Source of the DNA: Pseudolysobacter antarcticus
GTDB lineage: Bacteria; Pseudomonadota; Gammaproteobacteria; Xanthomonadales; Rhodanobacteraceae
Reading direction: 5' to 3'
Length of the DNA: 64,000 bases
Assembly: GCF_004168365.1 (NCBI RefSeq)
Contig: NZ_CP035704.1
Coordinates: 3,906,001-3,970,000, forward strand
Below, in pieces: positions 1 through 64,000 of this stretch. A program made the translations under genes and the position numbers. Position 1 is the first letter of the stretch. The number at the start of each line of letters is the position of its first letter. The notes under the pieces were generated by a model. The model was given only the letters and a program-made list of their open reading frames with translations, was not told the DNA's origin and did no database searches.

Positions 1-505
1 GATCGCGCGGCGGCGTGATGTCCTTGATCTCGATGCGATTGCACTTGAGTCCCCACGGATGGGTCGCCTCATCGACCACACGCAACAATTGCGCGTTGAT
101 CACATCGCGCTTGGACAGCGATTCGTCCAGATCCATCGAGCCGAGCACGGTACGGATATTGGTCATCACCAGCGCGAGGATCGCCTGTTCGAGATTGGAA
201 ACTTCGTACGCCGCCTTGGCTGCATCAAGCACTTGGTAGAACACCACACCATCGACCTTGACCACGGCATTGTCGCGTGTGATGACGTCTTGGCTCGGCA
301 CGGGCAGTACCTGCTCCATCATGTTGATCTTGCGCCCTATGCTTTGCATGATTGGCACCAGTATCGACAGGCCGGGCGACAAGGTATGCGTATAGCGACC
401 AAACTGCTCCACCGTCCACTCATAACCCTGCGGCACGACGCGCAACGCCTTGAGCAGGAAGACGATGGCGAGAGCGATCAACAACAACGAAATAATCTGG
501 GTCAT
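1..505 (-). CDS. SPFH/stomatin-family (slipin or QmcA-like) membrane protein, partial
   Basis: The minus-strand frame starts at an ATG at 505 and runs off the left edge, so only the first 168 codons are present. Residues 3-18 ([16 protein letters not shown]) form one N-terminal membrane anchor. This is followed by [17 protein letters not shown] and a long SPFH/Band-7 domain with typical text such as [20 protein letters not shown] and [17 protein letters not shown] proteins form large oligomeric membrane scaffolds and often work with an NfeD protein or an FtsH-type protease; here any partner would lie outside the window. The gene follows the histidine kinase gene on the same strand with a 65-bp gap, so it could be cotranscribed with it. 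The family call is firm, but the exact subfamily (QmcA, slipin) cannot be fixed without the C-terminus. Confidence 0.85.
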
Positions 506-570
506 CGCAAATCTCCGTGTTCTACAATGTATAAGCAAGCGGGTCGCGCCGAGTATACGTCGGAATTTTT

Positions 571-1887
571 TCAGGCATCGATTTTGTTCGGCAGCGTGAT
601 GCTGACTGTCAAACCGCCACCGTCGCGATTGCTCAGCGAAATCCGTCCGCCATGCGCTTCGGCGATTTCGCGCGCGAGCGCCAAGCCCAAGCCGGTGCCG
701 CTGCGTTTGGTCGAATAAAACGGCACCAGTGCGTTCGCCAAAACCTGTTCGTTCATGCCGCTGCCGCGGTCGCGCATTTCGATGCGTACTTCGTGGCCGC
801 GATCCAGCACTTCGAGTAACACGTCATCCGCGGGAGAGCCAGACTCGTGCGCATTTTTCAGCACGTTGATGAGCACCTGTTCGATCTGCGCGCGATCGAA
901 CCAACCATCGTTTGGCGGCAACCTGCCAACATGTTGAAAGCGATGTTGGCGCGCGAGTCCGTCGATGAAAGGCGACCAGACAACAACGCTCAGGCGTGGC
1001 TGCGGCAGCTTGGCAAACTCGGCATAACCGCGGATAAAACTGTCGAGATGACGCGTGCGTTCTTCGATCGTATCGAACACCAGCGTCAGGCGTGTGAGAT
1101 CGCCTTTGCGTGCGAGTTCACGCCCGGAATGCGCGAGCGAGGAAATCGGTGCAAGCGAATTATTCAGCTCGTGACTGATCACGCGTATGACTTTTTTCCA
1201 GGTCTGTACTTCCTGCCGCGACAGCTCGCGCGTGAGGCGTTTGAGCAGGTACAGGGTGTGCTGCTGGCCTTGCAGACGAAACGCGCGTTGCGACAGATGG
1301 AAGGTTTCTTCCTCGCCGTTCAAGGTCACCGTGAACAGGTCATCTTGCCCGCTCGCGAGGCGTTCGCCGAGGATCGCCGGCGACTCGGCAATCACCTGCG
1401 CAAAACTCAAGCCGTTGAGCGCACGTCCGCTGTTCAACAATTGTCGCGCGGCGATGTTGGCGTAGACGATATGGTCGGCGTTGTCGGTCAGCAACATTGC
1501 CGTCGGTGAATTTTGCACGACCGTATCGAGCAGCAATTCGCGCTGGAAAAGATTCTGCCGCTGATCGCGCAATACGCGCCCGAGTTCGTTGTGCGCGTGC
1601 ACCAGCTCGCCGAGTTCGTCGCGCCGTTCGGTGCCGATCGAGAAGCTGAAATCGCCATCGCGAAATGCGACCACGCTGCCGCTCAGCGCACGCAGCAAAC
1701 GCGTCAGCGGCAACGCTACCAAACCGCCGAGCCACAATAAAAATGGCAGCATGACGATCAGCGCGAGTGGCACCGACAACAGCGCCATGTCGAACCAGCG
1801 CGCAAGCGCCGTCGCGATCAACGCCCCGAAGAGGGCGCAGCCAACGAACAACAAAGTGAGTTTGCCTTGCAGCGAAAACAGGCGCAT
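571..1887 (-). CDS. Sensor histidine kinase (NtrY/NtrB-like) of the efflux operon
   Basis: This 438-aa membrane histidine kinase pairs with the response regulator encoded just upstream. Two hydrophobic segments (about residues 9-28 and 35-60) flank almost no periplasmic loop, so it probably senses within the membrane or cytoplasm. A HAMP-like stretch (about 60-112) and a PAS-like domain (about 118-215, containing [19 protein letters not shown]) follow. The H-box is [16 protein letters not shown] with the phospho-acceptor at H239. The ATPase part shows the N-box ([13 protein letters not shown]), the G1 box (DRGSGM) and the G2 box ([12 protein letters not shown]), so the kinase looks intact. 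It is the last gene of the run adaptor-ATPase-permease-permease-regulator-kinase. Function as the sensor for the exporter is inferred from position. Confidence 0.9.
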
Positions 1888-1949
1888 GCGCTAGGCTACC
1901 TGAGCGAGTGCGGTTTGTGGAATCGAGCGTTGCAATGCGACTCTGCGGA

Positions 1950-3320
1950 TCACGCAATATCGGCGGAAATTCCGAGCTTTTCGAGGCGCCGATACAACGC
2001 TTGCCGACTCAGGCCGAGTTCGGCGGCGGCCTGACTGATCACGCCGCGCGCACGTTTCAACGCCTGCTCGATCGCGTCGCGATCCGGCTCGCTATCGGCA
2101 ATCACGCGCGCCGGTGCAAAACGTGGCGCGAGACCGAGATCAGCCGGCGTGATCACACCATCGCGGCACAGCAATTGCGCGCGCTGGATCGCGTTCTTGA
2201 GTTCGCGCACATTGCCGGGCCACGCATGGTCGAGCAAGGCCTGTCGCGCTTCGCCGTTGAGCACCGCGGCGCCGTCGAGAAAGTGTTCGGCGAGCGGCAA
2301 GATATCGTCGCTGCGCGTTGCCAGCGGCGGCAGATTCAGCTCGATCACGTTGAGTCGATAGAATAGATCCTCGCGGAATTTTCCGTCGCGGATCATGCTC
2401 GCGAGATCGGCATTGGTGGCGCTGATCACGCGCACCTTGACCGTGCGCGTCTTGCTCGAACCGAGCCGTTCGAACTGGCCGGTTTCGAGTATGCGCAGCA
2501 GTTTCATCTGGCCGGATAGCGGCAGGTTGCCGATTTCGTCAAGGAATAAAGTGCCGCCATCGGCCGCTTCGAAACGGCCTTCGCGCGCCTTCACCGCGCC
2601 GGTGAATGCGCCGGATTCGGCGCCAAACAATTCGGCCTCGATCAACTCCGACGGCAACGCGCCACAGTTGACGGTGATGAACGGGCCGGACTTCGCCGCG
2701 GAGTTGGCCTGGATGATTTCGGCGATACGCTCCTTGCCTGCGCCGTTCGGCCCGGTGATGAGCACCGGCACGTCGGCACGCGCGACCTGGCACGCGAGCT
2801 GGATCAATCTTTCCATCGCGCTGGAACCGAACACGATGCCGCGCAGATCGTATTTCTGATTGAGCTGGCTGCGGGTTTGCTTGCGCTCGTGGCGCAGGCG
2901 CGAAACTTCACGCGTGCTCTCGGAAAGTTCGAGCAGATTCTCCACCGACGCCTGCAGTTTGCGATCGTCCCACGGTTTGCCGAGATAATCCGCGGCACCA
3001 GCCTTGACCAGCTCGACCGCGGTCTGCAGGTTGGTCCAGCCCGTGAGCAGGACGATCGGCAAATCGGGATGTTGGGCACGGATCGCGCGAAACAGCGCCA
3101 CGCCTTCTTCGCCCGACGTGGTATCGGCGTGGAAGTTCATGTCCTGCACGATCAAGTCGACACGCTCGCGCGCCAGCATCGCCAGACCTTGTTCCGGCGA
3201 GGTCGCGTTGAGGGTGCGGATTTCGCTCAGCGAAAATAAAATGTCGAGCGCAGTGCCGACCGCAGGGTTGTCGTCGATCACCAGAACGGTGCGCATGGTT
3301 TCATTGATTCGTCGACGCAT
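1950..3320 (-). CDS. Sigma-54-dependent response regulator (NtrC family)
   Basis: The 456-aa protein has the full NtrC layout. A receiver domain (about 10-125) carries the acidic pair in LVIDDNP, the phospho-acceptor aspartate in LIVQDMNF (D60) and the K in LGKPWDD. The AAA+ domain (about 162-390) has Walker A GPNGAGKE, the sigma-54 contact loop GAFTGA (237-242) and Walker B GGTLFLDEIG. The C-terminal Fis-type helix-turn-helix is ISQAAAELGLSRQALYRRL. It should activate a sigma-54 promoter once phosphorylated by the adjacent kinase. The frame opens at 3320, but an internal ATG at 3296 (MRTVLVIDDNP) would give a more usual receiver N-terminus and may be the true start. The 149-bp gap to the upstream permease gene leaves room for an internal promoter. 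Confidence 0.92.
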   Translation of the reverse strand: MRRRINETMRTVLVIDDNPAVGTALDILFSLSEIRTLNATSPEQGLAMLARERVDLIVQDMNFHADTTSGEEGVALFRAIRAQHPDLPIVLLTGWTNLQTAVELVKAGAADYLGKPWDDRKLQASVENLLELSESTREVSRLRHERKQTRSQLNQKYDLRGIVFGSSAMERLIQLACQVARADVPVLITGPNGAGKERIAEIIQANSAAKSGPFITVNCGALPSELIEAELFGAESGAFTGAVKAREGRFEAADGGTLFLDEIGNLPLSGQMKLLRILETGQFERLGSSKTRTVKVRVISATNADLASMIRDGKFREDLFYRLNVIELNLPPLATRSDDILPLAEHFLDGAAVLNGEARQALLDHAWPGNVRELKNAIQRAQLLCRDGVITPADLGLAPRFAPARVIADSEPDRDAIEQALKRARGVISQAAAELGLSRQALYRRLEKLGISADIA

Positions 3321-3469
3321 GACCGCTTGGATGCGGCGTGGCGTGAAAGGGTTGCAAGAAAAACAATCCGGTTTTCACCGGAACGAAAAACGCGACTCCG
3401 ATCGATCCAGCGAAAGGAGCCGCGTCATTATGCGACAAAGCGATTATTCAGCGCAGAAATATTCCGATC

Positions 3470-4690
3470 TCAAGCGCTGCGTGTCGCCACTGCAGGCGGC
3501 ACGCTGGCGGCACGGCGCGCGGGCGGCAGTACCGCCGCTTGGCCGAGCAGCAGGATCATCACCGCGCCCATCGGCAGATACCACCACGTCAATCGCGTGA
3601 GCTCGAAATTGTTCACGAGCCACAGGTTCAGGCTCACCGCGAGCACGATACCCAACACGACGCCGGCCAGCGAAATCAGCAAGTTTTCGGTGAGGAAATA
3701 ACTCACGATGTTCAATCGCGTCGCACCGAGCGCGCGGCGTGTGCCGATCTGCTTGCGGCGTTGCGTGACCCAGAAACTCGCCAAGCCGACGATGCCGAGC
3801 GCGGTGATGATCAGCAAGGCGCCGCAGACGATACTGAGCAGTATCGCCATCGCGCGATCACCACGATATGCCTTGGCGCGAATCTCGCTGAACGTGCGCA
3901 CCGAGCCGATCACACGCAGCGGATTGATCGCGAACAGTTTGGCCTCGGCCGCTTTCATGGTCGATTCGAGCTGACCGGGTTTGGCGCGGACGACATAGGC
4001 CGAATTCTGCCGAATCATGCGCTGCGGGATCAATGCCGATGTGTAGCCCCAGGTTTTTACCCAACTGCCGACCCAAGGAACTTGCAGGTTGTCGATGATA
4101 CCGATGATGGTGGTCGGCTTTTTGCCTTCCATATACACCACCTTGCCGAGCGCAGACTCGGTCGGGAACATCTTTTGCGCAAACTCCTGCGTAACGATCA
4201 TGCTGTCCGGCAGGCCGGAATCGCGCTCGGCCCGATCGGTGATCTCTTCGGGTTTGAAGTTGCGTCCTGCGATGAGTTTGATATCCATGGTGTTGAGCGC
4301 GTGTTCGTCGACAAAATAGTTCGCGGTCTGGGTGGTGGAATGTTCCTGATCCGCGGTAAGGCGGACACCATCGCTCCAGCCGCCATTGGTCAGCGGCACG
4401 GTATTCGTGGAGTACACATCAGCGACACCTGGCAGATCGCGCAAGGTCTGCAGATCGGTTTGCAGCAAGGACGTGTTTTCCGCGTCCGTACCGCGACCAA
4501 CCCAGAGATTCTTGATCACGAAAATGTTGCCTTCGTCGATGCCGCTCGGACGTGCGATGAATGCCAGCCGTTCGTTGATGATGAACAGTGCGTTGCAGAT
4601 GATTGCCAGGGTCAACGCCACCTGTAACGCAATCAACAATGCACCGACTTTGTTGCGCCTGAGCGCGGAAAAAATGGGCCCGATTTCCAT
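3470..4690 (-). CDS. ABC transporter permease, FtsX/MacB type (second permease)
   Basis: This 406-aa MacB-type permease has the usual topology: one N-terminal membrane helix (about 15-40, GALLIALQVALTLAIICNALF), a large periplasmic domain (about 45-270), then three C-terminal helices with the FtsX text (about 285-400), including QRRKQIGTRRALGATRLNIV, the conserved coupling-helix region. Such permeases do not pump across the inner membrane. They use ATP to drive conformational work in the periplasm (mechanotransmission), for export of peptides, toxins or lipoproteins or for envelope remodelling. It sits 41 bp downstream of a second, different permease and shares one ATPase with it, so the exporter is likely a heterodimer of the two permeases. 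The substrate cannot be read from the sequence. Confidence 0.9.
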   Translation of the reverse strand: MEIGPIFSALRRNKVGALLIALQVALTLAIICNALFIINERLAFIARPSGIDEGNIFVIKNLWVGRGTDAENTSLLQTDLQTLRDLPGVADVYSTNTVPLTNGGWSDGVRLTADQEHSTTQTANYFVDEHALNTMDIKLIAGRNFKPEEITDRAERDSGLPDSMIVTQEFAQKMFPTESALGKVVYMEGKKPTTIIGIIDNLQVPWVGSWVKTWGYTSALIPQRMIRQNSAYVVRAKPGQLESTMKAAEAKLFAINPLRVIGSVRTFSEIRAKAYRGDRAMAILLSIVCGALLIITALGIVGLASFWVTQRRKQIGTRRALGATRLNIVSYFLTENLLISLAGVVLGIVLAVSLNLWLVNNFELTRLTWWYLPMGAVMILLLGQAAVLPPARRAASVPPAVATRSA

Positions 4691-4731
4691 TACTGACTCC
4701 TCATGGATTGCTGAATAAACACAGGCAAGAC

Positions 4732-6042
4732 CTAGTTCGATTTAAGTTGCCACGCCGGTTGCACCTGCATCGCCCGAAACGTTGGATACAACCCCGCCAA
4801 CACCGTCGCTACCACCGCCAATGCCACCGTCAGGAGTATCAGGGCGACGTTCAAATGCGCCAGGTGCGCAATGTCTTCCGGAAAAATGCCACGAATGCCC
4901 ACGAGTCCGAGCGCCGTCAGCGCGACACCGATCAAACCGCCAGCCAGACCGACCACCCCCGATTCAACGATGCATTGCGCAAATAACGCCGCCTTGTTCG
5001 CGCCAAGCGCGCGCCGCAGACCAATTTCACCAGAGCGGCCAAGAAATTTCGCCAGCATCAAACCGATCGTATTGATCAGGCACACCAGCAGAAAACTGAA
5101 GGCCAGCAGCACTGAAACCTTGGCATCGTTCGGCACGACTTTTTCCGCCACCATCCACGCCTGCACATCGCGCACGCGGTTGTTCGGCTGCCACGTGAAA
5201 CGTCCCAGACGCTGCTGTTCACGCGCGTAGTTGTCCAGCCATGCGCTGTAGCGCGCGGCATCCGCGGCACTCGGCAGCTCGATCCAGAACTGGATCCACA
5301 CGCATTCCGATACGAGATAATTTTCCCAGCCGGCTTTCGGATCATCGTTGCAGCTGTTGTTGCCGTGCGAACCGATCTGCTGATCGATCGCATGCGTGAA
5401 CGGAATGAACACTTCTTCGGTGTCGCCGAACGTTTTGCCGGTGACGTCATAAAAGCGGGGCGCGGGTTCCCACGTATCCAGCACACCGATCACACGATAA
5501 TCGCGACCATCCAGGTTGATGCTTTTGCCGACGCTATTGATTCCGGCAAACAGTTTGTCGTTGGTTTTTTTGCTGAGTACCACCACCGCCGCCTTGGCTT
5601 CGTCCTCGGTACTGCTCCAACCCTGGCCGAATAAAAACGGGGTCTCGAACATCGGGAAAAAATCACCGTAGGTTGCGCGCGCTTCGACAAAAAACGGCTT
5701 GATATCCTTGTTCTCCGGCGTCAGCGAAAAACCTGCTGCGTACATCGCCGCTTGCCGCACACCTTGATGCGCACGCATCAGCGCGGTCGCGTCGGTGTAG
5801 GTCAATTGATCGGCTGGCTCGTTGTCACCGTCGCGATGGCTTTTCGGACCCCAATTGTCGATCTGCGGCACGAACAAGCGGCTCGACTTCGAGGGAATCG
5901 GATCACCGGACATCACATGGAAAACCGTGAACACGGTCATCGTGGCACCAATGCCGAGTGCGATCGCCGCCACCATCAGCGCGGTGATGACCGGATTGCG
6001 CTTGAGACTGCGCACCGCAAGCGAAAAATAATAACTGAACAT
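4732..6042 (-). CDS. ABC transporter permease, FtsX/MacB type (first permease)
   Basis: The 436-aa protein starts MFSYYFSLAVRSLKRNPVIT, the classic MacB-type N-terminus, with a first membrane helix at about 17-40. A periplasmic domain (about 45-310) follows, then three C-terminal helices in an FtsX fold, with GEIGLRRALGANKAALFAQC as the cytoplasmic coupling segment. It begins 14 bp after the ATPase gene and is followed after 41 bp by the second permease, so the genes read as one transcript. Compared with the single-chain MacB (ATPase fused to permease), here ATPase and two permeases are separate proteins. The periplasmic domain contains two cysteines (in NNSCNDDPKAG and VSECVW) that could form a disulfide. 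Confidence 0.9.
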   Translation of the reverse strand: MFSYYFSLAVRSLKRNPVITALMVAAIALGIGATMTVFTVFHVMSGDPIPSKSSRLFVPQIDNWGPKSHRDGDNEPADQLTYTDATALMRAHQGVRQAAMYAAGFSLTPENKDIKPFFVEARATYGDFFPMFETPFLFGQGWSSTEDEAKAAVVVLSKKTNDKLFAGINSVGKSINLDGRDYRVIGVLDTWEPAPRFYDVTGKTFGDTEEVFIPFTHAIDQQIGSHGNNSCNDDPKAGWENYLVSECVWIQFWIELPSAADAARYSAWLDNYAREQQRLGRFTWQPNNRVRDVQAWMVAEKVVPNDAKVSVLLAFSFLLVCLINTIGLMLAKFLGRSGEIGLRRALGANKAALFAQCIVESGVVGLAGGLIGVALTALGLVGIRGIFPEDIAHLAHLNVALILLTVALAVVATVLAGLYPTFRAMQVQPAWQLKSN

Positions 6043-6056
6043 GGCCGTACTCCCGA

Positions 6057-6782
6057 TCAGGCGACGTGGGTGTTCTTGTCTTGCAGCGGCGTGGATGCGC
6101 GCAGCCGCGGCTGCTCGTCCAGATCAGTAACCTGACCATCCATGATGTGGATGTTGCGTTGCGCGCGTGCGGCGAGTTCGGGGTCGTGCGTAACCATGAT
6201 GATGGTGGTGCCTTGGCGATTGATTTCCTCGAGCAGCTCCATCACACCACGCGCCATTAGCGAATCCAGATTGCCGGTCGGTTCATCGGCCAGCAACAGG
6301 CGCGGACTGCCGGCGAGCGCGCGCGCGATCGCGACACGTTGCTGCTGCCCGCCGGAAAGTTCGGACGGATAATGTTTCATGCGCGACGCCAGACCGACCC
6401 GCGCCAGCGCGCCATCGATGCGACCCTTGCGCTCCGCTGCACTCATGCGCCGATAACGCAGCGGCACATCGATGTTGTCGAAAATGTTCAGATCGGGAAT
6501 CAGATTGAAGCTCTGGAAGATGAAGCCGATCTTCTCGTTGCGCAGTCGCGAACGCGCGTTATCGTCGAGCTTGCTCGCATCCACGCCATCGAGCATGTAT
6601 TGCCCGCCGGTGAGCGTTTCGAGCAGGCCGGCGATATTCAGGAACGTGGTCTTGCCCGAACCGGACGGCCCGGTCACGGCGACGAATTCACCTTCGCGCA
6701 CATGGATATCGATGCTGCGCAGCGCATGCGTTTCGATCAGATGGGTGCGATAAACTTTTTCGAGACGGGTCATCTTCAACAT
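6057..6782 (-). CDS. ABC transporter ATP-binding protein (MacB/LolD class)
   Basis: The 241-aa nucleotide-binding subunit is complete: Walker A GPSGSGKT, Q-loop in GFIFQSFNLIPDL, signature LSGGQQQR, Walker B LLLADEPTGNLD and switch histidine in MVTHDPE. I place the start at the ATG at 6782 because AGAGGA lies 7 bases before it. The frame stays open to 6893 but the extra N-terminus (basic, no homology) looks untranslated; an ATG at 6788 is also possible. The C-terminal 25 residues are an unstructured tail. It lies between the adaptor gene and the two permease genes and should energise both permeases. Confidence 0.92.
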   Translation of the reverse strand: MLKMTRLEKVYRTHLIETHALRSIDIHVREGEFVAVTGPSGSGKTTFLNIAGLLETLTGGQYMLDGVDASKLDDNARSRLRNEKIGFIFQSFNLIPDLNIFDNIDVPLRYRRMSAAERKGRIDGALARVGLASRMKHYPSELSGGQQQRVAIARALAGSPRLLLADEPTGNLDSLMARGVMELLEEINRQGTTIIMVTHDPELAARAQRNIHIMDGQVTDLDEQPRLRASTPLQDKNTHVA

Positions 6783-6905
6783 GATCATTTCCTCTGCGCT
6801 TCGGCGCGATATGAGTTGGACTTGCTGTTTTTGGACATGCAGTTCGCCGACTGATTTTCCTGAGTCGCCGCGGCCATCAACTGCACGCGGCAAAACCTTG
6901 ACTAT

Positions 6906-8177
6906 TCAATGCACGATTACCTGCGCGGCATCGTTGAAGGCATCGCTGCCCGACACCACGATACGTTCGCCCGCCGCCACACCAGAGACGATTTCCACCG
7001 AGTCCAATCCGGCGGCGCCGATCTGGATCTTGCGTTTTTCCGCGATGCCGTCCTTGACCACATACGCAAACCGTCCGCCGCCGGTATCGACGAACGAACC
7101 GCGCTCGACCATCAGCACGTTCGGGTGTTCATCGAGCAGGATGCGCGTGCTCAAGCGCTGGTTCTGGCGCAAGCCTTCCGGCACCTTGTCGGAAAAACGC
7201 ACGCGCCCGGTGACCTGTCCGTTCACCACTTCCGGCGAGATCGCGCTGACCTCGCCCTTGGCCGTGCCGGCGCCGATGCTGATCTCCGCATTCATGCCAA
7301 CGCCGAGATCGTGAGCGTAGGTTTCCGGTACCAACACTTCGACTTCGAACGCAGTCAGATCGACCACGCTAAGCAACGGCGCATTCGCCGCGACGTTGGC
7401 TTTCTGCGCGACCAGCAAAGTGCCGACCTGGCCACTTACCGGCGAGCGGATTTTCAGCGCATCGACCTGGCGTTCGAGATCGGTCACCAGCAGTTTTTGT
7501 TTCGTCAGCGCAAAACCCTTGGTGCGCAGATCGAAGTCCAGACTCTCGTGCACCAGGCCGACATCCTTGCGCGCATTCGCGACTTCGAGCTCAGCCTTGG
7601 CCAGCACATCTTTCGCGCGCAGCACCGCAAGTTCGGACGTCGCGCCTTTCTCGAACGACTGCTGATTGCGTTGCACTTCGCGCTCGGCGCCGACCCGATC
7701 GATCTCGGCTTGGTCGAGCAGTTTCTGCGTGTTCAATTGCTGCTTGCGACTGTCGATACGACTGCGCTGCACGTCGATGTCCAGACTTTGCACGGTCGAG
7801 CGTTCCTGATCGAGTTTGTTGTTGAGTTCCGGGCTGAATACTTCGGCCAGCACCTGATCTTTCTGCACCTTGTCGCCGGCGTTAATCGCGAGTGTGACCG
7901 TGCCGGCCGCGGGCGTGTACAAGGTTGGACTGACCGCCGCGACCACACGCCCCTGCACGGAAACATCGCGCACCAGATTGCCGCGCTTGACCTCGGCGAC
8001 ATGCAGCCGGCCCAGATTGACCGAGCTGTTGATCGAGAGCATGCGCAGCAGCGATGGCGTCACCCAGATCAGCAGCAACAGCACCGCCACGCCACCCGCA
8101 CCGAGCATCAACCAGCGCTTGTTCGACGGCGCGGTTGCTTCGATGCGGCGGTCTTGTGCGGCGGTATCTCGGATCAT
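6906..8177 (-). CDS. Periplasmic adaptor (membrane fusion) protein, HlyD/MacA family
   Basis: This 423-aa protein links the inner-membrane permease to an outer-membrane channel. An N-terminal cytoplasmic tail is followed by one membrane helix (about 22-42, WLMLGAGGVAVLLLLIWV). Next come the split biotinyl-lipoyl domain (VSPTLYTPAAGTVTLAINAG and later RSPVSGQVGTLLVAQK), a long alpha-helical hairpin rich in Q, E and R (about 110-235), and beta-barrel domains at the C-terminus. The start at 8177 gives MIRDTAAQDRRIE, which fits the family; the frame itself opens further up at 8240. It is the first gene of the minus-strand operon, so its promoter lies in 8178-8449, shared with the divergent sigma factor gene. 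No TolC-type channel gene is visible in this window. Confidence 0.9.
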   Translation of the reverse strand: MIRDTAAQDRRIEATAPSNKRWLMLGAGGVAVLLLLIWVTPSLLRMLSINSSVNLGRLHVAEVKRGNLVRDVSVQGRVVAAVSPTLYTPAAGTVTLAINAGDKVQKDQVLAEVFSPELNNKLDQERSTVQSLDIDVQRSRIDSRKQQLNTQKLLDQAEIDRVGAEREVQRNQQSFEKGATSELAVLRAKDVLAKAELEVANARKDVGLVHESLDFDLRTKGFALTKQKLLVTDLERQVDALKIRSPVSGQVGTLLVAQKANVAANAPLLSVVDLTAFEVEVLVPETYAHDLGVGMNAEISIGAGTAKGEVSAISPEVVNGQVTGRVRFSDKVPEGLRQNQRLSTRILLDEHPNVLMVERGSFVDTGGGRFAYVVKDGIAEKRKIQIGAAGLDSVEIVSGVAAGERIVVSGSDAFNDAAQVIVH

Positions 8178-8449
8178 CGTCGGGCTCTCGTCAGTCGGGA
8201 TAAAGGTGGATGGGTTGCTCCGTAGCAACTCACATGCCAAGTGTTATTCGTTGATAAAAACCAAACTGGATCAGTTGTTTATGCGGCTATGCGATGGCGT
8301 GGCCGCAGTCCGTTCGGGCGGACGGACAGCCCTCGGACAAGCACGCGGACAATCGTCCGGCCGCGTCGTCCGGCCCGCATCACGCGATGCGCGCGCCAAT
8401 TTCCAAATCGCTTGCGACCATTGCGCATGCAAGCGCATCTTTATCGAAC
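8178..8449. promoter_or_regulatory. Divergent intergenic region between exporter operon and ECF sigma gene
   Basis: These 272 bases must hold the start signals for the leftward exporter operon and the rightward sigma factor gene. A short inverted repeat (GTTGCT / AGCAAC, near 8215-8231) is visible. I could not identify a clear GG-N10-GC sigma-54 box by eye, although one is expected given the NtrC-type regulator in the operon. No coding sequence is convincing here. Confidence 0.35.
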
Positions 8450-9034
8450 ATGACCGGCTCTCCTTTCCAGATTGATGTCCCGAACAGCTTGCTGCAACGT
8501 GCCGGCCAGGGCGACATGCGCGCGTTCGAGCAGTTGTATCGATTGTTCGAGCGGCCCGCGTATACCTTGGCATTGCGCATGCTCGGCGATCCCGAACATG
8601 CACGCGAGGTATTGCACGACACGATGCTCAAGGCGTTCCAGCGGATCGCACAATTTCGTGGCGAAGCGCCGTTCTGGGGCTGGCTGCGGCAGATCGCATT
8701 GAACGAAACCTTGATGCGCTTGCGTCAGCGGCGCAACGATGTGGGCCATGACAACGAACTGACCGATATCGCCGACGAAAGCGCCGCTCCGTGGGTGCTC
8801 GCCGATGCGGGTGCGCTGGAGTGGAGCCTCGGCGAATTGCCGACGCAAACGCGCAGCGTGATCTGGCTGTATCACGTCGAGGGTTATACCCATCCGGAAA
8901 TTGCCGACATGCTTGGCAAGACCGTGAGTTTTTCCAAATCGCAGGTCGCACGCGGTACCGCAAAACTGCGCAGCCTGCTGACGACCGAAACGGAGCTAGA
9001 CAGATGTCCGACCTACCGCACGAGCATGGCATGA
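8450..9034 (+). CDS. ECF-type RNA polymerase sigma factor
   Basis: This 194-aa sigma-70-family factor has region 2 at about 12-85 (AFEQLYRLFERPAYTLALRM, then DTMLKAFQRIAQFRGEAPFWGWL) and region 4 at about 115-175 (LGELPTQTRSVIWLYHVEGY, HPEIADMLGKTVSFSKSQVA). The frame is open from 8294, but the ATG at 8450 (MTGSPFQIDVP) gives a family-like N-terminus. The 3' end overlaps the next gene by 31 bp, which suggests translational coupling. The partner is the predicted anti-sigma protein encoded at 9004. The pair plus the PDZ protein gene is the usual layout of an envelope-stress or metabolite-responsive ECF module, but the target promoter is not evident. Confidence 0.9.
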   Translation: MTGSPFQIDVPNSLLQRAGQGDMRAFEQLYRLFERPAYTLALRMLGDPEHAREVLHDTMLKAFQRIAQFRGEAPFWGWLRQIALNETLMRLRQRRNDVGHDNELTDIADESAAPWVLADAGALEWSLGELPTQTRSVIWLYHVEGYTHPEIADMLGKTVSFSKSQVARGTAKLRSLLTTETELDRCPTYRTSMA

Positions 9035-9627
9035 ACACGCCGGATTCCACCGCAGCAAAAACCCTCGCCAGCGCTCTGCGCGGCCTCGCCCAGGTGCAAC
9101 CGGAAACCAGTCTCTGGCCGGCGCTTGAAGCGAGCCTGTTGCACCGGCAAAAACCGCTACGCACGCGGTGGTCGTATGCGCTGCCAGCGGCGCTCGCGGC
9201 GAGCATCGCGCTATTGGCATTACCGTTTTTTTGGCGTGCGGTTAATACACCGCAAGCTACCAGCGCGATGCACAGCGATGTCGCACTGAACGTGCTGCCA
9301 GCAGATCCAAAAGGTGTCGATGCAATGCCGCAGATCAATGCGCTGCGTCAGCAATCGCAAGTGCTGGAAGGCTGGCTGAGCGCGGCGCGCAACAGCAATT
9401 CGAGCGCACGCGATCTGCTTGCGAGCAGCGAGATCGAGGACATGATCGGACTGGTCGATGTGCAACTCGCCGCGAGTGATAAACAAACCGATGCACTGCC
9501 GCTGTGGCGCCAGCGCATCGCCTTGCTGCAAGACCTGGCGGCGCTGCGCTACACCGGCGCGAGCCTGGCGGCGAATGGTATTTCCGGCGAAACGGTTCCT
9601 GCCTCGCCAACAACCTGGATCAACTGA
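9004..9627 (+). CDS. Single-pass membrane protein, probable anti-sigma factor
   Basis: The 207-aa protein starts at an ATG preceded by GGAG and overlaps the end of the sigma factor gene by 31 bp. An N-terminal cytoplasmic part (1-58) is followed by one membrane helix (about 60-80, YALPAALAASIALLALPFFW) and a periplasmic part of about 125 residues. No zinc-binding HxxxCxxC motif is present, so it is not a ZAS-type anti-sigma factor. The assignment as anti-sigma rests on topology and gene order only. The periplasmic part (ALRQQSQVLEGWLSAARNSN) looks helical and gives no enzyme motif. Confidence 0.6.
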   Translation: MSDLPHEHGMNTPDSTAAKTLASALRGLAQVQPETSLWPALEASLLHRQKPLRTRWSYALPAALAASIALLALPFFWRAVNTPQATSAMHSDVALNVLPADPKGVDAMPQINALRQQSQVLEGWLSAARNSNSSARDLLASSEIEDMIGLVDVQLAASDKQTDALPLWRQRIALLQDLAALRYTGASLAANGISGETVPASPTTWIN

Positions 9628-9636
9628 GGAAACATC

Positions 9637-10884
9637 ATGAAACCTGCATTTTTATCTTTTTATATAATTACACTTTGTGCTGGCGCGCTTGCAGTGCCGG
9701 GCGCTGCGATGGCGCAAGCGACCAATGCACGTATTGCCGCAGCGGCAACACCGACAACCGCAGCAGCACCCGCGACCACTGCAACACCAGCAGCAAAAAC
9801 CTCTGACGCTGACAGCGCTGCGACCGATCGCACGCAGGCGCAGCGCGAGCTCGAACAGGTGCGCGAGCAGATGCGCGATCTGTCGCGACGCATGGCGGAA
9901 CTGTCGCTCAAGGCCGGCGATGTCGGGCCACGCGCTTACGCCTATCGTTATATCGGTGATCCGGATCGCGCCGTGATCGGCGTGGTGATCGATACCGACA
10001 AACAAGGCGCACGTATCAGCGCGGTCACGCCCGGCGGCCCGGCCGAACACGCCGGAATCAAGGCCGGCGACGTGATTACCACAATCGACGGCAAGGCGCT
10101 TTCCAGCGACGGCGATCGCAGCGAAAAAAATCTTGAGCGCACGCGGGCCGCGCTGGCCAATCTGAAAGTCGGTACGAGCAGCAAACTCAGCCTGCTGCGC
10201 GATGGTAAAAAATCCGAGGTAACGGTCGTTGCGGAACGACGCGAGGCAAAAGACTGGGCGCGGGTGATGGCCGATGCCGCGCTGCGCGGCGAAACGCCGA
10301 AACTGCCGAAGGATTTCGATCTGAATATCCAGGTGGATATCGATCGCGCGATGGCCGAGTCGCAACGCGCAATCGCCGAGGCAAATCGCGTCGGTGCCGA
10401 CTACGCACGCCGCAGCACGGAATACACGCGCCGCAGCGCCGATATCGCGCACGCCACGTCGATGCATTTTTCCTCACCGCTGTGGGGTTTGAACCTCACG
10501 AGTCTGAGTCCGGATCTCGGCAGTTATTTCGGCAGCGACAAGGGTGTGCTGATCGTATCCGCGGACAAAAAACTCGAACCGCTGAAGGCCGGCGATGTGC
10601 TGCTCGCGCTTGGCGGAAAATCGGTCGAACGGCCCGAAGACGTGATGCGCCTGCTGCGCGACCAGCCAAGCGGCAAACAGATCGAGGTACGTGTCTTGCG
10701 CCAGCACAAACCGCAGACCCTGAGCATGCAGACGCCCGAATTCGGCGGCATGTTCAATCCCGAATTCACGCCACCGACGCCTCCAACTCCACCCACCCCG
10801 CCGACGCCTCCCACGCCTCCAACTCCGCCTACCCCGCCGACTCCGCCAACACCACCGGCGCATACGGGATGGATTCTGTCCTGA
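9637..10884 (+). CDS. Exported two-PDZ-domain protein with proline-threonine tail
   Basis: This 415-aa protein starts 9 bp after the anti-sigma gene with GAGGA before the ATG. A signal peptide (about 1-25, ending AAMAQA) is followed by an Ala/Thr-rich linker, then a helical segment (about 65-90, QRELEQVREQMRDLSRRMAE). PDZ 1 spans about 100-190 (VTPGGPAEHAGIKAGDVITT) and PDZ 2 about 275-360 (GVLIVSADKKLEPLKAGDVL). The C-terminus is a run of about ten PPT triplets ending PAHTGWILS. No serine protease domain (DegS/HtrA) is present, so it is a PDZ scaffold and not a protease. With the upstream sigma/anti-sigma pair it may take part in sensing or regulated proteolysis in the periplasm; that is inference. 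Confidence 0.8.
   Translation: MKPAFLSFYIITLCAGALAVPGAAMAQATNARIAAAATPTTAAAPATTATPAAKTSDADSAATDRTQAQRELEQVREQMRDLSRRMAELSLKAGDVGPRAYAYRYIGDPDRAVIGVVIDTDKQGARISAVTPGGPAEHAGIKAGDVITTIDGKALSSDGDRSEKNLERTRAALANLKVGTSSKLSLLRDGKKSEVTVVAERREAKDWARVMADAALRGETPKLPKDFDLNIQVDIDRAMAESQRAIAEANRVGADYARRSTEYTRRSADIAHATSMHFSSPLWGLNLTSLSPDLGSYFGSDKGVLIVSADKKLEPLKAGDVLLALGGKSVERPEDVMRLLRDQPSGKQIEVRVLRQHKPQTLSMQTPEFGGMFNPEFTPPTPPTPPTPPTPPTPPTPPTPPTPPTPPAHTGWILS
10772..10860 (+). repeat. Short tandem repeat coding for (PPT)n
   Basis: A 9-base pattern of the type CCNACNCCN repeats about ten times at the 3' end of the PDZ gene. Third positions vary (c, t, a, g), so the array has not expanded very recently, but its length could still change by slippage without shifting the frame. 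Confidence 0.7.
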
Positions 10885-10890
10885 ACAAAA

Positions 10891-10920
10891 CGCCAGCATT
10901 CATCGGCTGAATTGCTGGCG
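10891..10920 (+). terminator. Inverted repeat just after the PDZ gene, possible terminator
   Basis: CGCCAGCA at 10891-10898 pairs with TGCTGGCG at 10913-10920 and can extend by a few further pairs. It starts 7 bases after the stop codon. No T-run follows, so it may be a Rho-associated or mRNA-stabilising hairpin and not a classic terminator. Confidence 0.4.
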
Positions 10921-10964
10921 CGACACACGTTATTGGCCGACGCGCGGGCCGTGCTAAACTGCGC

Positions 10965-11112
10965 GCACTCCATTGGGGAGTAGCCCCGCGCGGCCGCTGA
11001 ATATCGCCAAGCGCAGCCCGCATCAACATACTTGGCGAACACGCCATGGTGCCGGCGACAGTACTCTGTCGGGCAAGACCTTTGGTTCACATGCGACGTA
11101 CCCGGGCCGGGG
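10965..11112 (+). ncRNA. yybP-ykoY manganese riboswitch
   Basis: The leader contains the hallmark GGGGAGTAGC at 10974-10983, then CATCAACATACTTGG near 11021-11036 and GGCAAGACCTTTGG near 11080-11094. These match remembered conserved parts of the yybP-ykoY (SraF/mntP leader) class. The element precedes a TMEM165/GDT1 gene, one of the standard targets of this Mn(II)-sensing class. Mn(II) binding should increase expression of the exporter. The exact 5' and 3' ends are approximate; the expression platform probably covers 11113-11164 and the ribosome site. Confidence 0.85.
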
Positions 11113-11164
11113 CGGTGGCATGGGAATCATCGTGTCCGCACTGCCCCAGCCCGCCGGAGTTGCC

Positions 11165-11725
11165 ATGCAAGCCCTCGTTGTTTCCGCCCTTGCCGTCGCC
11201 CTCGCCGAAATGGGCGACAAGACGCAATTGCTTTCGTTGATCCTCGCCGCAAAATATCGTCGACCGTGGCCGATCATCGCCGGCATCCTGATCGCTACCT
11301 TGTGCAACCACGCGCTGGCCGGTGCGCTCGGCACTCTGGTCGCGCAATGGCTCACGCCGCAAGTGGTGCGCTGGATCACCGCAATTTCATTCCTGTCGGT
11401 CGCCGCGTGGACGCTGGTGCCGGACAAGATCGATGAGAAAGACGCCGCGCGCGGCACCGGGCACAGCGTTTTCATCGCCACTGTGATCAGTTTTTTCATC
11501 GCCGAAATGGGCGACAAGACGCAGATCGCGACGATCGTGCTGGCCGCCGAATATCACCCACTGTGGCAAGTCGTGGTCGGCTCAACGCTCGGCATGCTCG
11601 CGGCCAACGTGCCGGTGGTTTTGCTCGGCGCACGGTTCGCGGAAAAAATTCCATTGCGTGCGGCGCGCATCGTCACCGCATTGCTCTACGCCGGCCTCGG
11701 TTTGTGGATTGCCTTCAGCGGCTGA
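11165..11725 (+). CDS. TMEM165/GDT1 (UPF0016) family manganese exporter
   Basis: The 186-aa membrane protein carries the two diagnostic repeats EMGDKTQLLSLILAAKYRRP (about 15-34) and EMGDKTQIATIVLAAEYHPL (about 114-133), each within a three-helix half, for about six membrane helices in total. The acidic residues of the EMGDKT motifs bind the transported cation; bacterial members export Mn(II) (MneA-type). I chose the ATG at 11165 because CGGAG lies before it and the protein then starts directly with the first helix; the frame is open from 10973 only through the riboswitch. Regulation by the upstream manganese riboswitch supports the function. Confidence 0.92.
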   Translation: MQALVVSALAVALAEMGDKTQLLSLILAAKYRRPWPIIAGILIATLCNHALAGALGTLVAQWLTPQVVRWITAISFLSVAAWTLVPDKIDEKDAARGTGHSVFIATVISFFIAEMGDKTQIATIVLAAEYHPLWQVVVGSTLGMLAANVPVVLLGARFAEKIPLRAARIVTALLYAGLGLWIAFSG

Positions 11726-11851
11726 TCGAAGCTCCGCCGGTCGGCACGCCATAGCGGCATTTCTTCATCGGCTGCTATGCGGCTATGCGCCTTGCGCGTG
11801 CGCGTCGGCATCGACTACGCTGCGGTGATAACACCAGTCTTCCGATCATCG

Positions 11852-11891
11852 CGGATCGGGCCATCGTCCATTCACCGGCGGGCCCGATCCG
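11852..11891 (+). terminator. Perfect 11-bp inverted repeat after the TMEM165 gene
   Basis: CGGATCGGGCC (11852-11862) pairs with GGCCCGATCCG (11881-11891) across an 18-nt loop, followed by GAGTTTTCGGTTT. It lies 126 bp after the exporter gene and 110 bp before the next gene. It could be a weak terminator or an operator; a loop of 18 nt is long for a classic terminator. I see no coding sequence in 11726-12000. Confidence 0.4.
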
Positions 11892-12000
11892 GAGTTTTCG
11901 GTTTCATCGCAAGCAACGCGGCAGCGCCGTGTGGGGGAGTAAATCGCGTGCAGGATATTCTCGGAAACATGCCGATCAGAACAACACGCGGAGCCGCCGC

Positions 12001-13275
12001 ATGAGCATCAAACTGCGTCTGATTCTGATGAACTTCCTGCAGTTTTTCGTGTGGGGATCGTGGCTGCTGACGATCGGCGCGTACTGGTTCCAGAACCGGC
12101 ATTGGTCGGGCACGTCGTTTGGCGCAATCTTCTCGACGATGGGCATCGCCTCGCTGTTCATGCCGTCGATCACCGGCATCATCGCCGACAAGTGGATCAG
12201 CGCCGAGAAGCTGTATGGCCTGCTGCACATCGGCGGCGCGATCGTCCTGTTCACGCTGCCGATGGCGGAAAGTCCGACCACGATGTTCTGGATCATGCTG
12301 CTGAACATGATCTTCTACATGCCGACCATCGCGCTCGCGATTTCGGTGGCGTACAACGCACTCAAAGATGATGGCCGCGACGTCGTGCGCGATTATCCGC
12401 CAATCCGCGTGTGGGGCACGATCGGTTTTATCGTCGCGTTGTGGACGGTAAGTTTGCTGCACCTCGAAACTTCGGCCGCTCAGTTCTACGTCGCCTCCGC
12501 CGCCTCATTGCTGCTCGGGTTATACGCCTTCACCTTGCCGAAATGTCCACCGAAACTCGGCAAAACGCAAAGCCGCCTGCTGATCGACCGGCTTGGCTTG
12601 ACCTCGTTCACGCTATTGAAAAATCCGAACATGGCGGTGTTCTTTTTCTTCGCCATGCTGCTCGGCGCAGCGCTGCAATTGACCAATGCCTACGGCGATA
12701 CGTTCCTGCACGACTTCGCCACGCAGCCGCAATATCAAGGCACGATCGCGGTGCGTTACCCGGCGATCATCATGTCGATTTCGCAGATATCCGAAACGCT
12801 GTTCATTCTCGCGATTCCGTTTTTCCTGCGCCGTTTCGGCATCAAGACGGTGATGGTGATCAGCATGCTCGCGTGGTTCCTGCGCTTCGGCCTGCTCGCT
12901 TACGGCAACCCGGGCGGCGGACTGTGGATGATCGTGCTGTCGTGCATCGTGTACGGCATGGCCTTCGATTTTTTCAACATCTCCGGTTCGCTGTTTGTTG
13001 AAACCCAGAGCGATCCAAAAATCCGCGCGAGTGCGCAAGGTCTGTTCATGGTGATGACCAACGGCATCGGCGCAGTGCTCGGCAGTTCGCTCAGCGGCAT
13101 CATCATCGATCGCTATTTCACCCTCGCCGATCAGAGCAAGGACTGGCACGGCATCTGGCTGACGTTTGCGATCTACGCGCTGGTGATGGCGGTATTGTTC
13201 GTGCCGCTGTTCAAACATCGGCATGATCCAGCGGCGATGCGCAGCTTGCATGCCGACAATCGTCTCGGCGCCTGA
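12001..13275 (+). CDS. Nucleoside:H+ symporter family (NupG/XapB-like) permease
   Basis: This 424-aa major-facilitator protein has about 12 membrane helices and family text of the nucleoside:H+ symporters: an N-terminal LRLILMNFLQFFVWGSWLLT, then MGIASLFMPSITGIIADKW and YPPIRVWGTIGFIVALW. The ATG at 12001 has GGAG about 8 bases upstream, while the frame extends uselessly upstream to 11785. The gene is followed after 21 bp by a PfkB-type kinase gene, which suggests uptake then phosphorylation of a nucleoside or sugar. The substrate cannot be set from sequence alone. Confidence 0.88.
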   Translation: MSIKLRLILMNFLQFFVWGSWLLTIGAYWFQNRHWSGTSFGAIFSTMGIASLFMPSITGIIADKWISAEKLYGLLHIGGAIVLFTLPMAESPTTMFWIMLLNMIFYMPTIALAISVAYNALKDDGRDVVRDYPPIRVWGTIGFIVALWTVSLLHLETSAAQFYVASAASLLLGLYAFTLPKCPPKLGKTQSRLLIDRLGLTSFTLLKNPNMAVFFFFAMLLGAALQLTNAYGDTFLHDFATQPQYQGTIAVRYPAIIMSISQISETLFILAIPFFLRRFGIKTVMVISMLAWFLRFGLLAYGNPGGGLWMIVLSCIVYGMAFDFFNISGSLFVETQSDPKIRASAQGLFMVMTNGIGAVLGSSLSGIIIDRYFTLADQSKDWHGIWLTFAIYALVMAVLFVPLFKHRHDPAAMRSLHADNRLGA

Positions 13276-13296
13276 GCGTTGCGCGCAGCTGTGGAG

Positions 13297-14265
13297 ATGC
13301 CCGCGCAAGTCATCGTGGTCGGCAGTTATGTGCAGGATCAAACCTGGTTGGTCGAACGTTTTCCGCAGGTCGGCGAAACCTTGCGCGCGCACGGTTTCAA
13401 CACCGGCCCGGGCGGCAAGGGTTTTAACCAGGCCATCGCTTGCACGCGACAAGGCGCGGCAGTAACTTTCATCGGAGCGATCGGCAACGATGCGCTCGGC
13501 GGCATCGCGCAACACATCGCCAAGAATGAAAACCTGCCGTGTCGCTGGCAGATTCGCAACGATCAACCAACCGCCGCCGCCGGCATCACGGTGAATGCGC
13601 GCGGTGAAAACCAGATCGCGATCAGCCTTGGCGCGAACGAACATCTCGATGCGGATTTTGTGCGCGCGCAGGCCGACATATTCGCCAGCGCACGCGTGCT
13701 TTTGTTGCAGATGGAAAACAATCTTGACGCGCTCGCTGCGGCGCTCGATCTCTGTACACAGCACGGTTTGCTGCGCGTGTGGAATCCGGCGCCAGTGCAT
13801 GCCGATCTGGATCTCGCGCTGCTGCGTCGCGCCGATATCATCACGCCGAACGAAACCGAATTCGCCCTGCTGCTGCAACGCTTCGGCAATACCAAGATCG
13901 ATCCGGCAAACCTCGCCCAACAAAACGATGCCACGCTGCACGCGCTCGCGCGCCAGCTCGGTATCGCCACCGTCGTGATCACGCTGGGCGCACACGGCAG
14001 TTTTGTTTCGCATGGCGAAAACCAACGCGGCGACAGCGATGCTTGTTATCGCATCGCGCCGGAATCGGTACACGCGATCGATACCACCGGTGCAGGTGAT
14101 GCGTTCAGCGGCGCGCTGGTCGCGGCACTCGTGCTTTTTCGCGAGCGTCCATTTCGCGATGCGATACGACATGCCAATCGTGTCGCCGCGCTGTCTACCG
14201 AAATCGTCGGCGCCGCGCCCGCGATGCCGAACTATGCTGCGGTAATCGCGCGTTTTGGCGAATAG
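13297..14265 (+). CDS. PfkB-family carbohydrate/nucleoside kinase (ribokinase-like)
   Basis: The 322-aa kinase shows the N-terminal PfkB signature region (NTGPGGKGFNQAIACTRQGA) and the C-terminal signature with the catalytic aspartate (DTTGAGDAFSGAL). Length and layout fit ribokinase and related enzymes. It phosphorylates a sugar or nucleoside hydroxyl with ATP. The ATG at 13297 is my choice; a TTG at 13279 would add six residues. It follows the nucleoside permease gene by 21 bp, so inosine/guanosine or ribose are reasonable substrates, but this is inferred from context. Confidence 0.88.
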   Translation: MPAQVIVVGSYVQDQTWLVERFPQVGETLRAHGFNTGPGGKGFNQAIACTRQGAAVTFIGAIGNDALGGIAQHIAKNENLPCRWQIRNDQPTAAAGITVNARGENQIAISLGANEHLDADFVRAQADIFASARVLLLQMENNLDALAAALDLCTQHGLLRVWNPAPVHADLDLALLRRADIITPNETEFALLLQRFGNTKIDPANLAQQNDATLHALARQLGIATVVITLGAHGSFVSHGENQRGDSDACYRIAPESVHAIDTTGAGDAFSGALVAALVLFRERPFRDAIRHANRVAALSTEIVGAAPAMPNYAAVIARFGE

Positions 14266-14481
14266 GATTTTTTTCCTGCGCCGCCGAGCTTGAGTTCAAT
14301 GGGTTTCTCTACCCGAAAAATGCACCCTGATCGGTCGCATTCGTAATTCACCATCACGGCCAATTTCACCGAACAATCATTTCCCGATGCGATAATCCAC
14401 GGTGGATGTTTCGCCGTGTTTGCTGCAGAGGGTCGCCGAGCTACGCGTCGGCCAATTCGCAGCAAGCGACAAAAACGCTTT

Positions 14482-14495
14482 CGGGTTCGAACCCG
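14482..14495. promoter_or_regulatory. Perfect 14-bp palindrome upstream of the CadC-like regulator
   Basis: CGGGTTCGAACCCG is a perfect palindrome 19 bp before the regulator start codon at 14515. It resembles a tRNA T-arm, but no matching acceptor or anticodon arms exist. It may be an operator for autoregulation. The rest of 14266-14514 holds no gene that I can support. Confidence 0.3.
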
Positions 14496-14514
14496 TGTAT
14501 GGTTTGATTCACGC

Positions 14515-16383
14515 ATGTCTACACTGATTCAGTTTCCGATTCCGCACGAACACATTGCCGGCTATCGCTTCGGTCAAGCCGAATTGCTGCTGGCTTCCGA
14601 GCGCTTGCTCGTGGCTGGCAATGAAGTTGCGTTATCACCGATGGCCTACAAGTTTCTGCTCGGATTGTGTCGGGCGCGCGGTGCGTTGCTCACGCGCAAC
14701 GACGCATTCGATTTGCTCTGGCCCGGCGGCGGCAGCGGCAGCGATGAAGCGCTCGCGCAAATTGTATTGAAGGTTCGCCAGGCACTGGCGAGCGAAGGTC
14801 GTGCGATCGCCACCGTACGTGGTCGTGGTTTTCGCATCGAATTGCCGATCGAAACCGTGTCGCTCAAACCGTTGAGCGCGGTAACCGATGATCTGCATTT
14901 CGTCGATATCTCGCCCACGAATGCAGCCACCGAGCTTGCGCCGCCCGCGTCACCAATGGCAGAGGCATTGCCCGATGATCTGGCGCCCACGGCGAAAAAA
15001 TCATTGCTTTCCCGGCCACAACTGATTCTTGCCGGTGCGCTGGCAGTGCTCGCATTGATTATCGCCATGCAATTTTTCGCCACACCGAATCTGGATCTGG
15101 ACGGCTACGCCATCGATGTAAAAGTTTTCGGCCCGATCAGTGCGCAAGGTACAAAAACCCTCGCAACCTCTTTGACCCGGGACGACGAAGGCGATCGCAC
15201 GTCAGCGCGACAGTTGCTGCAGAGCATGGCAGACAGTGAACCACATAGCGCTGCGCCTGCGTTTTTCATGACGCTGTGGCTGAGTGGCAACAAGGAGGAA
15301 CTTCAACACTGGCGGCAGATGTTGAAAGAGCGGCTCCCGCAGGATGCACCGGCCTACGTGCAACTGTTGTCGCGCTGGGTGAGTTCGGCGGGCGATACGG
15401 CCGGTGTCGAAAACGAGCTTCTGAGCGCAGCGCTCAAGCTGCAGCCGTCGGCGTGGCGCTTGCACTTGGCACGTGCTCATGTCTCGCTGCGCTTGTTCCG
15501 CTTCGACACGGCGCTGGCCGATTTGCGGCTGATTCCGGTCGCCAGACTCTCGCCACGCTATGCCATGTTCGTGATGAGTGACCGTGCCTCGCTCGGCGAC
15601 GCCGAGAAGATGCAAGCCGAATTGCCACAACTGATACACCGCGCGCCCGTGCTGGCGGAATACGTGCGTGGGCGGATCGCGCTGGCGCAAGGACATTGGC
15701 AAGAAGCACAAATCGCTTTCGAGGCCACCGCGCAACATGCCGAACAGGAAACCTTGATCGGTGCGATAAGTAACTCATGGTTATATGCCGCCATCGCCGC
15801 TGGCGCTCAGCAACATTGGCAAGAGATGCAACACGATGCCGAACAGGCACGGCGTATCGGTACCGAACACAAACTCAATTTGCTCGTTGCCGATGCCGAA
15901 GTAGTGATCGGTTATTCGCAATATCGGCGCGAACTCAACGATCAAGGCGACGCGAGTTGGGATCGCGCCGATATCGCCATCGACGAGGATTCTGAATTTG
16001 CAGTACGCCTGTGGTTGCAACGCACACGCTTGCAGCCTAAGTGGGCGCTGGCGCACGCCATGCCGGAGCTGACCGGCACAGCGCTACCCGCCGGCCTGAG
16101 TGCGCTCGTCAGCGCGCGTCAGGCATGGCTGCGATGCGATGCGGAAGCGGCCAAACACGCGCTGATCGCGGCAGAAAGCGCTGGCCTCGACACCAGTTAT
16201 TTCGCCGATGAAATCGACTTGCTGCGGCAGGATCTCGGTCTCGCGCGAAATGCCGTCGCGGCAGCACCGCAACTGCCTTATCCATCCTTGGCGCGCTGGA
16301 TCACGTTCTGGGAAAGCGCACGCGCCGTCGGCGCACGTGCCTGCGCCGCGAGCACGACAACAACGCCGATTTCTGCACATTGA
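14515..16383 (+). CDS. CadC/ToxR-like membrane transcription regulator with TPR-like domain
   Basis: This 622-aa protein begins with an OmpR/PhoB-type winged-helix DNA-binding domain (about 13-112: VALSPMAYKFLLGLCRARGA, ALAQIVLKVRQAL, TVRGRGFRIELP). A flexible linker, one membrane helix (about 167-187, LILAGALAVLALIIAMQFF) and a roughly 430-residue periplasmic part follow. That part is built of helical pairs with TPR character (ASWDRADIAIDED, YVRGRIALAQGHWQEAQIAF). CadC-like proteins bind DNA from the membrane and are tuned by the outer domain. The start at 14515 is chosen because the upstream extension is basic and unlike the family. The target is unknown; it is convergent with the delta-60 gene, leaving only 16 bp between their ends. 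Confidence 0.85.
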   Translation: MSTLIQFPIPHEHIAGYRFGQAELLLASERLLVAGNEVALSPMAYKFLLGLCRARGALLTRNDAFDLLWPGGGSGSDEALAQIVLKVRQALASEGRAIATVRGRGFRIELPIETVSLKPLSAVTDDLHFVDISPTNAATELAPPASPMAEALPDDLAPTAKKSLLSRPQLILAGALAVLALIIAMQFFATPNLDLDGYAIDVKVFGPISAQGTKTLATSLTRDDEGDRTSARQLLQSMADSEPHSAAPAFFMTLWLSGNKEELQHWRQMLKERLPQDAPAYVQLLSRWVSSAGDTAGVENELLSAALKLQPSAWRLHLARAHVSLRLFRFDTALADLRLIPVARLSPRYAMFVMSDRASLGDAEKMQAELPQLIHRAPVLAEYVRGRIALAQGHWQEAQIAFEATAQHAEQETLIGAISNSWLYAAIAAGAQQHWQEMQHDAEQARRIGTEHKLNLLVADAEVVIGYSQYRRELNDQGDASWDRADIAIDEDSEFAVRLWLQRTRLQPKWALAHAMPELTGTALPAGLSALVSARQAWLRCDAEAAKHALIAAESAGLDTSYFADEIDLLRQDLGLARNAVAAAPQLPYPSLARWITFWESARAVGARACAASTTTTPISAH

Positions 16384-16399
16384 ATTTCGCGCGAACGCG

Positions 16400-17737
16400 T
16401 TATTCGAATCCGTGCGAAAAAATATAGTCGTGGCGATTGATCACGAACTCGCTGACGCCACTCGCGATGCGCTGCCCAACCACTACCGGACGTCCCTTGC
16501 CGTCGAGCACCAGCGCTGACGCACTCGCGTAATTTCCGAACACTTCGGTTTCATAACCGTTCGGCGCGAAGGCCGTGTCCAGCGTGCCATTGGCGTTGTA
16601 GTGCGCGAGGACCAGAACGTTCTGCGTGTTCTTGCACGTGCCGCTGACAAATGCACGCCCGAGGGCATCGAGCTTGATGCCCGAGGCGCTCGCTTCGGTA
16701 CATCCGCTGAGTGGCGGGCTGGCGACACCGCCGCTGCCGAAACTCGTATCGAGCGCACCAGCGCTGGTGAATCGCGCCAAGGTCATGAGCGAAGAGGTTG
16801 CACCGGTCGGCAAGGCGAAGCCGGCAAGGATCGGGCGATTTGACGCATCCACCGCTACCGCATTTGCCGCGCCGCCATTGGCGAATCCCACCACTGCGAT
16901 ATTGCCGCTGTTGAAGCTCGGATCAGGCGCACCGGAGGCGAGTAATCGGGTGACCGCGAACGCGCCGCTCGGATAGGCCAAACTCGCGATCGAACCTGCG
17001 ACGACGATCGCCCCGTTGCCATCCATCGTGATCGCCGCAGCCTGGGCTGTGCCACCGCTGGTTTCGGCAACACCCGCGTAACCGGCAAAACCGAACGTGC
17101 TGTCGGCCACACCGGATGGCGAATAACGCACCACGGTGAAAACCGGATTGCCGGTAAGGTAACTACTGCTGTAACCGGCGACCAGAAAATTGCCGGCAGC
17201 ATCCTTGGTCATCGCCTTGGCGAAAGCATCGTCCGGGCCGACCCGCGTGATCAGTTTTCCCGATGTGCCGAAACTTGTATCAATCGCACCGCCACTGGTG
17301 AACCGCGCGAGGCAGAACGTATGGTTCTGCGGCATCATCGGAGTGGTGCAATCGCCGGCCACGACAATGCTGTCGTTGGTACCGATCTGTACGGCATAAC
17401 CATTCGTATTGCCGATGCCGACCGCCACATAGGCGATACCGGTGCTGTTGAACGTGAGATCTTCGTAACCGATTGAGGTCGGAAAATCATCGCCGTGATA
17501 ACGCACCAGCGAAAACTGGGCGTTGCCGCCCGCGCTCGGTGTGGAATATCCCGCGACTACCATCCGGCCAAGACTATCCATCGCCACCGCGTTGACGATG
17601 GCATCGCCGGTGCCGACGTGGGTGACGGTGTAACCGCCGGGTGGATTCCACAGCGGATCCAGATCGGAGCCGGCGTTTGCGGCCGCGCTCAAGATCATCG
17701 GCGCAAAAATTGAAATCAAAACTCGTGACATCGTCAT
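16400..17737 (-). CDS. Exported delta-60 repeat protein with C-terminal IFxxGFE motif
   Basis: The 445-aa protein has a signal peptide (about 3-24, ending SAAANA), starting at the ATG at 17737, which is preceded by GGGA. Its body is a series of delta-60 repeats of about 55 residues with the pattern FxLARFxxxGxxDxSFGxxG, for example LARFTSGGAIDTSFGTSGKL and LARFTSAGALDTSFGSGGV. Such repeats form beta-propeller-like blades and are common in exported proteins of unknown role. It ends in DYIFSHGFE. That short terminal motif recurs in several other exported proteins in this window and may be a sorting or processing signal. No enzyme motif is visible. Confidence 0.8.
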   Translation of the reverse strand: MTMSRVLISIFAPMILSAAANAGSDLDPLWNPPGGYTVTHVGTGDAIVNAVAMDSLGRMVVAGYSTPSAGGNAQFSLVRYHGDDFPTSIGYEDLTFNSTGIAYVAVGIGNTNGYAVQIGTNDSIVVAGDCTTPMMPQNHTFCLARFTSGGAIDTSFGTSGKLITRVGPDDAFAKAMTKDAAGNFLVAGYSSSYLTGNPVFTVVRYSPSGVADSTFGFAGYAGVAETSGGTAQAAAITMDGNGAIVVAGSIASLAYPSGAFAVTRLLASGAPDPSFNSGNIAVVGFANGGAANAVAVDASNRPILAGFALPTGATSSLMTLARFTSAGALDTSFGSGGVASPPLSGCTEASASGIKLDALGRAFVSGTCKNTQNVLVLAHYNANGTLDTAFAPNGYETEVFGNYASASALVLDGKGRPVVVGQRIASGVSEFVINRHDYIFSHGFE

Positions 17738-17911
17738 GGCTGTCCCTTGGTCAACGCGGCGAAAAGAAGGTGTGATCGGAAAGGTAGTCATTCCTGCCGC
17801 GAGAAACTTGAGCGCTGCATGAGCATTGCATGAGCATCTTGAATTTCCCCGCAAGTTCAGCGGCTTGTGCTCGACATGCACGTGCGCACGGCATCACGCT
17901 AAACTGTAGTC

Positions 17912-18889
17912 ATGCAAATCGGCCCTTTTCTGATCCAGCCCAGCGTGGTGCTTGCGCCGATGGCCGGCGTCACTGACAAACCGTTCCGGCAGTTGTGCAA
18001 ACGACTCGGCGCGGGCTTGGCAGTGTCCGAGATGACGACCGCCGATCCGCGTTTCTGGAGCACCAACAAAAGCCGCTGGCGCATGGATCACAGCGGTGAA
18101 CCCGATCCGATCAGCGTGCAGATCGCGGGCTTCGATCCGGCGATGCTGGCGGATGCTGCGCGCCACAATGTCGATCACGGCGCGCAGCTGATCGACATCA
18201 ACATGGGTTGCCCGGCGAAAAAAGTCTGCAACGTGTATTCGGGCAGCGCGCTGATGCAGAACGAGGCACTCGTCGCGCGCATTCTGGCCGCAGTCGTGAG
18301 TGCGGTGAATGTGCCGGTCACGTTGAAAATTCGCACCGGCTGGAATCACGAAAATCGCAACGGCGTGAGCATCGCGCATATCGCGGAAGATTCGGGCATC
18401 GCCGCGCTCGCAGTGCATGGCCGCACGCGCGCCGACCTGTATAACGGCGAGGCCGAATACGCCACGATCGCCGCGATCAAGCAGGCGGTGCGCATTCCGA
18501 TTTTCGCCAACGGTGATATCGATACGCCGCAGAAAGCACGCTACGTGCTCGATGCCACCGCCGCCGATGCAGTGATGATCGGTCGCGCCGCGCAAGGCCG
18601 CCCGTGGATATTTCGCGAGATTGCGCATTATCTTGCTACCGGTGAGATTCTGGCAGCACCGGGCCGCGATGAAATTCGCGATATCCTGCTTGCGCATCTG
18701 CACGCGCTGTATGGACATTACGGCGAGCAAAGCGGCGTGCGTATCGCGCGCAAACACCTCGGTTGGTACGCGCGGGACCGCACGTTTCGCGCGATCGTCA
18801 ATCGCGCCGAGAGCGCACAGGAACAACTGCGTCTGACCACAGAATATTTCGACGGCAACCCGTCGCCGGAACTGGCAGACGCGGCGTGA
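17912..18889 (+). CDS. dusB: tRNA-dihydrouridine synthase B
   Basis: The 325-aa flavoenzyme reduces uridine in the D-loop of tRNA. It starts MQIGPFLIQPSVVLAPMAGV and has the catalytic cysteine in NMGCPAKKVCNVYSG (general acid), RTGWNH, VHGRTRADLYNGEAEY, the FMN-binding IFANGDID and VMIGRAAQGRPWIF. Length and motifs fit DusB. In many bacteria dusB is followed by fis, but here a small CWC protein follows instead after 51 bp. Confidence 0.93.
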   Translation: MQIGPFLIQPSVVLAPMAGVTDKPFRQLCKRLGAGLAVSEMTTADPRFWSTNKSRWRMDHSGEPDPISVQIAGFDPAMLADAARHNVDHGAQLIDINMGCPAKKVCNVYSGSALMQNEALVARILAAVVSAVNVPVTLKIRTGWNHENRNGVSIAHIAEDSGIAALAVHGRTRADLYNGEAEYATIAAIKQAVRIPIFANGDIDTPQKARYVLDATAADAVMIGRAAQGRPWIFREIAHYLATGEILAAPGRDEIRDILLAHLHALYGHYGEQSGVRIARKHLGWYARDRTFRAIVNRAESAQEQLRLTTEYFDGNPSPELADAA

Positions 18890-18940
18890 ACACGACGGTA
18901 TTCGTGAGCGTCGAATACGCGAGCGAAGGCTTCTCGCTGC

Positions 18941-19225
18941 ATGTCGATTGAAACTATCGATCCGACGTTGTGCCCGCTATGCGGCGGTATCAATGCCTGT
19001 GTGCTCGCCAGCGGCGATGGCGATGCCGACGTGCGACGGTGCTGGTGTTTCCATGAATACATCCCGGCCGGCGCGCTTGAGCGTGTACCTGCGGCAGCGC
19101 GCGACATGGCCTGCATTTGCGATACCTGCCTGCGCCAGTTGCGCAAGCATCCCGATGCTCTGATTCTTGAAGCCACGCCGCTGCGCCTAGCCAAACTGCG
19201 AATCTTGCTCAAGCAGCAGAGTTGA
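18941..19225 (+). CDS. Cysteine-rich CWC family small protein
   Basis: The 94-aa protein has the cysteine pattern of the CWC family: CPLCGG near the N-terminus, then CWCFHEY and CICDTCLRQL, suggesting one or two metal (zinc) sites. The function of the family is not established. It follows dusB in the same direction. Confidence 0.75.
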   Translation: MSIETIDPTLCPLCGGINACVLASGDGDADVRRCWCFHEYIPAGALERVPAAARDMACICDTCLRQLRKHPDALILEATPLRLAKLRILLKQQS

Positions 19226-19566
19226 TTCCAGCGAGGCGCCGGAATGTGCGTTGCATCTCATCCCGATAGTGCGGCGCACAAAAGATGCTTGAATGCGATT
19301 GTGCGTTTCAAATTGAAGGTATACGCTCGGGACGGGGGCAACTGTTGCGCATGCCGGGATCGCGCTATGGCAATTTTGTTTGAAACACATGCTGGCCGAG
19401 CAAATCGGCGAGTACGACCGCCCCATACTTTCGAGACGGTTCGGTCTTGCTGGCCATCGGGGTTTGCCGCGCCATCATGACCACGATCAATCATCGCGCA
19501 AACTCATCCAGGCGTCGGAGTCGCGCCGTTGGCCACGAACTTGAGACACCATCGAGGACTATACCC
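19226..19566. other. 341-bp intergenic region
   Basis: I see no supported gene here. Short open frames on both strands lack family resemblance and ribosome sites. The promoter for the DUF1800/DUF1501/haem gene set should lie here. The last bases contain GAGGA (19554-19558), which defines the TTG start at 19567. Confidence 0.5.
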
Positions 19567-21333
19567 TTGAATATTCCAGGCAAGACCATCGCGGCGTTGC
19601 TGCTGACGCTCGTGGCAACGGCGGCGCAAGCCAGCGTGCACGATCACATTTACGCCAACAGTTTTGACATTGCAGCCGATGCGCCGGCGAGCAAGGCTGA
19701 AGCTTCGCGCTTCCTGACCCAGGCAACGTTCGGCCCCAACCAGACCGATATCACGCGTCTAATGGCAGTCGGTTACAACGAGTGGATCGAGGAGCAACTC
19801 GGCATGCGCGCGACGCTTGGCGAGCCCACGGTCGAGGCCGTCGTCAACGCACGTATCGCCGGCTCCCAGAACACCGGCCAGACGCAGCGCCTGAATCGCT
19901 GGTTCTGGCAGGCGACCTACGCCCCGGATCAATTGCGCCAGCGCATGGCGTACGCCTTGAGCCAGATTTTTGTTGTCTCCGACCAGAGCAGCATGATCAG
20001 CGGCGATGTCGTGCCGATGACTGCTTACAGCGATTTGCTCGCGAGCGACGCGTTCGGCATCTATCGCACCTTGCTCAGCGACGTGACGTACAACCCGACC
20101 ATGGGCAAGTATCTCAACGCATTCCGCAATCTCAAGCCGAGCGCGACCACCAGCCCGGATGAAAACTATGCACGCGAGGTGATGCAGCTGTTTTCGGTCG
20201 GGCTGATCCAGCTCAACATGGATCATTCGCCGCTGCTGGTCGGCGGCCTCACTGTGCCTACCTACGATCAAACGGTCATCACGCACACCGCAAAAGTGTT
20301 TACGGGACTGACTTACAGCGATGCGCCGATCGGCACCGGCGCAAATTTCAGTGGCGCGAATTTTTACGGCGGCAGCCTGACGTTTGCCGGGCAATATAAT
20401 CCGATGCAGTGCTGGGGCACGGAATTGTTTCCGTATTCCAACGGCAATATGCGACACGACATCACCGGCGACGACGGCACCTTGCACACCGATAAAACCG
20501 TGCTCGGCGGCGCGATCATTCCTTCGGGCCAGGATTGCGATGTCGACCTCGGCGCCGAGATCGACATCATCGCCGCGCATTCGAATGTTGCGCCGTTTAT
20601 TTCGAGCCAGCTGATCCAGCGTTTTGTCACGAGCAATCCCTCGCCGGCCTACATCCAGCGCGTGGCGACGGTGTTCAACGGCAGCACCGGCGATCTCGGC
20701 GACGTGCTCAAAGCCATTCTCATCGATAGCGAAGCACGCAATCCGCCGGCAGCCGGCGCCACCAGCGAAAGCGACAGTTACGGCAAATTACGCGAGCCGA
20801 TATTGCGCCTCACTGCAATGTGGCGCGCATTCAATGCCGCTGCGCCGGCCGCGGATATCTACGGCGAGATCGGCATGACTGGCAATACCGGCTTCCTCAC
20901 CGCGTACGGACAAGGGCCGCTGGAATCGCCGACCGTGTTCAATTTTTACACGCCCGACTATCAACAGCCCGGAGTGTTTGCGACCAATAATTTGAACTCG
21001 CCGGAGTTGCAGATTCTCAACGAATCCACCTTGTATTCGTCGATCAATAGCTACTACAACTTCACCGCCAATTCGTATGTAGGCATCAGTCCGTTGCCGA
21101 GTACACCGCGGCCGATGATCGATCTTTCTTCGCTGACCGTGAACGTCGCCACGCCGGCGCTGATGGTAGCCACGATCAATGCCAACATGCTCTACGGCAC
21201 CATGTCCACCTCGATGCAATCGGCGCTGACCAACATGATCCAGTTCGGATTGAACGGTGCAACCGCCAACGAGAAAGCCTGGTCGCTGATCTACGTGACC
21301 ATGTTATCGCCCGAATATGCCGCGCAGCGCTGA
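19567..21333 (+). CDS. Exported DUF1800 family protein
   Basis: The frame opens at 19447, but I place the start at the TTG at 19567. GAGGA lies 8 bases before it, and it gives a compact signal peptide (MNIPGKTIAALLLTLVATAAQA) and a 588-aa protein. The N-terminal mature part holds HIYANSFD, a variant of the short motif seen at the ends of other exported proteins. Family text follows: RFLTQATFGPNQTDI, ARLRQRM-type text (LRQRMAYALSQIFVVSD), DENYAREVMQLFSVGLIQL and FISSQLIQRFVTSNPSPAYI. DUF1800 proteins are nearly always encoded next to DUF1501 proteins, as here (10 bp apart). The biochemical role is unknown. Confidence 0.88.
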   Translation: MNIPGKTIAALLLTLVATAAQASVHDHIYANSFDIAADAPASKAEASRFLTQATFGPNQTDITRLMAVGYNEWIEEQLGMRATLGEPTVEAVVNARIAGSQNTGQTQRLNRWFWQATYAPDQLRQRMAYALSQIFVVSDQSSMISGDVVPMTAYSDLLASDAFGIYRTLLSDVTYNPTMGKYLNAFRNLKPSATTSPDENYAREVMQLFSVGLIQLNMDHSPLLVGGLTVPTYDQTVITHTAKVFTGLTYSDAPIGTGANFSGANFYGGSLTFAGQYNPMQCWGTELFPYSNGNMRHDITGDDGTLHTDKTVLGGAIIPSGQDCDVDLGAEIDIIAAHSNVAPFISSQLIQRFVTSNPSPAYIQRVATVFNGSTGDLGDVLKAILIDSEARNPPAAGATSESDSYGKLREPILRLTAMWRAFNAAAPAADIYGEIGMTGNTGFLTAYGQGPLESPTVFNFYTPDYQQPGVFATNNLNSPELQILNESTLYSSINSYYNFTANSYVGISPLPSTPRPMIDLSSLTVNVATPALMVATINANMLYGTMSTSMQSALTNMIQFGLNGATANEKAWSLIYVTMLSPEYAAQR

Positions 21334-21343
21334 GGAATCCACC

Positions 21344-22891
21344 ATGAGCCATACCCGAAATTCCCGCCGCGACTTTCTCAACAAACTAAGTTTGCTCGCT
21401 GCCAGTGGCGGCGCCGCAGCCATCATGCCGCAGCTGCGCATGATGAATACCGCGCTCGCGAGTACCAGCTCGCTCACCGGCTACAAGGCGCTGGTGTGTG
21501 TGTATCTGAACGGCGGCAACGATTCCTGGAACATGCTCGTACCGTTCGACAGCAACGGCAGCAACTTGCGCTTCGATGTTTACGCTGCCGCGCGCAGTGG
21601 CGTGTACGATCCGGCGGCAAATAGTGGCGGACTGGGCCTTACGTTACCGATCGGACCGAATATTACCTTGCAGAAAGTCATCGACGGCAACGATGCAAAT
21701 TCAGCCACCAATCAATACTTTCTGCATCCGAGTTTCACCACGCCGTATTCGACGCAGACGCCATTGTCCACGCTTTATACGCAAGGCCATCTGGCGTTTG
21801 CAGTGAATGTCGGCACACTGACCAAGCCGATCGTTATGGCCGATTACAATAGCAGCGCGGCGAACCGGCCACCGCAATTGTTCTCGCATTCGGATCAAAC
21901 CAGCCAGTGGCATCAAGGCAATACCAGCGCCAGTTCGGCGGTCGGCTGGGGTGGGCTGTGCGCCGAAAACCTGCAACTGCAGGGCGCGAATCTGACCACT
22001 AACCCGAAGCTGGCGCTGGCGATCTCGCTGGCCGGCGCAAATCGTTTTGAAGTGGGTTCGGGTTCGGTGCCATACCAGATGTCATCGAATGGCCTGACCT
22101 CACTCAGCGGCGTGTGTAATCCAACTTGCACCGTCGGCGCCACCAGCAGCGGTCGCGATGCGGCGCTCAACTCGATCATTGGCGAAACCTACGCCAATGA
22201 TTTCTCGGGTGAATACAACGCAGTGCTGCAGCGTGGACGCAGCCTGTACAACCTCATCGGCCCCAACCTGCCGCCAGCGTCAAACACCTACGTGCCGACG
22301 ACCGCTTTCCCGCCCAACAACTCGCTGGCTGCGCAGCTCAAGACCGTGGCAACCATGATCAAGCTGTCCAAGATGCAAGGGTATGCATCGCGCCAGATCT
22401 ATTTCGTCCAGCTTGGCGGATTCGATCTGCACTCGGGCTTGATGTCCGGCGGCGGTAATCACGCGTCGCTGCTGACGCAGGTGGGACAGGCGCTCGGCGC
22501 GTTTTATACCTCGCTCGGCCCGACCGACGTCAACGCACAGAGCGAAGTCACTGCATTTACCGTGTCCGATTTCGCGCGCACGTTGCAATCCAACGGCTCG
22601 GGTTCCGACCACGGCTGGGGCGGCTTGCAGATGGTACTCGGCGGGGCAGTGCATGGCGGCAAACTGTATTCGAATGGCGGTGGCCCGATCAGCGGATTTC
22701 CGAATCAATCGCTTGGCGGCACCGGCAGCCCGGCGCCGAACAACTTCTCGCGCGGGCAGATGATTCCGGGCATCGGTGTCGAGCAGTACGCCGCCACGCT
22801 GGCGCAATGGATGGGCGTTTCGGCGACCGACTGCAACACCATTTTCCCGAACCTGCACAACTTCACGAGCAAGAATCTTGGGTTCGTCTGA
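21344..22891 (+). CDS. Tat-exported DUF1501 family protein
   Basis: The 515-aa protein starts at 21344 with GAGGA before the ATG. It has a twin-arginine signal (NSRRDFLNKLSLLAASGGAA) and DUF1501 family text (YKALVCVYLNGGNDSWNMLV, FVQLGGFDLHSGL, TAFTVSDFARTLQSNGSGSDHGWGG given in part). The family belongs to the alkaline-phosphatase/sulfatase-like superfamily. Tat export implies folding, and probably metal loading, before export. It is the partner of the DUF1800 protein encoded just upstream. Confidence 0.9.
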   Translation: MSHTRNSRRDFLNKLSLLAASGGAAAIMPQLRMMNTALASTSSLTGYKALVCVYLNGGNDSWNMLVPFDSNGSNLRFDVYAAARSGVYDPAANSGGLGLTLPIGPNITLQKVIDGNDANSATNQYFLHPSFTTPYSTQTPLSTLYTQGHLAFAVNVGTLTKPIVMADYNSSAANRPPQLFSHSDQTSQWHQGNTSASSAVGWGGLCAENLQLQGANLTTNPKLALAISLAGANRFEVGSGSVPYQMSSNGLTSLSGVCNPTCTVGATSSGRDAALNSIIGETYANDFSGEYNAVLQRGRSLYNLIGPNLPPASNTYVPTTAFPPNNSLAAQLKTVATMIKLSKMQGYASRQIYFVQLGGFDLHSGLMSGGGNHASLLTQVGQALGAFYTSLGPTDVNAQSEVTAFTVSDFARTLQSNGSGSDHGWGGLQMVLGGAVHGGKLYSNGGGPISGFPNQSLGGTGSPAPNNFSRGQMIPGIGVEQYAATLAQWMGVSATDCNTIFPNLHNFTSKNLGFV

Positions 22892-22904
22892 GTCGCGGGA
22901 TTTC

Positions 22905-23453
22905 GTGAAAAAAACAGGTGCGACATCGCCATTGCCGCGATGGGCGATCGTGGCTATCGCGGTCGCCAGCGCGCTCGGCGCATCGATGCTAGGACGCTCT
23001 GCCAGCCAGAGCGTCACGCCCAGCGGCTGCACCAGCATTCAAAATGTTCCGGTGACTTATTCCATCACTTACGGTGCGGCGGTGCAGGGTTTGTTCGATA
23101 ATTTTCTGACCAACGGCGGCACCGAAGGCTGTGTCGATTGCCATACCGCGCCACCCTCGGCAGGCGGTCTCGATCTTACTGATGGCGTTTCCTGGTCAAA
23201 CCTGGTCAACGTGCCCAGCGCTGCAGATGCAAGCCTGAAATACGTCGTTCCAAACCACCCGGAACAAAGTCTTTTGTTCCAGAAGATCAATTGCGATACG
23301 CCGGCCGTCGGCCACCGCATGCCGCTGGTTGATGGCCCGTTAAGCACCGAACAACAGGCGCTGATCTACGACTGGATTGCCGGCGGTGCGCCGGCACTAA
23401 CGACCAATACCCTGTTCCGCGACGGCTTCGATATTCGCGGCTTTGATCAGTAA
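22905..23453 (+). CDS. Exported single-haem c-type cytochrome-like protein
   Basis: The frame is open from 22776 inside the DUF1501 gene, but a GTG at 22905 (GGGA four bases upstream) gives 182 aa with an N-terminal signal or anchor segment (about 13-31, AIVAIAVASALGASMLG). The haem motif is CVDCH (in NGGTEGCVDCHTAPP), and the likely distal methionine is in VGHRMPLVDGPLS. The layout resembles the short cytochrome domains attached to DUF1800/DUF1501 systems in other bacteria. It ends in LFRDGFDIRGFDQ, a variant of the recurring (I/L)FxDxF(E/D) motif. It suggests electron transfer linked to the DUF1800/DUF1501 pair; this is inference. Confidence 0.75.
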   Translation: MKKTGATSPLPRWAIVAIAVASALGASMLGRSASQSVTPSGCTSIQNVPVTYSITYGAAVQGLFDNFLTNGGTEGCVDCHTAPPSAGGLDLTDGVSWSNLVNVPSAADASLKYVVPNHPEQSLLFQKINCDTPAVGHRMPLVDGPLSTEQQALIYDWIAGGAPALTTNTLFRDGFDIRGFDQ

Positions 23454-23613
23454 GCCTGACTGATTATTCGCGTTTTCGTGCTGTAGCTGATCCGGATTGC
23501 ATCATTTCTTGTCGATGCTGGTCTGCGTCACGGCGGGCTCGAAATCGCGCGCAGAAGAAAATCCGAAACTGTTAAGCTGCAAATCAGTCACGGGGCGTGT
23601 ATCATGTGCGCCC

Positions 23614-23650
23614 TATTTATCTCTCCATCCGAAACAAAGGATATATGCGA
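23614..23650 (+). promoter_or_regulatory. metK upstream element shared with ahcY
   Basis: The sequence TATTTATCTCTCCATCCGAA continuing to ACAAAGGATATAT lines up base for base, without gaps, with 34464-34497 upstream of ahcY. Shared features are TATC, TCCATCCG, AACAA and GATATA, with outer arms TTTATC / GATATA separated by 18 bases. It overlaps the AAAGGA ribosome site of metK. It is a good candidate operator for a methyl-cycle regulator; a SahR-type ArsR repressor is one option, but this is not proven. Confidence 0.55.
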
Positions 23651-23652
23651 CG

Positions 23653-24852
23653 ATGAGCAGCTATCTCTTCACCTCCGAATCCGTTTCCGAAGGTCATCCG
23701 GACAAGGTCGCCGACCAGATTTCCGACGCCGTTCTCGACGCCATTCTTGCGCAGGACAAGCGCGCCCGCGTCGCCTGCGAAACGATGGTGAAAACCGGCG
23801 TGGCGATCGTCGCTGGCGAAGTGACTACATCCGCGTGGGTGGATCTTGAAGCGCTGACGCGCAAGGTGATTCTCGACATCGGCTACAACTCCAGCGACGT
23901 CGGTTTCGACGGCGAAACCTGCGGCGTGCTGAACCTGATCGGCAAGCAATCGCCGGATATCAATCAAGGTGTGGATCGCAAGAATCCGGAAGATCAGGGC
24001 GCGGGCGACCAAGGCCTGATGTTCGGTTATGCAACCAATGAAACCGCCGACGGCATGCCGGCTGCGATCCATTATTCGCATCGTCTTGTCGAGCAGCAGG
24101 CGAAGATCCGCAAGCAGAAAAAATCGCCGTTGCCGTGGCTGCGCCCGGATGCAAAAAGCCAGGTCACGTTGCGTTACGAAGACGGCAAGGCGGTCGCGAT
24201 CGACGCCGTGGTGTTGTCGACCCAGCACGATCCGTCGGTCAAGCTCAAGGATTTGAAAGAAGGCGTGATGGAACTCATCGTCAAGCCGGTGCTGCCTGCG
24301 AAATGGATCCACAAAGGCACCAAGTTCCACATCAACCCGACCGGCAAGTTCGTGATCGGCGGCCCCGTTGGCGATTGCGGCCTGACTGGTCGCAAGATCA
24401 TCGTCGATACCTACGGCGGCTGGGCACGTCACGGCGGCGGTGCGTTCTCGGGCAAAGATCCGTCGAAGGTCGATCGCTCGGCAGCGTATGCGGCGCGCTA
24501 TGTGGCGAAGAATATCGTTGCGGCAGGTCTGGCCGATCGTTGCGAAATCCAGGTCAGCTACGCGATCGGCGTCGCCGAACCAACCTCGATTTCAGTGACC
24601 ACGTTTGGCACCGGCAAGATCAGCGACGACAAGATCGAGAAGCTGATCCGCAAGCACTTCGACCTGCGTCCGTACGGTATCATCAAAATGCTCGACCTCG
24701 TGCATCCGATGTATCAGCAGACCGCGAGCTATGGCCACTTCGGCCGCAGCCCTTACGATGTAACGCTGCCGAATGGCGAAAAATTCACCGCGTTCTCGTG
24801 GGAAAAGACCGACAAGGCCGCGATGCTGAAAAGCGATGCCAAGCTGAAGTAA
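23653..24852 (+). CDS. metK: S-adenosylmethionine synthase
   Basis: The 399-aa enzyme makes SAM from methionine and ATP. It starts [20 protein letters not shown] at 23653, with AAAGGA 11 bases upstream. Signature motifs are present: [12 protein letters not shown] (near 115) and [20 protein letters not shown] (near 275). The C-terminus [13 protein letters not shown] is close to the family norm. It is separated from ahcY and metF by about 10 kb of exported-protein genes but shares an upstream sequence element with ahcY. Confidence 0.97.
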
Positions 24853-24868
24853 TTCAGCTACGTCATCA

Positions 24869-24898
24869 AAAAGAGCCGCTGATTGCGGCTCTTTTTTT
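24869..24898 (+). terminator. Rho-independent terminator of metK
   Basis: AAGAGCCGC and GCGGCTCTT form a perfect stem with a short TGATT loop followed by a run of T residues, 17 bp after the metK stop. Confidence 0.9.
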
Positions 24899-24968
24899 GC
24901 GCGTTTTGCCAACCGTTTTACAGCGGATGCATCAATCGCGACGAACGTTGCGAGTTTTTCTTAGCCAA

Positions 24969-25169
24969 TCAAGCGACAGGCTTGCCACGCAGCAATCGCG
25001 CCGGCAACAGCAATATCGCGCGCAGAAATTCGAAAACTCCCTCTACCGCAAAACCGAGCAAACGGAACGGCAGCAGCACCAGCCAGATCAGCGGATACAA
25101 GAGCAAGACGAGCAGCGCCAGCGGCCAGCAGAAAATGAACAACAGCAGCCAGAGGATGAAAGTCAGCAT
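24969..25169 (-). CDS. Small hydrophobic membrane protein, 66 aa
   Basis: The sequence starts MLTFILWLLLFIFCWPLALL and contains two membrane helices followed by a basic C-terminal tail (PARLLRGKPVA). AGGA lies about 9 bases before the ATG at 25169. A longer overlapping frame (24961-25209) lacks these features. The function is unknown. It is transcribed toward metK. Confidence 0.6.
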   Translation of the reverse strand: MLTFILWLLLFIFCWPLALLVLLLYPLIWLVLLPFRLLGFAVEGVFEFLRAILLLPARLLRGKPVA

Positions 25170-25292
25170 GGCGATGATTCCTGATTAAGCACTCGATTGG
25201 TTTCGACATGGGGTTGGTCGACGCGTGCGCAAGGCAACCATGACATCAGTAATGGATGCATGTTGAATTTGCTTTTAGCGCCAGACAAAACA

Positions 25293-25318
25293 AAGCCCGC
25301 TTGCGCGGGCCTTGTTTT
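25293..25318 (-). terminator. Terminator of the S8 protease gene
   Basis: On the minus strand GCCCGC and GCGGGC form a stem with a GCAA loop, followed by TTTGTTTTGT. It lies 42 bp after the protease stop codon. The plus-strand side also ends in TTGTTTTG, so it may act in both directions. Confidence 0.7.
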
Positions 25319-25359
25319 GTCAAATACGACGGGCCATCACCGTCGCAAGATTCGTCAAA

Positions 25360-28300
25360 TCACGGACAACTGATTTCGACACTACCTTCAAATTGATCAC
25401 GAAACAGCTTGTCGCCATTCGGCAATACCAGGAAGGTCGCTGGTTTGCTTGCCGATCCGCCGTGGATATTCTGCGCGCTGAATACGACGTTGTACGGCGT
25501 GGTACTGGCCGATCCACTTGCCAATGTTCCGCTCAGGATATGCGTAGCTGGATCGAGCACCAACGTGGCTGGCAAACCGGTTGAGGAGTAACTCAACGTG
25601 CCACTGGCCGGATCGGTGAACAAGCTGCTCAAATCCAGATTCAGCGTATCACCCTCGCCCACCACCTGTTTACGCAGAGTGCATGCCGCGAGCGGATTCA
25701 GATCAATGCTGATCGTCACCGTGACCGGCGCGGAACACGCTGTTGGCACCGCCGTGGTGTCGCAGACGTTGTAGCTGAAGCTGTCGCTGGTCGTGCTGGA
25801 ACCATCGTGCAGATAGCTGAACGTACCATCGCTGTTGAGCGTGAGCGTGCCGTGAGTTGGTGAGGCATTCAACACGGCAGTGAGCGTGTGGCCTGAAGGC
25901 CCGCTTGCGGTCGTCAACACACTGCTAGCGCCGCCGACCAAGGTGCTGGTCAACGCGCCTTGATTCAGCTCGATCGCAGCTGCCGCGCCGGTGGGCGTAC
26001 AGACGACATCGATCGCCGCTGTGGCGGTCGAATTGCTGGTGCCGCTGGTCTCCGTATAGGTGAAGCTGTCCGCACCGCAATAACCGGCTGTCGGTGTGTA
26101 GCTGAAGCCACCATTTGCTGCCAGGCTCAATGCGCCGTGCGTGGGCGCGACAAGTATCGTTGCGCTTGCGCCAGTCGTCGGTAAATCGTTGCCCAACACA
26201 CCCGGCGCAGCTGTCGTCAGTGACGCATCCTGATGAACCGAAAAACTGTCGTTGGATGCGAGCGCAACATTCGGTGCGGTCTGCACACAAAGGTTCAAAC
26301 CCCACGTCGACAAGGTTCCGCCATCCGGCGTTGCGGCGTCGTTGACGCTCAACGTCCACGTGCCGTTGGCCGGGCTGTTGATGAGGCCGGCGAGCGGGTT
26401 GCTCGGCTTGTAAGTCAGGCCGCCACCGATCGGCGCCGGGGTGCAATTCCATGTACCCGGATTGCCTGCTGCCTGATCGTCCAGACCGAGACTCCATGCC
26501 GAACTGGTCGACCCGCAGGAAGGCGCCATCACCTTGACGTTGGTATTCGAGGGATTGATCAGGTTAAACGAAAGATCACTGAAGTAAGTGTGAGTACCGG
26601 TCAGGCTGACCACACTTACGCTGCCGAGCGTGCCGGTCAAGGTGCTGGTGAGTGTGGAGGTGATCGTGCCTCTGGTGGGAATGGTCTTCGGCACATTGGT
26701 GCTGTTGAACACCTGACACGTGGCTGCGTTGGTGACAAAACTCTGCACGGCGGATACGCCGCTGCCGCAAACATCCATCGCGGTCACACGCCAGTAATAC
26801 CGCGTATTCGGCGCGAGCGGGCGATACAGCGAGAAACTGGTCGTGCTGAGCGTGACCGAGAATGCGGTCGTGGTGAATGCCGGATCGGTCGATACTTCAA
26901 GCAGATAACTTTGCGCATTGGCAGATACCGCCCAACTCAAGGTCGGGGTCGTTGCCAGGCCATACGCATTCGCTGCCGGCGCGCTCAACGCAGGCGCAAC
27001 GGGCGCTGCTGTGGTAACCGACAATGCCATTGGCGCGCTATGGCTCAACGCCCCCGAGGTGCCCGTAGTCGAGAATGGATAGGTACCAGCAGCAAGACCC
27101 GTGGTACTCACGTTCAATGTTGTCGTGCCGCTGGGCACGACTGCTAACGGAGTAAATGTCGGTGTCGCACCCGCCGGCAAACCCGTCGTGGTCATGTTGA
27201 CCGAACTCGAAAAACCAAGCTGCGCCGCCAGGCTGAGGTTCCACGTTGCCGGCGTGCCGGCGCAAACCTGATTCGCGTAGACGTTGCTGCTGAGGCTGAA
27301 ATCCGCGGTGCTGGTGCAGTTGTAGCAGACCAGCGCGAAATCCTGATTGTTGGTCGCCGCCGTACTGATCGCCTTGCCCGAAAGCGTGGTCGCTGTGACC
27401 GTTACGGAGATGGCACCAGTGGCGCCCGCCGGCACAAAAATCGCCTCGTAATTATTTTTGGTATCGGTGACGGTGGCGCCGGCCGTGCTGAAGCCGCCAG
27501 TCGCATTGAACTGATTGCCAACGTAACTGCTGGCACCGATGGTCGCCTTCAGATCGAGATTGTTGATCAGAATGCCGCCGGTAGAACCGGTGCCGGCGAC
27601 ACTCGGTGCATCGCTGTAGACCATGACGATACGCACCGGCTTGCTCGGATCGGCAACCTGCGCGGTAAGCGTTGCGGTGGCGCCCGCTGTAGTGAACGGG
27701 GTGGTTTGATCCTGCACCACCTTGGGAGTGTTATCGAATGCCGCCGACAAATTCGGCATGCCATAACCCTGCACGTTCGATGGCAGTTTGTCGTTCGCAC
27801 TCACGCCCGTGAGATAGGTAGGATGCGCGATCAGGTAGGCCTTGAGCATCGCGGGACTCGGCAGTGCATCGCTGAACTTGTTCTGCAGCCAGTAATACAC
27901 CAGCGAGGCGGTGCCAGCGATGGCCGGGGTCGAATGGCTGGTGCCTGATGACGATGCAAAAATGTATTGTCCGCTCGGACGATACGCATCACACACCCCG
28001 AGCCCGTTGTACAACGGATTCGGACTGGCGGTACCTTGAATATGCGTGCCGGGTGCAATAATTTCGGGCTTGATGCGCGTGCCTTTGACCGGGCCGCGTG
28101 ATGAGAACGCGATCACATCCATCGCGTTATCCGCCCCGGTGTTATCGACTGCGCAACCGTCGGTCCACAAACCATCTTCATCACTCGGGCGATAATTTTC
28201 CGAGGCGCCGACGGTCAGGATATTTTTCGCCGTGCTTGGTGTGCCGATGGTGGACACACCACTTCCAGCGTTACCAGCGGCGAACACAAACAGCATGCTT

Positions 28301-29751
28301 TGCTCACCGGCGGTGGTGGTATCGGCATCGCGCGTGGCGACGTCGTAAGCACGCGCTTCGGCGTCGTAGGCGTTACTAGTCGAGCTCCATGAGTTGCTGG
28401 AAATGCGTGCGCCTTGCGCATACACCGCCTTGGCCAAGCCAGGCGTGGTGCCGCTGCCGCATGCTGCAAGCGAGGTATCAAAAGGGCCAGCATCGCTGAA
28501 TACCTTGCTGTGTCCGAGGCGGGTATACGGACTCAGACCAAGGCCGCGCGAATAACCCAAAGTATCTTTGTAGGGGAAGCCGAGACGCACGTCGTAACCA
28601 CCGACGATATTCGTGTTCAGGTGACCATGACCCTCAATGCCACTCGCCGTCGCTGAAGTGCCGCAATTCGTGACGTAGGCCAAGCGCGTGGTTACGCCAT
28701 CGCCGTTTTTCGTCAAGGTGGCGTCGCCACCACCATTGGTAACTGAACCGTTACCAAGACCATCATCGGATACATCGACAATCGGATAATCGGCCGGATT
28801 GGTCGAGAAGCCGCGCGCCGCGAGGAAGTCCAGATAACCCGGTGCCGATGGCTGACTGCCGCCCGCATTCAGGATGCCAGCGACGATTTGATCCTGACGC
28901 TCATCCTTGCGTGCGCGTTCCGCGTATTCCTCGATCGCGAAAACTCCCGGCAACTGCGCAATCGCCGCGAGGTCGGTTTCGTTCAACATCATGCGCACCG
29001 CTTCGATGCCGGCAAGGTCGGCCCACGCACTCAGTGCCGAGCCTTGCGCGAACTGCAATACCTGCGCCTTGACGTCGGCGTTACCGGGATAAGTGACGAC
29101 CGATACCGTTGCCTTGAAAACCTTGCCACTGGTCAGACCGGCGGCCACGCGATCAGCGAGCGGACGGCTGAGTTTCATATACGGCGAATAACTGCCGGTG
29201 TACTGGATCACGCCGCCTTGCGCCACTCGTTGCGCGATACGTTGGATCGCGGCATCGTCGGCTTGCACGATATACGCATTGTTCGGAATGTATTGGACGA
29301 TGCGCACGCCATCCTGCTGTAACGCCGCCAACCATTCGTTGACGACCGGGCCGACAAACTGCACCAGTTGCAACGAGGCGCCGGAGGTTTTGCGCGTCTC
29401 GAATTGCGCCGGCACCGCGGGATCCGCGTCCTGCGTCGGGTCGACCTTGACGGTATCGAATTCGATGCTGTCGTCAATCACCGTTGCCTGATTTTTGCTC
29501 GCGATCGTGAGCTTCGACAAATGCACCGCATCAACGCGATACAGCAGGAAAGTGCCGTAGTCGTGCAACAATTCCACGCCCGGTTCGACAGGCGCGTACG
29601 CCCCGACCGGAACGACGACGCGAGTCGCCATGATCGTTGGCGCAACGGCGGTAGTCGCCTGCGTCAGCGTCGCCGCCATCAGGCATCCCAGCGCCAACAC
29701 AACCTGCAAAGAACCCGTGTTATTCGGGTGACTTAAATTTCTTTTCAACAT
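25360..29751 (-). CDS. Exported S8 (subtilisin-like) serine protease with P domain and Ig-like repeats
   Basis: This 1,463-aa protein starts at the ATG at 29751, preceded by GGAAA. A signal peptide (about 1-32) and a propeptide of about 270 residues lead into the S8 domain. The catalytic residues are in YPIVDVSDDGLG (Asp), GIEGHGHLN (His) and SSSGTSHSTPAIAGTAS (Ser). After it come an Ig-like segment, an Fn3-like segment (PTLSWAVSANAQSYLLEVST), a proprotein-convertase P-like domain (about 1,100-1,215), two cadherin-like repeats (ATILVAPTHGALSLAANGG; SPTHGTLTLNSDGTFSY) and a He_PIG-type Ig domain. It ends with LFRDQFEGSVEISCP, containing the recurring (I/L)FxDxFE motif. It is secreted or surface-bound. 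Its Ig plus Fn3 part is homologous to that of the protein encoded at 31353. Confidence 0.92.
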   Translation of the reverse strand: MLKRNLSHPNNTGSLQVVLALGCLMAATLTQATTAVAPTIMATRVVVPVGAYAPVEPGVELLHDYGTFLLYRVDAVHLSKLTIASKNQATVIDDSIEFDTVKVDPTQDADPAVPAQFETRKTSGASLQLVQFVGPVVNEWLAALQQDGVRIVQYIPNNAYIVQADDAAIQRIAQRVAQGGVIQYTGSYSPYMKLSRPLADRVAAGLTSGKVFKATVSVVTYPGNADVKAQVLQFAQGSALSAWADLAGIEAVRMMLNETDLAAIAQLPGVFAIEEYAERARKDERQDQIVAGILNAGGSQPSAPGYLDFLAARGFSTNPADYPIVDVSDDGLGNGSVTNGGGDATLTKNGDGVTTRLAYVTNCGTSATASGIEGHGHLNTNIVGGYDVRLGFPYKDTLGYSRGLGLSPYTRLGHSKVFSDAGPFDTSLAACGSGTTPGLAKAVYAQGARISSNSWSSTSNAYDAEARAYDVATRDADTTTAGEQSMLFVFAAGNAGSGVSTIGTPSTAKNILTVGASENYRPSDEDGLWTDGCAVDNTGADNAMDVIAFSSRGPVKGTRIKPEIIAPGTHIQGTASPNPLYNGLGVCDAYRPSGQYIFASSSGTSHSTPAIAGTASLVYYWLQNKFSDALPSPAMLKAYLIAHPTYLTGVSANDKLPSNVQGYGMPNLSAAFDNTPKVVQDQTTPFTTAGATATLTAQVADPSKPVRIVMVYSDAPSVAGTGSTGGILINNLDLKATIGASSYVGNQFNATGGFSTAGATVTDTKNNYEAIFVPAGATGAISVTVTATTLSGKAISTAATNNQDFALVCYNCTSTADFSLSSNVYANQVCAGTPATWNLSLAAQLGFSSSVNMTTTGLPAGATPTFTPLAVVPSGTTTLNVSTTGLAAGTYPFSTTGTSGALSHSAPMALSVTTAAPVAPALSAPAANAYGLATTPTLSWAVSANAQSYLLEVSTDPAFTTTAFSVTLSTTSFSLYRPLAPNTRYYWRVTAMDVCGSGVSAVQSFVTNAATCQVFNSTNVPKTIPTRGTITSTLTSTLTGTLGSVSVVSLTGTHTYFSDLSFNLINPSNTNVKVMAPSCGSTSSAWSLGLDDQAAGNPGTWNCTPAPIGGGLTYKPSNPLAGLINSPANGTWTLSVNDAATPDGGTLSTWGLNLCVQTAPNVALASNDSFSVHQDASLTTAAPGVLGNDLPTTGASATILVAPTHGALSLAANGGFSYTPTAGYCGADSFTYTETSGTSNSTATAAIDVVCTPTGAAAAIELNQGALTSTLVGGASSVLTTASGPSGHTLTAVLNASPTHGTLTLNSDGTFSYLHDGSSTTSDSFSYNVCDTTAVPTACSAPVTVTISIDLNPLAACTLRKQVVGEGDTLNLDLSSLFTDPASGTLSYSSTGLPATLVLDPATHILSGTLASGSASTTPYNVVFSAQNIHGGSASKPATFLVLPNGDKLFRDQFEGSVEISCP

Positions 29752-30196
29752 GATGTTTCCCCAAACGTAAATGCAAACGAGCACACGCGACGCCGACTGA
29801 TCGAGCCTCCGATCATCACGCGCCCCTGCGCGAAACCAGTCACGAACATAGGCAAGAATTGCCGTCTCTTGCGCCGCCCCGTGCAGGCGCAAGATCACGC
29901 TTAAAAAGCGCTAAGTGATGCTATTGAACACCTAATCCTGCGGCTTGCCATCGACCTTTAGGCTTAGTCAGATGCGCCGCAAGATGCTGCGGAAATCTGT
30001 GGCGACGGCGCGAATTGGCAGCGATTTCGAGAAAGTTGCCAGCCACAGCATGCCGAAACCTTCCTTTCGCTTCAGCGGATGGTTTCGGGTGCAATTGAAA
30101 ATACATCCTATTGCCAAAAACTATCCGCCTTTAGGCTCGACCTGATTGCGGTGGAATTGCTACAGTCGGGCAAATAGGTTGATCGAAGGAATTGTC
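29752..30196. promoter_or_regulatory. 445-bp divergent intergenic region
   Basis: This region lies between the leftward protease gene and the rightward unknown gene and must carry both promoters. CCTTTAGGC occurs twice (near 29955-29963 and 30128-30137). No gene or RNA family is recognisable to me. Confidence 0.4.
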
Positions 30197-31264
30197 TTGC
30201 CCAAGAATCTGGTGCGCTTCGCGTCGCGCATTTTTCCCATTCCGCTTATCAGAATGGCACTTTTTCCGGCGTTGCTCGCGCTTATGCAAGTCGCGAGTGC
30301 GGAACGACTGGAACCGCCGCTGGAGCTGCTCTACAACCCGTTGAACGTGCTGGTCAGTGGCAAGGTCGACGAGATCAATCCACAAGGCCGTATCGTGTTT
30401 GCGCGGCAGGATGTGCTGAGTGCAAAGATACGCCCGCCCGAACTGATCGATGTCAGGGTGCCGACTCAAACTCTGGCTGACGTGAAGGTCGGCGAAAGTT
30501 ACCTGCTGGGCTACAGCATTTATGCACGTGATCCACGCAAGCCCGAAGCGCTGATTGGCAGCCCGTTGGGGCCGGTGCTGATCGTGAGCGAAGGCCTCGA
30601 ACCAGCGCTGTTCCGCGACACCGCCGAAGTACGAAAACTGCTCAAACTCGGCCGTAGCGAGCATGGCCGGGAATCTCGCAGCAGCTTGGATTTGCTACTC
30701 GCCGCGCTCAAAAGCGACGACTCGCAGCTGCAGAATCTTGCGGCCGCACAAATCACGATGGAACCCGAGCTGCTGCAGCGAATCAAGCCGTCCGACCTGC
30801 CCGCAATCAAGGCACTGGTAGCAAATGATCAAGCACATCCCGCCGCGCGCGCGATTCTGCTGGTTGCAGCCAATCGTCACCCGCAGCAATTGGGGCAGGC
30901 ATGGCCAACCGAGATGGCTCTCTCCATCCTTACAACTACGCCTATTGACTTAAATTTAACCAAGTCTTTAGACTTAGGACAGTTAGTGCTTTCTGCGTTC
31001 GATATGTTGTCCACGCTATCCAGCGATCTTCCCCTGGCAAGCGTGACGCGATGGATCGGCAGCGCGAATTCGGGAATAGCCGAACGAGCATTGCTGATCG
31101 TGCGCAAACAAGCTCCCGATCAGGAGCGCGTTGCGATTCAACAAGCACTCGACGATTCCACACTGGCACCGCTGACCCGAGAGTTTTTGCAAGACCACTT
31201 GCGTCGCCTGAATTTGACCGACGACAAAGCGCATAACACTGCGACGGATTCGCAAAAACACTAG
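30197..31264 (+). CDS. Exported protein of unknown function, 355 aa
   Basis: A TTG start at 30197 is favoured because AAGGA lies about 6 bases before it; the frame begins at 30146 and an ATG at 30254 is also possible. The N-terminus has a long signal peptide or anchor (basic MPKNLVRFASRIF, then MALFPALLALMQVASA). The body starts with a small beta-rich part (about 40-120, NVLVSGKVDEINPQGRIVFA) followed by a helical repeat region (about 140-340) that looks HEAT-like. I do not recognise the family. A following hairpin (GGGGTT/AACCCC near 31278-31296) separates it weakly from the next gene. Confidence 0.65.
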   Translation: MPKNLVRFASRIFPIPLIRMALFPALLALMQVASAERLEPPLELLYNPLNVLVSGKVDEINPQGRIVFARQDVLSAKIRPPELIDVRVPTQTLADVKVGESYLLGYSIYARDPRKPEALIGSPLGPVLIVSEGLEPALFRDTAEVRKLLKLGRSEHGRESRSSLDLLLAALKSDDSQLQNLAAAQITMEPELLQRIKPSDLPAIKALVANDQAHPAARAILLVAANRHPQQLGQAWPTEMALSILTTTPIDLNLTKSLDLGQLVLSAFDMLSTLSSDLPLASVTRWIGSANSGIAERALLIVRKQAPDQERVAIQQALDDSTLAPLTREFLQDHLRRLNLTDDKAHNTATDSQKH

Positions 31265-31352
31265 CCCATGCAGCATCGGGGTTTGGCGGGAACCCCCGTC
31301 TCTCGTGCTGCAGAGTTTCCACAGCCGATCCAGCTATCTCCAGGGGAAATCT

Positions 31353-34331
31353 ATGTACTTGAACAAAACATGGCCTTTGATGCTCAGCATCTCGGCCTGT
31401 TTCGCGGTTAGCTCGCAAGCTGCATTTGCCAGCACTGAGCAAACAAGACCACAACCAAAAATAGTCATGGATGCGCGCCACGATGTTTCCGCGCCGATGC
31501 GCGACATCGCCAAGACGCTCCCGGTCGAAGCGCCGAAAGGTACCGACGAAGCGCCTTTCCTGATTCCAAACCTGTTTCTCAAGCCACAAAAAAACCAGTT
31601 CAACGGCAACGGCGCATTGCTTGATCTGCAGAAAAATCCCTCGATCCAGAAAACGTTTACCGGTACGCCGGCACCGGCAATCATCAAGAGTTTCGACGGC
31701 ATCAACGCAGCCAATAGCGGCTGCGGTTGCGAACCACCGGATACCAACGGTGACGTCAGTGACGTGCAGTACATTCAATGGGTGAATAGCGCGTGGGCGA
31801 TTTACGATAAGTCCACCGGCGCAGTGATACCAAACGGTCCGTCCAGCTATACCGCAGGCAGTTCGTTCTGGGCCGGATTCGGTGGCAATTGCCAGACGCA
31901 CAACGACGGTGATCCGATCATGATCTGGGATGCCATCGCACGACGCTGGATGGCAAGCCAGTTTGTGGTTCCGAGCGGTTCCGGCAGCAACGTCGGATCT
32001 GCCCAATGTTTTGCGATCTCAACCAGCGAAGATCCGACCGGTAGTTATTATCGCTATGAATTCGATTCGACCTACTTTGGCGACTACCCAAAAATCGGCA
32101 TCTGGGCCGACGACAGCGGCACGCAGGATGCGTATCTGTTGACCACGCACCAGTTCGATGAAGCCAATGGTGAGGCATTTGTCGGCGGCGCACTCGTGGC
32201 CGTACAGCGCGACAACATGCTGCAAGGTTTGCCGGCATCGATGGTGGCGTTCGAGAATTACCCAGGTGCGGCTGACAACTACGGCATTCAGGCCTTGCAT
32301 CTCGGCGGAACCAGCAAGGTCGCGGCCTTCAGTTGTCCGGCGTTTGTGCATTTCGATTCCTCCAGCAGCAGTTATCGGTTCTGGGATCTTTGCCTTGACT
32401 GGACCTCCCCCGCCGCCAGCGTGCTGTCGGCCGTGCCGACCCAGCTCAAGGCGAATCAGCAGTTTCTGCCGGATTTCGATTCCTCGGTACAGCCTGGCAC
32501 CGCGGCGGTACTCGACAGCTTTGGTTCGAACATGATGTATCGCGCCACCGCACGCGCGTTTCCTGCAGGCGCACCTGAGCGTGTGTCCGTCGTGGTCAAT
32601 CACACCGTCAAGGCCGATGCCAATCAAGGCGGCATTCGCTGGGTGCATTTCGGCTTGAACCCGGGGCCGAGCGATCGCATTTTTGCCGATAACTTCGAAA
32701 CCATCGGCGTGCCGCCGATTCCGCTGATCGCACCAACCGCGCTGACCAAGGCGATTCTCGACCAAGGCGTGTACGCACCCGACACTGATACGCGCTGGCT
32801 GGGTAGTATCGCGATCGATGCGAACGACAATATTGGCTTGGGGTATTCAGTATCGAGCAGCACCACCAAGCCACAGGTTCGCACCACGGGCCGCACTGGG
32901 TCGGATCCCGCCGGAACGATGCGCGACGAGCAAAGCTGCGTCGTCGCCAACGGCGTGCACACCGGCACCGGTGGTCGCTGGGGCGATTATTCGACGATGA
33001 GTGTCGATCCGTCGGATCAGTGCACGTTCTGGTTCAGCACGGAATATTTCCCGATCAATTCCGTCAGCACCTGGTCGACACGCATCTGCAGCTTCAAGTT
33101 TGCGAATTGCGGCACCGCCGATTTTGCGCTGGTATCCGACACACAAACCCGCCTCGAAATCTGCGGAGCAACCGCCACGAGTGACCCGAGTTATGCGCTG
33201 CGCGTCGGAGTATTGAACGGTTACAACAGCGGCGTGACTTTGGCGGCGACGGGATTCCCTGCTGGCGAAACGCCGACTTTCTCGTTGAATCCGCTGCCAT
33301 CCACGCCGGGCTCATCATTGCTCACACTAGTTGGCGGTTTGTCGTTGCCAACGGGCGAATACAGTGGTGTGGTTTCGGCGACCGATGCTGTGCCGAACAG
33401 CCGCTCGCTCAATCTGCAACTCGGGGTATCGTCGAGTGTTCCTGCGCAGCCAAGCTTGCTCACGCCGTCCGACGGTGCGAGCGGCGTCAAGGTTGTGCAA
33501 AACCTCACGTGGTCGGCAACGCTAGATGCGCTGCATTACCTAGTTGAAGTAGCCACCGATTCCGGATTCAGCAATATCGTCGCCTCTGCCACCGTGGATA
33601 ACACGAACTGGTCGACCCCACTGCTGCAAAACACGACCACGTATTACTGGCGCGTCACCTCACTGAACTACTGCGGCACCGGCGCGGCTTCCAACTCGGC
33701 CTCGTTCACCACCGGTGTTCCAGGCACCTGCCCGGTTGGCACCACCTTGACCAACGTTTACACCGAAGGCTGGGATAGCCATACGGCCGATGGTTGGACG
33801 CGCGATGGCAGCGGTGGCACTGGCACCAACAGTAACTGGACGTTGACCGCGACGCCGAACTCCGGAACCGGCTTCGGCACCGGCAGCTATGCGTATTACA
33901 TCAAGAACAACACGGTGACGAGTGATCGTGGCCTTATTTCACCAGCTATCGTTATTCCATCGACCGGCGTGCAAGCAGTGCTTCTGTCCTACGACGTTTA
34001 TCACGCGATGGAAGACAACGGCCCTGGCAGCTGTTATGACGGTTTGTACCTGCAAGCCAAGGCCAGCCCGGCTACAGTGTTTGGTTATCTCGGGCCGGAA
34101 CGCATGCTGACCGATCCTTATACCGGGTTGTCGGATTACAGCACGACCACGCAAGAGTGGTGCACGGTTTCGCCGGGTGCAAAACCCAAACACTCGATCG
34201 TGGACATGGATAGTTTCGCCGGACAAACCGTGCAACTGCGTTTCGATGCCACTACCGATAGCGGGGGCGCGACAACCACATCGCCGAATGGCGTTGCAGT
34301 CGACAATGTCAAAATCGACGTCTGTCAGTAA
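31353..34331 (+). CDS. Large exported adhesin-like protein with Fn3 and anchor-type domains
   Basis: The 992-aa protein starts at 31353 (AGGGGA upstream) with a signal peptide ending AAFA. The N-terminal half (about 90-560) is a beta-rich domain with text such as CGCEPPDTNGDVSD, IMIWDAIARRWMASQFVV and GGRWGDYSTMSVDPSDQCTF, probably a propeller. RIFADNFE lies within it. The middle (about 600-790) has an Ig-like part and an Fn3-like part (LTWSATLDALHYLVEVATDS), homologous to the same region of the S8 protease. The C-terminal part (about 800-992, VYTEGWDSHTADGWTRDGSG) resembles the choice-of-anchor/MAM-like jelly-roll domains. No catalytic motif is clear. It has its own terminator. Confidence 0.8.
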   Translation: MYLNKTWPLMLSISACFAVSSQAAFASTEQTRPQPKIVMDARHDVSAPMRDIAKTLPVEAPKGTDEAPFLIPNLFLKPQKNQFNGNGALLDLQKNPSIQKTFTGTPAPAIIKSFDGINAANSGCGCEPPDTNGDVSDVQYIQWVNSAWAIYDKSTGAVIPNGPSSYTAGSSFWAGFGGNCQTHNDGDPIMIWDAIARRWMASQFVVPSGSGSNVGSAQCFAISTSEDPTGSYYRYEFDSTYFGDYPKIGIWADDSGTQDAYLLTTHQFDEANGEAFVGGALVAVQRDNMLQGLPASMVAFENYPGAADNYGIQALHLGGTSKVAAFSCPAFVHFDSSSSSYRFWDLCLDWTSPAASVLSAVPTQLKANQQFLPDFDSSVQPGTAAVLDSFGSNMMYRATARAFPAGAPERVSVVVNHTVKADANQGGIRWVHFGLNPGPSDRIFADNFETIGVPPIPLIAPTALTKAILDQGVYAPDTDTRWLGSIAIDANDNIGLGYSVSSSTTKPQVRTTGRTGSDPAGTMRDEQSCVVANGVHTGTGGRWGDYSTMSVDPSDQCTFWFSTEYFPINSVSTWSTRICSFKFANCGTADFALVSDTQTRLEICGATATSDPSYALRVGVLNGYNSGVTLAATGFPAGETPTFSLNPLPSTPGSSLLTLVGGLSLPTGEYSGVVSATDAVPNSRSLNLQLGVSSSVPAQPSLLTPSDGASGVKVVQNLTWSATLDALHYLVEVATDSGFSNIVASATVDNTNWSTPLLQNTTTYYWRVTSLNYCGTGAASNSASFTTGVPGTCPVGTTLTNVYTEGWDSHTADGWTRDGSGGTGTNSNWTLTATPNSGTGFGTGSYAYYIKNNTVTSDRGLISPAIVIPSTGVQAVLLSYDVYHAMEDNGPGSCYDGLYLQAKASPATVFGYLGPERMLTDPYTGLSDYSTTTQEWCTVSPGAKPKHSIVDMDSFAGQTVQLRFDATTDSGGATTTSPNGVAVDNVKIDVCQ

Positions 34332-34372
34332 GACGCCTATCGCGACCGGCCTGATCAGGCCGCGTTAAACCA

Positions 34373-34408
34373 GCCACCGCCTTCCTCCAAAGGCGGTGGC
34401 TTTTTTTT
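34373..34408 (+). terminator. Rho-independent terminator before the ahcY leader
   Basis: GCCACCGCCTT pairs with AAGGCGGTGGC, followed by eight T residues. It lies 42 bp after the stop at 34331. Confidence 0.93.
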
Positions 34409-34463
34409 GGATAAAAGCTGTGTCTAGCCCATCTCGGGGCGGCACTGATTTATGCGCACCGCT

Positions 34464-34497
34464 GATATATCTTTCCATCCGCAACAAGCGATATAAT
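34464..34497 (+). promoter_or_regulatory. ahcY promoter and operator-like element shared with metK
   Basis: TATATC (34466-34471) and GATATA (34490-34495) are perfect inverted arms around TTTCCATCCGCAACAAGC. A TATAAT -10 box is at 34492-34497. The same element lies before metK at 23614-23650. A protein bound here would block RNA polymerase. Confidence 0.6.
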
Positions 34498-34537
34498 CTC
34501 CCCCGTTTGCCGCAAGGCAGCCACATTTCTCTCCGCC

Positions 34538-34612
34538 TTCCTTGAGGGGCGCTGCGACGGAGCAGGTTTTGCCTCCGCCACGCTCGGGGACAGGTCTGCA
34601 ACAAGCGCGCCG
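34538..34612 (+). ncRNA. S-adenosylhomocysteine (SAH) riboswitch
   Basis: The core reads CCTTGAGGGGCGCTGCGAC, then a CGGAG/CTCCG hairpin, then CACGCTCGGGG and AAGCGCGCC. P1 (CCTTGAG with CTCGGGG), P2 (CGGAG/CTCCG) and the pseudoknot (GGCGCT with AGCGC) can all be drawn, matching what I know of the SAH aptamer. SAH binding turns on ahcY, which removes SAH. The ribosome site of ahcY (GGAG at 34651) lies about 40 bases downstream. Confidence 0.88.
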
Positions 34613-34660
34613 CAATGATGAGTCAGCATCTCGTGCTGGCCATCAAAACTGGAGTCAACC

Positions 34661-36088
34661 ATGAACGCTGTCGTCAAACCCTCCCATCAGGATTACAAGG
34701 TCGCCGACCTGAGCCTCGCCGACTGGGGCCGCAAGGAAATCGAAATCGCCGAGCACGAAATGCCGGGGCTGATGTCGATCCGCAAGAAATACGCACCGTT
34801 GCAGCCGCTGAAGGGCGTACGCGTAACCGGTTCGCTGCACATGACCATCCAGACCGCCGTGCTGATCGAGACGCTGGTCGATCTTGGCGCCTCCGTGCGT
34901 TGGGCGTCGTGCAACATTTTCTCGACCCAAGATCACGCTGCCGCCGCGATCGCCGTCACCGGCGTGCCGGTATTCGCATGGAAAGGCGAATCGCTGGAAG
35001 AATATTGGGATTGCACGCTTGATGCGATCACCCACAACGGCAACCAGGGCCCGGAGCTCGTAGTCGACGATGGCGGTGACGTGACCTTGTTTATCCACAA
35101 GGGTTTCGAGATGGAGAACGGCGACACCTGGGCGCAGAGCCCGTCGTCGAATCACGAAGAGCAAGTCATCAAGAATCTGCTCCAGCGCGTCGGCAAAGAG
35201 CGCCCAGGCTTTTTCACCAATGTCGTGAAAGCCTGGCGCGGTGTTTCGGAAGAAACCACCACCGGCGTGCATCGTTTGTACCAGATGGTCGAGCAGGGCA
35301 AGTTGCTGATCCCGGCGATCAATGTCAACGATTCGGTGACCAAATCCAAGTTCGACAATCTGTACGGCTGCCGCGAATCACTGGCCGATGGCCTGAAGCG
35401 CGCGATGGACGTGATGCTCGCCGGCAAGCTGGCTGTGGTCTGCGGTTACGGCGATGTCGGCAAGGGTTGCGCACACAGCCTGCGTGCCTACGGTTGCCGC
35501 GTTGCCGTGACTGAGATCGATCCGATCAATGCCTTGCAGGCGGCGATGGAAGGTTTTGAAGTGACCACGGTTGAAGACACACTGGGCCGCGGTGACATCT
35601 ACGTCACCACCACCGGCAACAAGGACGTGCTGACGTTCGAGCACATGTCGCAGATGAAAGACCAAGCCATCGTCTGCAACATCGGCCATTTCGATAACGA
35701 GATTCAGGTCGATCGTCTGAACGAAGCGAAGGACGTTTCGCGCACCAACATCAAGCCGCAGGTTGATCGCTACAAGTTCGGTGAAGGTCGCGAAATCTTC
35801 CTGCTGGCCGAAGGTCGCCTGGTCAATCTCGGTTGCGCCACCGGCCATCCGAGTTTCGTGATGTCGAACAGCTTTGCCAACCAGACTCTGGCGCAGATCG
35901 ACCTGTGGGCGAACAAGGACAAGTACGAGAAAACCGTGTATCGCCTGTCGAAGAAACTCGACGAGGAAGTCGCGCGTCTGCATCTGGAAAAGATCGGCGT
36001 GAAACTTACGCGTCTCACCGTCGACCAGGCTGCGTATCTCGGTGTGGATGCGGATGGTCCGTACAAGCCTGAGCATTACCGCTACTAA
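34661..36088 (+). CDS. ahcY: Adenosylhomocysteinase
   Basis: The 475-aa enzyme splits S-adenosylhomocysteine into adenosine and homocysteine using NAD. Motifs are complete: [15 protein letters not shown] near the N-terminus, the NAD-binding [19 protein letters not shown] (about 260-278), NIGHFDNEI, and the conserved C-terminal [11 protein letters not shown]. The length fits the proteobacterial class with the extra loop. It is controlled by the upstream SAH riboswitch and probably by the shared metK/ahcY operator. metF follows 160 bp downstream. Confidence 0.97.
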
Positions 36089-36103
36089 GTAAACCCGCAC
36101 GTC

Positions 36104-36138
36104 ATCGAAGGTCGGAGTAATACGCTCCGACCTTCGAT
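36104..36138 (+). terminator. Perfect 14-bp hairpin between ahcY and metF
   Basis: ATCGAAGGTCGGAG (36104-36117) pairs without mismatch with CTCCGACCTTCGAT (36125-36138) around a 7-nt loop. No T-run follows. It may be a partial terminator or an mRNA 3'-end stabiliser that sets different ahcY and metF levels. Confidence 0.6.
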
Positions 36139-36248
36139 ATGCCGGCGATACTCGAAACACACCGCAGTGTAGCGATCTTCCTCGCTGCACGCAGATCGCT
36201 TCAGGCCGCGGCTCGCACTCGCGCGTTGCGCTTATCAGGAATCAGCGC

Positions 36249-37085
36249 ATGACTGCCATCAGTTTCGAATTTTTCCCGCCCAAGACCGACGAGCAGCGCG
36301 ACACGCTGGACAAGTCCGTGGCAAAACTTGTTGCGCTCAAACCGGAGTACGTTTCGGTCACGTTCGGCGCGGGTGGTTCGACGTTGAATTACACCCACGA
36401 TACCGTCGTTGCACTCAAACGCGAACACGCGCTCGACGTCGCGCCACATATTTCATGCATGGGCGGCACGCGTGCGGAGATCAAGTCGCTGCTGGACAAC
36501 TACGTCGCAGCGGGTATCAAGCGATTGATCGCATTGCGCGGCGACATGCCATCGGGCATGGCGGCATTCGGCGAATTTCATTACGCCAGCGACTTGGTCA
36601 AATTCATTCGCCAGGAAACCGGCGATTATTTTCATGTCGAGGTTGCAGCCTACCCGGAATTCCATCCGCAAGCCGAATCCGCAGAAGCCGATCTGAAGCA
36701 CTTCAAACACAAAGTCGACGCCGGTGCAGACGGCGCCATCACGCAATATTTTTATACGCCGGATGCGTATTTTCGTTTTGTCGAAGACGTACGCAAGCTA
36801 GGCATTACGGTGCCGATCGTCGCTGGCGTGATGCCAATTTCCAACTATTCGCAACTGCGCCGTTTCTCGGAAATGTGCGGCGCCGAAATCCCGCGATGGA
36901 TGGCCAAACGTCTGCACGCATTCGGCGACGATGCCGAATCAATCCGCGAGTTTGGTGCCGAGATGGTCGCCGACCTGTGCTACAAATTGATCGCTGGCGG
37001 CGCACCGGCATTGCACTTTTACACGCTGAATCGCGCGCGCGCGACCTTGGCAATTTGCGAACGCCTCGGCTTGTCGGGCGCGTAA
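36249..37085 (+). CDS. metF: 5,10-methylenetetrahydrofolate reductase
   Basis: The 278-aa flavoprotein reduces methylene-THF to methyl-THF for methionine synthesis. It starts MTAISFEFFPPKTDEQRDTL with GGA upstream. Motifs include SVTFGAGGST, PHISCMGGTR, RLIALRGDMPSG and GADGAITQYFYTPDAYF. It is next to ahcY, so homocysteine release and methyl-group supply are encoded together. Confidence 0.96.
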   Translation: MTAISFEFFPPKTDEQRDTLDKSVAKLVALKPEYVSVTFGAGGSTLNYTHDTVVALKREHALDVAPHISCMGGTRAEIKSLLDNYVAAGIKRLIALRGDMPSGMAAFGEFHYASDLVKFIRQETGDYFHVEVAAYPEFHPQAESAEADLKHFKHKVDAGADGAITQYFYTPDAYFRFVEDVRKLGITVPIVAGVMPISNYSQLRRFSEMCGAEIPRWMAKRLHAFGDDAESIREFGAEMVADLCYKLIAGGAPALHFYTLNRARATLAICERLGLSGA

Positions 37086-37168
37086 TTACGCGCCTGTACG
37101 AAGCTGCGACACCGCGCTAAGCTGCGTCATCTGCAAATATCATTGCAGCGCAAAATATCGGAATGACT

Positions 37169-37459
37169 ATGCTGAATACCTTGAGTGCCGCGGATTTCGA
37201 ATCGCTAGTCGGACAGAATCTTTCTTTCGAGTTTGCGGCAGGCGCGTACGAACTCGAACTTGTCGAGGTACGACCGATTCGTAATCCCTCGCCACGCGAG
37301 GCGCCGCCATTCGCACTGATATTGCGCGGCCCCCGAAATTCACCACTGCAGCAGGGTGTTTATCGCGTGCAGCACCCGGAGCGCGGTCCGCTCGATCTGT
37401 TCATGGTTGCACTCGGACCCGATGCGCACGGGCTCGTCTACGAGATTATTTTCAACTAG
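37169..37459 (+). CDS. DUF6916-type small protein, copy 1
   Basis: The 96-aa protein (MLNTLSAADFESLVGQNLSF) is homologous to the 96-aa product at 51026. Shared text includes FALILR, GVYRVQHP / GIYVYDHP, P-GPDAHG / PIGSDAHG and the ending YEI-FN. ATG 37163 would add two residues, but with 37169 both copies have identical length. It is convergent with the GNAT gene and overlaps its stop by 8 bp, as in copy 2. From memory, this family occurs next to phage-tail-collar genes; its function is unknown. There is no signal peptide. Confidence 0.75.
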   Translation: MLNTLSAADFESLVGQNLSFEFAAGAYELELVEVRPIRNPSPREAPPFALILRGPRNSPLQQGVYRVQHPERGPLDLFMVALGPDAHGLVYEIIFN

Positions 37460-37985
37460 AGTCGCTCGTGTCTGGCGCCGGCGTGCGCCAGCCCAGGAAA
37501 TGATAGACACCGCGATCTTCTATCAAGCTGAATCCCAATCGCTGGTACAAACGCTGCGCAGGGTTGTTCGGCTCGACGTGCAGCGCCAGCTGAATTTGTT
37601 TGATCGTCGCCTCTTGCATCAGCGCATCGAGCAAGCTTGAGCCGATGCCGCCGCCGCGCATGCGCTCGATCAACGCGATGTCCATCAGGCGAATTTCATT
37701 GGGCGTGCGATAGACGTATATACGGCCAATCGGTTCGCCTTCGTGCTCGACGACCAGAAAATCCGCACCGATATACACTCGACGGTAATGTTCGTGCTGC
37801 AACTGAAATTGTTGTTGCAGAAAATCGCGCTTGGCCTGATCGGGCCACGGCACCGGGCGCATTTCTTCAGCGCGCACCGATGCGTAAAGCGCTTCAAGAA
37901 ATACCGTATCTGCAGCGCTTTCGTTGCGTAGTGCGAGCGCTGCCGACGAATCAGCCCATCCATGGGCGAGTATCTGTGCACTCAT
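37452..37985 (-). CDS. GNAT-family N-acetyltransferase, copy 1
   Basis: The 177-aa protein has the GNAT fold: LRNESAADTVFLEALYASVR at the start, the beta4-type EGEPIGRIYVYR, then RGGGIGSSLLDALM as the acetyl-CoA pyrophosphate loop (variant of Q/RxxGxG/A), and NNPAQRLYQRLGFSLIE. It is a paralogue of the product at 51309. The acceptor is unknown; by location it may act on a component of the collar/giant-protein set. It begins 56 bp after the Tat-protein gene. Confidence 0.88.
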   Translation of the reverse strand: MSAQILAHGWADSSAALALRNESAADTVFLEALYASVRAEEMRPVPWPDQAKRDFLQQQFQLQHEHYRRVYIGADFLVVEHEGEPIGRIYVYRTPNEIRLMDIALIERMRGGGIGSSLLDALMQEATIKQIQLALHVEPNNPAQRLYQRLGFSLIEDRGVYHFLGWRTPAPDTSDSS

Positions 37986-38041
37986 GCTGGCGTGATCACG
38001 CTTGCGGCAAAGCGATGTGGCACATTCGGCGCACTTTTCGC

Positions 38042-38689
38042 TTAGACGATTTCCGTGATTCGGAATGCCAGGTAATCGAAATTGCGTGCCTGTCCGAAAC
38101 GCGCCTGCAGCGGCGCGCTTTTTTCGTCATTGTGATCGAACGCCCAAAGGTTGGCCCTGCTGCCGTCACGTTGTGGGCTGGCCAGAACATAACTGCCGGG
38201 CTGCAACAACGGCACGTCGAGCTGGGTCAAGGCGCAATGCGTTTGCCGATCCGCCTGCGCCGAGATATCAGCCTTCAGCGCATAGCTCAAAGCGAGACCA
38301 CGCATCGCTTCGCGGCCGGCCGAAAATCTGACCGCCCCGCTACTGCCATGTGGATTGTCCGCGCGGAAATCCCATGCGATGTAGGAGTTCTGTTTACCGT
38401 CAAGCGAATCAAATAGTGCGTGCACGCGCAAACTGGCGAGCGCGGGATCACCATCTGCCACATGGAAAGCATCCAGGCAAATCTCGACACGCGAAGCCAC
38501 GCACGACGTTGCGCCGCAGGCCTGGATCGAACGTAATGCGCCCTCGCCGTCCACGCGCGCCAGCGTAAACCCATCTTGTCGTTGGAGGGTTGCAACGAAA
38601 GGCGAGCCCAGCGTCGATGTCGCCACGCAGGCGAGCGGAAGTGCCGCCACCGACGAGCCAGTGATTGCAAGAAAGTTGCGCCTGCGCAT
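38042..38689 (-). CDS. Tat-type exported protein of unknown function linked to collar genes
   Basis: The 215-aa protein starts at 38689 with GGGGA upstream. Its N-terminus MRRRNFLAITGSSVAALPLA is a twin-arginine-like signal, suggesting export in folded form. The mature part (about 30-215) is beta-rich, with two cysteines close together (QACGATSC) and the text WDFRADNPHGSSGAVRFSAG. It follows collar gene c by 16 bp. In copy 2 the same position, at the same 16-bp distance, holds only a short reading frame. I do not recognise the family; it may be a helper for assembly of the collar proteins. Confidence 0.7.
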   Translation of the reverse strand: MRRRNFLAITGSSVAALPLACVATSTLGSPFVATLQRQDGFTLARVDGEGALRSIQACGATSCVASRVEICLDAFHVADGDPALASLRVHALFDSLDGKQNSYIAWDFRADNPHGSSGAVRFSAGREAMRGLALSYALKADISAQADRQTHCALTQLDVPLLQPGSYVLASPQRDGSRANLWAFDHNDEKSAPLQARFGQARNFDYLAFRITEIV

Positions 38690-38705
38690 AAAAATTCCCC
38701 GTGTA

Positions 38706-39224
38706 TTAGGTGCGTGGTGGATAAACGCCTTGTAGCGCGATACAGAAGTTCAGCGTGAGATAAGGCTGCATGTTGTTGTGCGGCTGATCGCCGCCGGCCG
38801 GCGCGATAACTGTGTCATACATTTGCGCCAGCCCCGTGTTGGCAGCCTGATAGAGATTTGCACCTACCGAGCGTCCAAACACTTCCGCAACCGCCTGCGG
38901 ATCTTCGCCCGGCTGCGTCGAAGCCATCAGCGGATGCGGGTGCGATGGCATCTCAGACTCAAGCAGCGTTACGGTTTCGCTGCCACCGGTTTCCCCAAGA
39001 TCATGCAGCGACAGCCCAGGGCCCTGGCCCGGATGCATGGGCGCGCTGCCCTGCATGTTCGGCAATGCAAAATTGGATTTCCCGTCTCCGCCATAGGTGG
39101 TTCCCAGCAACGAGAATAGTGCAGTGTTCTGGCTGAGGGGCATAATCTGCCCGTTGCAGAACGCCCAGCCCTTGGGTGCAAAATTGAATGGAAAAATGCG
39201 AATCTCGGCAACGAACGGATCCAT
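38706..39224 (-). CDS. Phage-tail-collar (MdpB-type) protein c, copy 1
   Basis: The 172-aa protein has the collar domain (about 5-60: IRIFPFNFAPKGWAFCNGQI, LFSLLGTTYGGDGKSNFALP) followed by a variable middle and a conserved end (NMQPYLTLNFCIALQG). The sub-type is set by GPGLSLHDLGETGGSETVTL, which matches the c protein of copy 2 (GPGLSPRVIGESGG). Collar proteins trimerise at tail-fibre bases in phages; the bacterial MdpB-like members are of unclear role. No signal peptide is present. Confidence 0.88.
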   Translation of the reverse strand: MDPFVAEIRIFPFNFAPKGWAFCNGQIMPLSQNTALFSLLGTTYGGDGKSNFALPNMQGSAPMHPGQGPGLSLHDLGETGGSETVTLLESEMPSHPHPLMASTQPGEDPQAVAEVFGRSVGANLYQAANTGLAQMYDTVIAPAGGDQPHNNMQPYLTLNFCIALQGVYPPRT

Positions 39225-39237
39225 GGAAGCCTTCCCC

Positions 39238-39741
39238 TTAGGTCTGAGACGGAAATATTCCGAAAAGCGAAATGATGAAATCTACACAAAGATAAGGCTG
39301 AAAGTTTTCATGGGGCTGGTTACCCCCTACAGAATTGATCGATTGGGCATTCATCGCCGAATTTGCGGTGGTAGCAATATAAGGCGTGTAATTTGGGGTC
39401 GTCGCCGGGATATTGTTGGCGACCGTCGTCGCCGACGCATCATCCGTACTAGCCAAGAACGCGTGGCGGTGCGACGGAATCTGGGCGACGCTCAGCGTGA
39501 TCGTCTCGGCGCCGCCAGTTTCGGCCAAAGTGAAGCCGTTGCCGAAATGCAAGGGCAGGCGTCCGCGCTGATCTGGTAACGCGAACGTGCTCTGGCCATC
39601 GCCGCCATAAGTGGTGCCGATCAAGTTGAACAAGGTTTCATATTCAGAAATCGGCAAAAGCTGCCCTTCACAAAACATCCAGCCGGCCGGTGCGAAATTC
39701 CCGGCGAACATGCGAATTTCGCCTACGTATGGTTGCGCCAT
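39238..39741 (-). CDS. Phage-tail-collar (MdpB-type) protein b, copy 1
   Basis: The 167-aa protein starts MAQPYVGEIRMFAGNFAPAG. It differs from the a and c proteins by the CEGQLLPISEYETLFNLIGT segment; the ISEYE or IAEYE text is shared with the b protein of copy 2. The fold is the collar domain followed by a variable histidine-containing part (AQIPSHRHAF) and a conserved hydrophobic end (PYLCVDFIISLFGIFPSQT). It lies 12 bp after gene a. Confidence 0.88.
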   Translation of the reverse strand: MAQPYVGEIRMFAGNFAPAGWMFCEGQLLPISEYETLFNLIGTTYGGDGQSTFALPDQRGRLPLHFGNGFTLAETGGAETITLSVAQIPSHRHAFLASTDDASATTVANNIPATTPNYTPYIATTANSAMNAQSINSVGGNQPHENFQPYLCVDFIISLFGIFPSQT

Positions 39742-39753
39742 CGTCTTGCTCCC

Positions 39754-40260
39754 CTAAGTTTGCGACGGAAAAATGCCTTGAAGGGCAATCGAGAAATTCA
39801 ATACCAGAAACGGCTGCATATTCAGGTGTGCCTGACTTCCACCGATGATGCCAATGGTCGACGGATCCATTGCGTCCAGAGCGGCTGGAGGCGTATAGGT
39901 CTGCGATAGGGGGCTGGCCAGGAAATTACCCGTCGGAATGGCGACGTTGGTGTTGTTCGACTGCGTAGAAGCCTGTGCAACATGTACATGCGTAGGCAGC
40001 TCGGAGATGGATAGCGTGTGCGCTTGTTCGCCACCCCGCTCGCCCAAAGTGTGTGCGTTGCCGAAATGAATCGGCGTACGGCTCTGCAGGTCTGGCAGGC
40101 CGAAATTGACGCGTCCGTCACCGCCGTATGTCGTACCGAGCAACGAGAACAACCCTTGATTTTGGTTGATCGGCAACAACTGACCATTGCACAACGCCCA
40201 GCCCTTCGGTGGAAAACCGAAGGACATAATGCGAATTTCCGACAAAAATGGCTCTGCCAT
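39754..40260 (-). CDS. Phage-tail-collar (MdpB-type) protein a, copy 1
   Basis: The 168-aa protein starts at 40260 with a strong AAGGAG, 24 bp after the giant gene. The collar text is FPPKGWALCNGQLLPINQNQ and LFSLLGTTYGGDGRVNFGLP; the INQNQ/VQQNQ text pairs it with the a protein of copy 2. The end is MQPFLVLNFSIALQGIFPSQ. It lacks a signal peptide, although the giant protein encoded before it is exported. Confidence 0.88.
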   Translation of the reverse strand: MAEPFLSEIRIMSFGFPPKGWALCNGQLLPINQNQGLFSLLGTTYGGDGRVNFGLPDLQSRTPIHFGNAHTLGERGGEQAHTLSISELPTHVHVAQASTQSNNTNVAIPTGNFLASPLSQTYTPPAALDAMDPSTIGIIGGSQAHLNMQPFLVLNFSIALQGIFPSQT

Positions 40261-40284
40261 ACCAAACTCCTTCTTCGATGAGTT

Positions 40285-43200
40285 CTACGGGGTAATGCCG
40301 CAACTGCCGGCAGCGACACCATTGATGGTTCCGGTGACCGTACCGTCACTGCTAACCGTAGCGGCCGCCGGATTCTGCGAAACCAGATAATTGTGAACGG
40401 TGGGTTCAATCTGGGCGCCGGACGTCAAACCTTCGAGATTGAAGGTCGAGGTATTTGCCCTGCGCAGCTGCAAACCATAAAAACCGGCACCACCCGAATT
40501 GGTCGTGTTGCCGCTGACCTTGCCGCAGATGGTGCTGTTGTTGCGCGCCTGCAGACGAATGGCATCGAGCGCGGTGCCGCCAGCGGCGACGCTGGAATTA
40601 TTTCCGGTGACGGCAATCTTCAACAGGCCACCCGGTCCCGACGAACCGGACGATTCGCCTTGAATCGGGTACGCGTTATCGATGGCGCTGATTGTATTGT
40701 TTGCGACGTTCGCGTTGATGGTACCGAAGCCGACGACCGACGTGCCGGAGTTGAACACGCGGATGCCGACCTGATTTCCGCCTACCCCGGTGCCGACGAG
40801 GACGTTGTTTTTCACGTCGCCCGTTGCCGTACCCGGGCCACTGCCGCTGAATACGTTGATCAGGGTGCTGATCATTCCGGAGACGTGGTTGCCGTCCACA
40901 TTGAAGGCCAGCGTCGAGGTCACCGCACGCGAAACCTGTATGCCCTGGTTACCCTGATTCGGTGCGCCGGGGGTGACGGTGTTGTTGAGGAATGTCGCAT
41001 TCAACGACGAGCCATCGCCCGAATCTGCCGACAACGCGATCGCGCGGTTGCCGGTCAATGTCGAGTTTTGCACCGTGCCGGTCAGGGAGCCTGTCGTATT
41101 CGTCTGCAGGAACACGCCGTTATTTCCGGATGCGGTGCTGTTGTCCTTGATGGTGCACGCATCGAAAGTGATGGTGCCGCTGGTGGCCGAATTGTGCACG
41201 CGGATATTGTCTTCGGTCGAGCCGCTTACCTCGGCTCTTGTCACCAACGCGCTCGCATCGAGCAGGTCATTGAGCAGAATGCCAGCCTGCTCCCCCGTTG
41301 CATTCGTATTGTTCTGGATCAGCAGATCATTGGCCTTGAAACCGGAAACCGACGTGCCCTTGATGCCGCTGTTGGCGTTATTTTTTATCCACATCGACGC
41401 TAGGTTGACTTTGGTGCTTGTGAGGGAGATGCCGTCACCGGTCGTCTTCTGAATCGTGCCGCCACTGCAGGCCGTCGTTCCTGTCTTGCACGTATTCGTC
41501 GTGCCATCGCCAATTACGGTCATCACGCCGGAACCGGTATTGTTGAGGATGATGCCGCTGGCCGGGCCGGAGGCCGCCGTGCCCGCCGTAATGCTCCTGA
41601 AATTAAGCCCTGCCGCGCCGATGGTGGTATTTGTCACGTTCAGTGCGGTTGCTGTGGTGGTCCTCAAGGAACTTCCGGTGACTGTCGCTGTGACCGTACC
41701 GCCGCCGGTGGCGGTAAAGGCGGGGTTGGCGCCCGTATTGGCAGCTATGACCCCACTGAAAGCAATCAAGGCACCCGTGTTATTGCTTAACGAGATGCCA
41801 CTGCCAGTTTCGTTGATCGAGCCTGACATCCCGATCGTGTCGCTGGTGCGATTGCTGACGACCACCGCGTTGCCGGAATTGTTGATGATCGGCTCGGCAA
41901 AGCTCACATTGCCGTTGCCGCCGTTGACAAGGAAAGCCGCTCCCGAGCCGCCGGCCGAATGGGCAATCTGGCCGATCGACGCCGAGAATGCCGTGCCGCC
42001 GACACCGCCAAAGGCGTTGACCAGGGATATGCCGGTTGTCGTCGAGTTGAGGCTGCTCACGAATGCAATGTTCGGCAAGACGATAGAGGCGTTGTTGACG
42101 TCTAGCGCTGGGCCACCGTTGGAATCAAGCCTGCCGACTCCCGAATTTTGCGATATACGGAAGCCTGTGCCCGCACCCGCATTCATTGCGCCGGTGCTGC
42201 TTACCAACAAACCAGTACCGGCATTGTTGTAGATGGTCAGGCTGGCGAAGGACAAATCGCCAAGGACGTTGCTCAGCGTCATGCCATTGACCGGCACACC
42301 GCTGGTGCTGTCACCAATACTGGTGGTGCCGCCGCTGACGGTCTGGAAGGAGCCGCCCGGGGTCGCATCGAACGTCATGCCACTGATCTGCACGCCCGTA
42401 CCGCCAGTGAAACGCGTGATGGTGTTGTCGTTGAACGCGGTGATGTAAGCCGTGCCCACAGTGCGGCTGATGTCGATACCGCGCACGCCGGCCGTGATCG
42501 TGTTGTTGGAGACCGCAATCTGCTCCGTGGTGCCGGTCGAGCCGAATGTGGCCTTGATGCCTTCAACGCTCGATCCGCTGATGGTGTTGCCATTGATTGT
42601 TACATCGACGTTGTTGGCACCGGTCGCGTTGATATTGACCGCATTCGGCACGCCCTGCAAATCGAGGCCGCGAATTTCGACCGCAGTCAAATTACCTGCG
42701 GTGGCAGGCACCGAAACTGCACTTGCCGCACTGGCGTTGATCTTCGGCTGCAACCCGGCCGCAACCAGCGTACCGAAGCCAGGAACGGACAGACCAAAAC
42801 CCTCGCCCCACATCCTCTGGCCACTCTTGAGCACGATGCCACCGCCGAGAGGAGTCGTGCCGGTATTGCCGCGGAAAACGAAGATGATGTCGCCCGCAGC
42901 GGATGCAGTCTGAGCTGCGGCCAGAGTCTCGAAGGCATTGGAAGATCTGCCATCGCTACCCGAGGCCGAATTATTGGCATCGACCAAGTCGCGCACATAC
43001 CAGACCATCTGGCTGACCGTCACGCTGACCGTGCCGCTGACGAGGCCAGGGGTCGGCGTCGCCGAATCGGTGACCTGGAACGGGAAGGTATCCGTGCCCG
43101 TAAAGCCGGCCTTGGGCACGTAGGTGAACGAGCCATTCGCGGCAATCGAATAGTTGCCGTTGTTGGTCGAGTTACCGGCTGCGACGACCACACTGGGTGC

Positions 43201-46200
43201 TGACGGGCCATCCGCATCGGTCGGCAACGACTTGGTCAGGATGCTGTTCGCATCAACGATGGAGACAACACCGGGCAGCGTCGCACCAGCGACATGCAAC
43301 TGAGTGTTGCCCGCGGTCGTGTAAGCAATCGTCGACGTGGTCAGAACCGGCGCGATGTTGGCGTGCGTGATCGTAACCACGAAGGTCTGACTGGCCGAGG
43401 TATCGACGCCGCCGTTGGCGGTGCCTCCGTTGTCATGAATCTGCACGGTAACGTTCGCGGTCTTGCTGCCAGCCGTCGCTTGCACCGCAGGGGTGAAGGT
43501 CAACACGCCGCTGGCGGAGATTGCGGGTTGCGCGGCAAACGCGCCGTTGTTGTCGTTGCTCACGATGAAGTTCACGGCCTGACCAGACTCATTCGGCGGA
43601 CCGGCCGAGATCGCCGTCGCCCAGCCATTCACCGTTTGCGCACCGACATTATCGAGCAAGTTCTGGTCAGCGCCCTTGGTGAAGCTCGGCACATCATTGA
43701 CCGGCGTGACGTTGATGACAAAGGTTTGCGCCGCTGACGTATCGACGCCACCGTTGGCAGTGCCGCCGCTGTCCTTGATGACCAGCGTGATGGTGGCCGT
43801 ACCGTTGGCGTTTGCCGCCGGGGTATAGGTCAACACGCCGGCGGGTGAAATCGTCGGGGCAACACTGAACAGCGCCGCGTTGGTGTTGTTGGTCAGGGTG
43901 AAGCTGAGAGTCTGAGTGGACTCATCCGCGGGGCCAGCCGAAATTGCTGTGGCCCATGGATTGACGGTCTGCGCACCGGAATCCTCAAGCACAGTCTGGT
44001 CGGCGCCCTTGGTGAAGCTCGGCACATCGTTCACCGCGGTGACGTTGATCGCGAACGTCTGCGCCGCCGAGGTATCGACACCGCCATTGGCTGTGCCACC
44101 GTTGTCGTGCAACTGCACTGTGACCGTCGCAGTGCCGTTCGCATTCGCCGCTAGTGTGTATGTGAGCGTGCCGTTGGCGGCGATGCTCGGCTGTACCGCG
44201 AACAAGGCATTATTGTTATTGCTGACGATAAAGTTCAGCGTCTGGATGCTGCCATCGTTGTCGTTGAGCGCAGTCGCCCAGCCCACAACGTTCTGTGCCA
44301 CAGCATCTTCAAGCACCGTCTGATCGGCGCCTTTGGTAAAGCTCGGCGCGTGGTTCACGAGGGCGACGTTGATATTGAACGTTTGTACTGCCGACGTATC
44401 GACGCCACCGTTAGCCGTACCGCCGGTGTCATGGATTTGCACACTGACAATCGCCGTGCCGAATTTGCTTGGCGCAAGCGTGTAGCTCAATGTCCCATTC
44501 GCGGCGATAGTGGGTTGTGTGCTGAACAACGCATTATTGTTGTTCGAAACGATGAAGTTCAGCGTCTGCGCGGCTTCATCGGCAGGCCCAGCGGAAAGTG
44601 CCGTGGCCCAGCCGGCAGTCGTATGCGCACCGGTGTCTTCGAGCACGCTTTCGTCGGCGCCTTTGGTGAAGCTCGGAACATCGTTGACCGGCGTAACGTT
44701 GATATTGAACGTTTGCACGGCCGAGGTATCAACGCCGCTATTGGCGGTGCCGCCATTGTCATGCAACTGCACCGACACGATGCTCGTCCCGTTCGCACTC
44801 GGCGCGAGCGTATAGGTCAGCGTGCCGGTTGCTGTCACTGCAGGCTGTACCGCAAACAACGTGTTGTTGTCGTTAGTCACGATGAAATTCAAGGCCTGAC
44901 CAGACTCGTTCGTCGGACCAGCAGAAATCGCTGTGGCCCAGTTGACGATACTTTGCGGCGCTGCATCTTCAAGCACCGTCTGGTCAACGCCCTTGGTGAA
45001 GCTCGGTGCCTGGTTGACGGCACTAACCGTGATGACAAAAGTTTGCGCAACCGAAGTATCCACGCCGCCGTTAGCCGTGCCGCCGTTGTCCTGCGCGACG
45101 ACCGAGATGGTGGCAGTTCCTGCGGTATTGGTCGCCGGGGTGAAGGTCAGCACGCCCGCTGCCGAAACGGCCGGGGCGACCGAGAACAAAGCCGCGTTGG
45201 TATTGCCGGTTACATTGAAGCTGACCGTCTGGGCAGATTCATCAGCCGGGCCCGGTGAGATTGCCGTGGCCCAACCGCTGACGGTCTTGAGGCCCGAATT
45301 CTCCAGCACGGTCTGATCGGCACCCTTGGTGAAGCTCGGCGGATCGTTCACTGCAGTGATATTGATCACGAAGGTTTGCGCTGCGCTGGTATCAACACCG
45401 CCGTTGGCAGTGCCGCCATCGTCCTTGAGCACCAGCGTGATCGTCGCCGAGCCGTTGGCATTGGCTGCCGAGGTGTATGTCAGTACACCGGTCGAGGAAA
45501 CTGCCGGGGCTGCGCTGAACAAGGCTGCATTGGTATTGCCAGTCACCTGGAAGGTGAGAACTTGTCCGCCGCCATCACCATCGCTGATTGCCGTAGCCCA
45601 GCCATTGATCGTTTTTGCGCCCGCATCTTCCAGCGAGGTTTGATCCACACCCTTGGTAAAGGCTGGCGCGCTATTGATCGAGATAATCGCGACCGTGCTT
45701 GTGACCGCAACGCTGTTGGCGCTGCCGTCGTTGACGGTCCAACTGATCGTGCGCGTAGCTGCGGTCGGATTCTGCGAGGTATTGTTGTAGGTCACGCTGG
45801 CGAGCGCGAGCTGATAATTCGCGACCGTGGTACTGCCGCTCAAGCTAAGTACGCCCGTGCCGGCATTGAAGCTGCCGGTAATGCCGTTGGCGTTGACGAA
45901 ACCGAGCACGTCCTGCGCACTGTTGAAATTGGCACTGATCGCAACTGTTGCGCTGGTCAGGTTGGTGTTGTCGACATCGCTCACCGTGATGCCGGCATCC
46001 AGCACCAGCGGCGGATTGGCTTCGGTGTAGGTGACTGCTGCGCCCGCAACTACAACCGGCGGATCATTTACCGGCGTGACGGTGATGGTGCTGGTCACGG
46101 CCGCACTTGCGGCGGCGCCGTCGCTGACGAGCCAAGTCACGATGCGCGACGCAGCCGCTGGATTTTCCGAGGTATTGCTGTAGCTAACGCTGCGCAAGGC

Positions 46201-49047
46201 AGCCTGATAATTCGCCGGCGTGGCGCTACCGCTCAGCGTGAGTACGCCGGTGGTTGAATTGAAGCTGCCGCTGATGCCATTGGCGTTGATAAATCCGAGT
46301 ACATCCTGGCCGCTGGTGAAATTGCTGGTGATGCTGACGCTGCCACCGGCAAGCGTGGTGTTGTCCGGATCGGCAACCGTAATCGTCGAATCAATCGCGG
46401 TAGCAGCCTGATTCTCGGTGTAGTTCAGCGTGCCGCCTGCAGTCACAACCGGCGGATCGTTGACGGCGGTGACATTGATCGTACTGGTCGCGCTATTGCT
46501 CGACACGGTGCCATCGTTGACGCTCCAGCTGACGTTGCGCACCAGCACGCTCGGATCATCCGAACTATTGGCATATTTGACGCTGCGCAATGCCGCCTGA
46601 TAGTTGGCCAAGGTGTCGCTGCCGCTCAGGTTGAGCGTGCCGGTGGTCGCAGTGTAGATACCGGAAATGTTGGCGGTATTGGTGAAGCTCAATACGTCCG
46701 CGCCGATCTGCAAGTTGCCGCTGATCTGGACGATCGCGCTGCCAAGCGTGGTGTTGTCGACATCGCTGACGGTGACGCTGTTGTCGATGACGGCGGCGGC
46801 CTGGTTCTCGGTGTAGGTCAACGTGCCGCCCGCGGTGATGACTGGTGCATCGTCGATGGCGGTGACCGTGACCGTACTGGTCGCGATGTTGCTGGGTGCG
46901 ACGCCATCATTCGCCTGCCAGGAAATCGTGCGCGTCGTGGTAGCAGGATTTTGCGAGCTGTTGTTGTAGGTGACACTACGCAATGCAGTGCGATATGCCG
47001 CAACCGTCGCACTACCGCTCAGTGTAAGCACGCCGGTGGTCGCATTGTAAGAACCCGTGATGCCTGCCGCATTGACGAAGCCCAACACATCCTGAGCCGC
47101 GGTAAAATTGCTGGTGATGGAGACTGTCGCGCCGACCAGATTCGCGCTGTCCGGATCGGTCAGCCCGAGCGCTGCATCGATAACCACAACCGCAGTATCT
47201 TCAATGTAATTCGCGGACGCGCCGCTGGTGATGGTCGGCGGATCATTGACCGCAGCGACGGTGATCGTGCTGGTAACCGGCGCGCTGTTCGAGGCGCCGT
47301 CGTTGCCAATCCAGGTGACCGTACGCGCAGTCGTCGTCGGATCGTCGGAGCTATTGTTGTAGGTGACGCTGCGCAACGCGGCCTGGTAATTAGCGAGCGT
47401 GTCACTGCCGGTCAAACTGAGCGTGCCAGTTCCGGCATTGAATGCACCGGTGATATTTGCCGTATTGACGAAGGCCAACACGTCAGCACCGCTCTGGTAA
47501 TTCGCGCTGATCTGCACGGTGGCACTGGCAAGATTGATGCTGTCGACATCGGCAACGGTAATGGTCGCATCGACAACCGTGGCAGCGCCGTTTTCGGTGT
47601 ACGCGAGAGTGCTGCCGGCGGTGAGTACCGGCGGATCATTGACCGCGTTGACGGTAACGGTGATGGTCTGTGCAGCACTGGTATCGACGCCGCCGTTCGC
47701 GGTGCCGCCGTTGTCATGCAACACGACGGTGAGGTTGGCCGTGCCGAAAGTATTGCTTGCTGGCGTGAAGCTCAATTGACCGCTGGCGCTGATCGTTGGG
47801 GTGCCGTTGAACAACGCCGCATTGTCGTTGGCATTGATGATGAAATTCGGCGCCTGTGAAGCTTCGTCGATCGCGGTGGCCGGGCCTGGCTTGATGCCGG
47901 TGGCAACGGTCACCGTTTGCGCGCCCGCGTCTTCGTTCACCGCCGGCGGATTCTGCGCAGTGAATTGCGGTACGTCGTTGACTGGCGTGATGGTGAGGCT
48001 GACGGTTGCGGGCGTGGAGTTGCTCTGCCCATCATTGCTCACATAGGTAAAACTGTCGCTGCCGTTGGCATCGAGATTCGGCGTATACACCACCGTTGCA
48101 CTGGTGCTGTTGACCGCAGTCACCGTACCCAGCGTGCCTTTGCTGGGCGGCGTGACGATGCTAAAAGTGAGGGCCGCACTTTCCGGATCTGCGCCACTCA
48201 AGGTGATGGTGGAGGCAGTGTCTTCCAGCGTCGTCGCAGCAACCGCGTTGGCGCTCGGCGGATTGTTTTGCAGATCGGTGACATCAAGGCGGAAAAATAC
48301 CTTGCCGCCTTCGATCGCCGCATACAACGCACGAATGTCGATTGCGGTTTCGCCGCTAGTGGCATCGGCAGCGGGATCGGTAGCCAGTGGTGACACGCCG
48401 GCCCAGTCGGAAACCTGACCGTCGACGATGAAATTGGCCGCAAGCGCGGAACTGGTGACAAACAGGAACATCGCGAACAAGCGCCAGCGCCGTGCGCGGC
48501 GTGCACCTACCCAGAGGAACAATGCCGCGAGAATACCGAGCATCGGTAAAGTGAGCAGCGGAATTGGCTGCGCATCCAGCGCCAGAAAAATGGATCTTCC
48601 CGTGCCGCTGCCATCTATCGTGACCAGTTGATCGCTGCCGCTGGGACTGGTGGCAACCACGCTGAGTCGGATGACATTGCTGTTGTTTGCTCGCAATGCC
48701 TGTTCGTCATCGACCAGCTCAATGACATCAGAGCCGCCGATACCGTTATTCAAGCCGAGAGCAGCACCGCCAGGCAATGGCGAAGGGCTCACGAAAACAC
48801 CCGCCGAGCACACTGCGCGCGTTACACCGACAATGTGCGGTGCAATCCCGCCGGTAGCGGTTACCTGCAATTGCACTTCGGCACCACTGACAGTGCCGCT
48901 GCTCGATACGACGCTACAACCCGTGCCTGCGCTGTCGTCGGTATCAACGTAGATGCTGTAGCTATAGGTTTGCGCCATGACAGGCGCAGCAAGACCGAGC
49001 AGCAGCGCAAAGGCCGCCAGCCGCGAAGCCAAAGTGGATGTCGTCAT
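40285..49047 (-). CDS. Giant exported repeat and beta-helix protein, copy 1
   Basis: About 2,920 aa from the ATG at 49047 (an ATG at 49056 is possible). Order: signal peptide (1-26, ending PVMA); N-terminal module (27-158); an IPTL-CTERM-like segment (QPIPLLTLPMLGILAAL plus RRARRW, about 160-189); a second signal-like helix (LFAMFLFVTSSALA, 190-203); a CBM9-like module (FIVDGQVSDWAGVSPLATDP, to about 260); cadherin-like repeats. Five repeats of about 130 aa (type B, DVLxFxN..IxGxF) and seven of about 110 aa (type A, starting FTKGADQTVLED) follow. The last 900 residues from WYVRDLVDANNSASGSDGRS are a right-handed beta-helix. It ends SCGITP, with no autotransporter barrel. It is probably a surface fibre or matrix adhesin. 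Confidence 0.85.
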   Translation of the reverse strand: MTTSTLASRLAAFALLLGLAAPVMAQTYSYSIYVDTDDSAGTGCSVVSSSGTVSGAEVQLQVTATGGIAPHIVGVTRAVCSAGVFVSPSPLPGGAALGLNNGIGGSDVIELVDDEQALRANNSNVIRLSVVATSPSGSDQLVTIDGSGTGRSIFLALDAQPIPLLTLPMLGILAALFLWVGARRARRWRLFAMFLFVTSSALAANFIVDGQVSDWAGVSPLATDPAADATSGETAIDIRALYAAIEGGKVFFRLDVTDLQNNPPSANAVAATTLEDTASTITLSGADPESAALTFSIVTPPSKGTLGTVTAVNSTSATVVYTPNLDANGSDSFTYVSNDGQSNSTPATVSLTITPVNDVPQFTAQNPPAVNEDAGAQTVTVATGIKPGPATAIDEASQAPNFIINANDNAALFNGTPTISASGQLSFTPASNTFGTANLTVVLHDNGGTANGGVDTSAAQTITVTVNAVNDPPVLTAGSTLAYTENGAATVVDATITVADVDSINLASATVQISANYQSGADVLAFVNTANITGAFNAGTGTLSLTGSDTLANYQAALRSVTYNNSSDDPTTTARTVTWIGNDGASNSAPVTSTITVAAVNDPPTITSGASANYIEDTAVVVIDAALGLTDPDSANLVGATVSITSNFTAAQDVLGFVNAAGITGSYNATTGVLTLSGSATVAAYRTALRSVTYNNSSQNPATTTRTISWQANDGVAPSNIATSTVTVTAIDDAPVITAGGTLTYTENQAAAVIDNSVTVSDVDNTTLGSAIVQISGNLQIGADVLSFTNTANISGIYTATTGTLNLSGSDTLANYQAALRSVKYANSSDDPSVLVRNVSWSVNDGTVSSNSATSTINVTAVNDPPVVTAGGTLNYTENQAATAIDSTITVADPDNTTLAGGSVSITSNFTSGQDVLGFINANGISGSFNSTTGVLTLSGSATPANYQAALRSVSYSNTSENPAAASRIVTWLVSDGAAASAAVTSTITVTPVNDPPVVVAGAAVTYTEANPPLVLDAGITVSDVDNTNLTSATVAISANFNSAQDVLGFVNANGITGSFNAGTGVLSLSGSTTVANYQLALASVTYNNTSQNPTAATRTISWTVNDGSANSVAVTSTVAIISINSAPAFTKGVDQTSLEDAGAKTINGWATAISDGDGGGQVLTFQVTGNTNAALFSAAPAVSSTGVLTYTSAANANGSATITLVLKDDGGTANGGVDTSAAQTFVINITAVNDPPSFTKGADQTVLENSGLKTVSGWATAISPGPADESAQTVSFNVTGNTNAALFSVAPAVSAAGVLTFTPATNTAGTATISVVAQDNGGTANGGVDTSVAQTFVITVSAVNQAPSFTKGVDQTVLEDAAPQSIVNWATAISAGPTNESGQALNFIVTNDNNTLFAVQPAVTATGTLTYTLAPSANGTSIVSVQLHDNGGTANSGVDTSAVQTFNINVTPVNDVPSFTKGADESVLEDTGAHTTAGWATALSAGPADEAAQTLNFIVSNNNNALFSTQPTIAANGTLSYTLAPSKFGTAIVSVQIHDTGGTANGGVDTSAVQTFNINVALVNHAPSFTKGADQTVLEDAVAQNVVGWATALNDNDGSIQTLNFIVSNNNNALFAVQPSIAANGTLTYTLAANANGTATVTVQLHDNGGTANGGVDTSAAQTFAINVTAVNDVPSFTKGADQTVLEDSGAQTVNPWATAISAGPADESTQTLSFTLTNNTNAALFSVAPTISPAGVLTYTPAANANGTATITLVIKDSGGTANGGVDTSAAQTFVINVTPVNDVPSFTKGADQNLLDNVGAQTVNGWATAISAGPPNESGQAVNFIVSNDNNGAFAAQPAISASGVLTFTPAVQATAGSKTANVTVQIHDNGGTANGGVDTSASQTFVVTITHANIAPVLTTSTIAYTTAGNTQLHVAGATLPGVVSIVDANSILTKSLPTDADGPSAPSVVVAAGNSTNNGNYSIAANGSFTYVPKAGFTGTDTFPFQVTDSATPTPGLVSGTVSVTVSQMVWYVRDLVDANNSASGSDGRSSNAFETLAAAQTASAAGDIIFVFRGNTGTTPLGGGIVLKSGQRMWGEGFGLSVPGFGTLVAAGLQPKINASAASAVSVPATAGNLTAVEIRGLDLQGVPNAVNINATGANNVDVTINGNTISGSSVEGIKATFGSTGTTEQIAVSNNTITAGVRGIDISRTVGTAYITAFNDNTITRFTGGTGVQISGMTFDATPGGSFQTVSGGTTSIGDSTSGVPVNGMTLSNVLGDLSFASLTIYNNAGTGLLVSSTGAMNAGAGTGFRISQNSGVGRLDSNGGPALDVNNASIVLPNIAFVSSLNSTTTGISLVNAFGGVGGTAFSASIGQIAHSAGGSGAAFLVNGGNGNVSFAEPIINNSGNAVVVSNRTSDTIGMSGSINETGSGISLSNNTGALIAFSGVIAANTGANPAFTATGGGTVTATVTGSSLRTTTATALNVTNTTIGAAGLNFRSITAGTAASGPASGIILNNTGSGVMTVIGDGTTNTCKTGTTACSGGTIQKTTGDGISLTSTKVNLASMWIKNNANSGIKGTSVSGFKANDLLIQNNTNATGEQAGILLNDLLDASALVTRAEVSGSTEDNIRVHNSATSGTITFDACTIKDNSTASGNNGVFLQTNTTGSLTGTVQNSTLTGNRAIALSADSGDGSSLNATFLNNTVTPGAPNQGNQGIQVSRAVTSTLAFNVDGNHVSGMISTLINVFSGSGPGTATGDVKNNVLVGTGVGGNQVGIRVFNSGTSVVGFGTINANVANNTISAIDNAYPIQGESSGSSGPGGLLKIAVTGNNSSVAAGGTALDAIRLQARNNSTICGKVSGNTTNSGGAGFYGLQLRRANTSTFNLEGLTSGAQIEPTVHNYLVSQNPAAATVSSDGTVTGTINGVAAGSCGITP
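43370..45690 (-). repeat. Seven type-A repeats of about 330 bp in giant 1
   Basis: Repeat starts (FTKG codons) fall near 45655, 45340, 45000, 44670, 44340, 44010 and 43683 on the minus strand, a period near 330 bp. Each unit has the pattern FTKGxDQxxLEDxGxxTxxxWATA, then NFIVSNNNNALF or similar, then HDNGGTANGGVDTSA. Confidence 0.8.
45690..47660 (-). repeat. Five type-B repeats of about 395 bp in giant 1
   Basis: Units start with NDPPVLTAG-like text near 47640, 47250, 46850, 46455 and 46065. Each contains TYTEN, DVDN, DVLGFVN, TGVLTLSGS and YNNSS. They are unrelated in detail to the type-A units that follow. Confidence 0.75.
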
Positions 49048-49099
49048 GTTCCCCATATCCCTAGTTATGACTCCCGGACCCCACATCCGGTAGAACCCG

Positions 49100-49108
49100 A
49101 TTGTATCA
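49100..49108 (-). promoter_or_regulatory. Possible extended -10 box of the giant 1 operon
   Basis: On the minus strand TGATACAAT lies about 53 bp before the start codon. I see no good -35 box. The region 49048-49210 otherwise holds no gene. Confidence 0.3.
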
Positions 49109-49210
49109 GGGGAATTTACATTTGCGCGCTAGTTCTTCACCTATTTGCAACAGCTCTTGGCAAAACGATCACTTGACTCAGTAGTGCGGAATTTGGGCAC
49201 GAACCATGCG

Positions 49211-50992
49211 CTACGGGGCCGCCTGCGCCATATCGAACATCGCCTGAAGCCACGGATTTACGCGGAGGTCGATTACGAGATGGACGCGGTCATTCACTCC
49301 GCGATTGGTGACACGATGCGGCAAGTCGAAATTGATGTACCAGCATTCGCCGGCGCCCAGCGACAATGATTGGTCATCGAGCCTGAAATCGACGTCCGGG
49401 CTGGTATGCACCGGCACGTGCAGACGTGCTGCGCCTTGCTCGAAGCAGAGACCTAAATCACGATGTTCGTGAATGCTTGCTCCCGCCGCGAGCTTGAGGA
49501 AGCGCACCGCTTCAATCGGACACTCCAGACGCGCAAGCAATTGCGGTATGTAGCTGCAACGCGACATTAGTTGAGTATCAGCAAAATCGCTGCGTGTCGG
49601 ATCGGCATACAGCGGCACGTGGGTCCCGGGAATTCCGCGCAACGGAATACCGCTCCAGTCGCCGCTGTAATAGCCGGTGTTGAAGTGCGGACTCCAACCC
49701 ACCGGCGCGACTTCGGCAAGATCGGCGCGCAGTGCGTCGAGATCGCACTCAAACGGCAACTGCAGATGATGGATTCTGCTGACTCTGCGCAGGCGGATCG
49801 TCTCGAGCGCAGCGTAGTGTGGTGTGATCCAGCGTGCCACGGTGGCGCGCAACGGCGCCGTAGCTTGCGCCTGCTTGGCCACGCGATCGTCAACGAAGGA
49901 CTCATGCGGCTGTTTGGCGTGACGCGTCAATAGCGCGGCCAGTCGCGCCGTATCGAGCGCATCTGGATTCAGCCCCAGCGCCGCGGGCAAGCGCGTCGCG
50001 AGCGCGTCGGGAATTTCCGCGTAATTGAGCAATTGCATTGCACTGGCGTGCGGAATTATCGCCGCGCAAATCGCGCCGATAACGCGCGCGGCGTGCTCCG
50101 CCGGAGTATGTTCTTGGCTACTGTCTTCGCTGGTTTCCAGAGCCATGCCCGGCAGCAATCCCGGCACGACATGCCGCCCCGGCGCGCGTGCGTGCGACAC
50201 CATTACCTCGACCGGATCGCGATACACGAACAGCCACGGTGCGTGCACGACACGACGGATTTCTACCAACGCCAATGTGAGCCAGGCATCAAGCTTGAAG
50301 CAGACCGCGCGATCCTCACCGGCCGGTTGCGACAGCGCCGCAATCACTCCGCGCAACACCAGCCAGTCCGGATCATGACCACTGCGCGCCAGCGTCACGG
50401 CGCCATCGAGCAATGCCGGCTCGCTCAACACACGCATGCCCGGCCAGACCTTGAGTGCTTCGGCCACAAGCGTCGAACCACAACGCGACATGTGATACAC
50501 CAACCCTGCCACCGGTAACGCCTCCGCAACCAACGTCGCGACAAAGTCCGCACTCAACGGCGTGCGCACAGAAAAATAGCGGTTTAACGGCAATGCGCGT
50601 AAATCGAGTGCCGTGATTTCGTGAAACACCTCATCAGCACGACCCGCGCCGCAACCCCAGACCAGCTCGGCGCCATGCGGTCCGAACTCCAGCGCGAACG
50701 GCTGCCAGCCATGGCGCATAGTCAGCGGCCAATGCGCCAGACGGCAACCACTCGGAGTTGGCGTGACGGCCGCCAGCTTGGCGTCAGTGACTTCGTCGAA
50801 TTCGATGCCGCGCTCGCGCGCCGCTTCACGCAGCGCCGCGGCAAAAGCATTACTTGATCGGTGCGCGGCCAGCGCCTGCGCGAGTTCAGGCTCGGCTGCG
50901 ATCAGCAAAGCGCAACGTGCCAAAACATCGCCCTGACCAGGATCGTTTGTCGAGACATTCGTCTTGGCGCTGGCGGGTGATTCTGAGATCAT
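49211..50992 (-). CDS. Nif11-like / sulfotransferase / aspartyl-asparaginyl hydroxylase fusion
   Basis: This 593-aa three-part protein lies between the two giant-protein loci. Residues about 22-75 (DVLARCALLIAAEPELAQAL, NAFAAALREAARERGIEF) resemble the Nif11-like leader domain. Residues about 160-400 are a PAPS-type sulfotransferase with the 5'-phosphosulfate loop YHMSRCGSTLVAEAL and the 3'-phosphate region LFVYRDPVEVMVSHAR. Residues about 425-593 look like an AspH-type Fe(II)/2-oxoglutarate hydroxylase, with SIHEHRD (507-512), GAGECWYINFDLPHRVTN (His559) and VHLVIDL. It has no signal peptide, so it acts in the cytoplasm. It is 163 bp upstream of giant 1 on the same strand. A substrate among the collar or giant proteins is inferred from location only. 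Confidence 0.8.
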   Translation of the reverse strand: MISESPASAKTNVSTNDPGQGDVLARCALLIAAEPELAQALAAHRSSNAFAAALREAARERGIEFDEVTDAKLAAVTPTPSGCRLAHWPLTMRHGWQPFALEFGPHGAELVWGCGAGRADEVFHEITALDLRALPLNRYFSVRTPLSADFVATLVAEALPVAGLVYHMSRCGSTLVAEALKVWPGMRVLSEPALLDGAVTLARSGHDPDWLVLRGVIAALSQPAGEDRAVCFKLDAWLTLALVEIRRVVHAPWLFVYRDPVEVMVSHARAPGRHVVPGLLPGMALETSEDSSQEHTPAEHAARVIGAICAAIIPHASAMQLLNYAEIPDALATRLPAALGLNPDALDTARLAALLTRHAKQPHESFVDDRVAKQAQATAPLRATVARWITPHYAALETIRLRRVSRIHHLQLPFECDLDALRADLAEVAPVGWSPHFNTGYYSGDWSGIPLRGIPGTHVPLYADPTRSDFADTQLMSRCSYIPQLLARLECPIEAVRFLKLAAGASIHEHRDLGLCFEQGAARLHVPVHTSPDVDFRLDDQSLSLGAGECWYINFDLPHRVTNRGVNDRVHLVIDLRVNPWLQAMFDMAQAAP

Positions 50993-51025
50993 CGATGCTG
51001 GCTCTTGATGGTGGGAATCACGGAC

Positions 51026-51316
51026 ATGATCGATCGAATCGGCGCGGAAGACTTTGAGAATCTGCCGGATAATTCACTCGCGCAACGCCGCGACTCTGGG
51101 TCGGTCATGCTTGAGGTAATCGAGGTAGTCCGCCTGTCGGCGGCACTCCGCAGCGTCGCATCATTTGCGCTGATTCTTCGCGAAAACGGCGCACGATTAT
51201 GGGAATCGCAAGGCATCTACGTCTACGACCATCCGCAGCATGGTGAACTGGAATTGTTCACCGTGCCAATTGGGTCGGATGCACATGGCATGCGCTACGA
51301 AATCAACTTCAACTGA
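51026..51316 (+). CDS. DUF6916-type small protein, copy 2
   Basis: The 96-aa protein (MIDRIGAEDFENLPDNSLAQ) is the paralogue of the product at 37169. The frame is open from 51005 with other start options (TTG 51005, ATG 51008), but 51026 aligns with copy 1 and gives equal length. It is divergent from the sulfotransferase gene and convergent with the GNAT gene, overlapping its stop by 8 bp. Confidence 0.72.
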   Translation: MIDRIGAEDFENLPDNSLAQRRDSGSVMLEVIEVVRLSAALRSVASFALILRENGARLWESQGIYVYDHPQHGELELFTVPIGSDAHGMRYEINFN

Positions 51317-51833
51317 GACCGACCGCGCTCGGTTCCAGGTGCAGTAAATCGTAAACGTCGCCCGTCTCGATCAGCACAAACCCGAGCCGGTCGTACATGC
51401 GTCGCGCCGGGTTGGTGGCCTCGACATATAACGCGATGCGTACTCCCTCGCGTCGCGCCTCAGCGATCACTTCGGCGAGCAGAGCCGAGCCCAGCCCCTG
51501 ATTGCGCTGCTGTGGAATCAGTGCAATATCCAATACCGAAATCTCGCTCGGCGCACGATGCACGTAGATGCGCCCGATTGCCTCGCCATCGCGCTGCACC
51601 AGCAGGAAATCCGCACCGGCGAAAACGTCGTGATAATACGCGTGCTGGGCGCCGAACTGGTGATCGATCAAGGCATTTTTGAACTCATCCGTCCACGCTG
51701 TCATGGCCAGTTCTTCGGCGCGTGTCTCCGCGTACAGATCACGCAGGAACGGCATATCCTCGGTCGTAATCGGCCGCAACGTGATGCCGGACGGACAGCC
51801 GGCGAAATCGTCGAGCAAGGCGCGCGCAATCAC
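51309..51833 (-). CDS. GNAT-family N-acetyltransferase, copy 2
   Basis: The 174-aa paralogue of the product at 37452 starts at a GTG (51833). It shows ITTEDMPFLRDLYAETRAEE, DGEAIGRIYVHRAPSEISVL, the acetyl-CoA loop RNQGLGSALLAEVI and NPARRMYDRLGFVLIE. Its start codon overlaps the stop of the short upstream frame (GTGA), suggesting translational coupling. The acceptor is unknown. Confidence 0.87.
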   Translation of the reverse strand: MIARALLDDFAGCPSGITLRPITTEDMPFLRDLYAETRAEELAMTAWTDEFKNALIDHQFGAQHAYYHDVFAGADFLLVQRDGEAIGRIYVHRAPSEISVLDIALIPQQRNQGLGSALLAEVIAEARREGVRIALYVEATNPARRMYDRLGFVLIETGDVYDLLHLEPSAVGLS

Positions 51834-52105
51834 AACTGTCTCACTCGGCTAAACATTGCGGACTTCGAACACAGCGCAGGCAAAGCCAGCCGTGGCGTTG
51901 GGGCGATGCTCGACCGCTTGGCCAGACTGCAATCATCATCGCGCAGATAGGCCAAACGCACTTTCAGCGCGCCGCTGTCGTAATCGCAAGCGCGGCCCAC
52001 GTCCCGCCCAAACGCCAGCCCGAGAGCGGCGCCGGACGAGCCCAGGAAATTGCGTCCGACGAAGAAAGGACGGCAACCGAGATTGCCGTCAAACGGGGCT
52101 TTCAT
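51830..52105 (-). CDS. Short, possibly decayed reading frame at the Tat-protein position of copy 2
   Basis: An ATG at 52105 with GAGGA upstream lies 16 bp after collar gene c, the same distance as the intact 215-aa Tat-protein gene in copy 1. The frame codes for 91 aa and holds VGRNFLGSSGAALGLAFG, which looks like a damaged twin-arginine signal. It ends on GTGA, overlapping the GNAT start. In another frame the end reads AGFACAVFEVRNV and stops at 51849, resembling the end of a collar-linked exported protein. It may be a shortened, frameshifted remnant or a genuine small protein. Confidence 0.35.
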   Translation of the reverse strand: MKAPFDGNLGCRPFFVGRNFLGSSGAALGLAFGRDVGRACDYDSGALKVRLAYLRDDDCSLAKRSSIAPTPRLALPALCSKSAMFSRVRQL

Positions 52106-52121
52106 GCGCTGGCGGTCCTCG

Positions 52122-52652
52122 CTAGTTACGCTGCGGAAACACGCCCTGCAGGGCAATGATGAAAGTGATCGGCAAACTCGGCATGACGTTGTTATGCGGC
52201 AGCGAGCCGCCCTGCATCGGCAGTGGCGCCAGCGCTACCGTCGGCGGGGTCGTAGCATACGGCGCATATGCGTTGCCGTTCCCGCTCTTGGTAAATGCCG
52301 CACCCGTTACAGGCGCGCTCACCCCGACCGCCGCACGCGGACTGATACTGTTCATTACATGGTTGTGCTGTGGCATCTGGTTTTGCAGCAACGTTACGCC
52401 CGCCGAACCACCGGATTCGCCAATTACCCTCGGGCTCAGTCCCGGGCCGGCTCCGGTTCCGATCGGTATGCTTCCCTGCAGATTGGGCAAGCCAAAGTTG
52501 CTGGTGCCGTTGCCGCCGAAGCTGACACCGATCAGGGAAAAAAGCGCGCTGTACTGTTGAATCGGCAAGAGGGCGCCATCACAAAAGGCGTTCCTGCTCG
52601 GCGCGAAACTGCCGGCAAACATTCTGATTTCAGCGAGAAATGGTGAAGTCAT
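52122..52652 (-). CDS. Phage-tail-collar (MdpB-type) protein c, copy 2
   Basis: The 176-aa protein has collar text IRMFAGSFAPSRNAFCDGAL and LFSLIGVSFGGNGTSNFGLP. GPGLSPRVIGESGGSAGVTL assigns it to sub-type c. It has lost the usual GW in the collar motif (SRNAF in place of xGWxF) and has SFGG in place of TYGG, so it is the most divergent of the six. It ends FIIALQGVFPQRN. Confidence 0.87.
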   Translation of the reverse strand: MTSPFLAEIRMFAGSFAPSRNAFCDGALLPIQQYSALFSLIGVSFGGNGTSNFGLPNLQGSIPIGTGAGPGLSPRVIGESGGSAGVTLLQNQMPQHNHVMNSISPRAAVGVSAPVTGAAFTKSGNGNAYAPYATTPPTVALAPLPMQGGSLPHNNVMPSLPITFIIALQGVFPQRN

Positions 52653-52665
52653 GACGGTCGTATCC

Positions 52666-53193
52666 TCAATTGCGAGTCGGGAAAACGCCAGCCCAGGCGA
52701 TCATGAATGTGATGGCAAGGTACGGCTGCATGTTGTCGTGCGGCAGGTTGCCGCCGCTGAACGAGATCGAATTTGGATCCATTGCCAATGCAGGCACCAC
52801 CGGCACGTCGACGTCATACATCTGCACTGCCGACGGCGTGGCGGGGATATTGCCGGCCGGACTCGCTGTGGTCGCGACAGCGGTATTCACCACAAAAGCG
52901 TGTGTATGCGCAGGCATTTGGGCCGACAGCAGTGTTACGTTTTCGGTGCCGGCGAGCTGACCCTGGACATACTGCTTGCCCGATCGTGCCCCACCCATGT
53001 GCAGCGGAGCACGGCCACGCAGATCGGGCACCGCGAAAGTCTGGACTCCATCACCGCCGTAGGTAGTGCCAATCAAGACGTACAACACTTCGTATTCAGC
53101 GATCGACACCAAGCGTCCATCACACGGGAAATAGCCGACCGGTACGAAATTACCACCGAACATGCGGATTTGACCAACAAAACAGGTACTCAT
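52666..53193 (-). CDS. Phage-tail-collar (MdpB-type) protein b, copy 2
   Basis: The 175-aa protein starts MSTCFVGQIRMFGGNFVPVG. Sub-type b is shown by VSIAEYEVLYVLIGTTYGGD. It carries RGRAPLHMGG and the histidine-rich AQMPAHTHAF common to b proteins. It ends FMIAWAGVFPTRN. It lies 13 bp before gene c. Confidence 0.87.
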   Translation of the reverse strand: MSTCFVGQIRMFGGNFVPVGYFPCDGRLVSIAEYEVLYVLIGTTYGGDGVQTFAVPDLRGRAPLHMGGARSGKQYVQGQLAGTENVTLLSAQMPAHTHAFVVNTAVATTASPAGNIPATPSAVQMYDVDVPVVPALAMDPNSISFSGGNLPHDNMQPYLAITFMIAWAGVFPTRN

Positions 53194-53207
53194 GACGGGA
53201 TTCGCTC

Positions 53208-53720
53208 CTAGTTACGCGAAGGGAAAGCGCCCTGCAGCGCGATGCAGGCGTTAAGTACGAGATAAGGTTGCTGGTTCGAATGTGGCTGATTGCCACCGGC
53301 CATGCCCACGGTCTGCGCCGCCATTGGAACCAGGCCAGCGCCACCCGCAGCGGAGTACATGGTCGCGTTAGTCGCCGCGGCTGCGAGCACGTTGCCCGCT
53401 GGCGAAAGTTGTCCGCCCGCAGTCGGCACGGTATTGACCAGATGGTTGTGCGCCGGCAGTTCCGTCAGTGCCAGTGTGTGATTTTCCTCACCGACAAATG
53501 CACCGATCGGGTTGGCATTATTGCGGTGCATCGGCGCGCAGCCTTGCAGGTTCGGCAACTGGAAATTGTTGACGCCATTGCCGCCATAAGTTGTACCGAT
53601 CAACGAAAAGAGTGCCTGATTCTGCTGGACTGGCAACAACTGACCGTTGCACAGCGCCCAGCCACGCGGCGCGAAATTAAAGCCGAATAAGCGGATCTCG
53701 GCCACGTAAGGTTGGGACAT
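53208..53720 (-). CDS. Phage-tail-collar (MdpB-type) protein a, copy 2
   Basis: The 170-aa protein starts MSQPYVAEIRLFGFNFAPRG. Sub-type a is shown by WALCNGQLLPVQQNQALFSL. It ends PYLVLNACIALQGAFPSRN. It lies 53 bp after the end of giant 2 and has no signal peptide. Confidence 0.88.
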   Translation of the reverse strand: MSQPYVAEIRLFGFNFAPRGWALCNGQLLPVQQNQALFSLIGTTYGGNGVNNFQLPNLQGCAPMHRNNANPIGAFVGEENHTLALTELPAHNHLVNTVPTAGGQLSPAGNVLAAAATNATMYSAAGGAGLVPMAAQTVGMAGGNQPHSNQQPYLVLNACIALQGAFPSRN

Positions 53721-53773
53721 CGTTTCTCTCCTCTTCTATCGCAAGTGGGATGGTCCAGGGAACAACATCGTAC

Positions 53774-56700
53774 TCAGGGTGCAATGGGGCAGGTTCCGTT
53801 GGTGAAGCCAGTGGTGGTGCCGTGGAGGCTCTCGGCAATTGAACCGCCGCCCGGTCCGCTCAGCGTGTTTTGACCATTCAGGAAGTTCTGCACCGCCGTG
53901 TAGTCGGTTCCGGCACCGGTATAGCCCTGCAGCTGGAAGGTGCTGTTGGCGCCCGCAGGACTGTCTTCGAGACTGATGCCAACGGCTGGAAGTGAGGTGC
54001 CTGCAGCAGCCAGAGTATTACTGGTGGCGTTGAGACAAACGAATGCCTGCGCCAGATTCGCAACCACCGACATTGCATCGGATCCATTCGTGAAGGTCGG
54101 CATGTGGACGACATTGTTGGTCGCGGTGATATTGAGTTTGCTCAGCGCCGCTGTACCTGTTTTAGTCACAAAATAAATACCGTTATCCTGCGTGATCTGT
54201 TCGATATGATTGCTGTCGACTTGCACCGTAACCGTGCCGGTGCCGTCGTTTAGCAGGTACAGGCCTCTACCGGAGGGCGAACCGGAACCGACTACCGCCG
54301 CGGTACCGATCGTATTGCTGTTGACATGCCCGGTGAAGCTACCGCTGCCTTGGAAGTCCAGGTGTATGACATCGGCGCCTGTGCCGTTCATCGTATTGTC
54401 GTGGATGTTGAACGTGCCATTGCTGGTGCTGGTGGTCGACGTTTTTGCGTTGATGCCGTTTACGGCGAAATTGCTGAAAGTCGAGTTCGCCACGGTCAAA
54501 GCAAGCGCGTCGGTAGCTAGCACACCAATCACATTGCCGGCGCTGCTGCTCAACGCCATGTAATTGAAACTGGTCGCCACTGTCGTATTGGTCACCGAGA
54601 TTGCCGCGCCCGAGATAGTGATGCCCGAGATCGTCCCGCCTGATCCTGCCGAGCCGCTACCGGTCACGGTGAATGAACCCGCGGACAGATTGTTGAGCAA
54701 TATCCCGTTGGCGGCGCCACTGGCTGAAACACTGAGGAAATTCAGCGTACCGGCGATGTTGGTCAGGCTAACCGCAACGGCGTTCGCCGTCGTCACAGTG
54801 ACGCTGTTCTGCACCACCGCCCCGGTCGTGGTGCCGGTGTTGGTGAAGCCGGTCGCACCACTGGTGTTGATATCGAGCGAACTCACGGTGACGTTGTTGC
54901 CTGCCAGCGTGACGGTACCAGTCAGCTTCGGTTTGCTGGTTGCTGACGTATTGAGGATCGCCACCCCCGCAATCGCCGGCAGACTGGTGCCTTGGCCCCA
55001 CAACGTGCTGCTGGCCTTGAGCGAGATCGCACCCGGCGTGGTAGTTGCCGTACCGGCGCTCTTGACGAAGATCGTGTCGCCCGCCAAGTGTGTGCTACTC
55101 GCGCTGACCAGCGTGTTGAACGGCGTGGCCGCGGCACCGTTCCCGTTGGTACCGGCGCTGCCATCCACATACCAAACCTTGCCCGCGAGCGTGATTGTCA
55201 CTGTAGCCGGCGCGCTAGTCACACCATTGCCGTCAGTCACGATGTAGGTAAAGGTATCGGTGGTCCCGGTGACGCCGATCGGCGGCGTATAGGTGAAGTT
55301 GCCATTCGCAGCCAGCGTAACGCTACCGATGCCGCTGGTGGCGGACGTGCCCGCGGTCGTCGTCAGCGTGCCAGGGCCGCTATCATTTGAGAATAGGCTC
55401 GTGGCGTTGGTGACGTACGGCGTGGTCAGCGTATTGCCCACTGCCAGCGGCGTATTGCCTACCGTGGTGTAGCTGTTATTGCCTGCAATTGGGGCCACCT
55501 TGAAGCCGGTCAGCGCCTTGCTGCCCGGACACGTGTTCGCGTCGCTAATCCCGATCGTGACGTTGGCCGCGGCAACCGTCGTGGTTGGCGTGCCGCTGAC
55601 CACGCCGGTAGCGGCGTTGATGCTCAAGCCTGCCGGCAAGCCAGTCGCACTCCATGTGATCGGCAACGTGCCGCCGGTCTGGGTGAAAGCTGGATTGCTG
55701 TAAGCGGTCTGGTACAAGCCATTCGCCAACGCACCGCTGATCGTGATCGTGACGCAAGGCGACAACACCACCAGCGTGAATGATTGCGTCGCTGGTGAAC
55801 CGACGCCGTTGGTCGCCGAGATCGTGATCGGATAACTACCCGCCGTGCCTGCTGCCGGCGTGCCGCTGAGCAGCCCCGCGGTGGAAAGCGTGACGCCAGA
55901 CGGCAACGCGCCGGTCTCGCTGAAGCTCGAGCCTGGATAACCGCTGGCGACGACGGTGAACGTACCGGCGCTGCCGATCGTGAAATTGGTCGAGTTAGCG
56001 CTGGTGATCGCCGGTGCCTGGTTGATGATCAGGGTGAAGGTTTGCGTCGCATTCGGCGTAACACCGTTGGCCGCCGTCAGCGTGATCGCATACGAGCCGC
56101 CCATGCCCGCCGCTGGTATGCCAGCGAGGACACCGGTAGCCGGGTTCAAAGTCACGCCCGAGGGCAGCGTACCGGTTTCGCTGAAGGTGGACGCTGGCGT
56201 GCCGCTCGCGGTTACCGTGAAGCTACCCGCAGTACCGACTGTGAACGTGGTGGTGTTGATGCTCGTGATTGCGGGCGCCTGCTTGACGGTCAGGGTGAAG
56301 GTCTGGGTTGCGTTCGGGGTGACGCCGTTGTTGGCCGTGAACGTCAAGGCGTAAACGCCTCCCGAGGCCACTGCCGGCGTGCCCGCAAGTACGCCCGTGG
56401 CCGGCGTGAACGTCACGCCGCCCGGCAAGGTGCCGGTGACGCTAAGTGTCGGCACCGGTACGCCGTTCGCGGTGACCGTAAACGTGCCAGCCGTGCCAAC
56501 CGTGAACGTCGTGTTGTTGGCGCTGGTGATGGCCGGTGCCTGCTGAACGGTCAAGGTGAAGGTTTGCGCCGCGTTCGGGGTCACGCCGTTGTTGGCGGTG
56601 AACGTCAGCGAATACGTGCCACCGGTACCCGCAGCCGGTGTGCCGGCGAGTACGCCTGTAGCAGCCGTGAAGGTCACGCCGCTCGGCAAGGTACCGCTGA

Positions 56701-59700
56701 TGCTCAGTGTCGGCGCCGGCACACCACTCGCCGTAACCGTGAACGTGCCCGCCGCGCCGACCGTGAACGTGGTCGTGTTGACACTGGTGATCGCTGGGGC
56801 CTGATTCACGACCAGCGTAAACGTCTGCGTCGCCGGGCTGCCGACCGAATTGGTCGCGCTGAGGTTCAGCGTGTAGTTTGCTGCCGTACCTGCCGCCGGA
56901 ATACCAGCCAGTGTCGCCGTTCCATTGCCGTTGTCGACGAGCGTCACACCACTCGGCAAACTGCCGGTTTCGCTCGTGACCGCATTCGGGTAACCGGTCG
57001 TGTTGATCGTGAAGCTACCCGCCGTACCGACCACGAAGGTGGTGGTATTGGCGCTGATGATCGCAGGTGCCTGATCGACGATCAGGGTGAAGGTTTGCGT
57101 CGCATTCGGGGTAACGCCGTTAGCCGCGGTCAGCGTGATCGAATACGAACCGCCCGTAGTGGCCGCAGGCGTGCCAGCGAGAACGCCGGTGCTCGTATTC
57201 AACGTCACGCCCGAGGGCAACGCACCGGTTTCGCTGAAGGTCGATGCCGGCGTGCCGCTGGCGGTTACGGTGAAGCTGCCCGCAGTACCGACGGTGAAGG
57301 TGGTTGTGTTGGCGCTGGTGATCGCAGGTGCCTGCTTGATCACGAGCGTGAAGCTCTGCGTCGCTGCACTGCCGACACCGTTGTTGGCGCTGATCGTGAT
57401 CGGATAACTGCCACCGGTGCCGCCAGCTGGTGTGCCTGCCAGGGTCGCGCTACCGTTGCCATTGTCGGTCAGGATGACACCGCCCGGCAGAGTACCGGTT
57501 TCGGTAATTGCAGCACTCGGATTACCGGTCGTGGTGACAGCGAACGTGCCTGCCGTGCCGACCGTAAACGTGGTTGTCGCCACGCTCGTGATCGCCGGCG
57601 CCTGATTGACGGTCAAGGTGAAGTTCTGAGTGGCGGGACTACCTACGCCATTCGTTGCCGTGAATGTGATCGGATACGAACCGCCCGTGCCCGCCGCTGG
57701 CGTACCGCTCAAGATTCCCGTGGCCGCAACGAACGTCACGCCGCTCGGCAGCGTGCCGCTCTCGCTCAAAGTCGGCGCCGGTGCACCCGAGCCGGTAACG
57801 GTAAAGTTGCCTGCTGTGCCTACCGTAAATGTGGTGTTGTTCGCACTGGTGATCGCGGCACCTTGGGTGATGACCAAGGTAAAGTTCTGCGTCGCCGGAC
57901 TGCCTACGCCATTGCTTGCCGTCAACGTGAGCGGATAACTGCCGGACGTACCCGCGGCCGGTGTACCCGACAAGGTCGCGGTACCGCCGCCGCCCGGTGT
58001 GAAGATCACACCGCTCGGCAAGGCGCCCGATTCACTGATCGTTGCGTTCGGCGTGCCGGTGCTGGTGATGCTGAAACTGCCAACCGAGCCGATGTTGAAG
58101 GTGGTCGTGTTAGCGCTAGTGATTGCTGGCGCGGCATTCACCGATAACGTGAATGCCTGTGTCGCCGGACTGCCCACACCATTGGTCGCCGTGAATATGA
58201 TTGGATACGAGCCAGCCGTACCTGCCGCTGGAGTGCCGCTCAGCACACCTGTTGCAGCGACGAAAGTCACACCTGTTGGCAGCACGCCGGTCTGGCTCAA
58301 GGTCGGGCTGGGTGTACCTGTTGCGCTGACGGTGAAACTTCCGGACGCTCCCACCACAAATGCCGTGGCACTGCCGCTCGTGATGGTCGGCGCCTGATTA
58401 ACGACTAGGGTAAAATTCTGTGTTGCCGCGCTGCCGATGCCGTTGTTCGCGGTGATTGCCAACGGATAACTGCCGCCCGCGGCCGCGGCCGGCGTGCCGG
58501 ACAAGGTCGCCGTGCCATTGCCGTTGTCGGTCAGGGTCACGCCACTCGGCAACGCACCGGTCTTGCTGATCGCCGGGTTCGGATTGCCGGTCGCGTTGAC
58601 AATAAACGTGCCTGCCGTGCCGACCGTGAACGTGGTCGTCGCCAAGCTGGTGATCGCGGGGGCTTGGTCGATGGTCAGCGTAAAGTTCTGCGTCGCCGGA
58701 CTGCCCACGCCGTTTGTCGCCGTGAATGTGATCGGATACGAGCCACCTGTGCCCGCTGCCGGTGTGCCGCTCAATATTCCGGTGGCCGCAACAAAAGTCA
58801 CGCCGCTCGGCAAAGCACCGCTTTCGCTAAGCGTTGGTGCAGGGGCGCCAGCGCCGGTAACGGTGAAGGTACCCGCTGTGCCTACCGTAAAGGTTGTGCT
58901 GCTCGGACTCGTGATTGCCGCGCCTTGGGTTACGACCAGCGTGAAGTTCTGCGTCGCCGGACTGCCGATGCTGTTGGTTGCCGTTAACGTGAGCGGATAA
59001 CTGCCAGATGTGCCTGCCGCTGGCGTGCCCGACAAGGTCGCCGTGCCACCGCCGCCGGGCGTGAAGATCACGCCGCTAGGCAAGGTGCCCGACTCGCCGA
59101 GCGTTGCATTCGGTGTACCCGTACTGGTGATGTTGAAGCTGCTCACCGAGCCGACGTTAAACGTGGTCGTGTTGGCGCTGGTGATTGCTGGCGCCTCATT
59201 GACCTGCAAGGTAAATGTCTGCGTTGCCGGAACGCCGATACCATTGGTTGCCGTGAACGTGATCGGGTAGCTACCAGCCGTGCCGATCGCTGGAATGCCT
59301 GCAAGAATCCCGGTGCCTGGCGCGAAGGTTACACCCGTTGGCAACGCGCCGCTTTCGCTCAAGGTTGGCGATGGTACGCCGCTGGCCGTTACGGTAAAAC
59401 TTCCACTGGCGCCGACGACAAATGCCGTTGCGTTGGCGCTGGTGATTGTCGGTGCCTGATCGACGGCCAGGGTAAAGTTCTGCGTTGCCGCGGTGCCGAT
59501 GCCGTTGCTGGCGTTTATCGTGATCGGGTAACTGCCACCCGTGCCCGCTGCTGGCGTACCGGACAATGTAGCTGTGCCATTACCGCCGTCTACCAAGGTC
59601 ACACCGCTCGGCAATACACCGGTTTCGCTGATTGCCGCATTCGGGTTACCGGTCGTGGTGATACTGAATGTGCCGGCGCTGCCAACTGTAAATGTGGTCG

Positions 59701-61666
59701 TCGCCGCGCTGATGATTGCCGGCGCCTGATCAACGATCAGCGTGAAATTCTGCGTGGCAGGACTGCCGATGCCATTCGTGGCAGTGAATGTGATCGGATA
59801 CGAACCGCCCGTGCTCGCTGCCGGTGTGCCACTGAGTACGCCAGTAGCCGCGGTGAAGGTCACACCACTCGGCAGCGCGCCGCTTTCGCTCAGCGTCGGC
59901 GTCGGTGCGCCAGAACCGGTGACGGTGAAAGTGCCGGCGGTGCCTACGGTGAAGGTGGTAGTGATCGCGCTGGTAATCGCCGGGCCTTCAGTGATTATCA
60001 ACGTGAAGTTTTGCGTCGCCGGACTGCTGATGCCATTCGTCGCTGTCAATGTCAGCGGATAACTACCGGACGTACCCGTCGCAGGTGTGCCCGACAAGGT
60101 TGCTGTCCCGCCGCTGCCGGGCGTGAAGATCACACCGCTAGGCAACGTGCCTGATTCACCGATCGTTGCGTTCGGTGTGCCGGTGCTAGTGATGCTGAAA
60201 CTGCTCACCGAACCGACGTTGAAGGTGGTCGTGTTCGTGCTTGTGATCAATGGCGCCTCGTTCACCTGCACGGTTACGATGCCGTCCGAGGTGCCCTGAC
60301 TGTTGCCGATGCGATACAGGAACGTATAGCTGCCAGCCGTGGTTGGCGCGCCGAGGACAAAACTGCCGTCGGCGTTCAAGGTCAGCGCCGCACCGCCGAG
60401 TGTGCCGCTCGCGGCTACGCCGGGTGTATTGTCCGTAACCGAACCACCGAGACTGCCGCCACCGTAGGAACTCATCGTGGCAGGTGGCGCACCGAGCTGA
60501 TCATTATTCAGCACGCCGGGCGCGCTGATACTCAGGCCCGTGCCGACGCTAGTCGTATAACTGTCGGCGACAGCAACCGGACCGGCAACCACAGTGAACG
60601 TGACGGTCGCCGTGGAAGTACCGCCGGAATTGGTCAACGTATAGGTGAAACTGTCGCTGCCCGTATAACCAGTGGTCGGCGTATAAGCAAAGCTGCCGTC
60701 GGCGTTCAGTGTCAGCGCACCGTGCGTGGGCGCAGTGTGTGCGCTGATCGTTGCGCTATTTACCGTATCGTTGCTCAACACGCCCGGCGCAGCGATATTA
60801 AGCGTGACTCCCGATGATGCAGTATAGCTGTCGTCGACCGTGATCGGCGGACTCAGCGCGTTGACGTTCGCCACGTCGATGCGGAAAAAGATATTACCGG
60901 CTTGGGTTGCTGCAAAAAATGCGCGCAAATCGATCGCGGCCTGGCCGCTCGTGGAATCGCCGGCTGGATCGCTGGCAATCGGCGAATAACCGATCCAATC
61001 ACCGACCTGACCGTCGCTGACAAAGGTGCCGGCCCATGCGATGCCACAGATCAACATGAGCATGGCGGCGAAACGGCGCATGCGCCGACGTGCCGCGCGA
61101 GTACCGATAAAAACAACAAGACCGACCAGCAATAGCAACGCCGGAATACCGAATGTCGGAATCGGCTGCGCCGGTGCGCTCGGCTGGATGGCGCCGGGTG
61201 TGAACAGAATCGGCGGACCATTGAGCGCGCCGTTCGTGCTTAGCAAAACATCATCACCGATATCGCTCGTACCCACGACATACAGTCGCATGGCACCAGT
61301 ATTGCCGCCTTGCACCGCTGCCAGCGTGTCGTTCAATTCGACCACCGACGCGCCAGCGACACCGTTACCCAATCCGACCGGATAACCGCCGCCAATGACC
61401 GTGCCCGCACCGAACGTACCGCCGGAGCAGGTTTCTCGTGTGACCGTGGTTACGCTCGGCGAAGCGCCCGCATTGACGGTCGCCTGCAGATGGACTTCAG
61501 CGCCGCTGATGGTTCCATCGGGAAAGACAACATTGCAGCCGGTACTGGCGCTGTTGTCCGAGTCGATGTAGACACTGTAGTTATAGGTTTGCGCAGCAGC
61601 CGGCACGAACGCCGTCAGCACAAACAACGAAGCCGCAAGCAGCGACTCGATAATTCGCTTATTCAT
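53774..61666 (-). CDS. Giant exported Ig-repeat and beta-helix protein, copy 2
   Basis: The 2,630-aa paralogue of the product at 40285 starts at 61666 (GGGAG upstream). Order: signal peptide (1-25, ending PAAA); N-module with SVYIDSDNSASTGCNVV, close to copy 1 (SIYVDTDDSAGTGCSVV); IPTL-CTERM-like QPIPTFGIPALLLLVGLVV and RRRMRR (167-197); second signal-like helix (AAMLMLICGIAWA); CBM9-like module (FVSDGQVGDWIGYSPIASDP); cadherin-like units to about 470; 17 He_PIG-type Ig repeats of about 85-90 aa; and a beta-helix from about residue 2,160 (KVWYVDGSAGTNGNGAAATP). It ends TNGTCPIAP. The two ends match copy 1, while the repeat region is of a different family. No outer-membrane barrel is present. 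Confidence 0.85.
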   Translation of the reverse strand: MNKRIIESLLAASLFVLTAFVPAAAQTYNYSVYIDSDNSASTGCNVVFPDGTISGAEVHLQATVNAGASPSVTTVTRETCSGGTFGAGTVIGGGYPVGLGNGVAGASVVELNDTLAAVQGGNTGAMRLYVVGTSDIGDDVLLSTNGALNGPPILFTPGAIQPSAPAQPIPTFGIPALLLLVGLVVFIGTRAARRRMRRFAAMLMLICGIAWAGTFVSDGQVGDWIGYSPIASDPAGDSTSGQAAIDLRAFFAATQAGNIFFRIDVANVNALSPPITVDDSYTASSGVTLNIAAPGVLSNDTVNSATISAHTAPTHGALTLNADGSFAYTPTTGYTGSDSFTYTLTNSGGTSTATVTFTVVAGPVAVADSYTTSVGTGLSISAPGVLNNDQLGAPPATMSSYGGGSLGGSVTDNTPGVAASGTLGGAALTLNADGSFVLGAPTTAGSYTFLYRIGNSQGTSDGIVTVQVNEAPLITSTNTTTFNVGSVSSFSITSTGTPNATIGESGTLPSGVIFTPGSGGTATLSGTPATGTSGSYPLTLTATNGISSPATQNFTLIITEGPAITSAITTTFTVGTAGTFTVTGSGAPTPTLSESGALPSGVTFTAATGVLSGTPAASTGGSYPITFTATNGIGSPATQNFTLIVDQAPAIISAATTTFTVGSAGTFSITTTGNPNAAISETGVLPSGVTLVDGGNGTATLSGTPAAGTGGSYPITINASNGIGTAATQNFTLAVDQAPTITSANATAFVVGASGSFTVTASGVPSPTLSESGALPTGVTFAPGTGILAGIPAIGTAGSYPITFTATNGIGVPATQTFTLQVNEAPAITSANTTTFNVGSVSSFNITSTGTPNATLGESGTLPSGVIFTPGGGGTATLSGTPAAGTSGSYPLTLTATNSIGSPATQNFTLVVTQGAAITSPSSTTFTVGTAGTFTVTGAGAPAPTLSESGALPSGVTFVAATGILSGTPAAGTGGSYPITFTATNGVGSPATQNFTLTIDQAPAITSLATTTFTVGTAGTFIVNATGNPNPAISKTGALPSGVTLTDNGNGTATLSGTPAAAAGGSYPLAITANNGIGSAATQNFTLVVNQAPTITSGSATAFVVGASGSFTVSATGTPSPTLSQTGVLPTGVTFVAATGVLSGTPAAGTAGSYPIIFTATNGVGSPATQAFTLSVNAAPAITSANTTTFNIGSVGSFSITSTGTPNATISESGALPSGVIFTPGGGGTATLSGTPAAGTSGSYPLTLTASNGVGSPATQNFTLVITQGAAITSANNTTFTVGTAGNFTVTGSGAPAPTLSESGTLPSGVTFVAATGILSGTPAAGTGGSYPITFTATNGVGSPATQNFTLTVNQAPAITSVATTTFTVGTAGTFAVTTTGNPSAAITETGTLPGGVILTDNGNGSATLAGTPAGGTGGSYPITISANNGVGSAATQSFTLVIKQAPAITSANTTTFTVGTAGSFTVTASGTPASTFSETGALPSGVTLNTSTGVLAGTPAATTGGSYSITLTAANGVTPNATQTFTLIVDQAPAIISANTTTFVVGTAGSFTINTTGYPNAVTSETGSLPSGVTLVDNGNGTATLAGIPAAGTAANYTLNLSATNSVGSPATQTFTLVVNQAPAITSVNTTTFTVGAAGTFTVTASGVPAPTLSISGTLPSGVTFTAATGVLAGTPAAGTGGTYSLTFTANNGVTPNAAQTFTLTVQQAPAITSANNTTFTVGTAGTFTVTANGVPVPTLSVTGTLPGGVTFTPATGVLAGTPAVASGGVYALTFTANNGVTPNATQTFTLTVKQAPAITSINTTTFTVGTAGSFTVTASGTPASTFSETGTLPSGVTLNPATGVLAGIPAAGMGGSYAITLTAANGVTPNATQTFTLIINQAPAITSANSTNFTIGSAGTFTVVASGYPGSSFSETGALPSGVTLSTAGLLSGTPAAGTAGSYPITISATNGVGSPATQSFTLVVLSPCVTITISGALANGLYQTAYSNPAFTQTGGTLPITWSATGLPAGLSINAATGVVSGTPTTTVAAANVTIGISDANTCPGSKALTGFKVAPIAGNNSYTTVGNTPLAVGNTLTTPYVTNATSLFSNDSGPGTLTTTAGTSATSGIGSVTLAANGNFTYTPPIGVTGTTDTFTYIVTDGNGVTSAPATVTITLAGKVWYVDGSAGTNGNGAAATPFNTLVSASSTHLAGDTIFVKSAGTATTTPGAISLKASSTLWGQGTSLPAIAGVAILNTSATSKPKLTGTVTLAGNNVTVSSLDINTSGATGFTNTGTTTGAVVQNSVTVTTANAVAVSLTNIAGTLNFLSVSASGAANGILLNNLSAGSFTVTGSGSAGSGGTISGITISGAAISVTNTTVATSFNYMALSSSAGNVIGVLATDALALTVANSTFSNFAVNGINAKTSTTSTSNGTFNIHDNTMNGTGADVIHLDFQGSGSFTGHVNSNTIGTAAVVGSGSPSGRGLYLLNDGTGTVTVQVDSNHIEQITQDNGIYFVTKTGTAALSKLNITATNNVVHMPTFTNGSDAMSVVANLAQAFVCLNATSNTLAAAGTSLPAVGISLEDSPAGANSTFQLQGYTGAGTDYTAVQNFLNGQNTLSGPGGGSIAESLHGTTTGFTNGTCPIAP
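55760..60290 (-). repeat. Seventeen He_PIG-type repeats with a 1,062-bp higher-order period
   Basis: Each unit of about 265 bp reads APAITSxNTTTFTVGTAGTF, then a G-P-SG section, then GTPAAGTGGSYPITFTATNG. Equivalent sites at 60207, 59145 and 58083 are exactly 1,062 bp apart, so blocks of four units were copied together. Confidence 0.8.
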
Positions 61667-61689
61667 TATCTTGCTCCCTGAACGCTATC

Positions 61690-61713
61690 TGCCTAACCCC
61701 GATCCTTTAGGCA
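61690..61713 (-). promoter_or_regulatory. Inverted repeat in the giant 2 leader
   Basis: TGCCTAA (61690-61696) pairs with TTAGGCA (61707-61713) over a 10-nt loop, 24 bp before the giant 2 start codon. It could be an operator or an RNA hairpin. The rest of 61667-61824 is AT-richer and must hold the promoters of giant 2 and of the divergent ModE-like gene. Confidence 0.35.
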
Positions 61714-61824
61714 TTCGCTAACGATAACACTAAAAATTTGCAATTTGTAACCTTTGTCTTCGAGAAATCTTCAACGTCTTAAAAAAACCTGCATGTCGCC
61801 CAGGATTCTTACTAAACTAGAAAA

Positions 61825-62196
61825 ATGACTCGACACGTTACTCCGGCGATATTTCGTTTTCGGCTGCTGCTTGGTACCGAGGCCGGATTCGGCCCGGGAA
61901 AAGCAGATTTGCTTGAAGCAATTCATGCCTGCGGCTCGATCGCCGCAGCCGGTCGCAGCCTGGGCATGAGTTACAAACGCGCGTGGCAACTTGCCGAAGA
62001 GTTGAACCATTGTTTTCGCGATCCGTTGATCGAAGCGAACAAGGGTGGCAGTGGTGGTGGCGGTGCTCAGCTCACGCCATTGGGACTGGATATTGTCGCG
62101 CGCTTCCGTGCCATCGAAGCCAAGTCCGCCACTGTGCTCGCCAAGGAGTTGCGCGCTTTCGGGCGACTGGTGCGCGCGCCCGACGACACCGCTTGA
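61825..62196 (+). CDS. ModE-like molybdate-responsive regulator, DNA-binding domain only
   Basis: The 123-aa protein has the winged-helix domain of ModE (LLEAIHACGSIAAAGRSLGM, SYKRAWQLAEELNHCF) and the glycine loop GGSGGGGAQLTPLG seen in ModE N-domains. It lacks the C-terminal TOBE/MOP molybdate-binding domains of E. coli ModE, so ligand sensing must differ. It is followed by modA after 124 bp, with an 18-bp palindrome between them. Confidence 0.85.
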   Translation: MTRHVTPAIFRFRLLLGTEAGFGPGKADLLEAIHACGSIAAAGRSLGMSYKRAWQLAEELNHCFRDPLIEANKGGSGGGGAQLTPLGLDIVARFRAIEAKSATVLAKELRAFGRLVRAPDDTA

Positions 62197-62285
62197 ATCG
62201 TATGACAAACATTTCGCACGCCGAAAATCTGCGCTCGGAGATCGGTGCAAATAATAGCTGCCTCGATTGATCGACATCATGGCAA

Positions 62286-62303
62286 TATAGTCAGCTGACT
62301 ATA
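62286..62303. promoter_or_regulatory. Perfect 18-bp palindrome before modA, probable ModE-type operator
   Basis: TATAGTCAGCTGACTATA is a perfect palindrome ending 17 bp before the modA start. The outer context CAATATAG / CTATAACG resembles the arms of the E. coli ModE box. The adjacent ModE-like protein is the likely binder. Confidence 0.65.
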
Positions 62304-62320
62304 ACGAATCGAGATATACG

Positions 62321-63097
62321 ATGTCCGCCAGATATTCCCATGTTCTTTCGCGTTGCAGTCTGCTGCTGCCGTTGGCTTTGCTGCCGCTGGCCTCCGCCTT
62401 TGCCGCAGAAGAACTGACCGTTTCGGCAGCTGCGAGCTTGTCGAATGCTTTCGGTGACATCGCCAAGATGTTTGAAGCGAAACATCCTGGCGACAAGGTC
62501 ATCCTCAACTTTGCCGCATCCGATGTATTGCTGAAACAGATTGAACAAGGCGCGCCCGCCGATGTGTTCGCCAGCGCAGATGAAATCACGATGGATCGCG
62601 CCGGTAGCGCGCAACGGATCGATGGTTCCACGCGCACCGATTTCGCCGGCAATACGCTGGTGCTGATCGTGCCCAACGGCACGACACAAACCCCGCCAAA
62701 CTTGAGCGCGCTCCAAGCGGAATCGTTCAAGCATATCGCGATCGGCAATCCCGCCAGTGTTCCGGCCGGACGTTATGCACAGGCGGCATTGACCGAGCAG
62801 AATCTGTGGCAGCCCTTACAAGTGAAACTCGTGCTCGCGCAAAACGTGCGACAAGCACTGGACTACGTCGCACGCAACGAAGCCGATGCGGGATTTGTCT
62901 ACGCCACCGATGCGGCGACCCAAGCCGAAAAAGTGCATGTCGCTTTGACCGTGCCGACCAAGACTGCGATCAGCTATCCGGTGGCGATGGTCAGCGCCTC
63001 CGCACATGCGGCGCTGGCACGCGAATTCATCGCGGCGCTGAAATCTGCCGAGGCGCAGGCCATCCTCAAACGTTACGGTTTCAGTCTGCCGAACTGA
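62321..63097 (+). CDS. modA: Molybdate ABC transporter substrate-binding protein
   Basis: The 258-aa periplasmic protein has a signal peptide (about 1-28, ending ASAFA) and ModA text: LTVSAAASLSNAFGDIAKMF, LNFAASDVLLKQIEQGAPAD, VFASADEITMD and EADAGFVYATDA. The end VILKRYGFSLPN-type text is standard. It delivers molybdate or tungstate to ModB. Confidence 0.94.
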   Translation: MSARYSHVLSRCSLLLPLALLPLASAFAAEELTVSAAASLSNAFGDIAKMFEAKHPGDKVILNFAASDVLLKQIEQGAPADVFASADEITMDRAGSAQRIDGSTRTDFAGNTLVLIVPNGTTQTPPNLSALQAESFKHIAIGNPASVPAGRYAQAALTEQNLWQPLQVKLVLAQNVRQALDYVARNEADAGFVYATDAATQAEKVHVALTVPTKTAISYPVAMVSASAHAALAREFIAALKSAEAQAILKRYGFSLPN

Positions 63098-63100
63098 CCG

Positions 63101-63778
63101 ATGTCCGCAGCGATCCTCACACCGCTATTGCTGACGTTTGAGATCGCTGCAATAGCGACTGCGCTCGCGCTGTTTTTTGGCGTGGCGCTGGCGGCATTGC
63201 TTGCACGCGGCAAGGGATTTTTACGCGACCTGATCGAAGCGGTATTGACCTTGCCGCTGGTATTGCCGCCAACCGTGCTCGGTTATTACCTGCTGGTATT
63301 GCTCGGACGCGAAGGTTTTGTCGGCGCATGGTTGCAGCAGTTCGGCATCCATCTGATCTTCACCACGACAGGTGCCGTTATCGCCGCGAGTGTGGTGGCG
63401 TTTCCGATGGTGTTGCGCGCTGCGCGTGCGGCGTTTGCCGATGTCGATCCGCAGCTCGAAAATGCCGCACGCACGCTCGGCGCAAATCCACTCGCGATAT
63501 TTCTCGGCATCACTTTGCCGCTGGCGTGGCGCGGCGTGATGGCCGGCGCGTTGCTCGCATTCGCGCGCGCGATGGGCGAATTCGGCGCAACCCTGATGGT
63601 CGCCGGCAGCTTGCCCGGACGCACACAAACCCTGTCGATTGCGATCTACGAAGCGGTAATGGCCGGCGACGATACGCAGGCGCGTATGCTGGTGCTGGTC
63701 GCGCTCGCCAGCAGCTTTCTGATCCTGCTGCTGGCCGCGCAATTGTTGCAACGTGCGCCGCGCCAACGAGGTGCGTGA
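63101..63778 (+). CDS. modB: Molybdate ABC transporter permease
   Basis: The 225-aa inner-membrane protein has about five or six helices and the permease EAA-type loop (AARTLGANPLAIFLGITLPL), followed by ARAMGEFGATLMVAGSLPGR, which is highly typical of ModB. It begins 3 bp after modA and ends 1 bp before modC. Confidence 0.94.
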   Translation: MSAAILTPLLLTFEIAAIATALALFFGVALAALLARGKGFLRDLIEAVLTLPLVLPPTVLGYYLLVLLGREGFVGAWLQQFGIHLIFTTTGAVIAASVVAFPMVLRAARAAFADVDPQLENAARTLGANPLAIFLGITLPLAWRGVMAGALLAFARAMGEFGATLMVAGSLPGRTQTLSIAIYEAVMAGDDTQARMLVLVALASSFLILLLAAQLLQRAPRQRGA

Positions 63779-63779
63779 G

Positions 63780-64000
63780 ATGCGCATTCGCCTCAATATC
63801 GAAAAACATCTGCGCGCCGACAAGCGCGAGTTTCATCTCGACTTGCAACTGCAAAGTGATGCCGAAGTCACTGTGTTGTTCGCGCCGTCCGGCAGCGGCA
63901 AAACTCTGAGTCTGCTCAGCATCGCCGGTCTACTCAAACCCGAGCGTGGCCTGATCGAAATCAATGGCCGCATCCTGTTCGATAGCCAGCGCCGAATTGA
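63780..64000 (+). CDS. modC: Molybdate ABC transporter ATP-binding protein, partial
   Basis: The frame starts with the ATG at 63780, one base after the modB stop, and runs off the right edge after 73 codons. It has LFAPSGSGKTLSLLSIAGLL (Walker A GxSGSGKT variant, with A in place of the first G) and PERGLIEINGRILFDSQRR. In ModC a TOBE domain would follow beyond the window. Identity rests on the N-terminus and operon position. Confidence 0.88.
   Translation, partial: MRIRLNIEKHLRADKREFHLDLQLQSDAEVTVLFAPSGSGKTLSLLSIAGLLKPERGLIEINGRILFDSQRRI

Follow-up and report, generated by a model that had tools for sequence, protein, structure and literature searches.

The window, that is the whole 64,000-nucleotide stretch of Pseudolysobacter antarcticus DNA that was analysed, carries two neighbouring sets of genes of the same kind. 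In copy 1, a giant protein of 2630 aa (giant 1, 53774–61666, minus strand), recognised by its sequence and Pfam matches, is followed on the same strand by three collar genes matching PF07484 and assigned to position-specific subtypes in a tree: a1 (position 1, 53208–53720), b1 (position 2, 52666–53193) and c1 (position 3, 52122–52652). A short frame without a Pfam match stands at the position of the Tat gene (51830–52105, minus), next to a GNAT acetyltransferase gene (GNAT 1, PF00583, 51309–51833, minus) and a convergent DUF6916 gene (PF21880, 51005–51316, plus). Copy 2 consists of giant 2 (2933 aa, 40285–49086, minus; sequence and Pfam matches), collars a2 (position 1 subtype, 39754–40260), b2 (position 2, 39238–39741) and c2 (position 3, 38706–39224), all PF07484 and on the minus strand, a 215-aa Tat-signal protein beginning MRRRNFL without a Pfam match (38042–38689, minus), GNAT 2 (PF00583, 37452–37985, minus) and the convergent DUF6916 gene 2 (PF21880, 37163–37459, plus), whose 96-aa product starts from the ATG at 37169. 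Every gene named in the first-pass annotation was recovered from the window sequence and Pfam on the strand it had given, as was its arrangement: the giant-a, a-b and b-c gaps are 53, 14 and 13 bp in copy 1 and 24, 12 and 13 bp in copy 2, 16 bp separate c2 from the start of the Tat-type gene and likewise c1 from the first ATG of the copy-1 frame, and both convergent genes are of the DUF6916 family and 96 aa long from internal ATGs. The locus is flanked by metF/ahcY and modA/modB. Missing from the annotation's gene list was a 593-aa Asp/Asn hydroxylase gene between the copies (49211–50992), kept at the same junction in a congener; it is regarded as a bystander because, among the loci of 20 relatives, matches to it occurred solely in L018.

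For comparison, collar b2 served as the search query, and the 80 named loci are the 80 most similar to it out of 261. Exactly three tandem collar genes were present in 96 of the 98 compared loci, the exceptions being L018 with two and L019 with one. Around the 96 triplets, a GNAT gene was nearby in 88, a DUF6916-profile match in 82 (a count that includes Tat-type relatives) and a giant-like ORF in 91, with all partners in 77. In comparison, 20 arbitrary control loci from relatives gave no collar, GNAT or DUF6916-profile matches, and a giant-like ORF in four; a gene set with all partners in 77 triplet loci and such controls is not due to chance. The triplet loci span seven phyla as labelled (at least six or seven), so that triplets with partners are known from six labelled phyla besides Pseudomonadota; plasmids of Paenibacillus and Deinococcus carry them too. 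For a census, 200 Pseudomonadota genomes were sampled evenly, the genome under study included; they yielded 64 collar arrays, 28 of them of size three, 33 of size one, three of size two and none larger. Arrays of three occurred in 24 genomes, one of which (G169) has a different architecture, and 33 of the 36 DUF6916 matches lay within 10 kb of a collar. Among five single-collar loci taken for their nearby DUF6916, four (L144–L147) had a giant-like ORF and a GNAT gene, and the fifth (L148) had no giant-like ORF; of two two-collar loci compared, L141 had all partners and L142 none. Conservation outside this genome had been named beforehand as the refutation test, and the gene set stood it. The order giant-collar(a,b,c)-GNAT-DUF6916 proposed with it held only as a set: in 52 loci the nearest giant-like ORF lies upstream and on the same strand, in 25 it follows downstream, and in 14 it is upstream and divergent; single-collar versions also exist.

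Giant 1 is composed of He_PIG (18 stretches) and Big_9 Ig-like repeats according to Pfam, and giant 2 of tandem-95/Big_9 repeats. Both start with a signal peptide, as judged by eye, and end in a beta-helix-like part beginning at VWYV (55166–55177 in giant 1, 42994–43005 in giant 2). Residues 167–212 of giant 1 (61031–61168, minus) form an IPTL-like segment plus a second hydrophobic segment, with weak matches to NF033207 (midcut-by-XrtH) and TIGR04174, both below cut-off (29.9 bits for NF033207 under a curated cut-off of 45). The equivalent hydrophobic hairpin of giant 2 (residues 173–216; 48439–48570, minus) had no match in NCBIfam, NF033207 included. Exosortase H (XrtH) is encoded in the genome (TIGR04177, E 1e-55, G000:C2:3770081-3770551), and it was present in all nine genomes with a same-strand-type giant and in none of nine with a divergent-type giant, a distribution that may follow phylogeny; genomes without collars have it too. 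The scanned giants carry mutually unrelated surface anchors, namely an autotransporter domain (L023), SLH (L061, L109) and a Por secretion tail (L070). The search for one beta-helix domain common to all giants was abandoned, as the profile matched only 59 of 96 loci. The earlier description of the giant as resembling a surface protein is supported.

All six window collars (167–176 aa) scored above the PF07484 gathering threshold (78–100 bits against 24; E 4e-22 or better), and the match opens at residue 7 or 8, with no shaft or virion-attachment region N-terminal to it. The PxHxH motif was present in 287 of 294 collars. On the 294-row tree, the position labels changed 8 times against a shuffled mean of 139, i.e. 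the collars are position-specific paralogues; positions 1 and 2 were swapped in L049, L070 and L083. Genome G129 encodes fusions, one of collar-collar-GNAT in a single 559-aa ORF and one of collar-collar in 426 aa; both fusion loci had no giant-like ORF by the test used, and the collar-collar locus (L138) had neither a GNAT nor a DUF6916 match. The position-specific clades and the near-constant number of three argue for the three-subtype, heterotrimer-like set that had been proposed, and the three collars are probably different fixed subunits of one heterotrimeric knob that assemble together.

The description of the locus as two tandem copies holds for the presence of both gene sets, but the copies are divergent: collars at equal positions are 47–51% identical, the GNATs 44% and the DUF6916 proteins 43%. 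A recent tandem duplication found no support. The copy-2 collars are 81–87% identical to collars from two MAG loci of Proteobacteria, one of which is labelled Burkholderiales, and cluster in the tree with other proteobacterial MAG loci, and b1 clusters with group II. A sister origin of the copies was neither supported nor rejected (AU p 0.25, 0.26 and 0.18).

The copy-2 Tat-signal protein has a 58% identical counterpart at the same position in the congener. The copy-1 frame matches no Pfam family, so that its designation as a remnant, i.e. a decayed Tat gene, is plausible only. A Tat-signal ORF was located near 46 of the 96 triplets before hand exclusion and near 42 after it; the more distant parts of these loci gave one in 13 of 96 cases, and the controls in three of 20, those three spurious by eye. 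For 16 of the 42 ORFs, the DUF6916 profile gave a match (E 4e-6 or better); the window Tat protein and its own family had no sequence match to DUF6916, and the structure model of the window protein was weak (pLDDT 69.7; best fold match Z 5.2). The genome has TatC. Both window GNATs exceed the Pfam cut-off, and GNAT 1 is 83% identical to its congener counterpart over the 54 aa present at the contig end. DUF6916 genes 1 and 2 reached 94 and 70 bits against a gathering score of 27 (E 5e-27 and 3e-19), and gene 1 is 76% identical in the congener. The AlphaFold2 model of the gene 2 product (pLDDT 91) was matched best by MrkH, over its PilZN part, with Z 8.7 and an rmsd of 2.5 across 84 residues; unrelated folds set in at Z 6.3, and the match is near background. 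No viral fold matched at E 0.001 or better. Since the PilZN part alone was matched, and near background, the fold was discarded as a clue to c-di-GMP and no such claim is made.

Overall, we give a probability of about 0.5 to the reading that the locus is no debris of a phage and encodes a surface device for adhesion or recognition, in which a knob formed by a collar heterotrimer would sit on or near a giant stalk, with DUF6916 and GNAT as helpers and, in part of the loci, possibly export by Tat. The giant would be the Sec-exported stalk, made of Ig-like repeats and a beta-helix-like segment, and its holding at the surface would depend on the lineage; in P. antarcticus, processing at an internal exosortase-H-type signal may contribute, as suggested by the sub-cut-off matches and XrtH. 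The collars would be phage-tail-tip knobs without a shaft, each a fixed subunit of a heterotrimeric, metal-pinned knob, to which the position-specific subtypes, the array sizes of one or three, the fusion ORFs and a virophage precedent point. Such a knob might dock on or near the giant and bind its target, for instance a glycan on a surface. The signal-less DUF6916 protein may act as a cytoplasmic assembly partner, and the GNAT as modifier of one of the locus proteins. The collars lack a recognisable signal peptide and should fold before leaving the cell; Tat hitchhiking is therefore proposed, tentatively, for loci where a Tat-signal partner is encoded alongside, with which the folded collars would leave. 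The Tat-signal protein in 42 of 96 loci may hint at such export of a signal-less trimer: in gene content, these loci would fit the pattern of one Tat-signal subunit with signal-less partners. A precedent is the ternary complex PaoABC, which is reported to be exported by Tat hitchhiking (PMC4273604); a Tat-signal subunit may likewise carry folded partners out here, although PaoABC is an aldehyde oxidoreductase, unlike the collar locus. Since a strict Tat gene was missing in 54 of 96 loci, including all nine of group II, hitchhiking could not be universal. More speculative is a broader picture of a widespread, non-viral display system. Its phage-type, heterotrimeric receptor-binding knob would be put together and receive its metal in the cytoplasm, aided by a dedicated DUF6916 partner, and would leave the cell folded on a Tat-signal relative of this partner; the giant stalks would have exchanged their anchors from lineage to lineage, while an unchanged knob cassette moved between phyla.

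The collars could instead form three separate homotrimeric knobs with different targets, a receptor-binding repertoire on the same giant, as would fit their strongly variable C-terminal parts; the four of five single-collar loci with the same partners also mean that a homotrimer can work in such a setting. A repertoire of this kind should, however, vary in number, and the collars come in threes in nearly all compared loci, in a nearly fixed order, with arrays of two making up only 3 of the 64 in the census. Two collars in one chain in the fusion ORFs speak against it as well, as do the tail proteins of the virophage DSLV2, which form a heterotrimer (PMC12724248), and we hold this repertoire to be rather unlikely. 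A strongly hydrophobic N-terminal window in just 2 of the 294 domain-trimmed collar rows, the window GNAT and short DUF6916 proteins that also start without a signal peptide, and the group II loci without a Tat gene would suit collars that never leave the cytoplasm and assist the giant, e.g. as a chaperone or export pilot, with GNAT and DUF6916 as parts of the same factor. Nevertheless, in phages the knobs of family PF07484 form the tips that bind receptors (profile matches to chain 8kec of a phage long tail fibre, E 5e-11, and to T4 gp12, E 9e-5), and a Tat-signal relative of DUF6916 adjoins many triplets, which makes a purely cytoplasmic role the less probable of these two alternatives.

The collars share their type of fold with phage tail fibres, as would be expected of fibres left over from a phage, a tailocin or a contractile injection system that is decaying or has been domesticated. 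Against such an origin, no match to the phage sheath (PF04984) was obtained anywhere in the genome, and the neighbours metF, ahcY, modA and modB are housekeeping genes. Among 50,697 phage records the window DUF6916 had no match at E 1e-5, and it had none to a PHROG either, while the 485 phage records matching b2 were all below 60% identical (42% for the top-ranked), compared to 68–81% for cellular loci among the best 80 of 261. With the gene set retained across phyla besides, we rejected this origin as very improbable. In phage NoodlelyBoi, gp41 and gp42 were examined as candidates for a DUF6916 protein adjoining a phage collar, and neither matches DUF6916. Most PHROG collar matches sit inside longer profiles (137–1150 positions); phage members such as NoodlelyBoi gp40 and the PHROG profiles carry an N-terminal extension, whereas the window collars start at the collar.

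The surface device proposed here has relatives in its parts. T4 gp12/gp37-type tips and COG4675, the 'microcystin-dependent protein' MdpB, share the collar domain, the C-terminal HxNxxP and the PxHxH; in T4 tail-fibre tips, HxH pairs bind metal. Trimers resembling phage fibres also occur in cells as the adhesins of Bdellovibrio, which are long fibres from single genes and not a three-gene knob with fixed partners. Large adhesins with Ig-like repeats are anchored by autotransporter, SLH, T9SS or exosortase systems, and the giants are likewise repeat proteins with such anchors; in the literature searched, no such adhesin was reported together with DUF6916, a GNAT and three collars. The closest parallel is DSLV2, where three consecutive PF07484 proteins of about 200 aa, encoded by genes with position-specific clades, co-purify as a 1:1:1 heterotrimer that binds Synechococcus LPS (PMC12724248). 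The same arrangement of three consecutive genes with position-specific clades recurs in the 96 triplet loci. In DSLV2 the proteins belong to a virion and a minor capsid gene is adjacent, whereas here they are cellular, with DUF6916, GNAT and a giant as companions and, frequently, a Tat protein. Among the listed part of many matches in open-access literature, no title or abstract described the gene set and no paper named DUF6916; the matches for MdpB were dominated by a dental resin that shares this name. The gene set fits no described system in this literature; its domains, taken singly, have known relatives. The gene set itself is established, and its function is inferred. It appears to be a means, not described before, by which cells adhere to or recognise something, and a naturally heterotrimeric knob would leave three faces free to differ. 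Two orphan families, the MdpB-like collars and DUF6916, gain testable partners, and some so-called prophage remnants are predicted to be surface devices. Many so-called tail fibre collars belong to this conserved cellular gene set, and in the plasmid records examined the collars were annotated as tail fibre proteins.

The window lies in a 4.73 Mb genome of two contigs, which carries the locus in two copies on the minus strand. Copy 1 comprises giant 1 (a very large exported repeat protein), three tandem collar genes of the PF07484 family (a1, b1 and c1), a short frame, an acetyltransferase gene (GNAT 1) and a convergent DUF6916 gene; after a hydroxylase gene, copy 2 follows with giant 2, a2, b2, c2, a Tat-signal protein, GNAT 2 and again a convergent DUF6916 gene. 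The gaps, order and strand given for these genes in the first-pass annotation all agreed with the window genes as re-read. The cassette is flanked by metF, ahcY, modA and modB. The two copies are divergent neighbours, not a fresh duplication, and the junction of giant 2, hydroxylase, DUF6916 1 and GNAT 1 is conserved in the congener (G001, a Pseudolysobacter MAG listed in the same genus; collar locus L045). The 593-aa hydroxylase separating the copies (49211-50992) has a C-terminal Asp/Asn beta-hydroxylase domain (PF05118) and, by eye, a sulfotransferase-like P-loop in its N-terminal part; it occupies the same junction in the congener and was found in only one of the 20 relatives' loci. Near the locus lies a large, probably exported subtilase (25360-29898, 1512 aa, PF00082) with Big_9, He_PIG and P-domain repeats, adjoined by a probably exported protein of 1008 aa (31305-34331).

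The gene set is conserved across phyla and contains three specialised collar paralogues. PF07484 was present in 23 of 41 genomes (the window's own and 40 relatives), mostly as three consecutive hits. Scanning the genome collection with b2 yielded 261 relatives, and three consecutive collar hits occurred in all of the best 80 of these, with 68-81% identity to b2 and a few clipped by contig ends; since they were picked by b2 similarity, these loci give no measure of frequency. Together with the 20 relatives' loci, minus two duplicates, they formed a set of 98 loci, 96 of which had exactly three collars. GNAT was found within 6 kb in 88 of the 96 triplet loci, a DUF6916-profile match (short or Tat-type) in 82, and a giant-like ORF in 91, the last being an upper figure obtained with a looser test than in the controls, which admitted edge fragments and some antisense frames; all three partners occurred together in 77. 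As controls, twenty arbitrarily placed segments, each some 20 kb long, were taken, 18 from collar-bearing genomes and two from collar-free relatives; at E 1e-4 the profiles for collar, GNAT, DUF6916 and beta helix gave no hit in any of them, and four contained a giant-like ORF. Several of the eight triplet loci without GNAT are clipped by contig ends; in L050 and L088 it was not found despite more than 9 kb of sequence on either side.

By label, the triplet loci with partners belong to Acidobacteriota, Actinomycetota, Bacteroidota, Chloroflexota, Pseudomonadota, Thermomicrobiota and Verrucomicrobiota, i.e., seven phyla, or six if Thermomicrobiota is merged into Chloroflexota, with labels that often come from MAGs and might reflect mis-binning. 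Plasmid records of Paenibacillus (three collars, GNAT and giant) and Deinococcus (three collars and GNAT) also carry the arrangement, and on an Aminobacter plasmid a SapC family gene (L111:13561-14358) immediately follows the cluster. No sign of phage was found around the conserved gene set; the DUF6916 protein of window copy 2 matched none of 50,697 phage records and no PHROG.

In a less selected sample, 200 Pseudomonadota genomes drawn evenly and including the window's own, 56 contained PF07484 and 31 DUF6916. Its 123 collar hits fell into 64 arrays of three (28), one (33) or two (3) collars, and none of the 64 exceeded three. Of 36 DUF6916 hits, 33 were within 10 kb of a collar; conversely, DUF6916 was at most 10 kb from 21 of the 28 triplets, 2 of the 3 pairs and 8 of the 33 single collars. 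One census 'triplet' (genome G169, L140:8568-10760) consists of several collar segments in one 730-aa ORF, a different architecture.

Each of the three collar positions has a distinct consensus sequence. In a FastTree phylogeny built from the 294 collars of 98 triplets, the window included, 8 changes of position label were required, whereas shuffled labels needed 139 on average; positions 1 and 2 were swapped in L049, L070 and L083, and the position-3 rows of L009, L011 and L012 fell outside the main group. The motifs PxHxH and HxNxxP were present in 287 and 292 of the 294 collars; 2 of the 294 domain-trimmed rows are strongly hydrophobic over a stretch close to the N-terminus. A profile of 37 collars compared with solved structures matched 8kec, the long tail fibre of a phage, at E 5e-11 and T4 gp12 at E 9e-5. 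In virophage DSLV2 (PMC12724248), three consecutive PF07484 proteins co-purified, ran as one complex on native gels, formed fibres of ca. 16 nm and bound Synechococcus LPS; they also fall into position-specific clades, as do the window-type collars. The DSLV2 complex provides a precedent for a collar heterotrimer. Joint action of the collars is well supported, and we infer that the three form one heterotrimeric knob, which would dock onto the giant and have a binding target.

Both loci of genome G129 spread three collar hits over two ORFs: a 559-aa ORF that joins two collar domains and a GNAT domain in that order at one and a 426-aa collar-collar ORF at the other, each adjoined by the third collar gene; sequencing error might account for these fusions, though they were seen at two loci. 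A giant-like ORF was found at neither by the test used here; the former has a weak DUF6916 match 4.4 kb off, and the latter neither a GNAT nor a DUF6916 match. Among five single-collar loci, fetched because of a nearby DUF6916, L144-L147 had GNAT and a giant-like ORF, whose length ranges from 2030 aa to 3069 aa or more, while L148 had a weak GNAT match and no giant-like ORF was found. In our reading, loci with one collar encode the device in a homotrimeric form. Of two fetched two-collar loci, L141 had all partners and L142 none.

That the giant is a surface protein is well supported. Giant 1 contains 18 He_PIG stretches and Big_9 repeats, and giant 2 tandem-95/Big_9 repeats. The five other giants scanned against Pfam carry a C-terminal autotransporter domain (L023; PF03797, E 5e-50), three SLH stretches (L061 and Paenibacillus), a Por secretion tail (L070) or DUF4214 (L106); by eye, as far as their C-termini were listed, the remaining group II giants, from loci in which no Tat gene was found, resemble L023 there. 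In giants of the window type, the signal peptide and first domain precede two hydrophobic segments separated by an Arg cluster, the first of them IPTL-like and the second with A-x-A at its end. Six of seven scanned N-termini (giant 1, L010, L029, L042, L072 and L073) matched NF033207 (midcut-by-XrtH) at 16-31 bits, all under the cut-off of 45, and giant 2 gave no match. The L073 giant bears a clear IPTLSEWG-type exosortase signal mid-protein, not C-terminally (L073:3183-3962), which passes the TIGR04174 cut-off (21.0 vs. 20.5). Exosortase H was present in nine of nine genomes whose giant lies on the same strand (G000, G001, G009, G015, G026, G027, G032, G033 and G038) and was not found in any of nine whose giant is divergent (G003, G008, G010, G012, G013, G016, G017, G019 and G021). 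Other carriers include collar-free genomes, as well as G034, in which no giant was found, and G028 with its two collars. Since ancestry also separates the two groups, the link is a correlation only.

AlphaFold2 models DUF6916 with confidence (pLDDT 91.3) as a small beta fold, whose best solved matches, the N-terminal domains of MrkH (Z 8.7) and YcgR (Z 7.8), are near the level of unrelated models. DUF6916 and GNAT would each have a role in the system, and Tat hitchhiking may occur. Within 3.5 kb of the triplets (617 kb), 48 strict Tat-type ORFs were found in 46 of 96 loci, versus 15 in 13 loci farther off (847 kb); such ORFs also occurred in 3 of the 20 controls. With a looser pattern the counts rose to 63 in 55 loci near the triplets and 41 in 34 farther off. 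Hand exclusion left 42 loci, 16 of whose Tat-type proteins match the DUF6916 profile (the two checked, from L031 and L048, pass the Pfam cut-off), and 11 form a second family with the window's Tat protein. The nine group II loci yielded no Tat-signal partner. The congener keeps the order c, Tat, GNAT, DUF6916, and its Tat protein retains the Tat-type N-terminus at 58% identity to the window's. Seven Rhizobiales loci (L053, L077, L089, L093, L094, L100 and L103) have a 412-504-aa gene between collar c and GNAT; that of L053, the one scanned, gave weak, below cut-off matches to beta-propeller-like FG-GAP and tectonin repeats.
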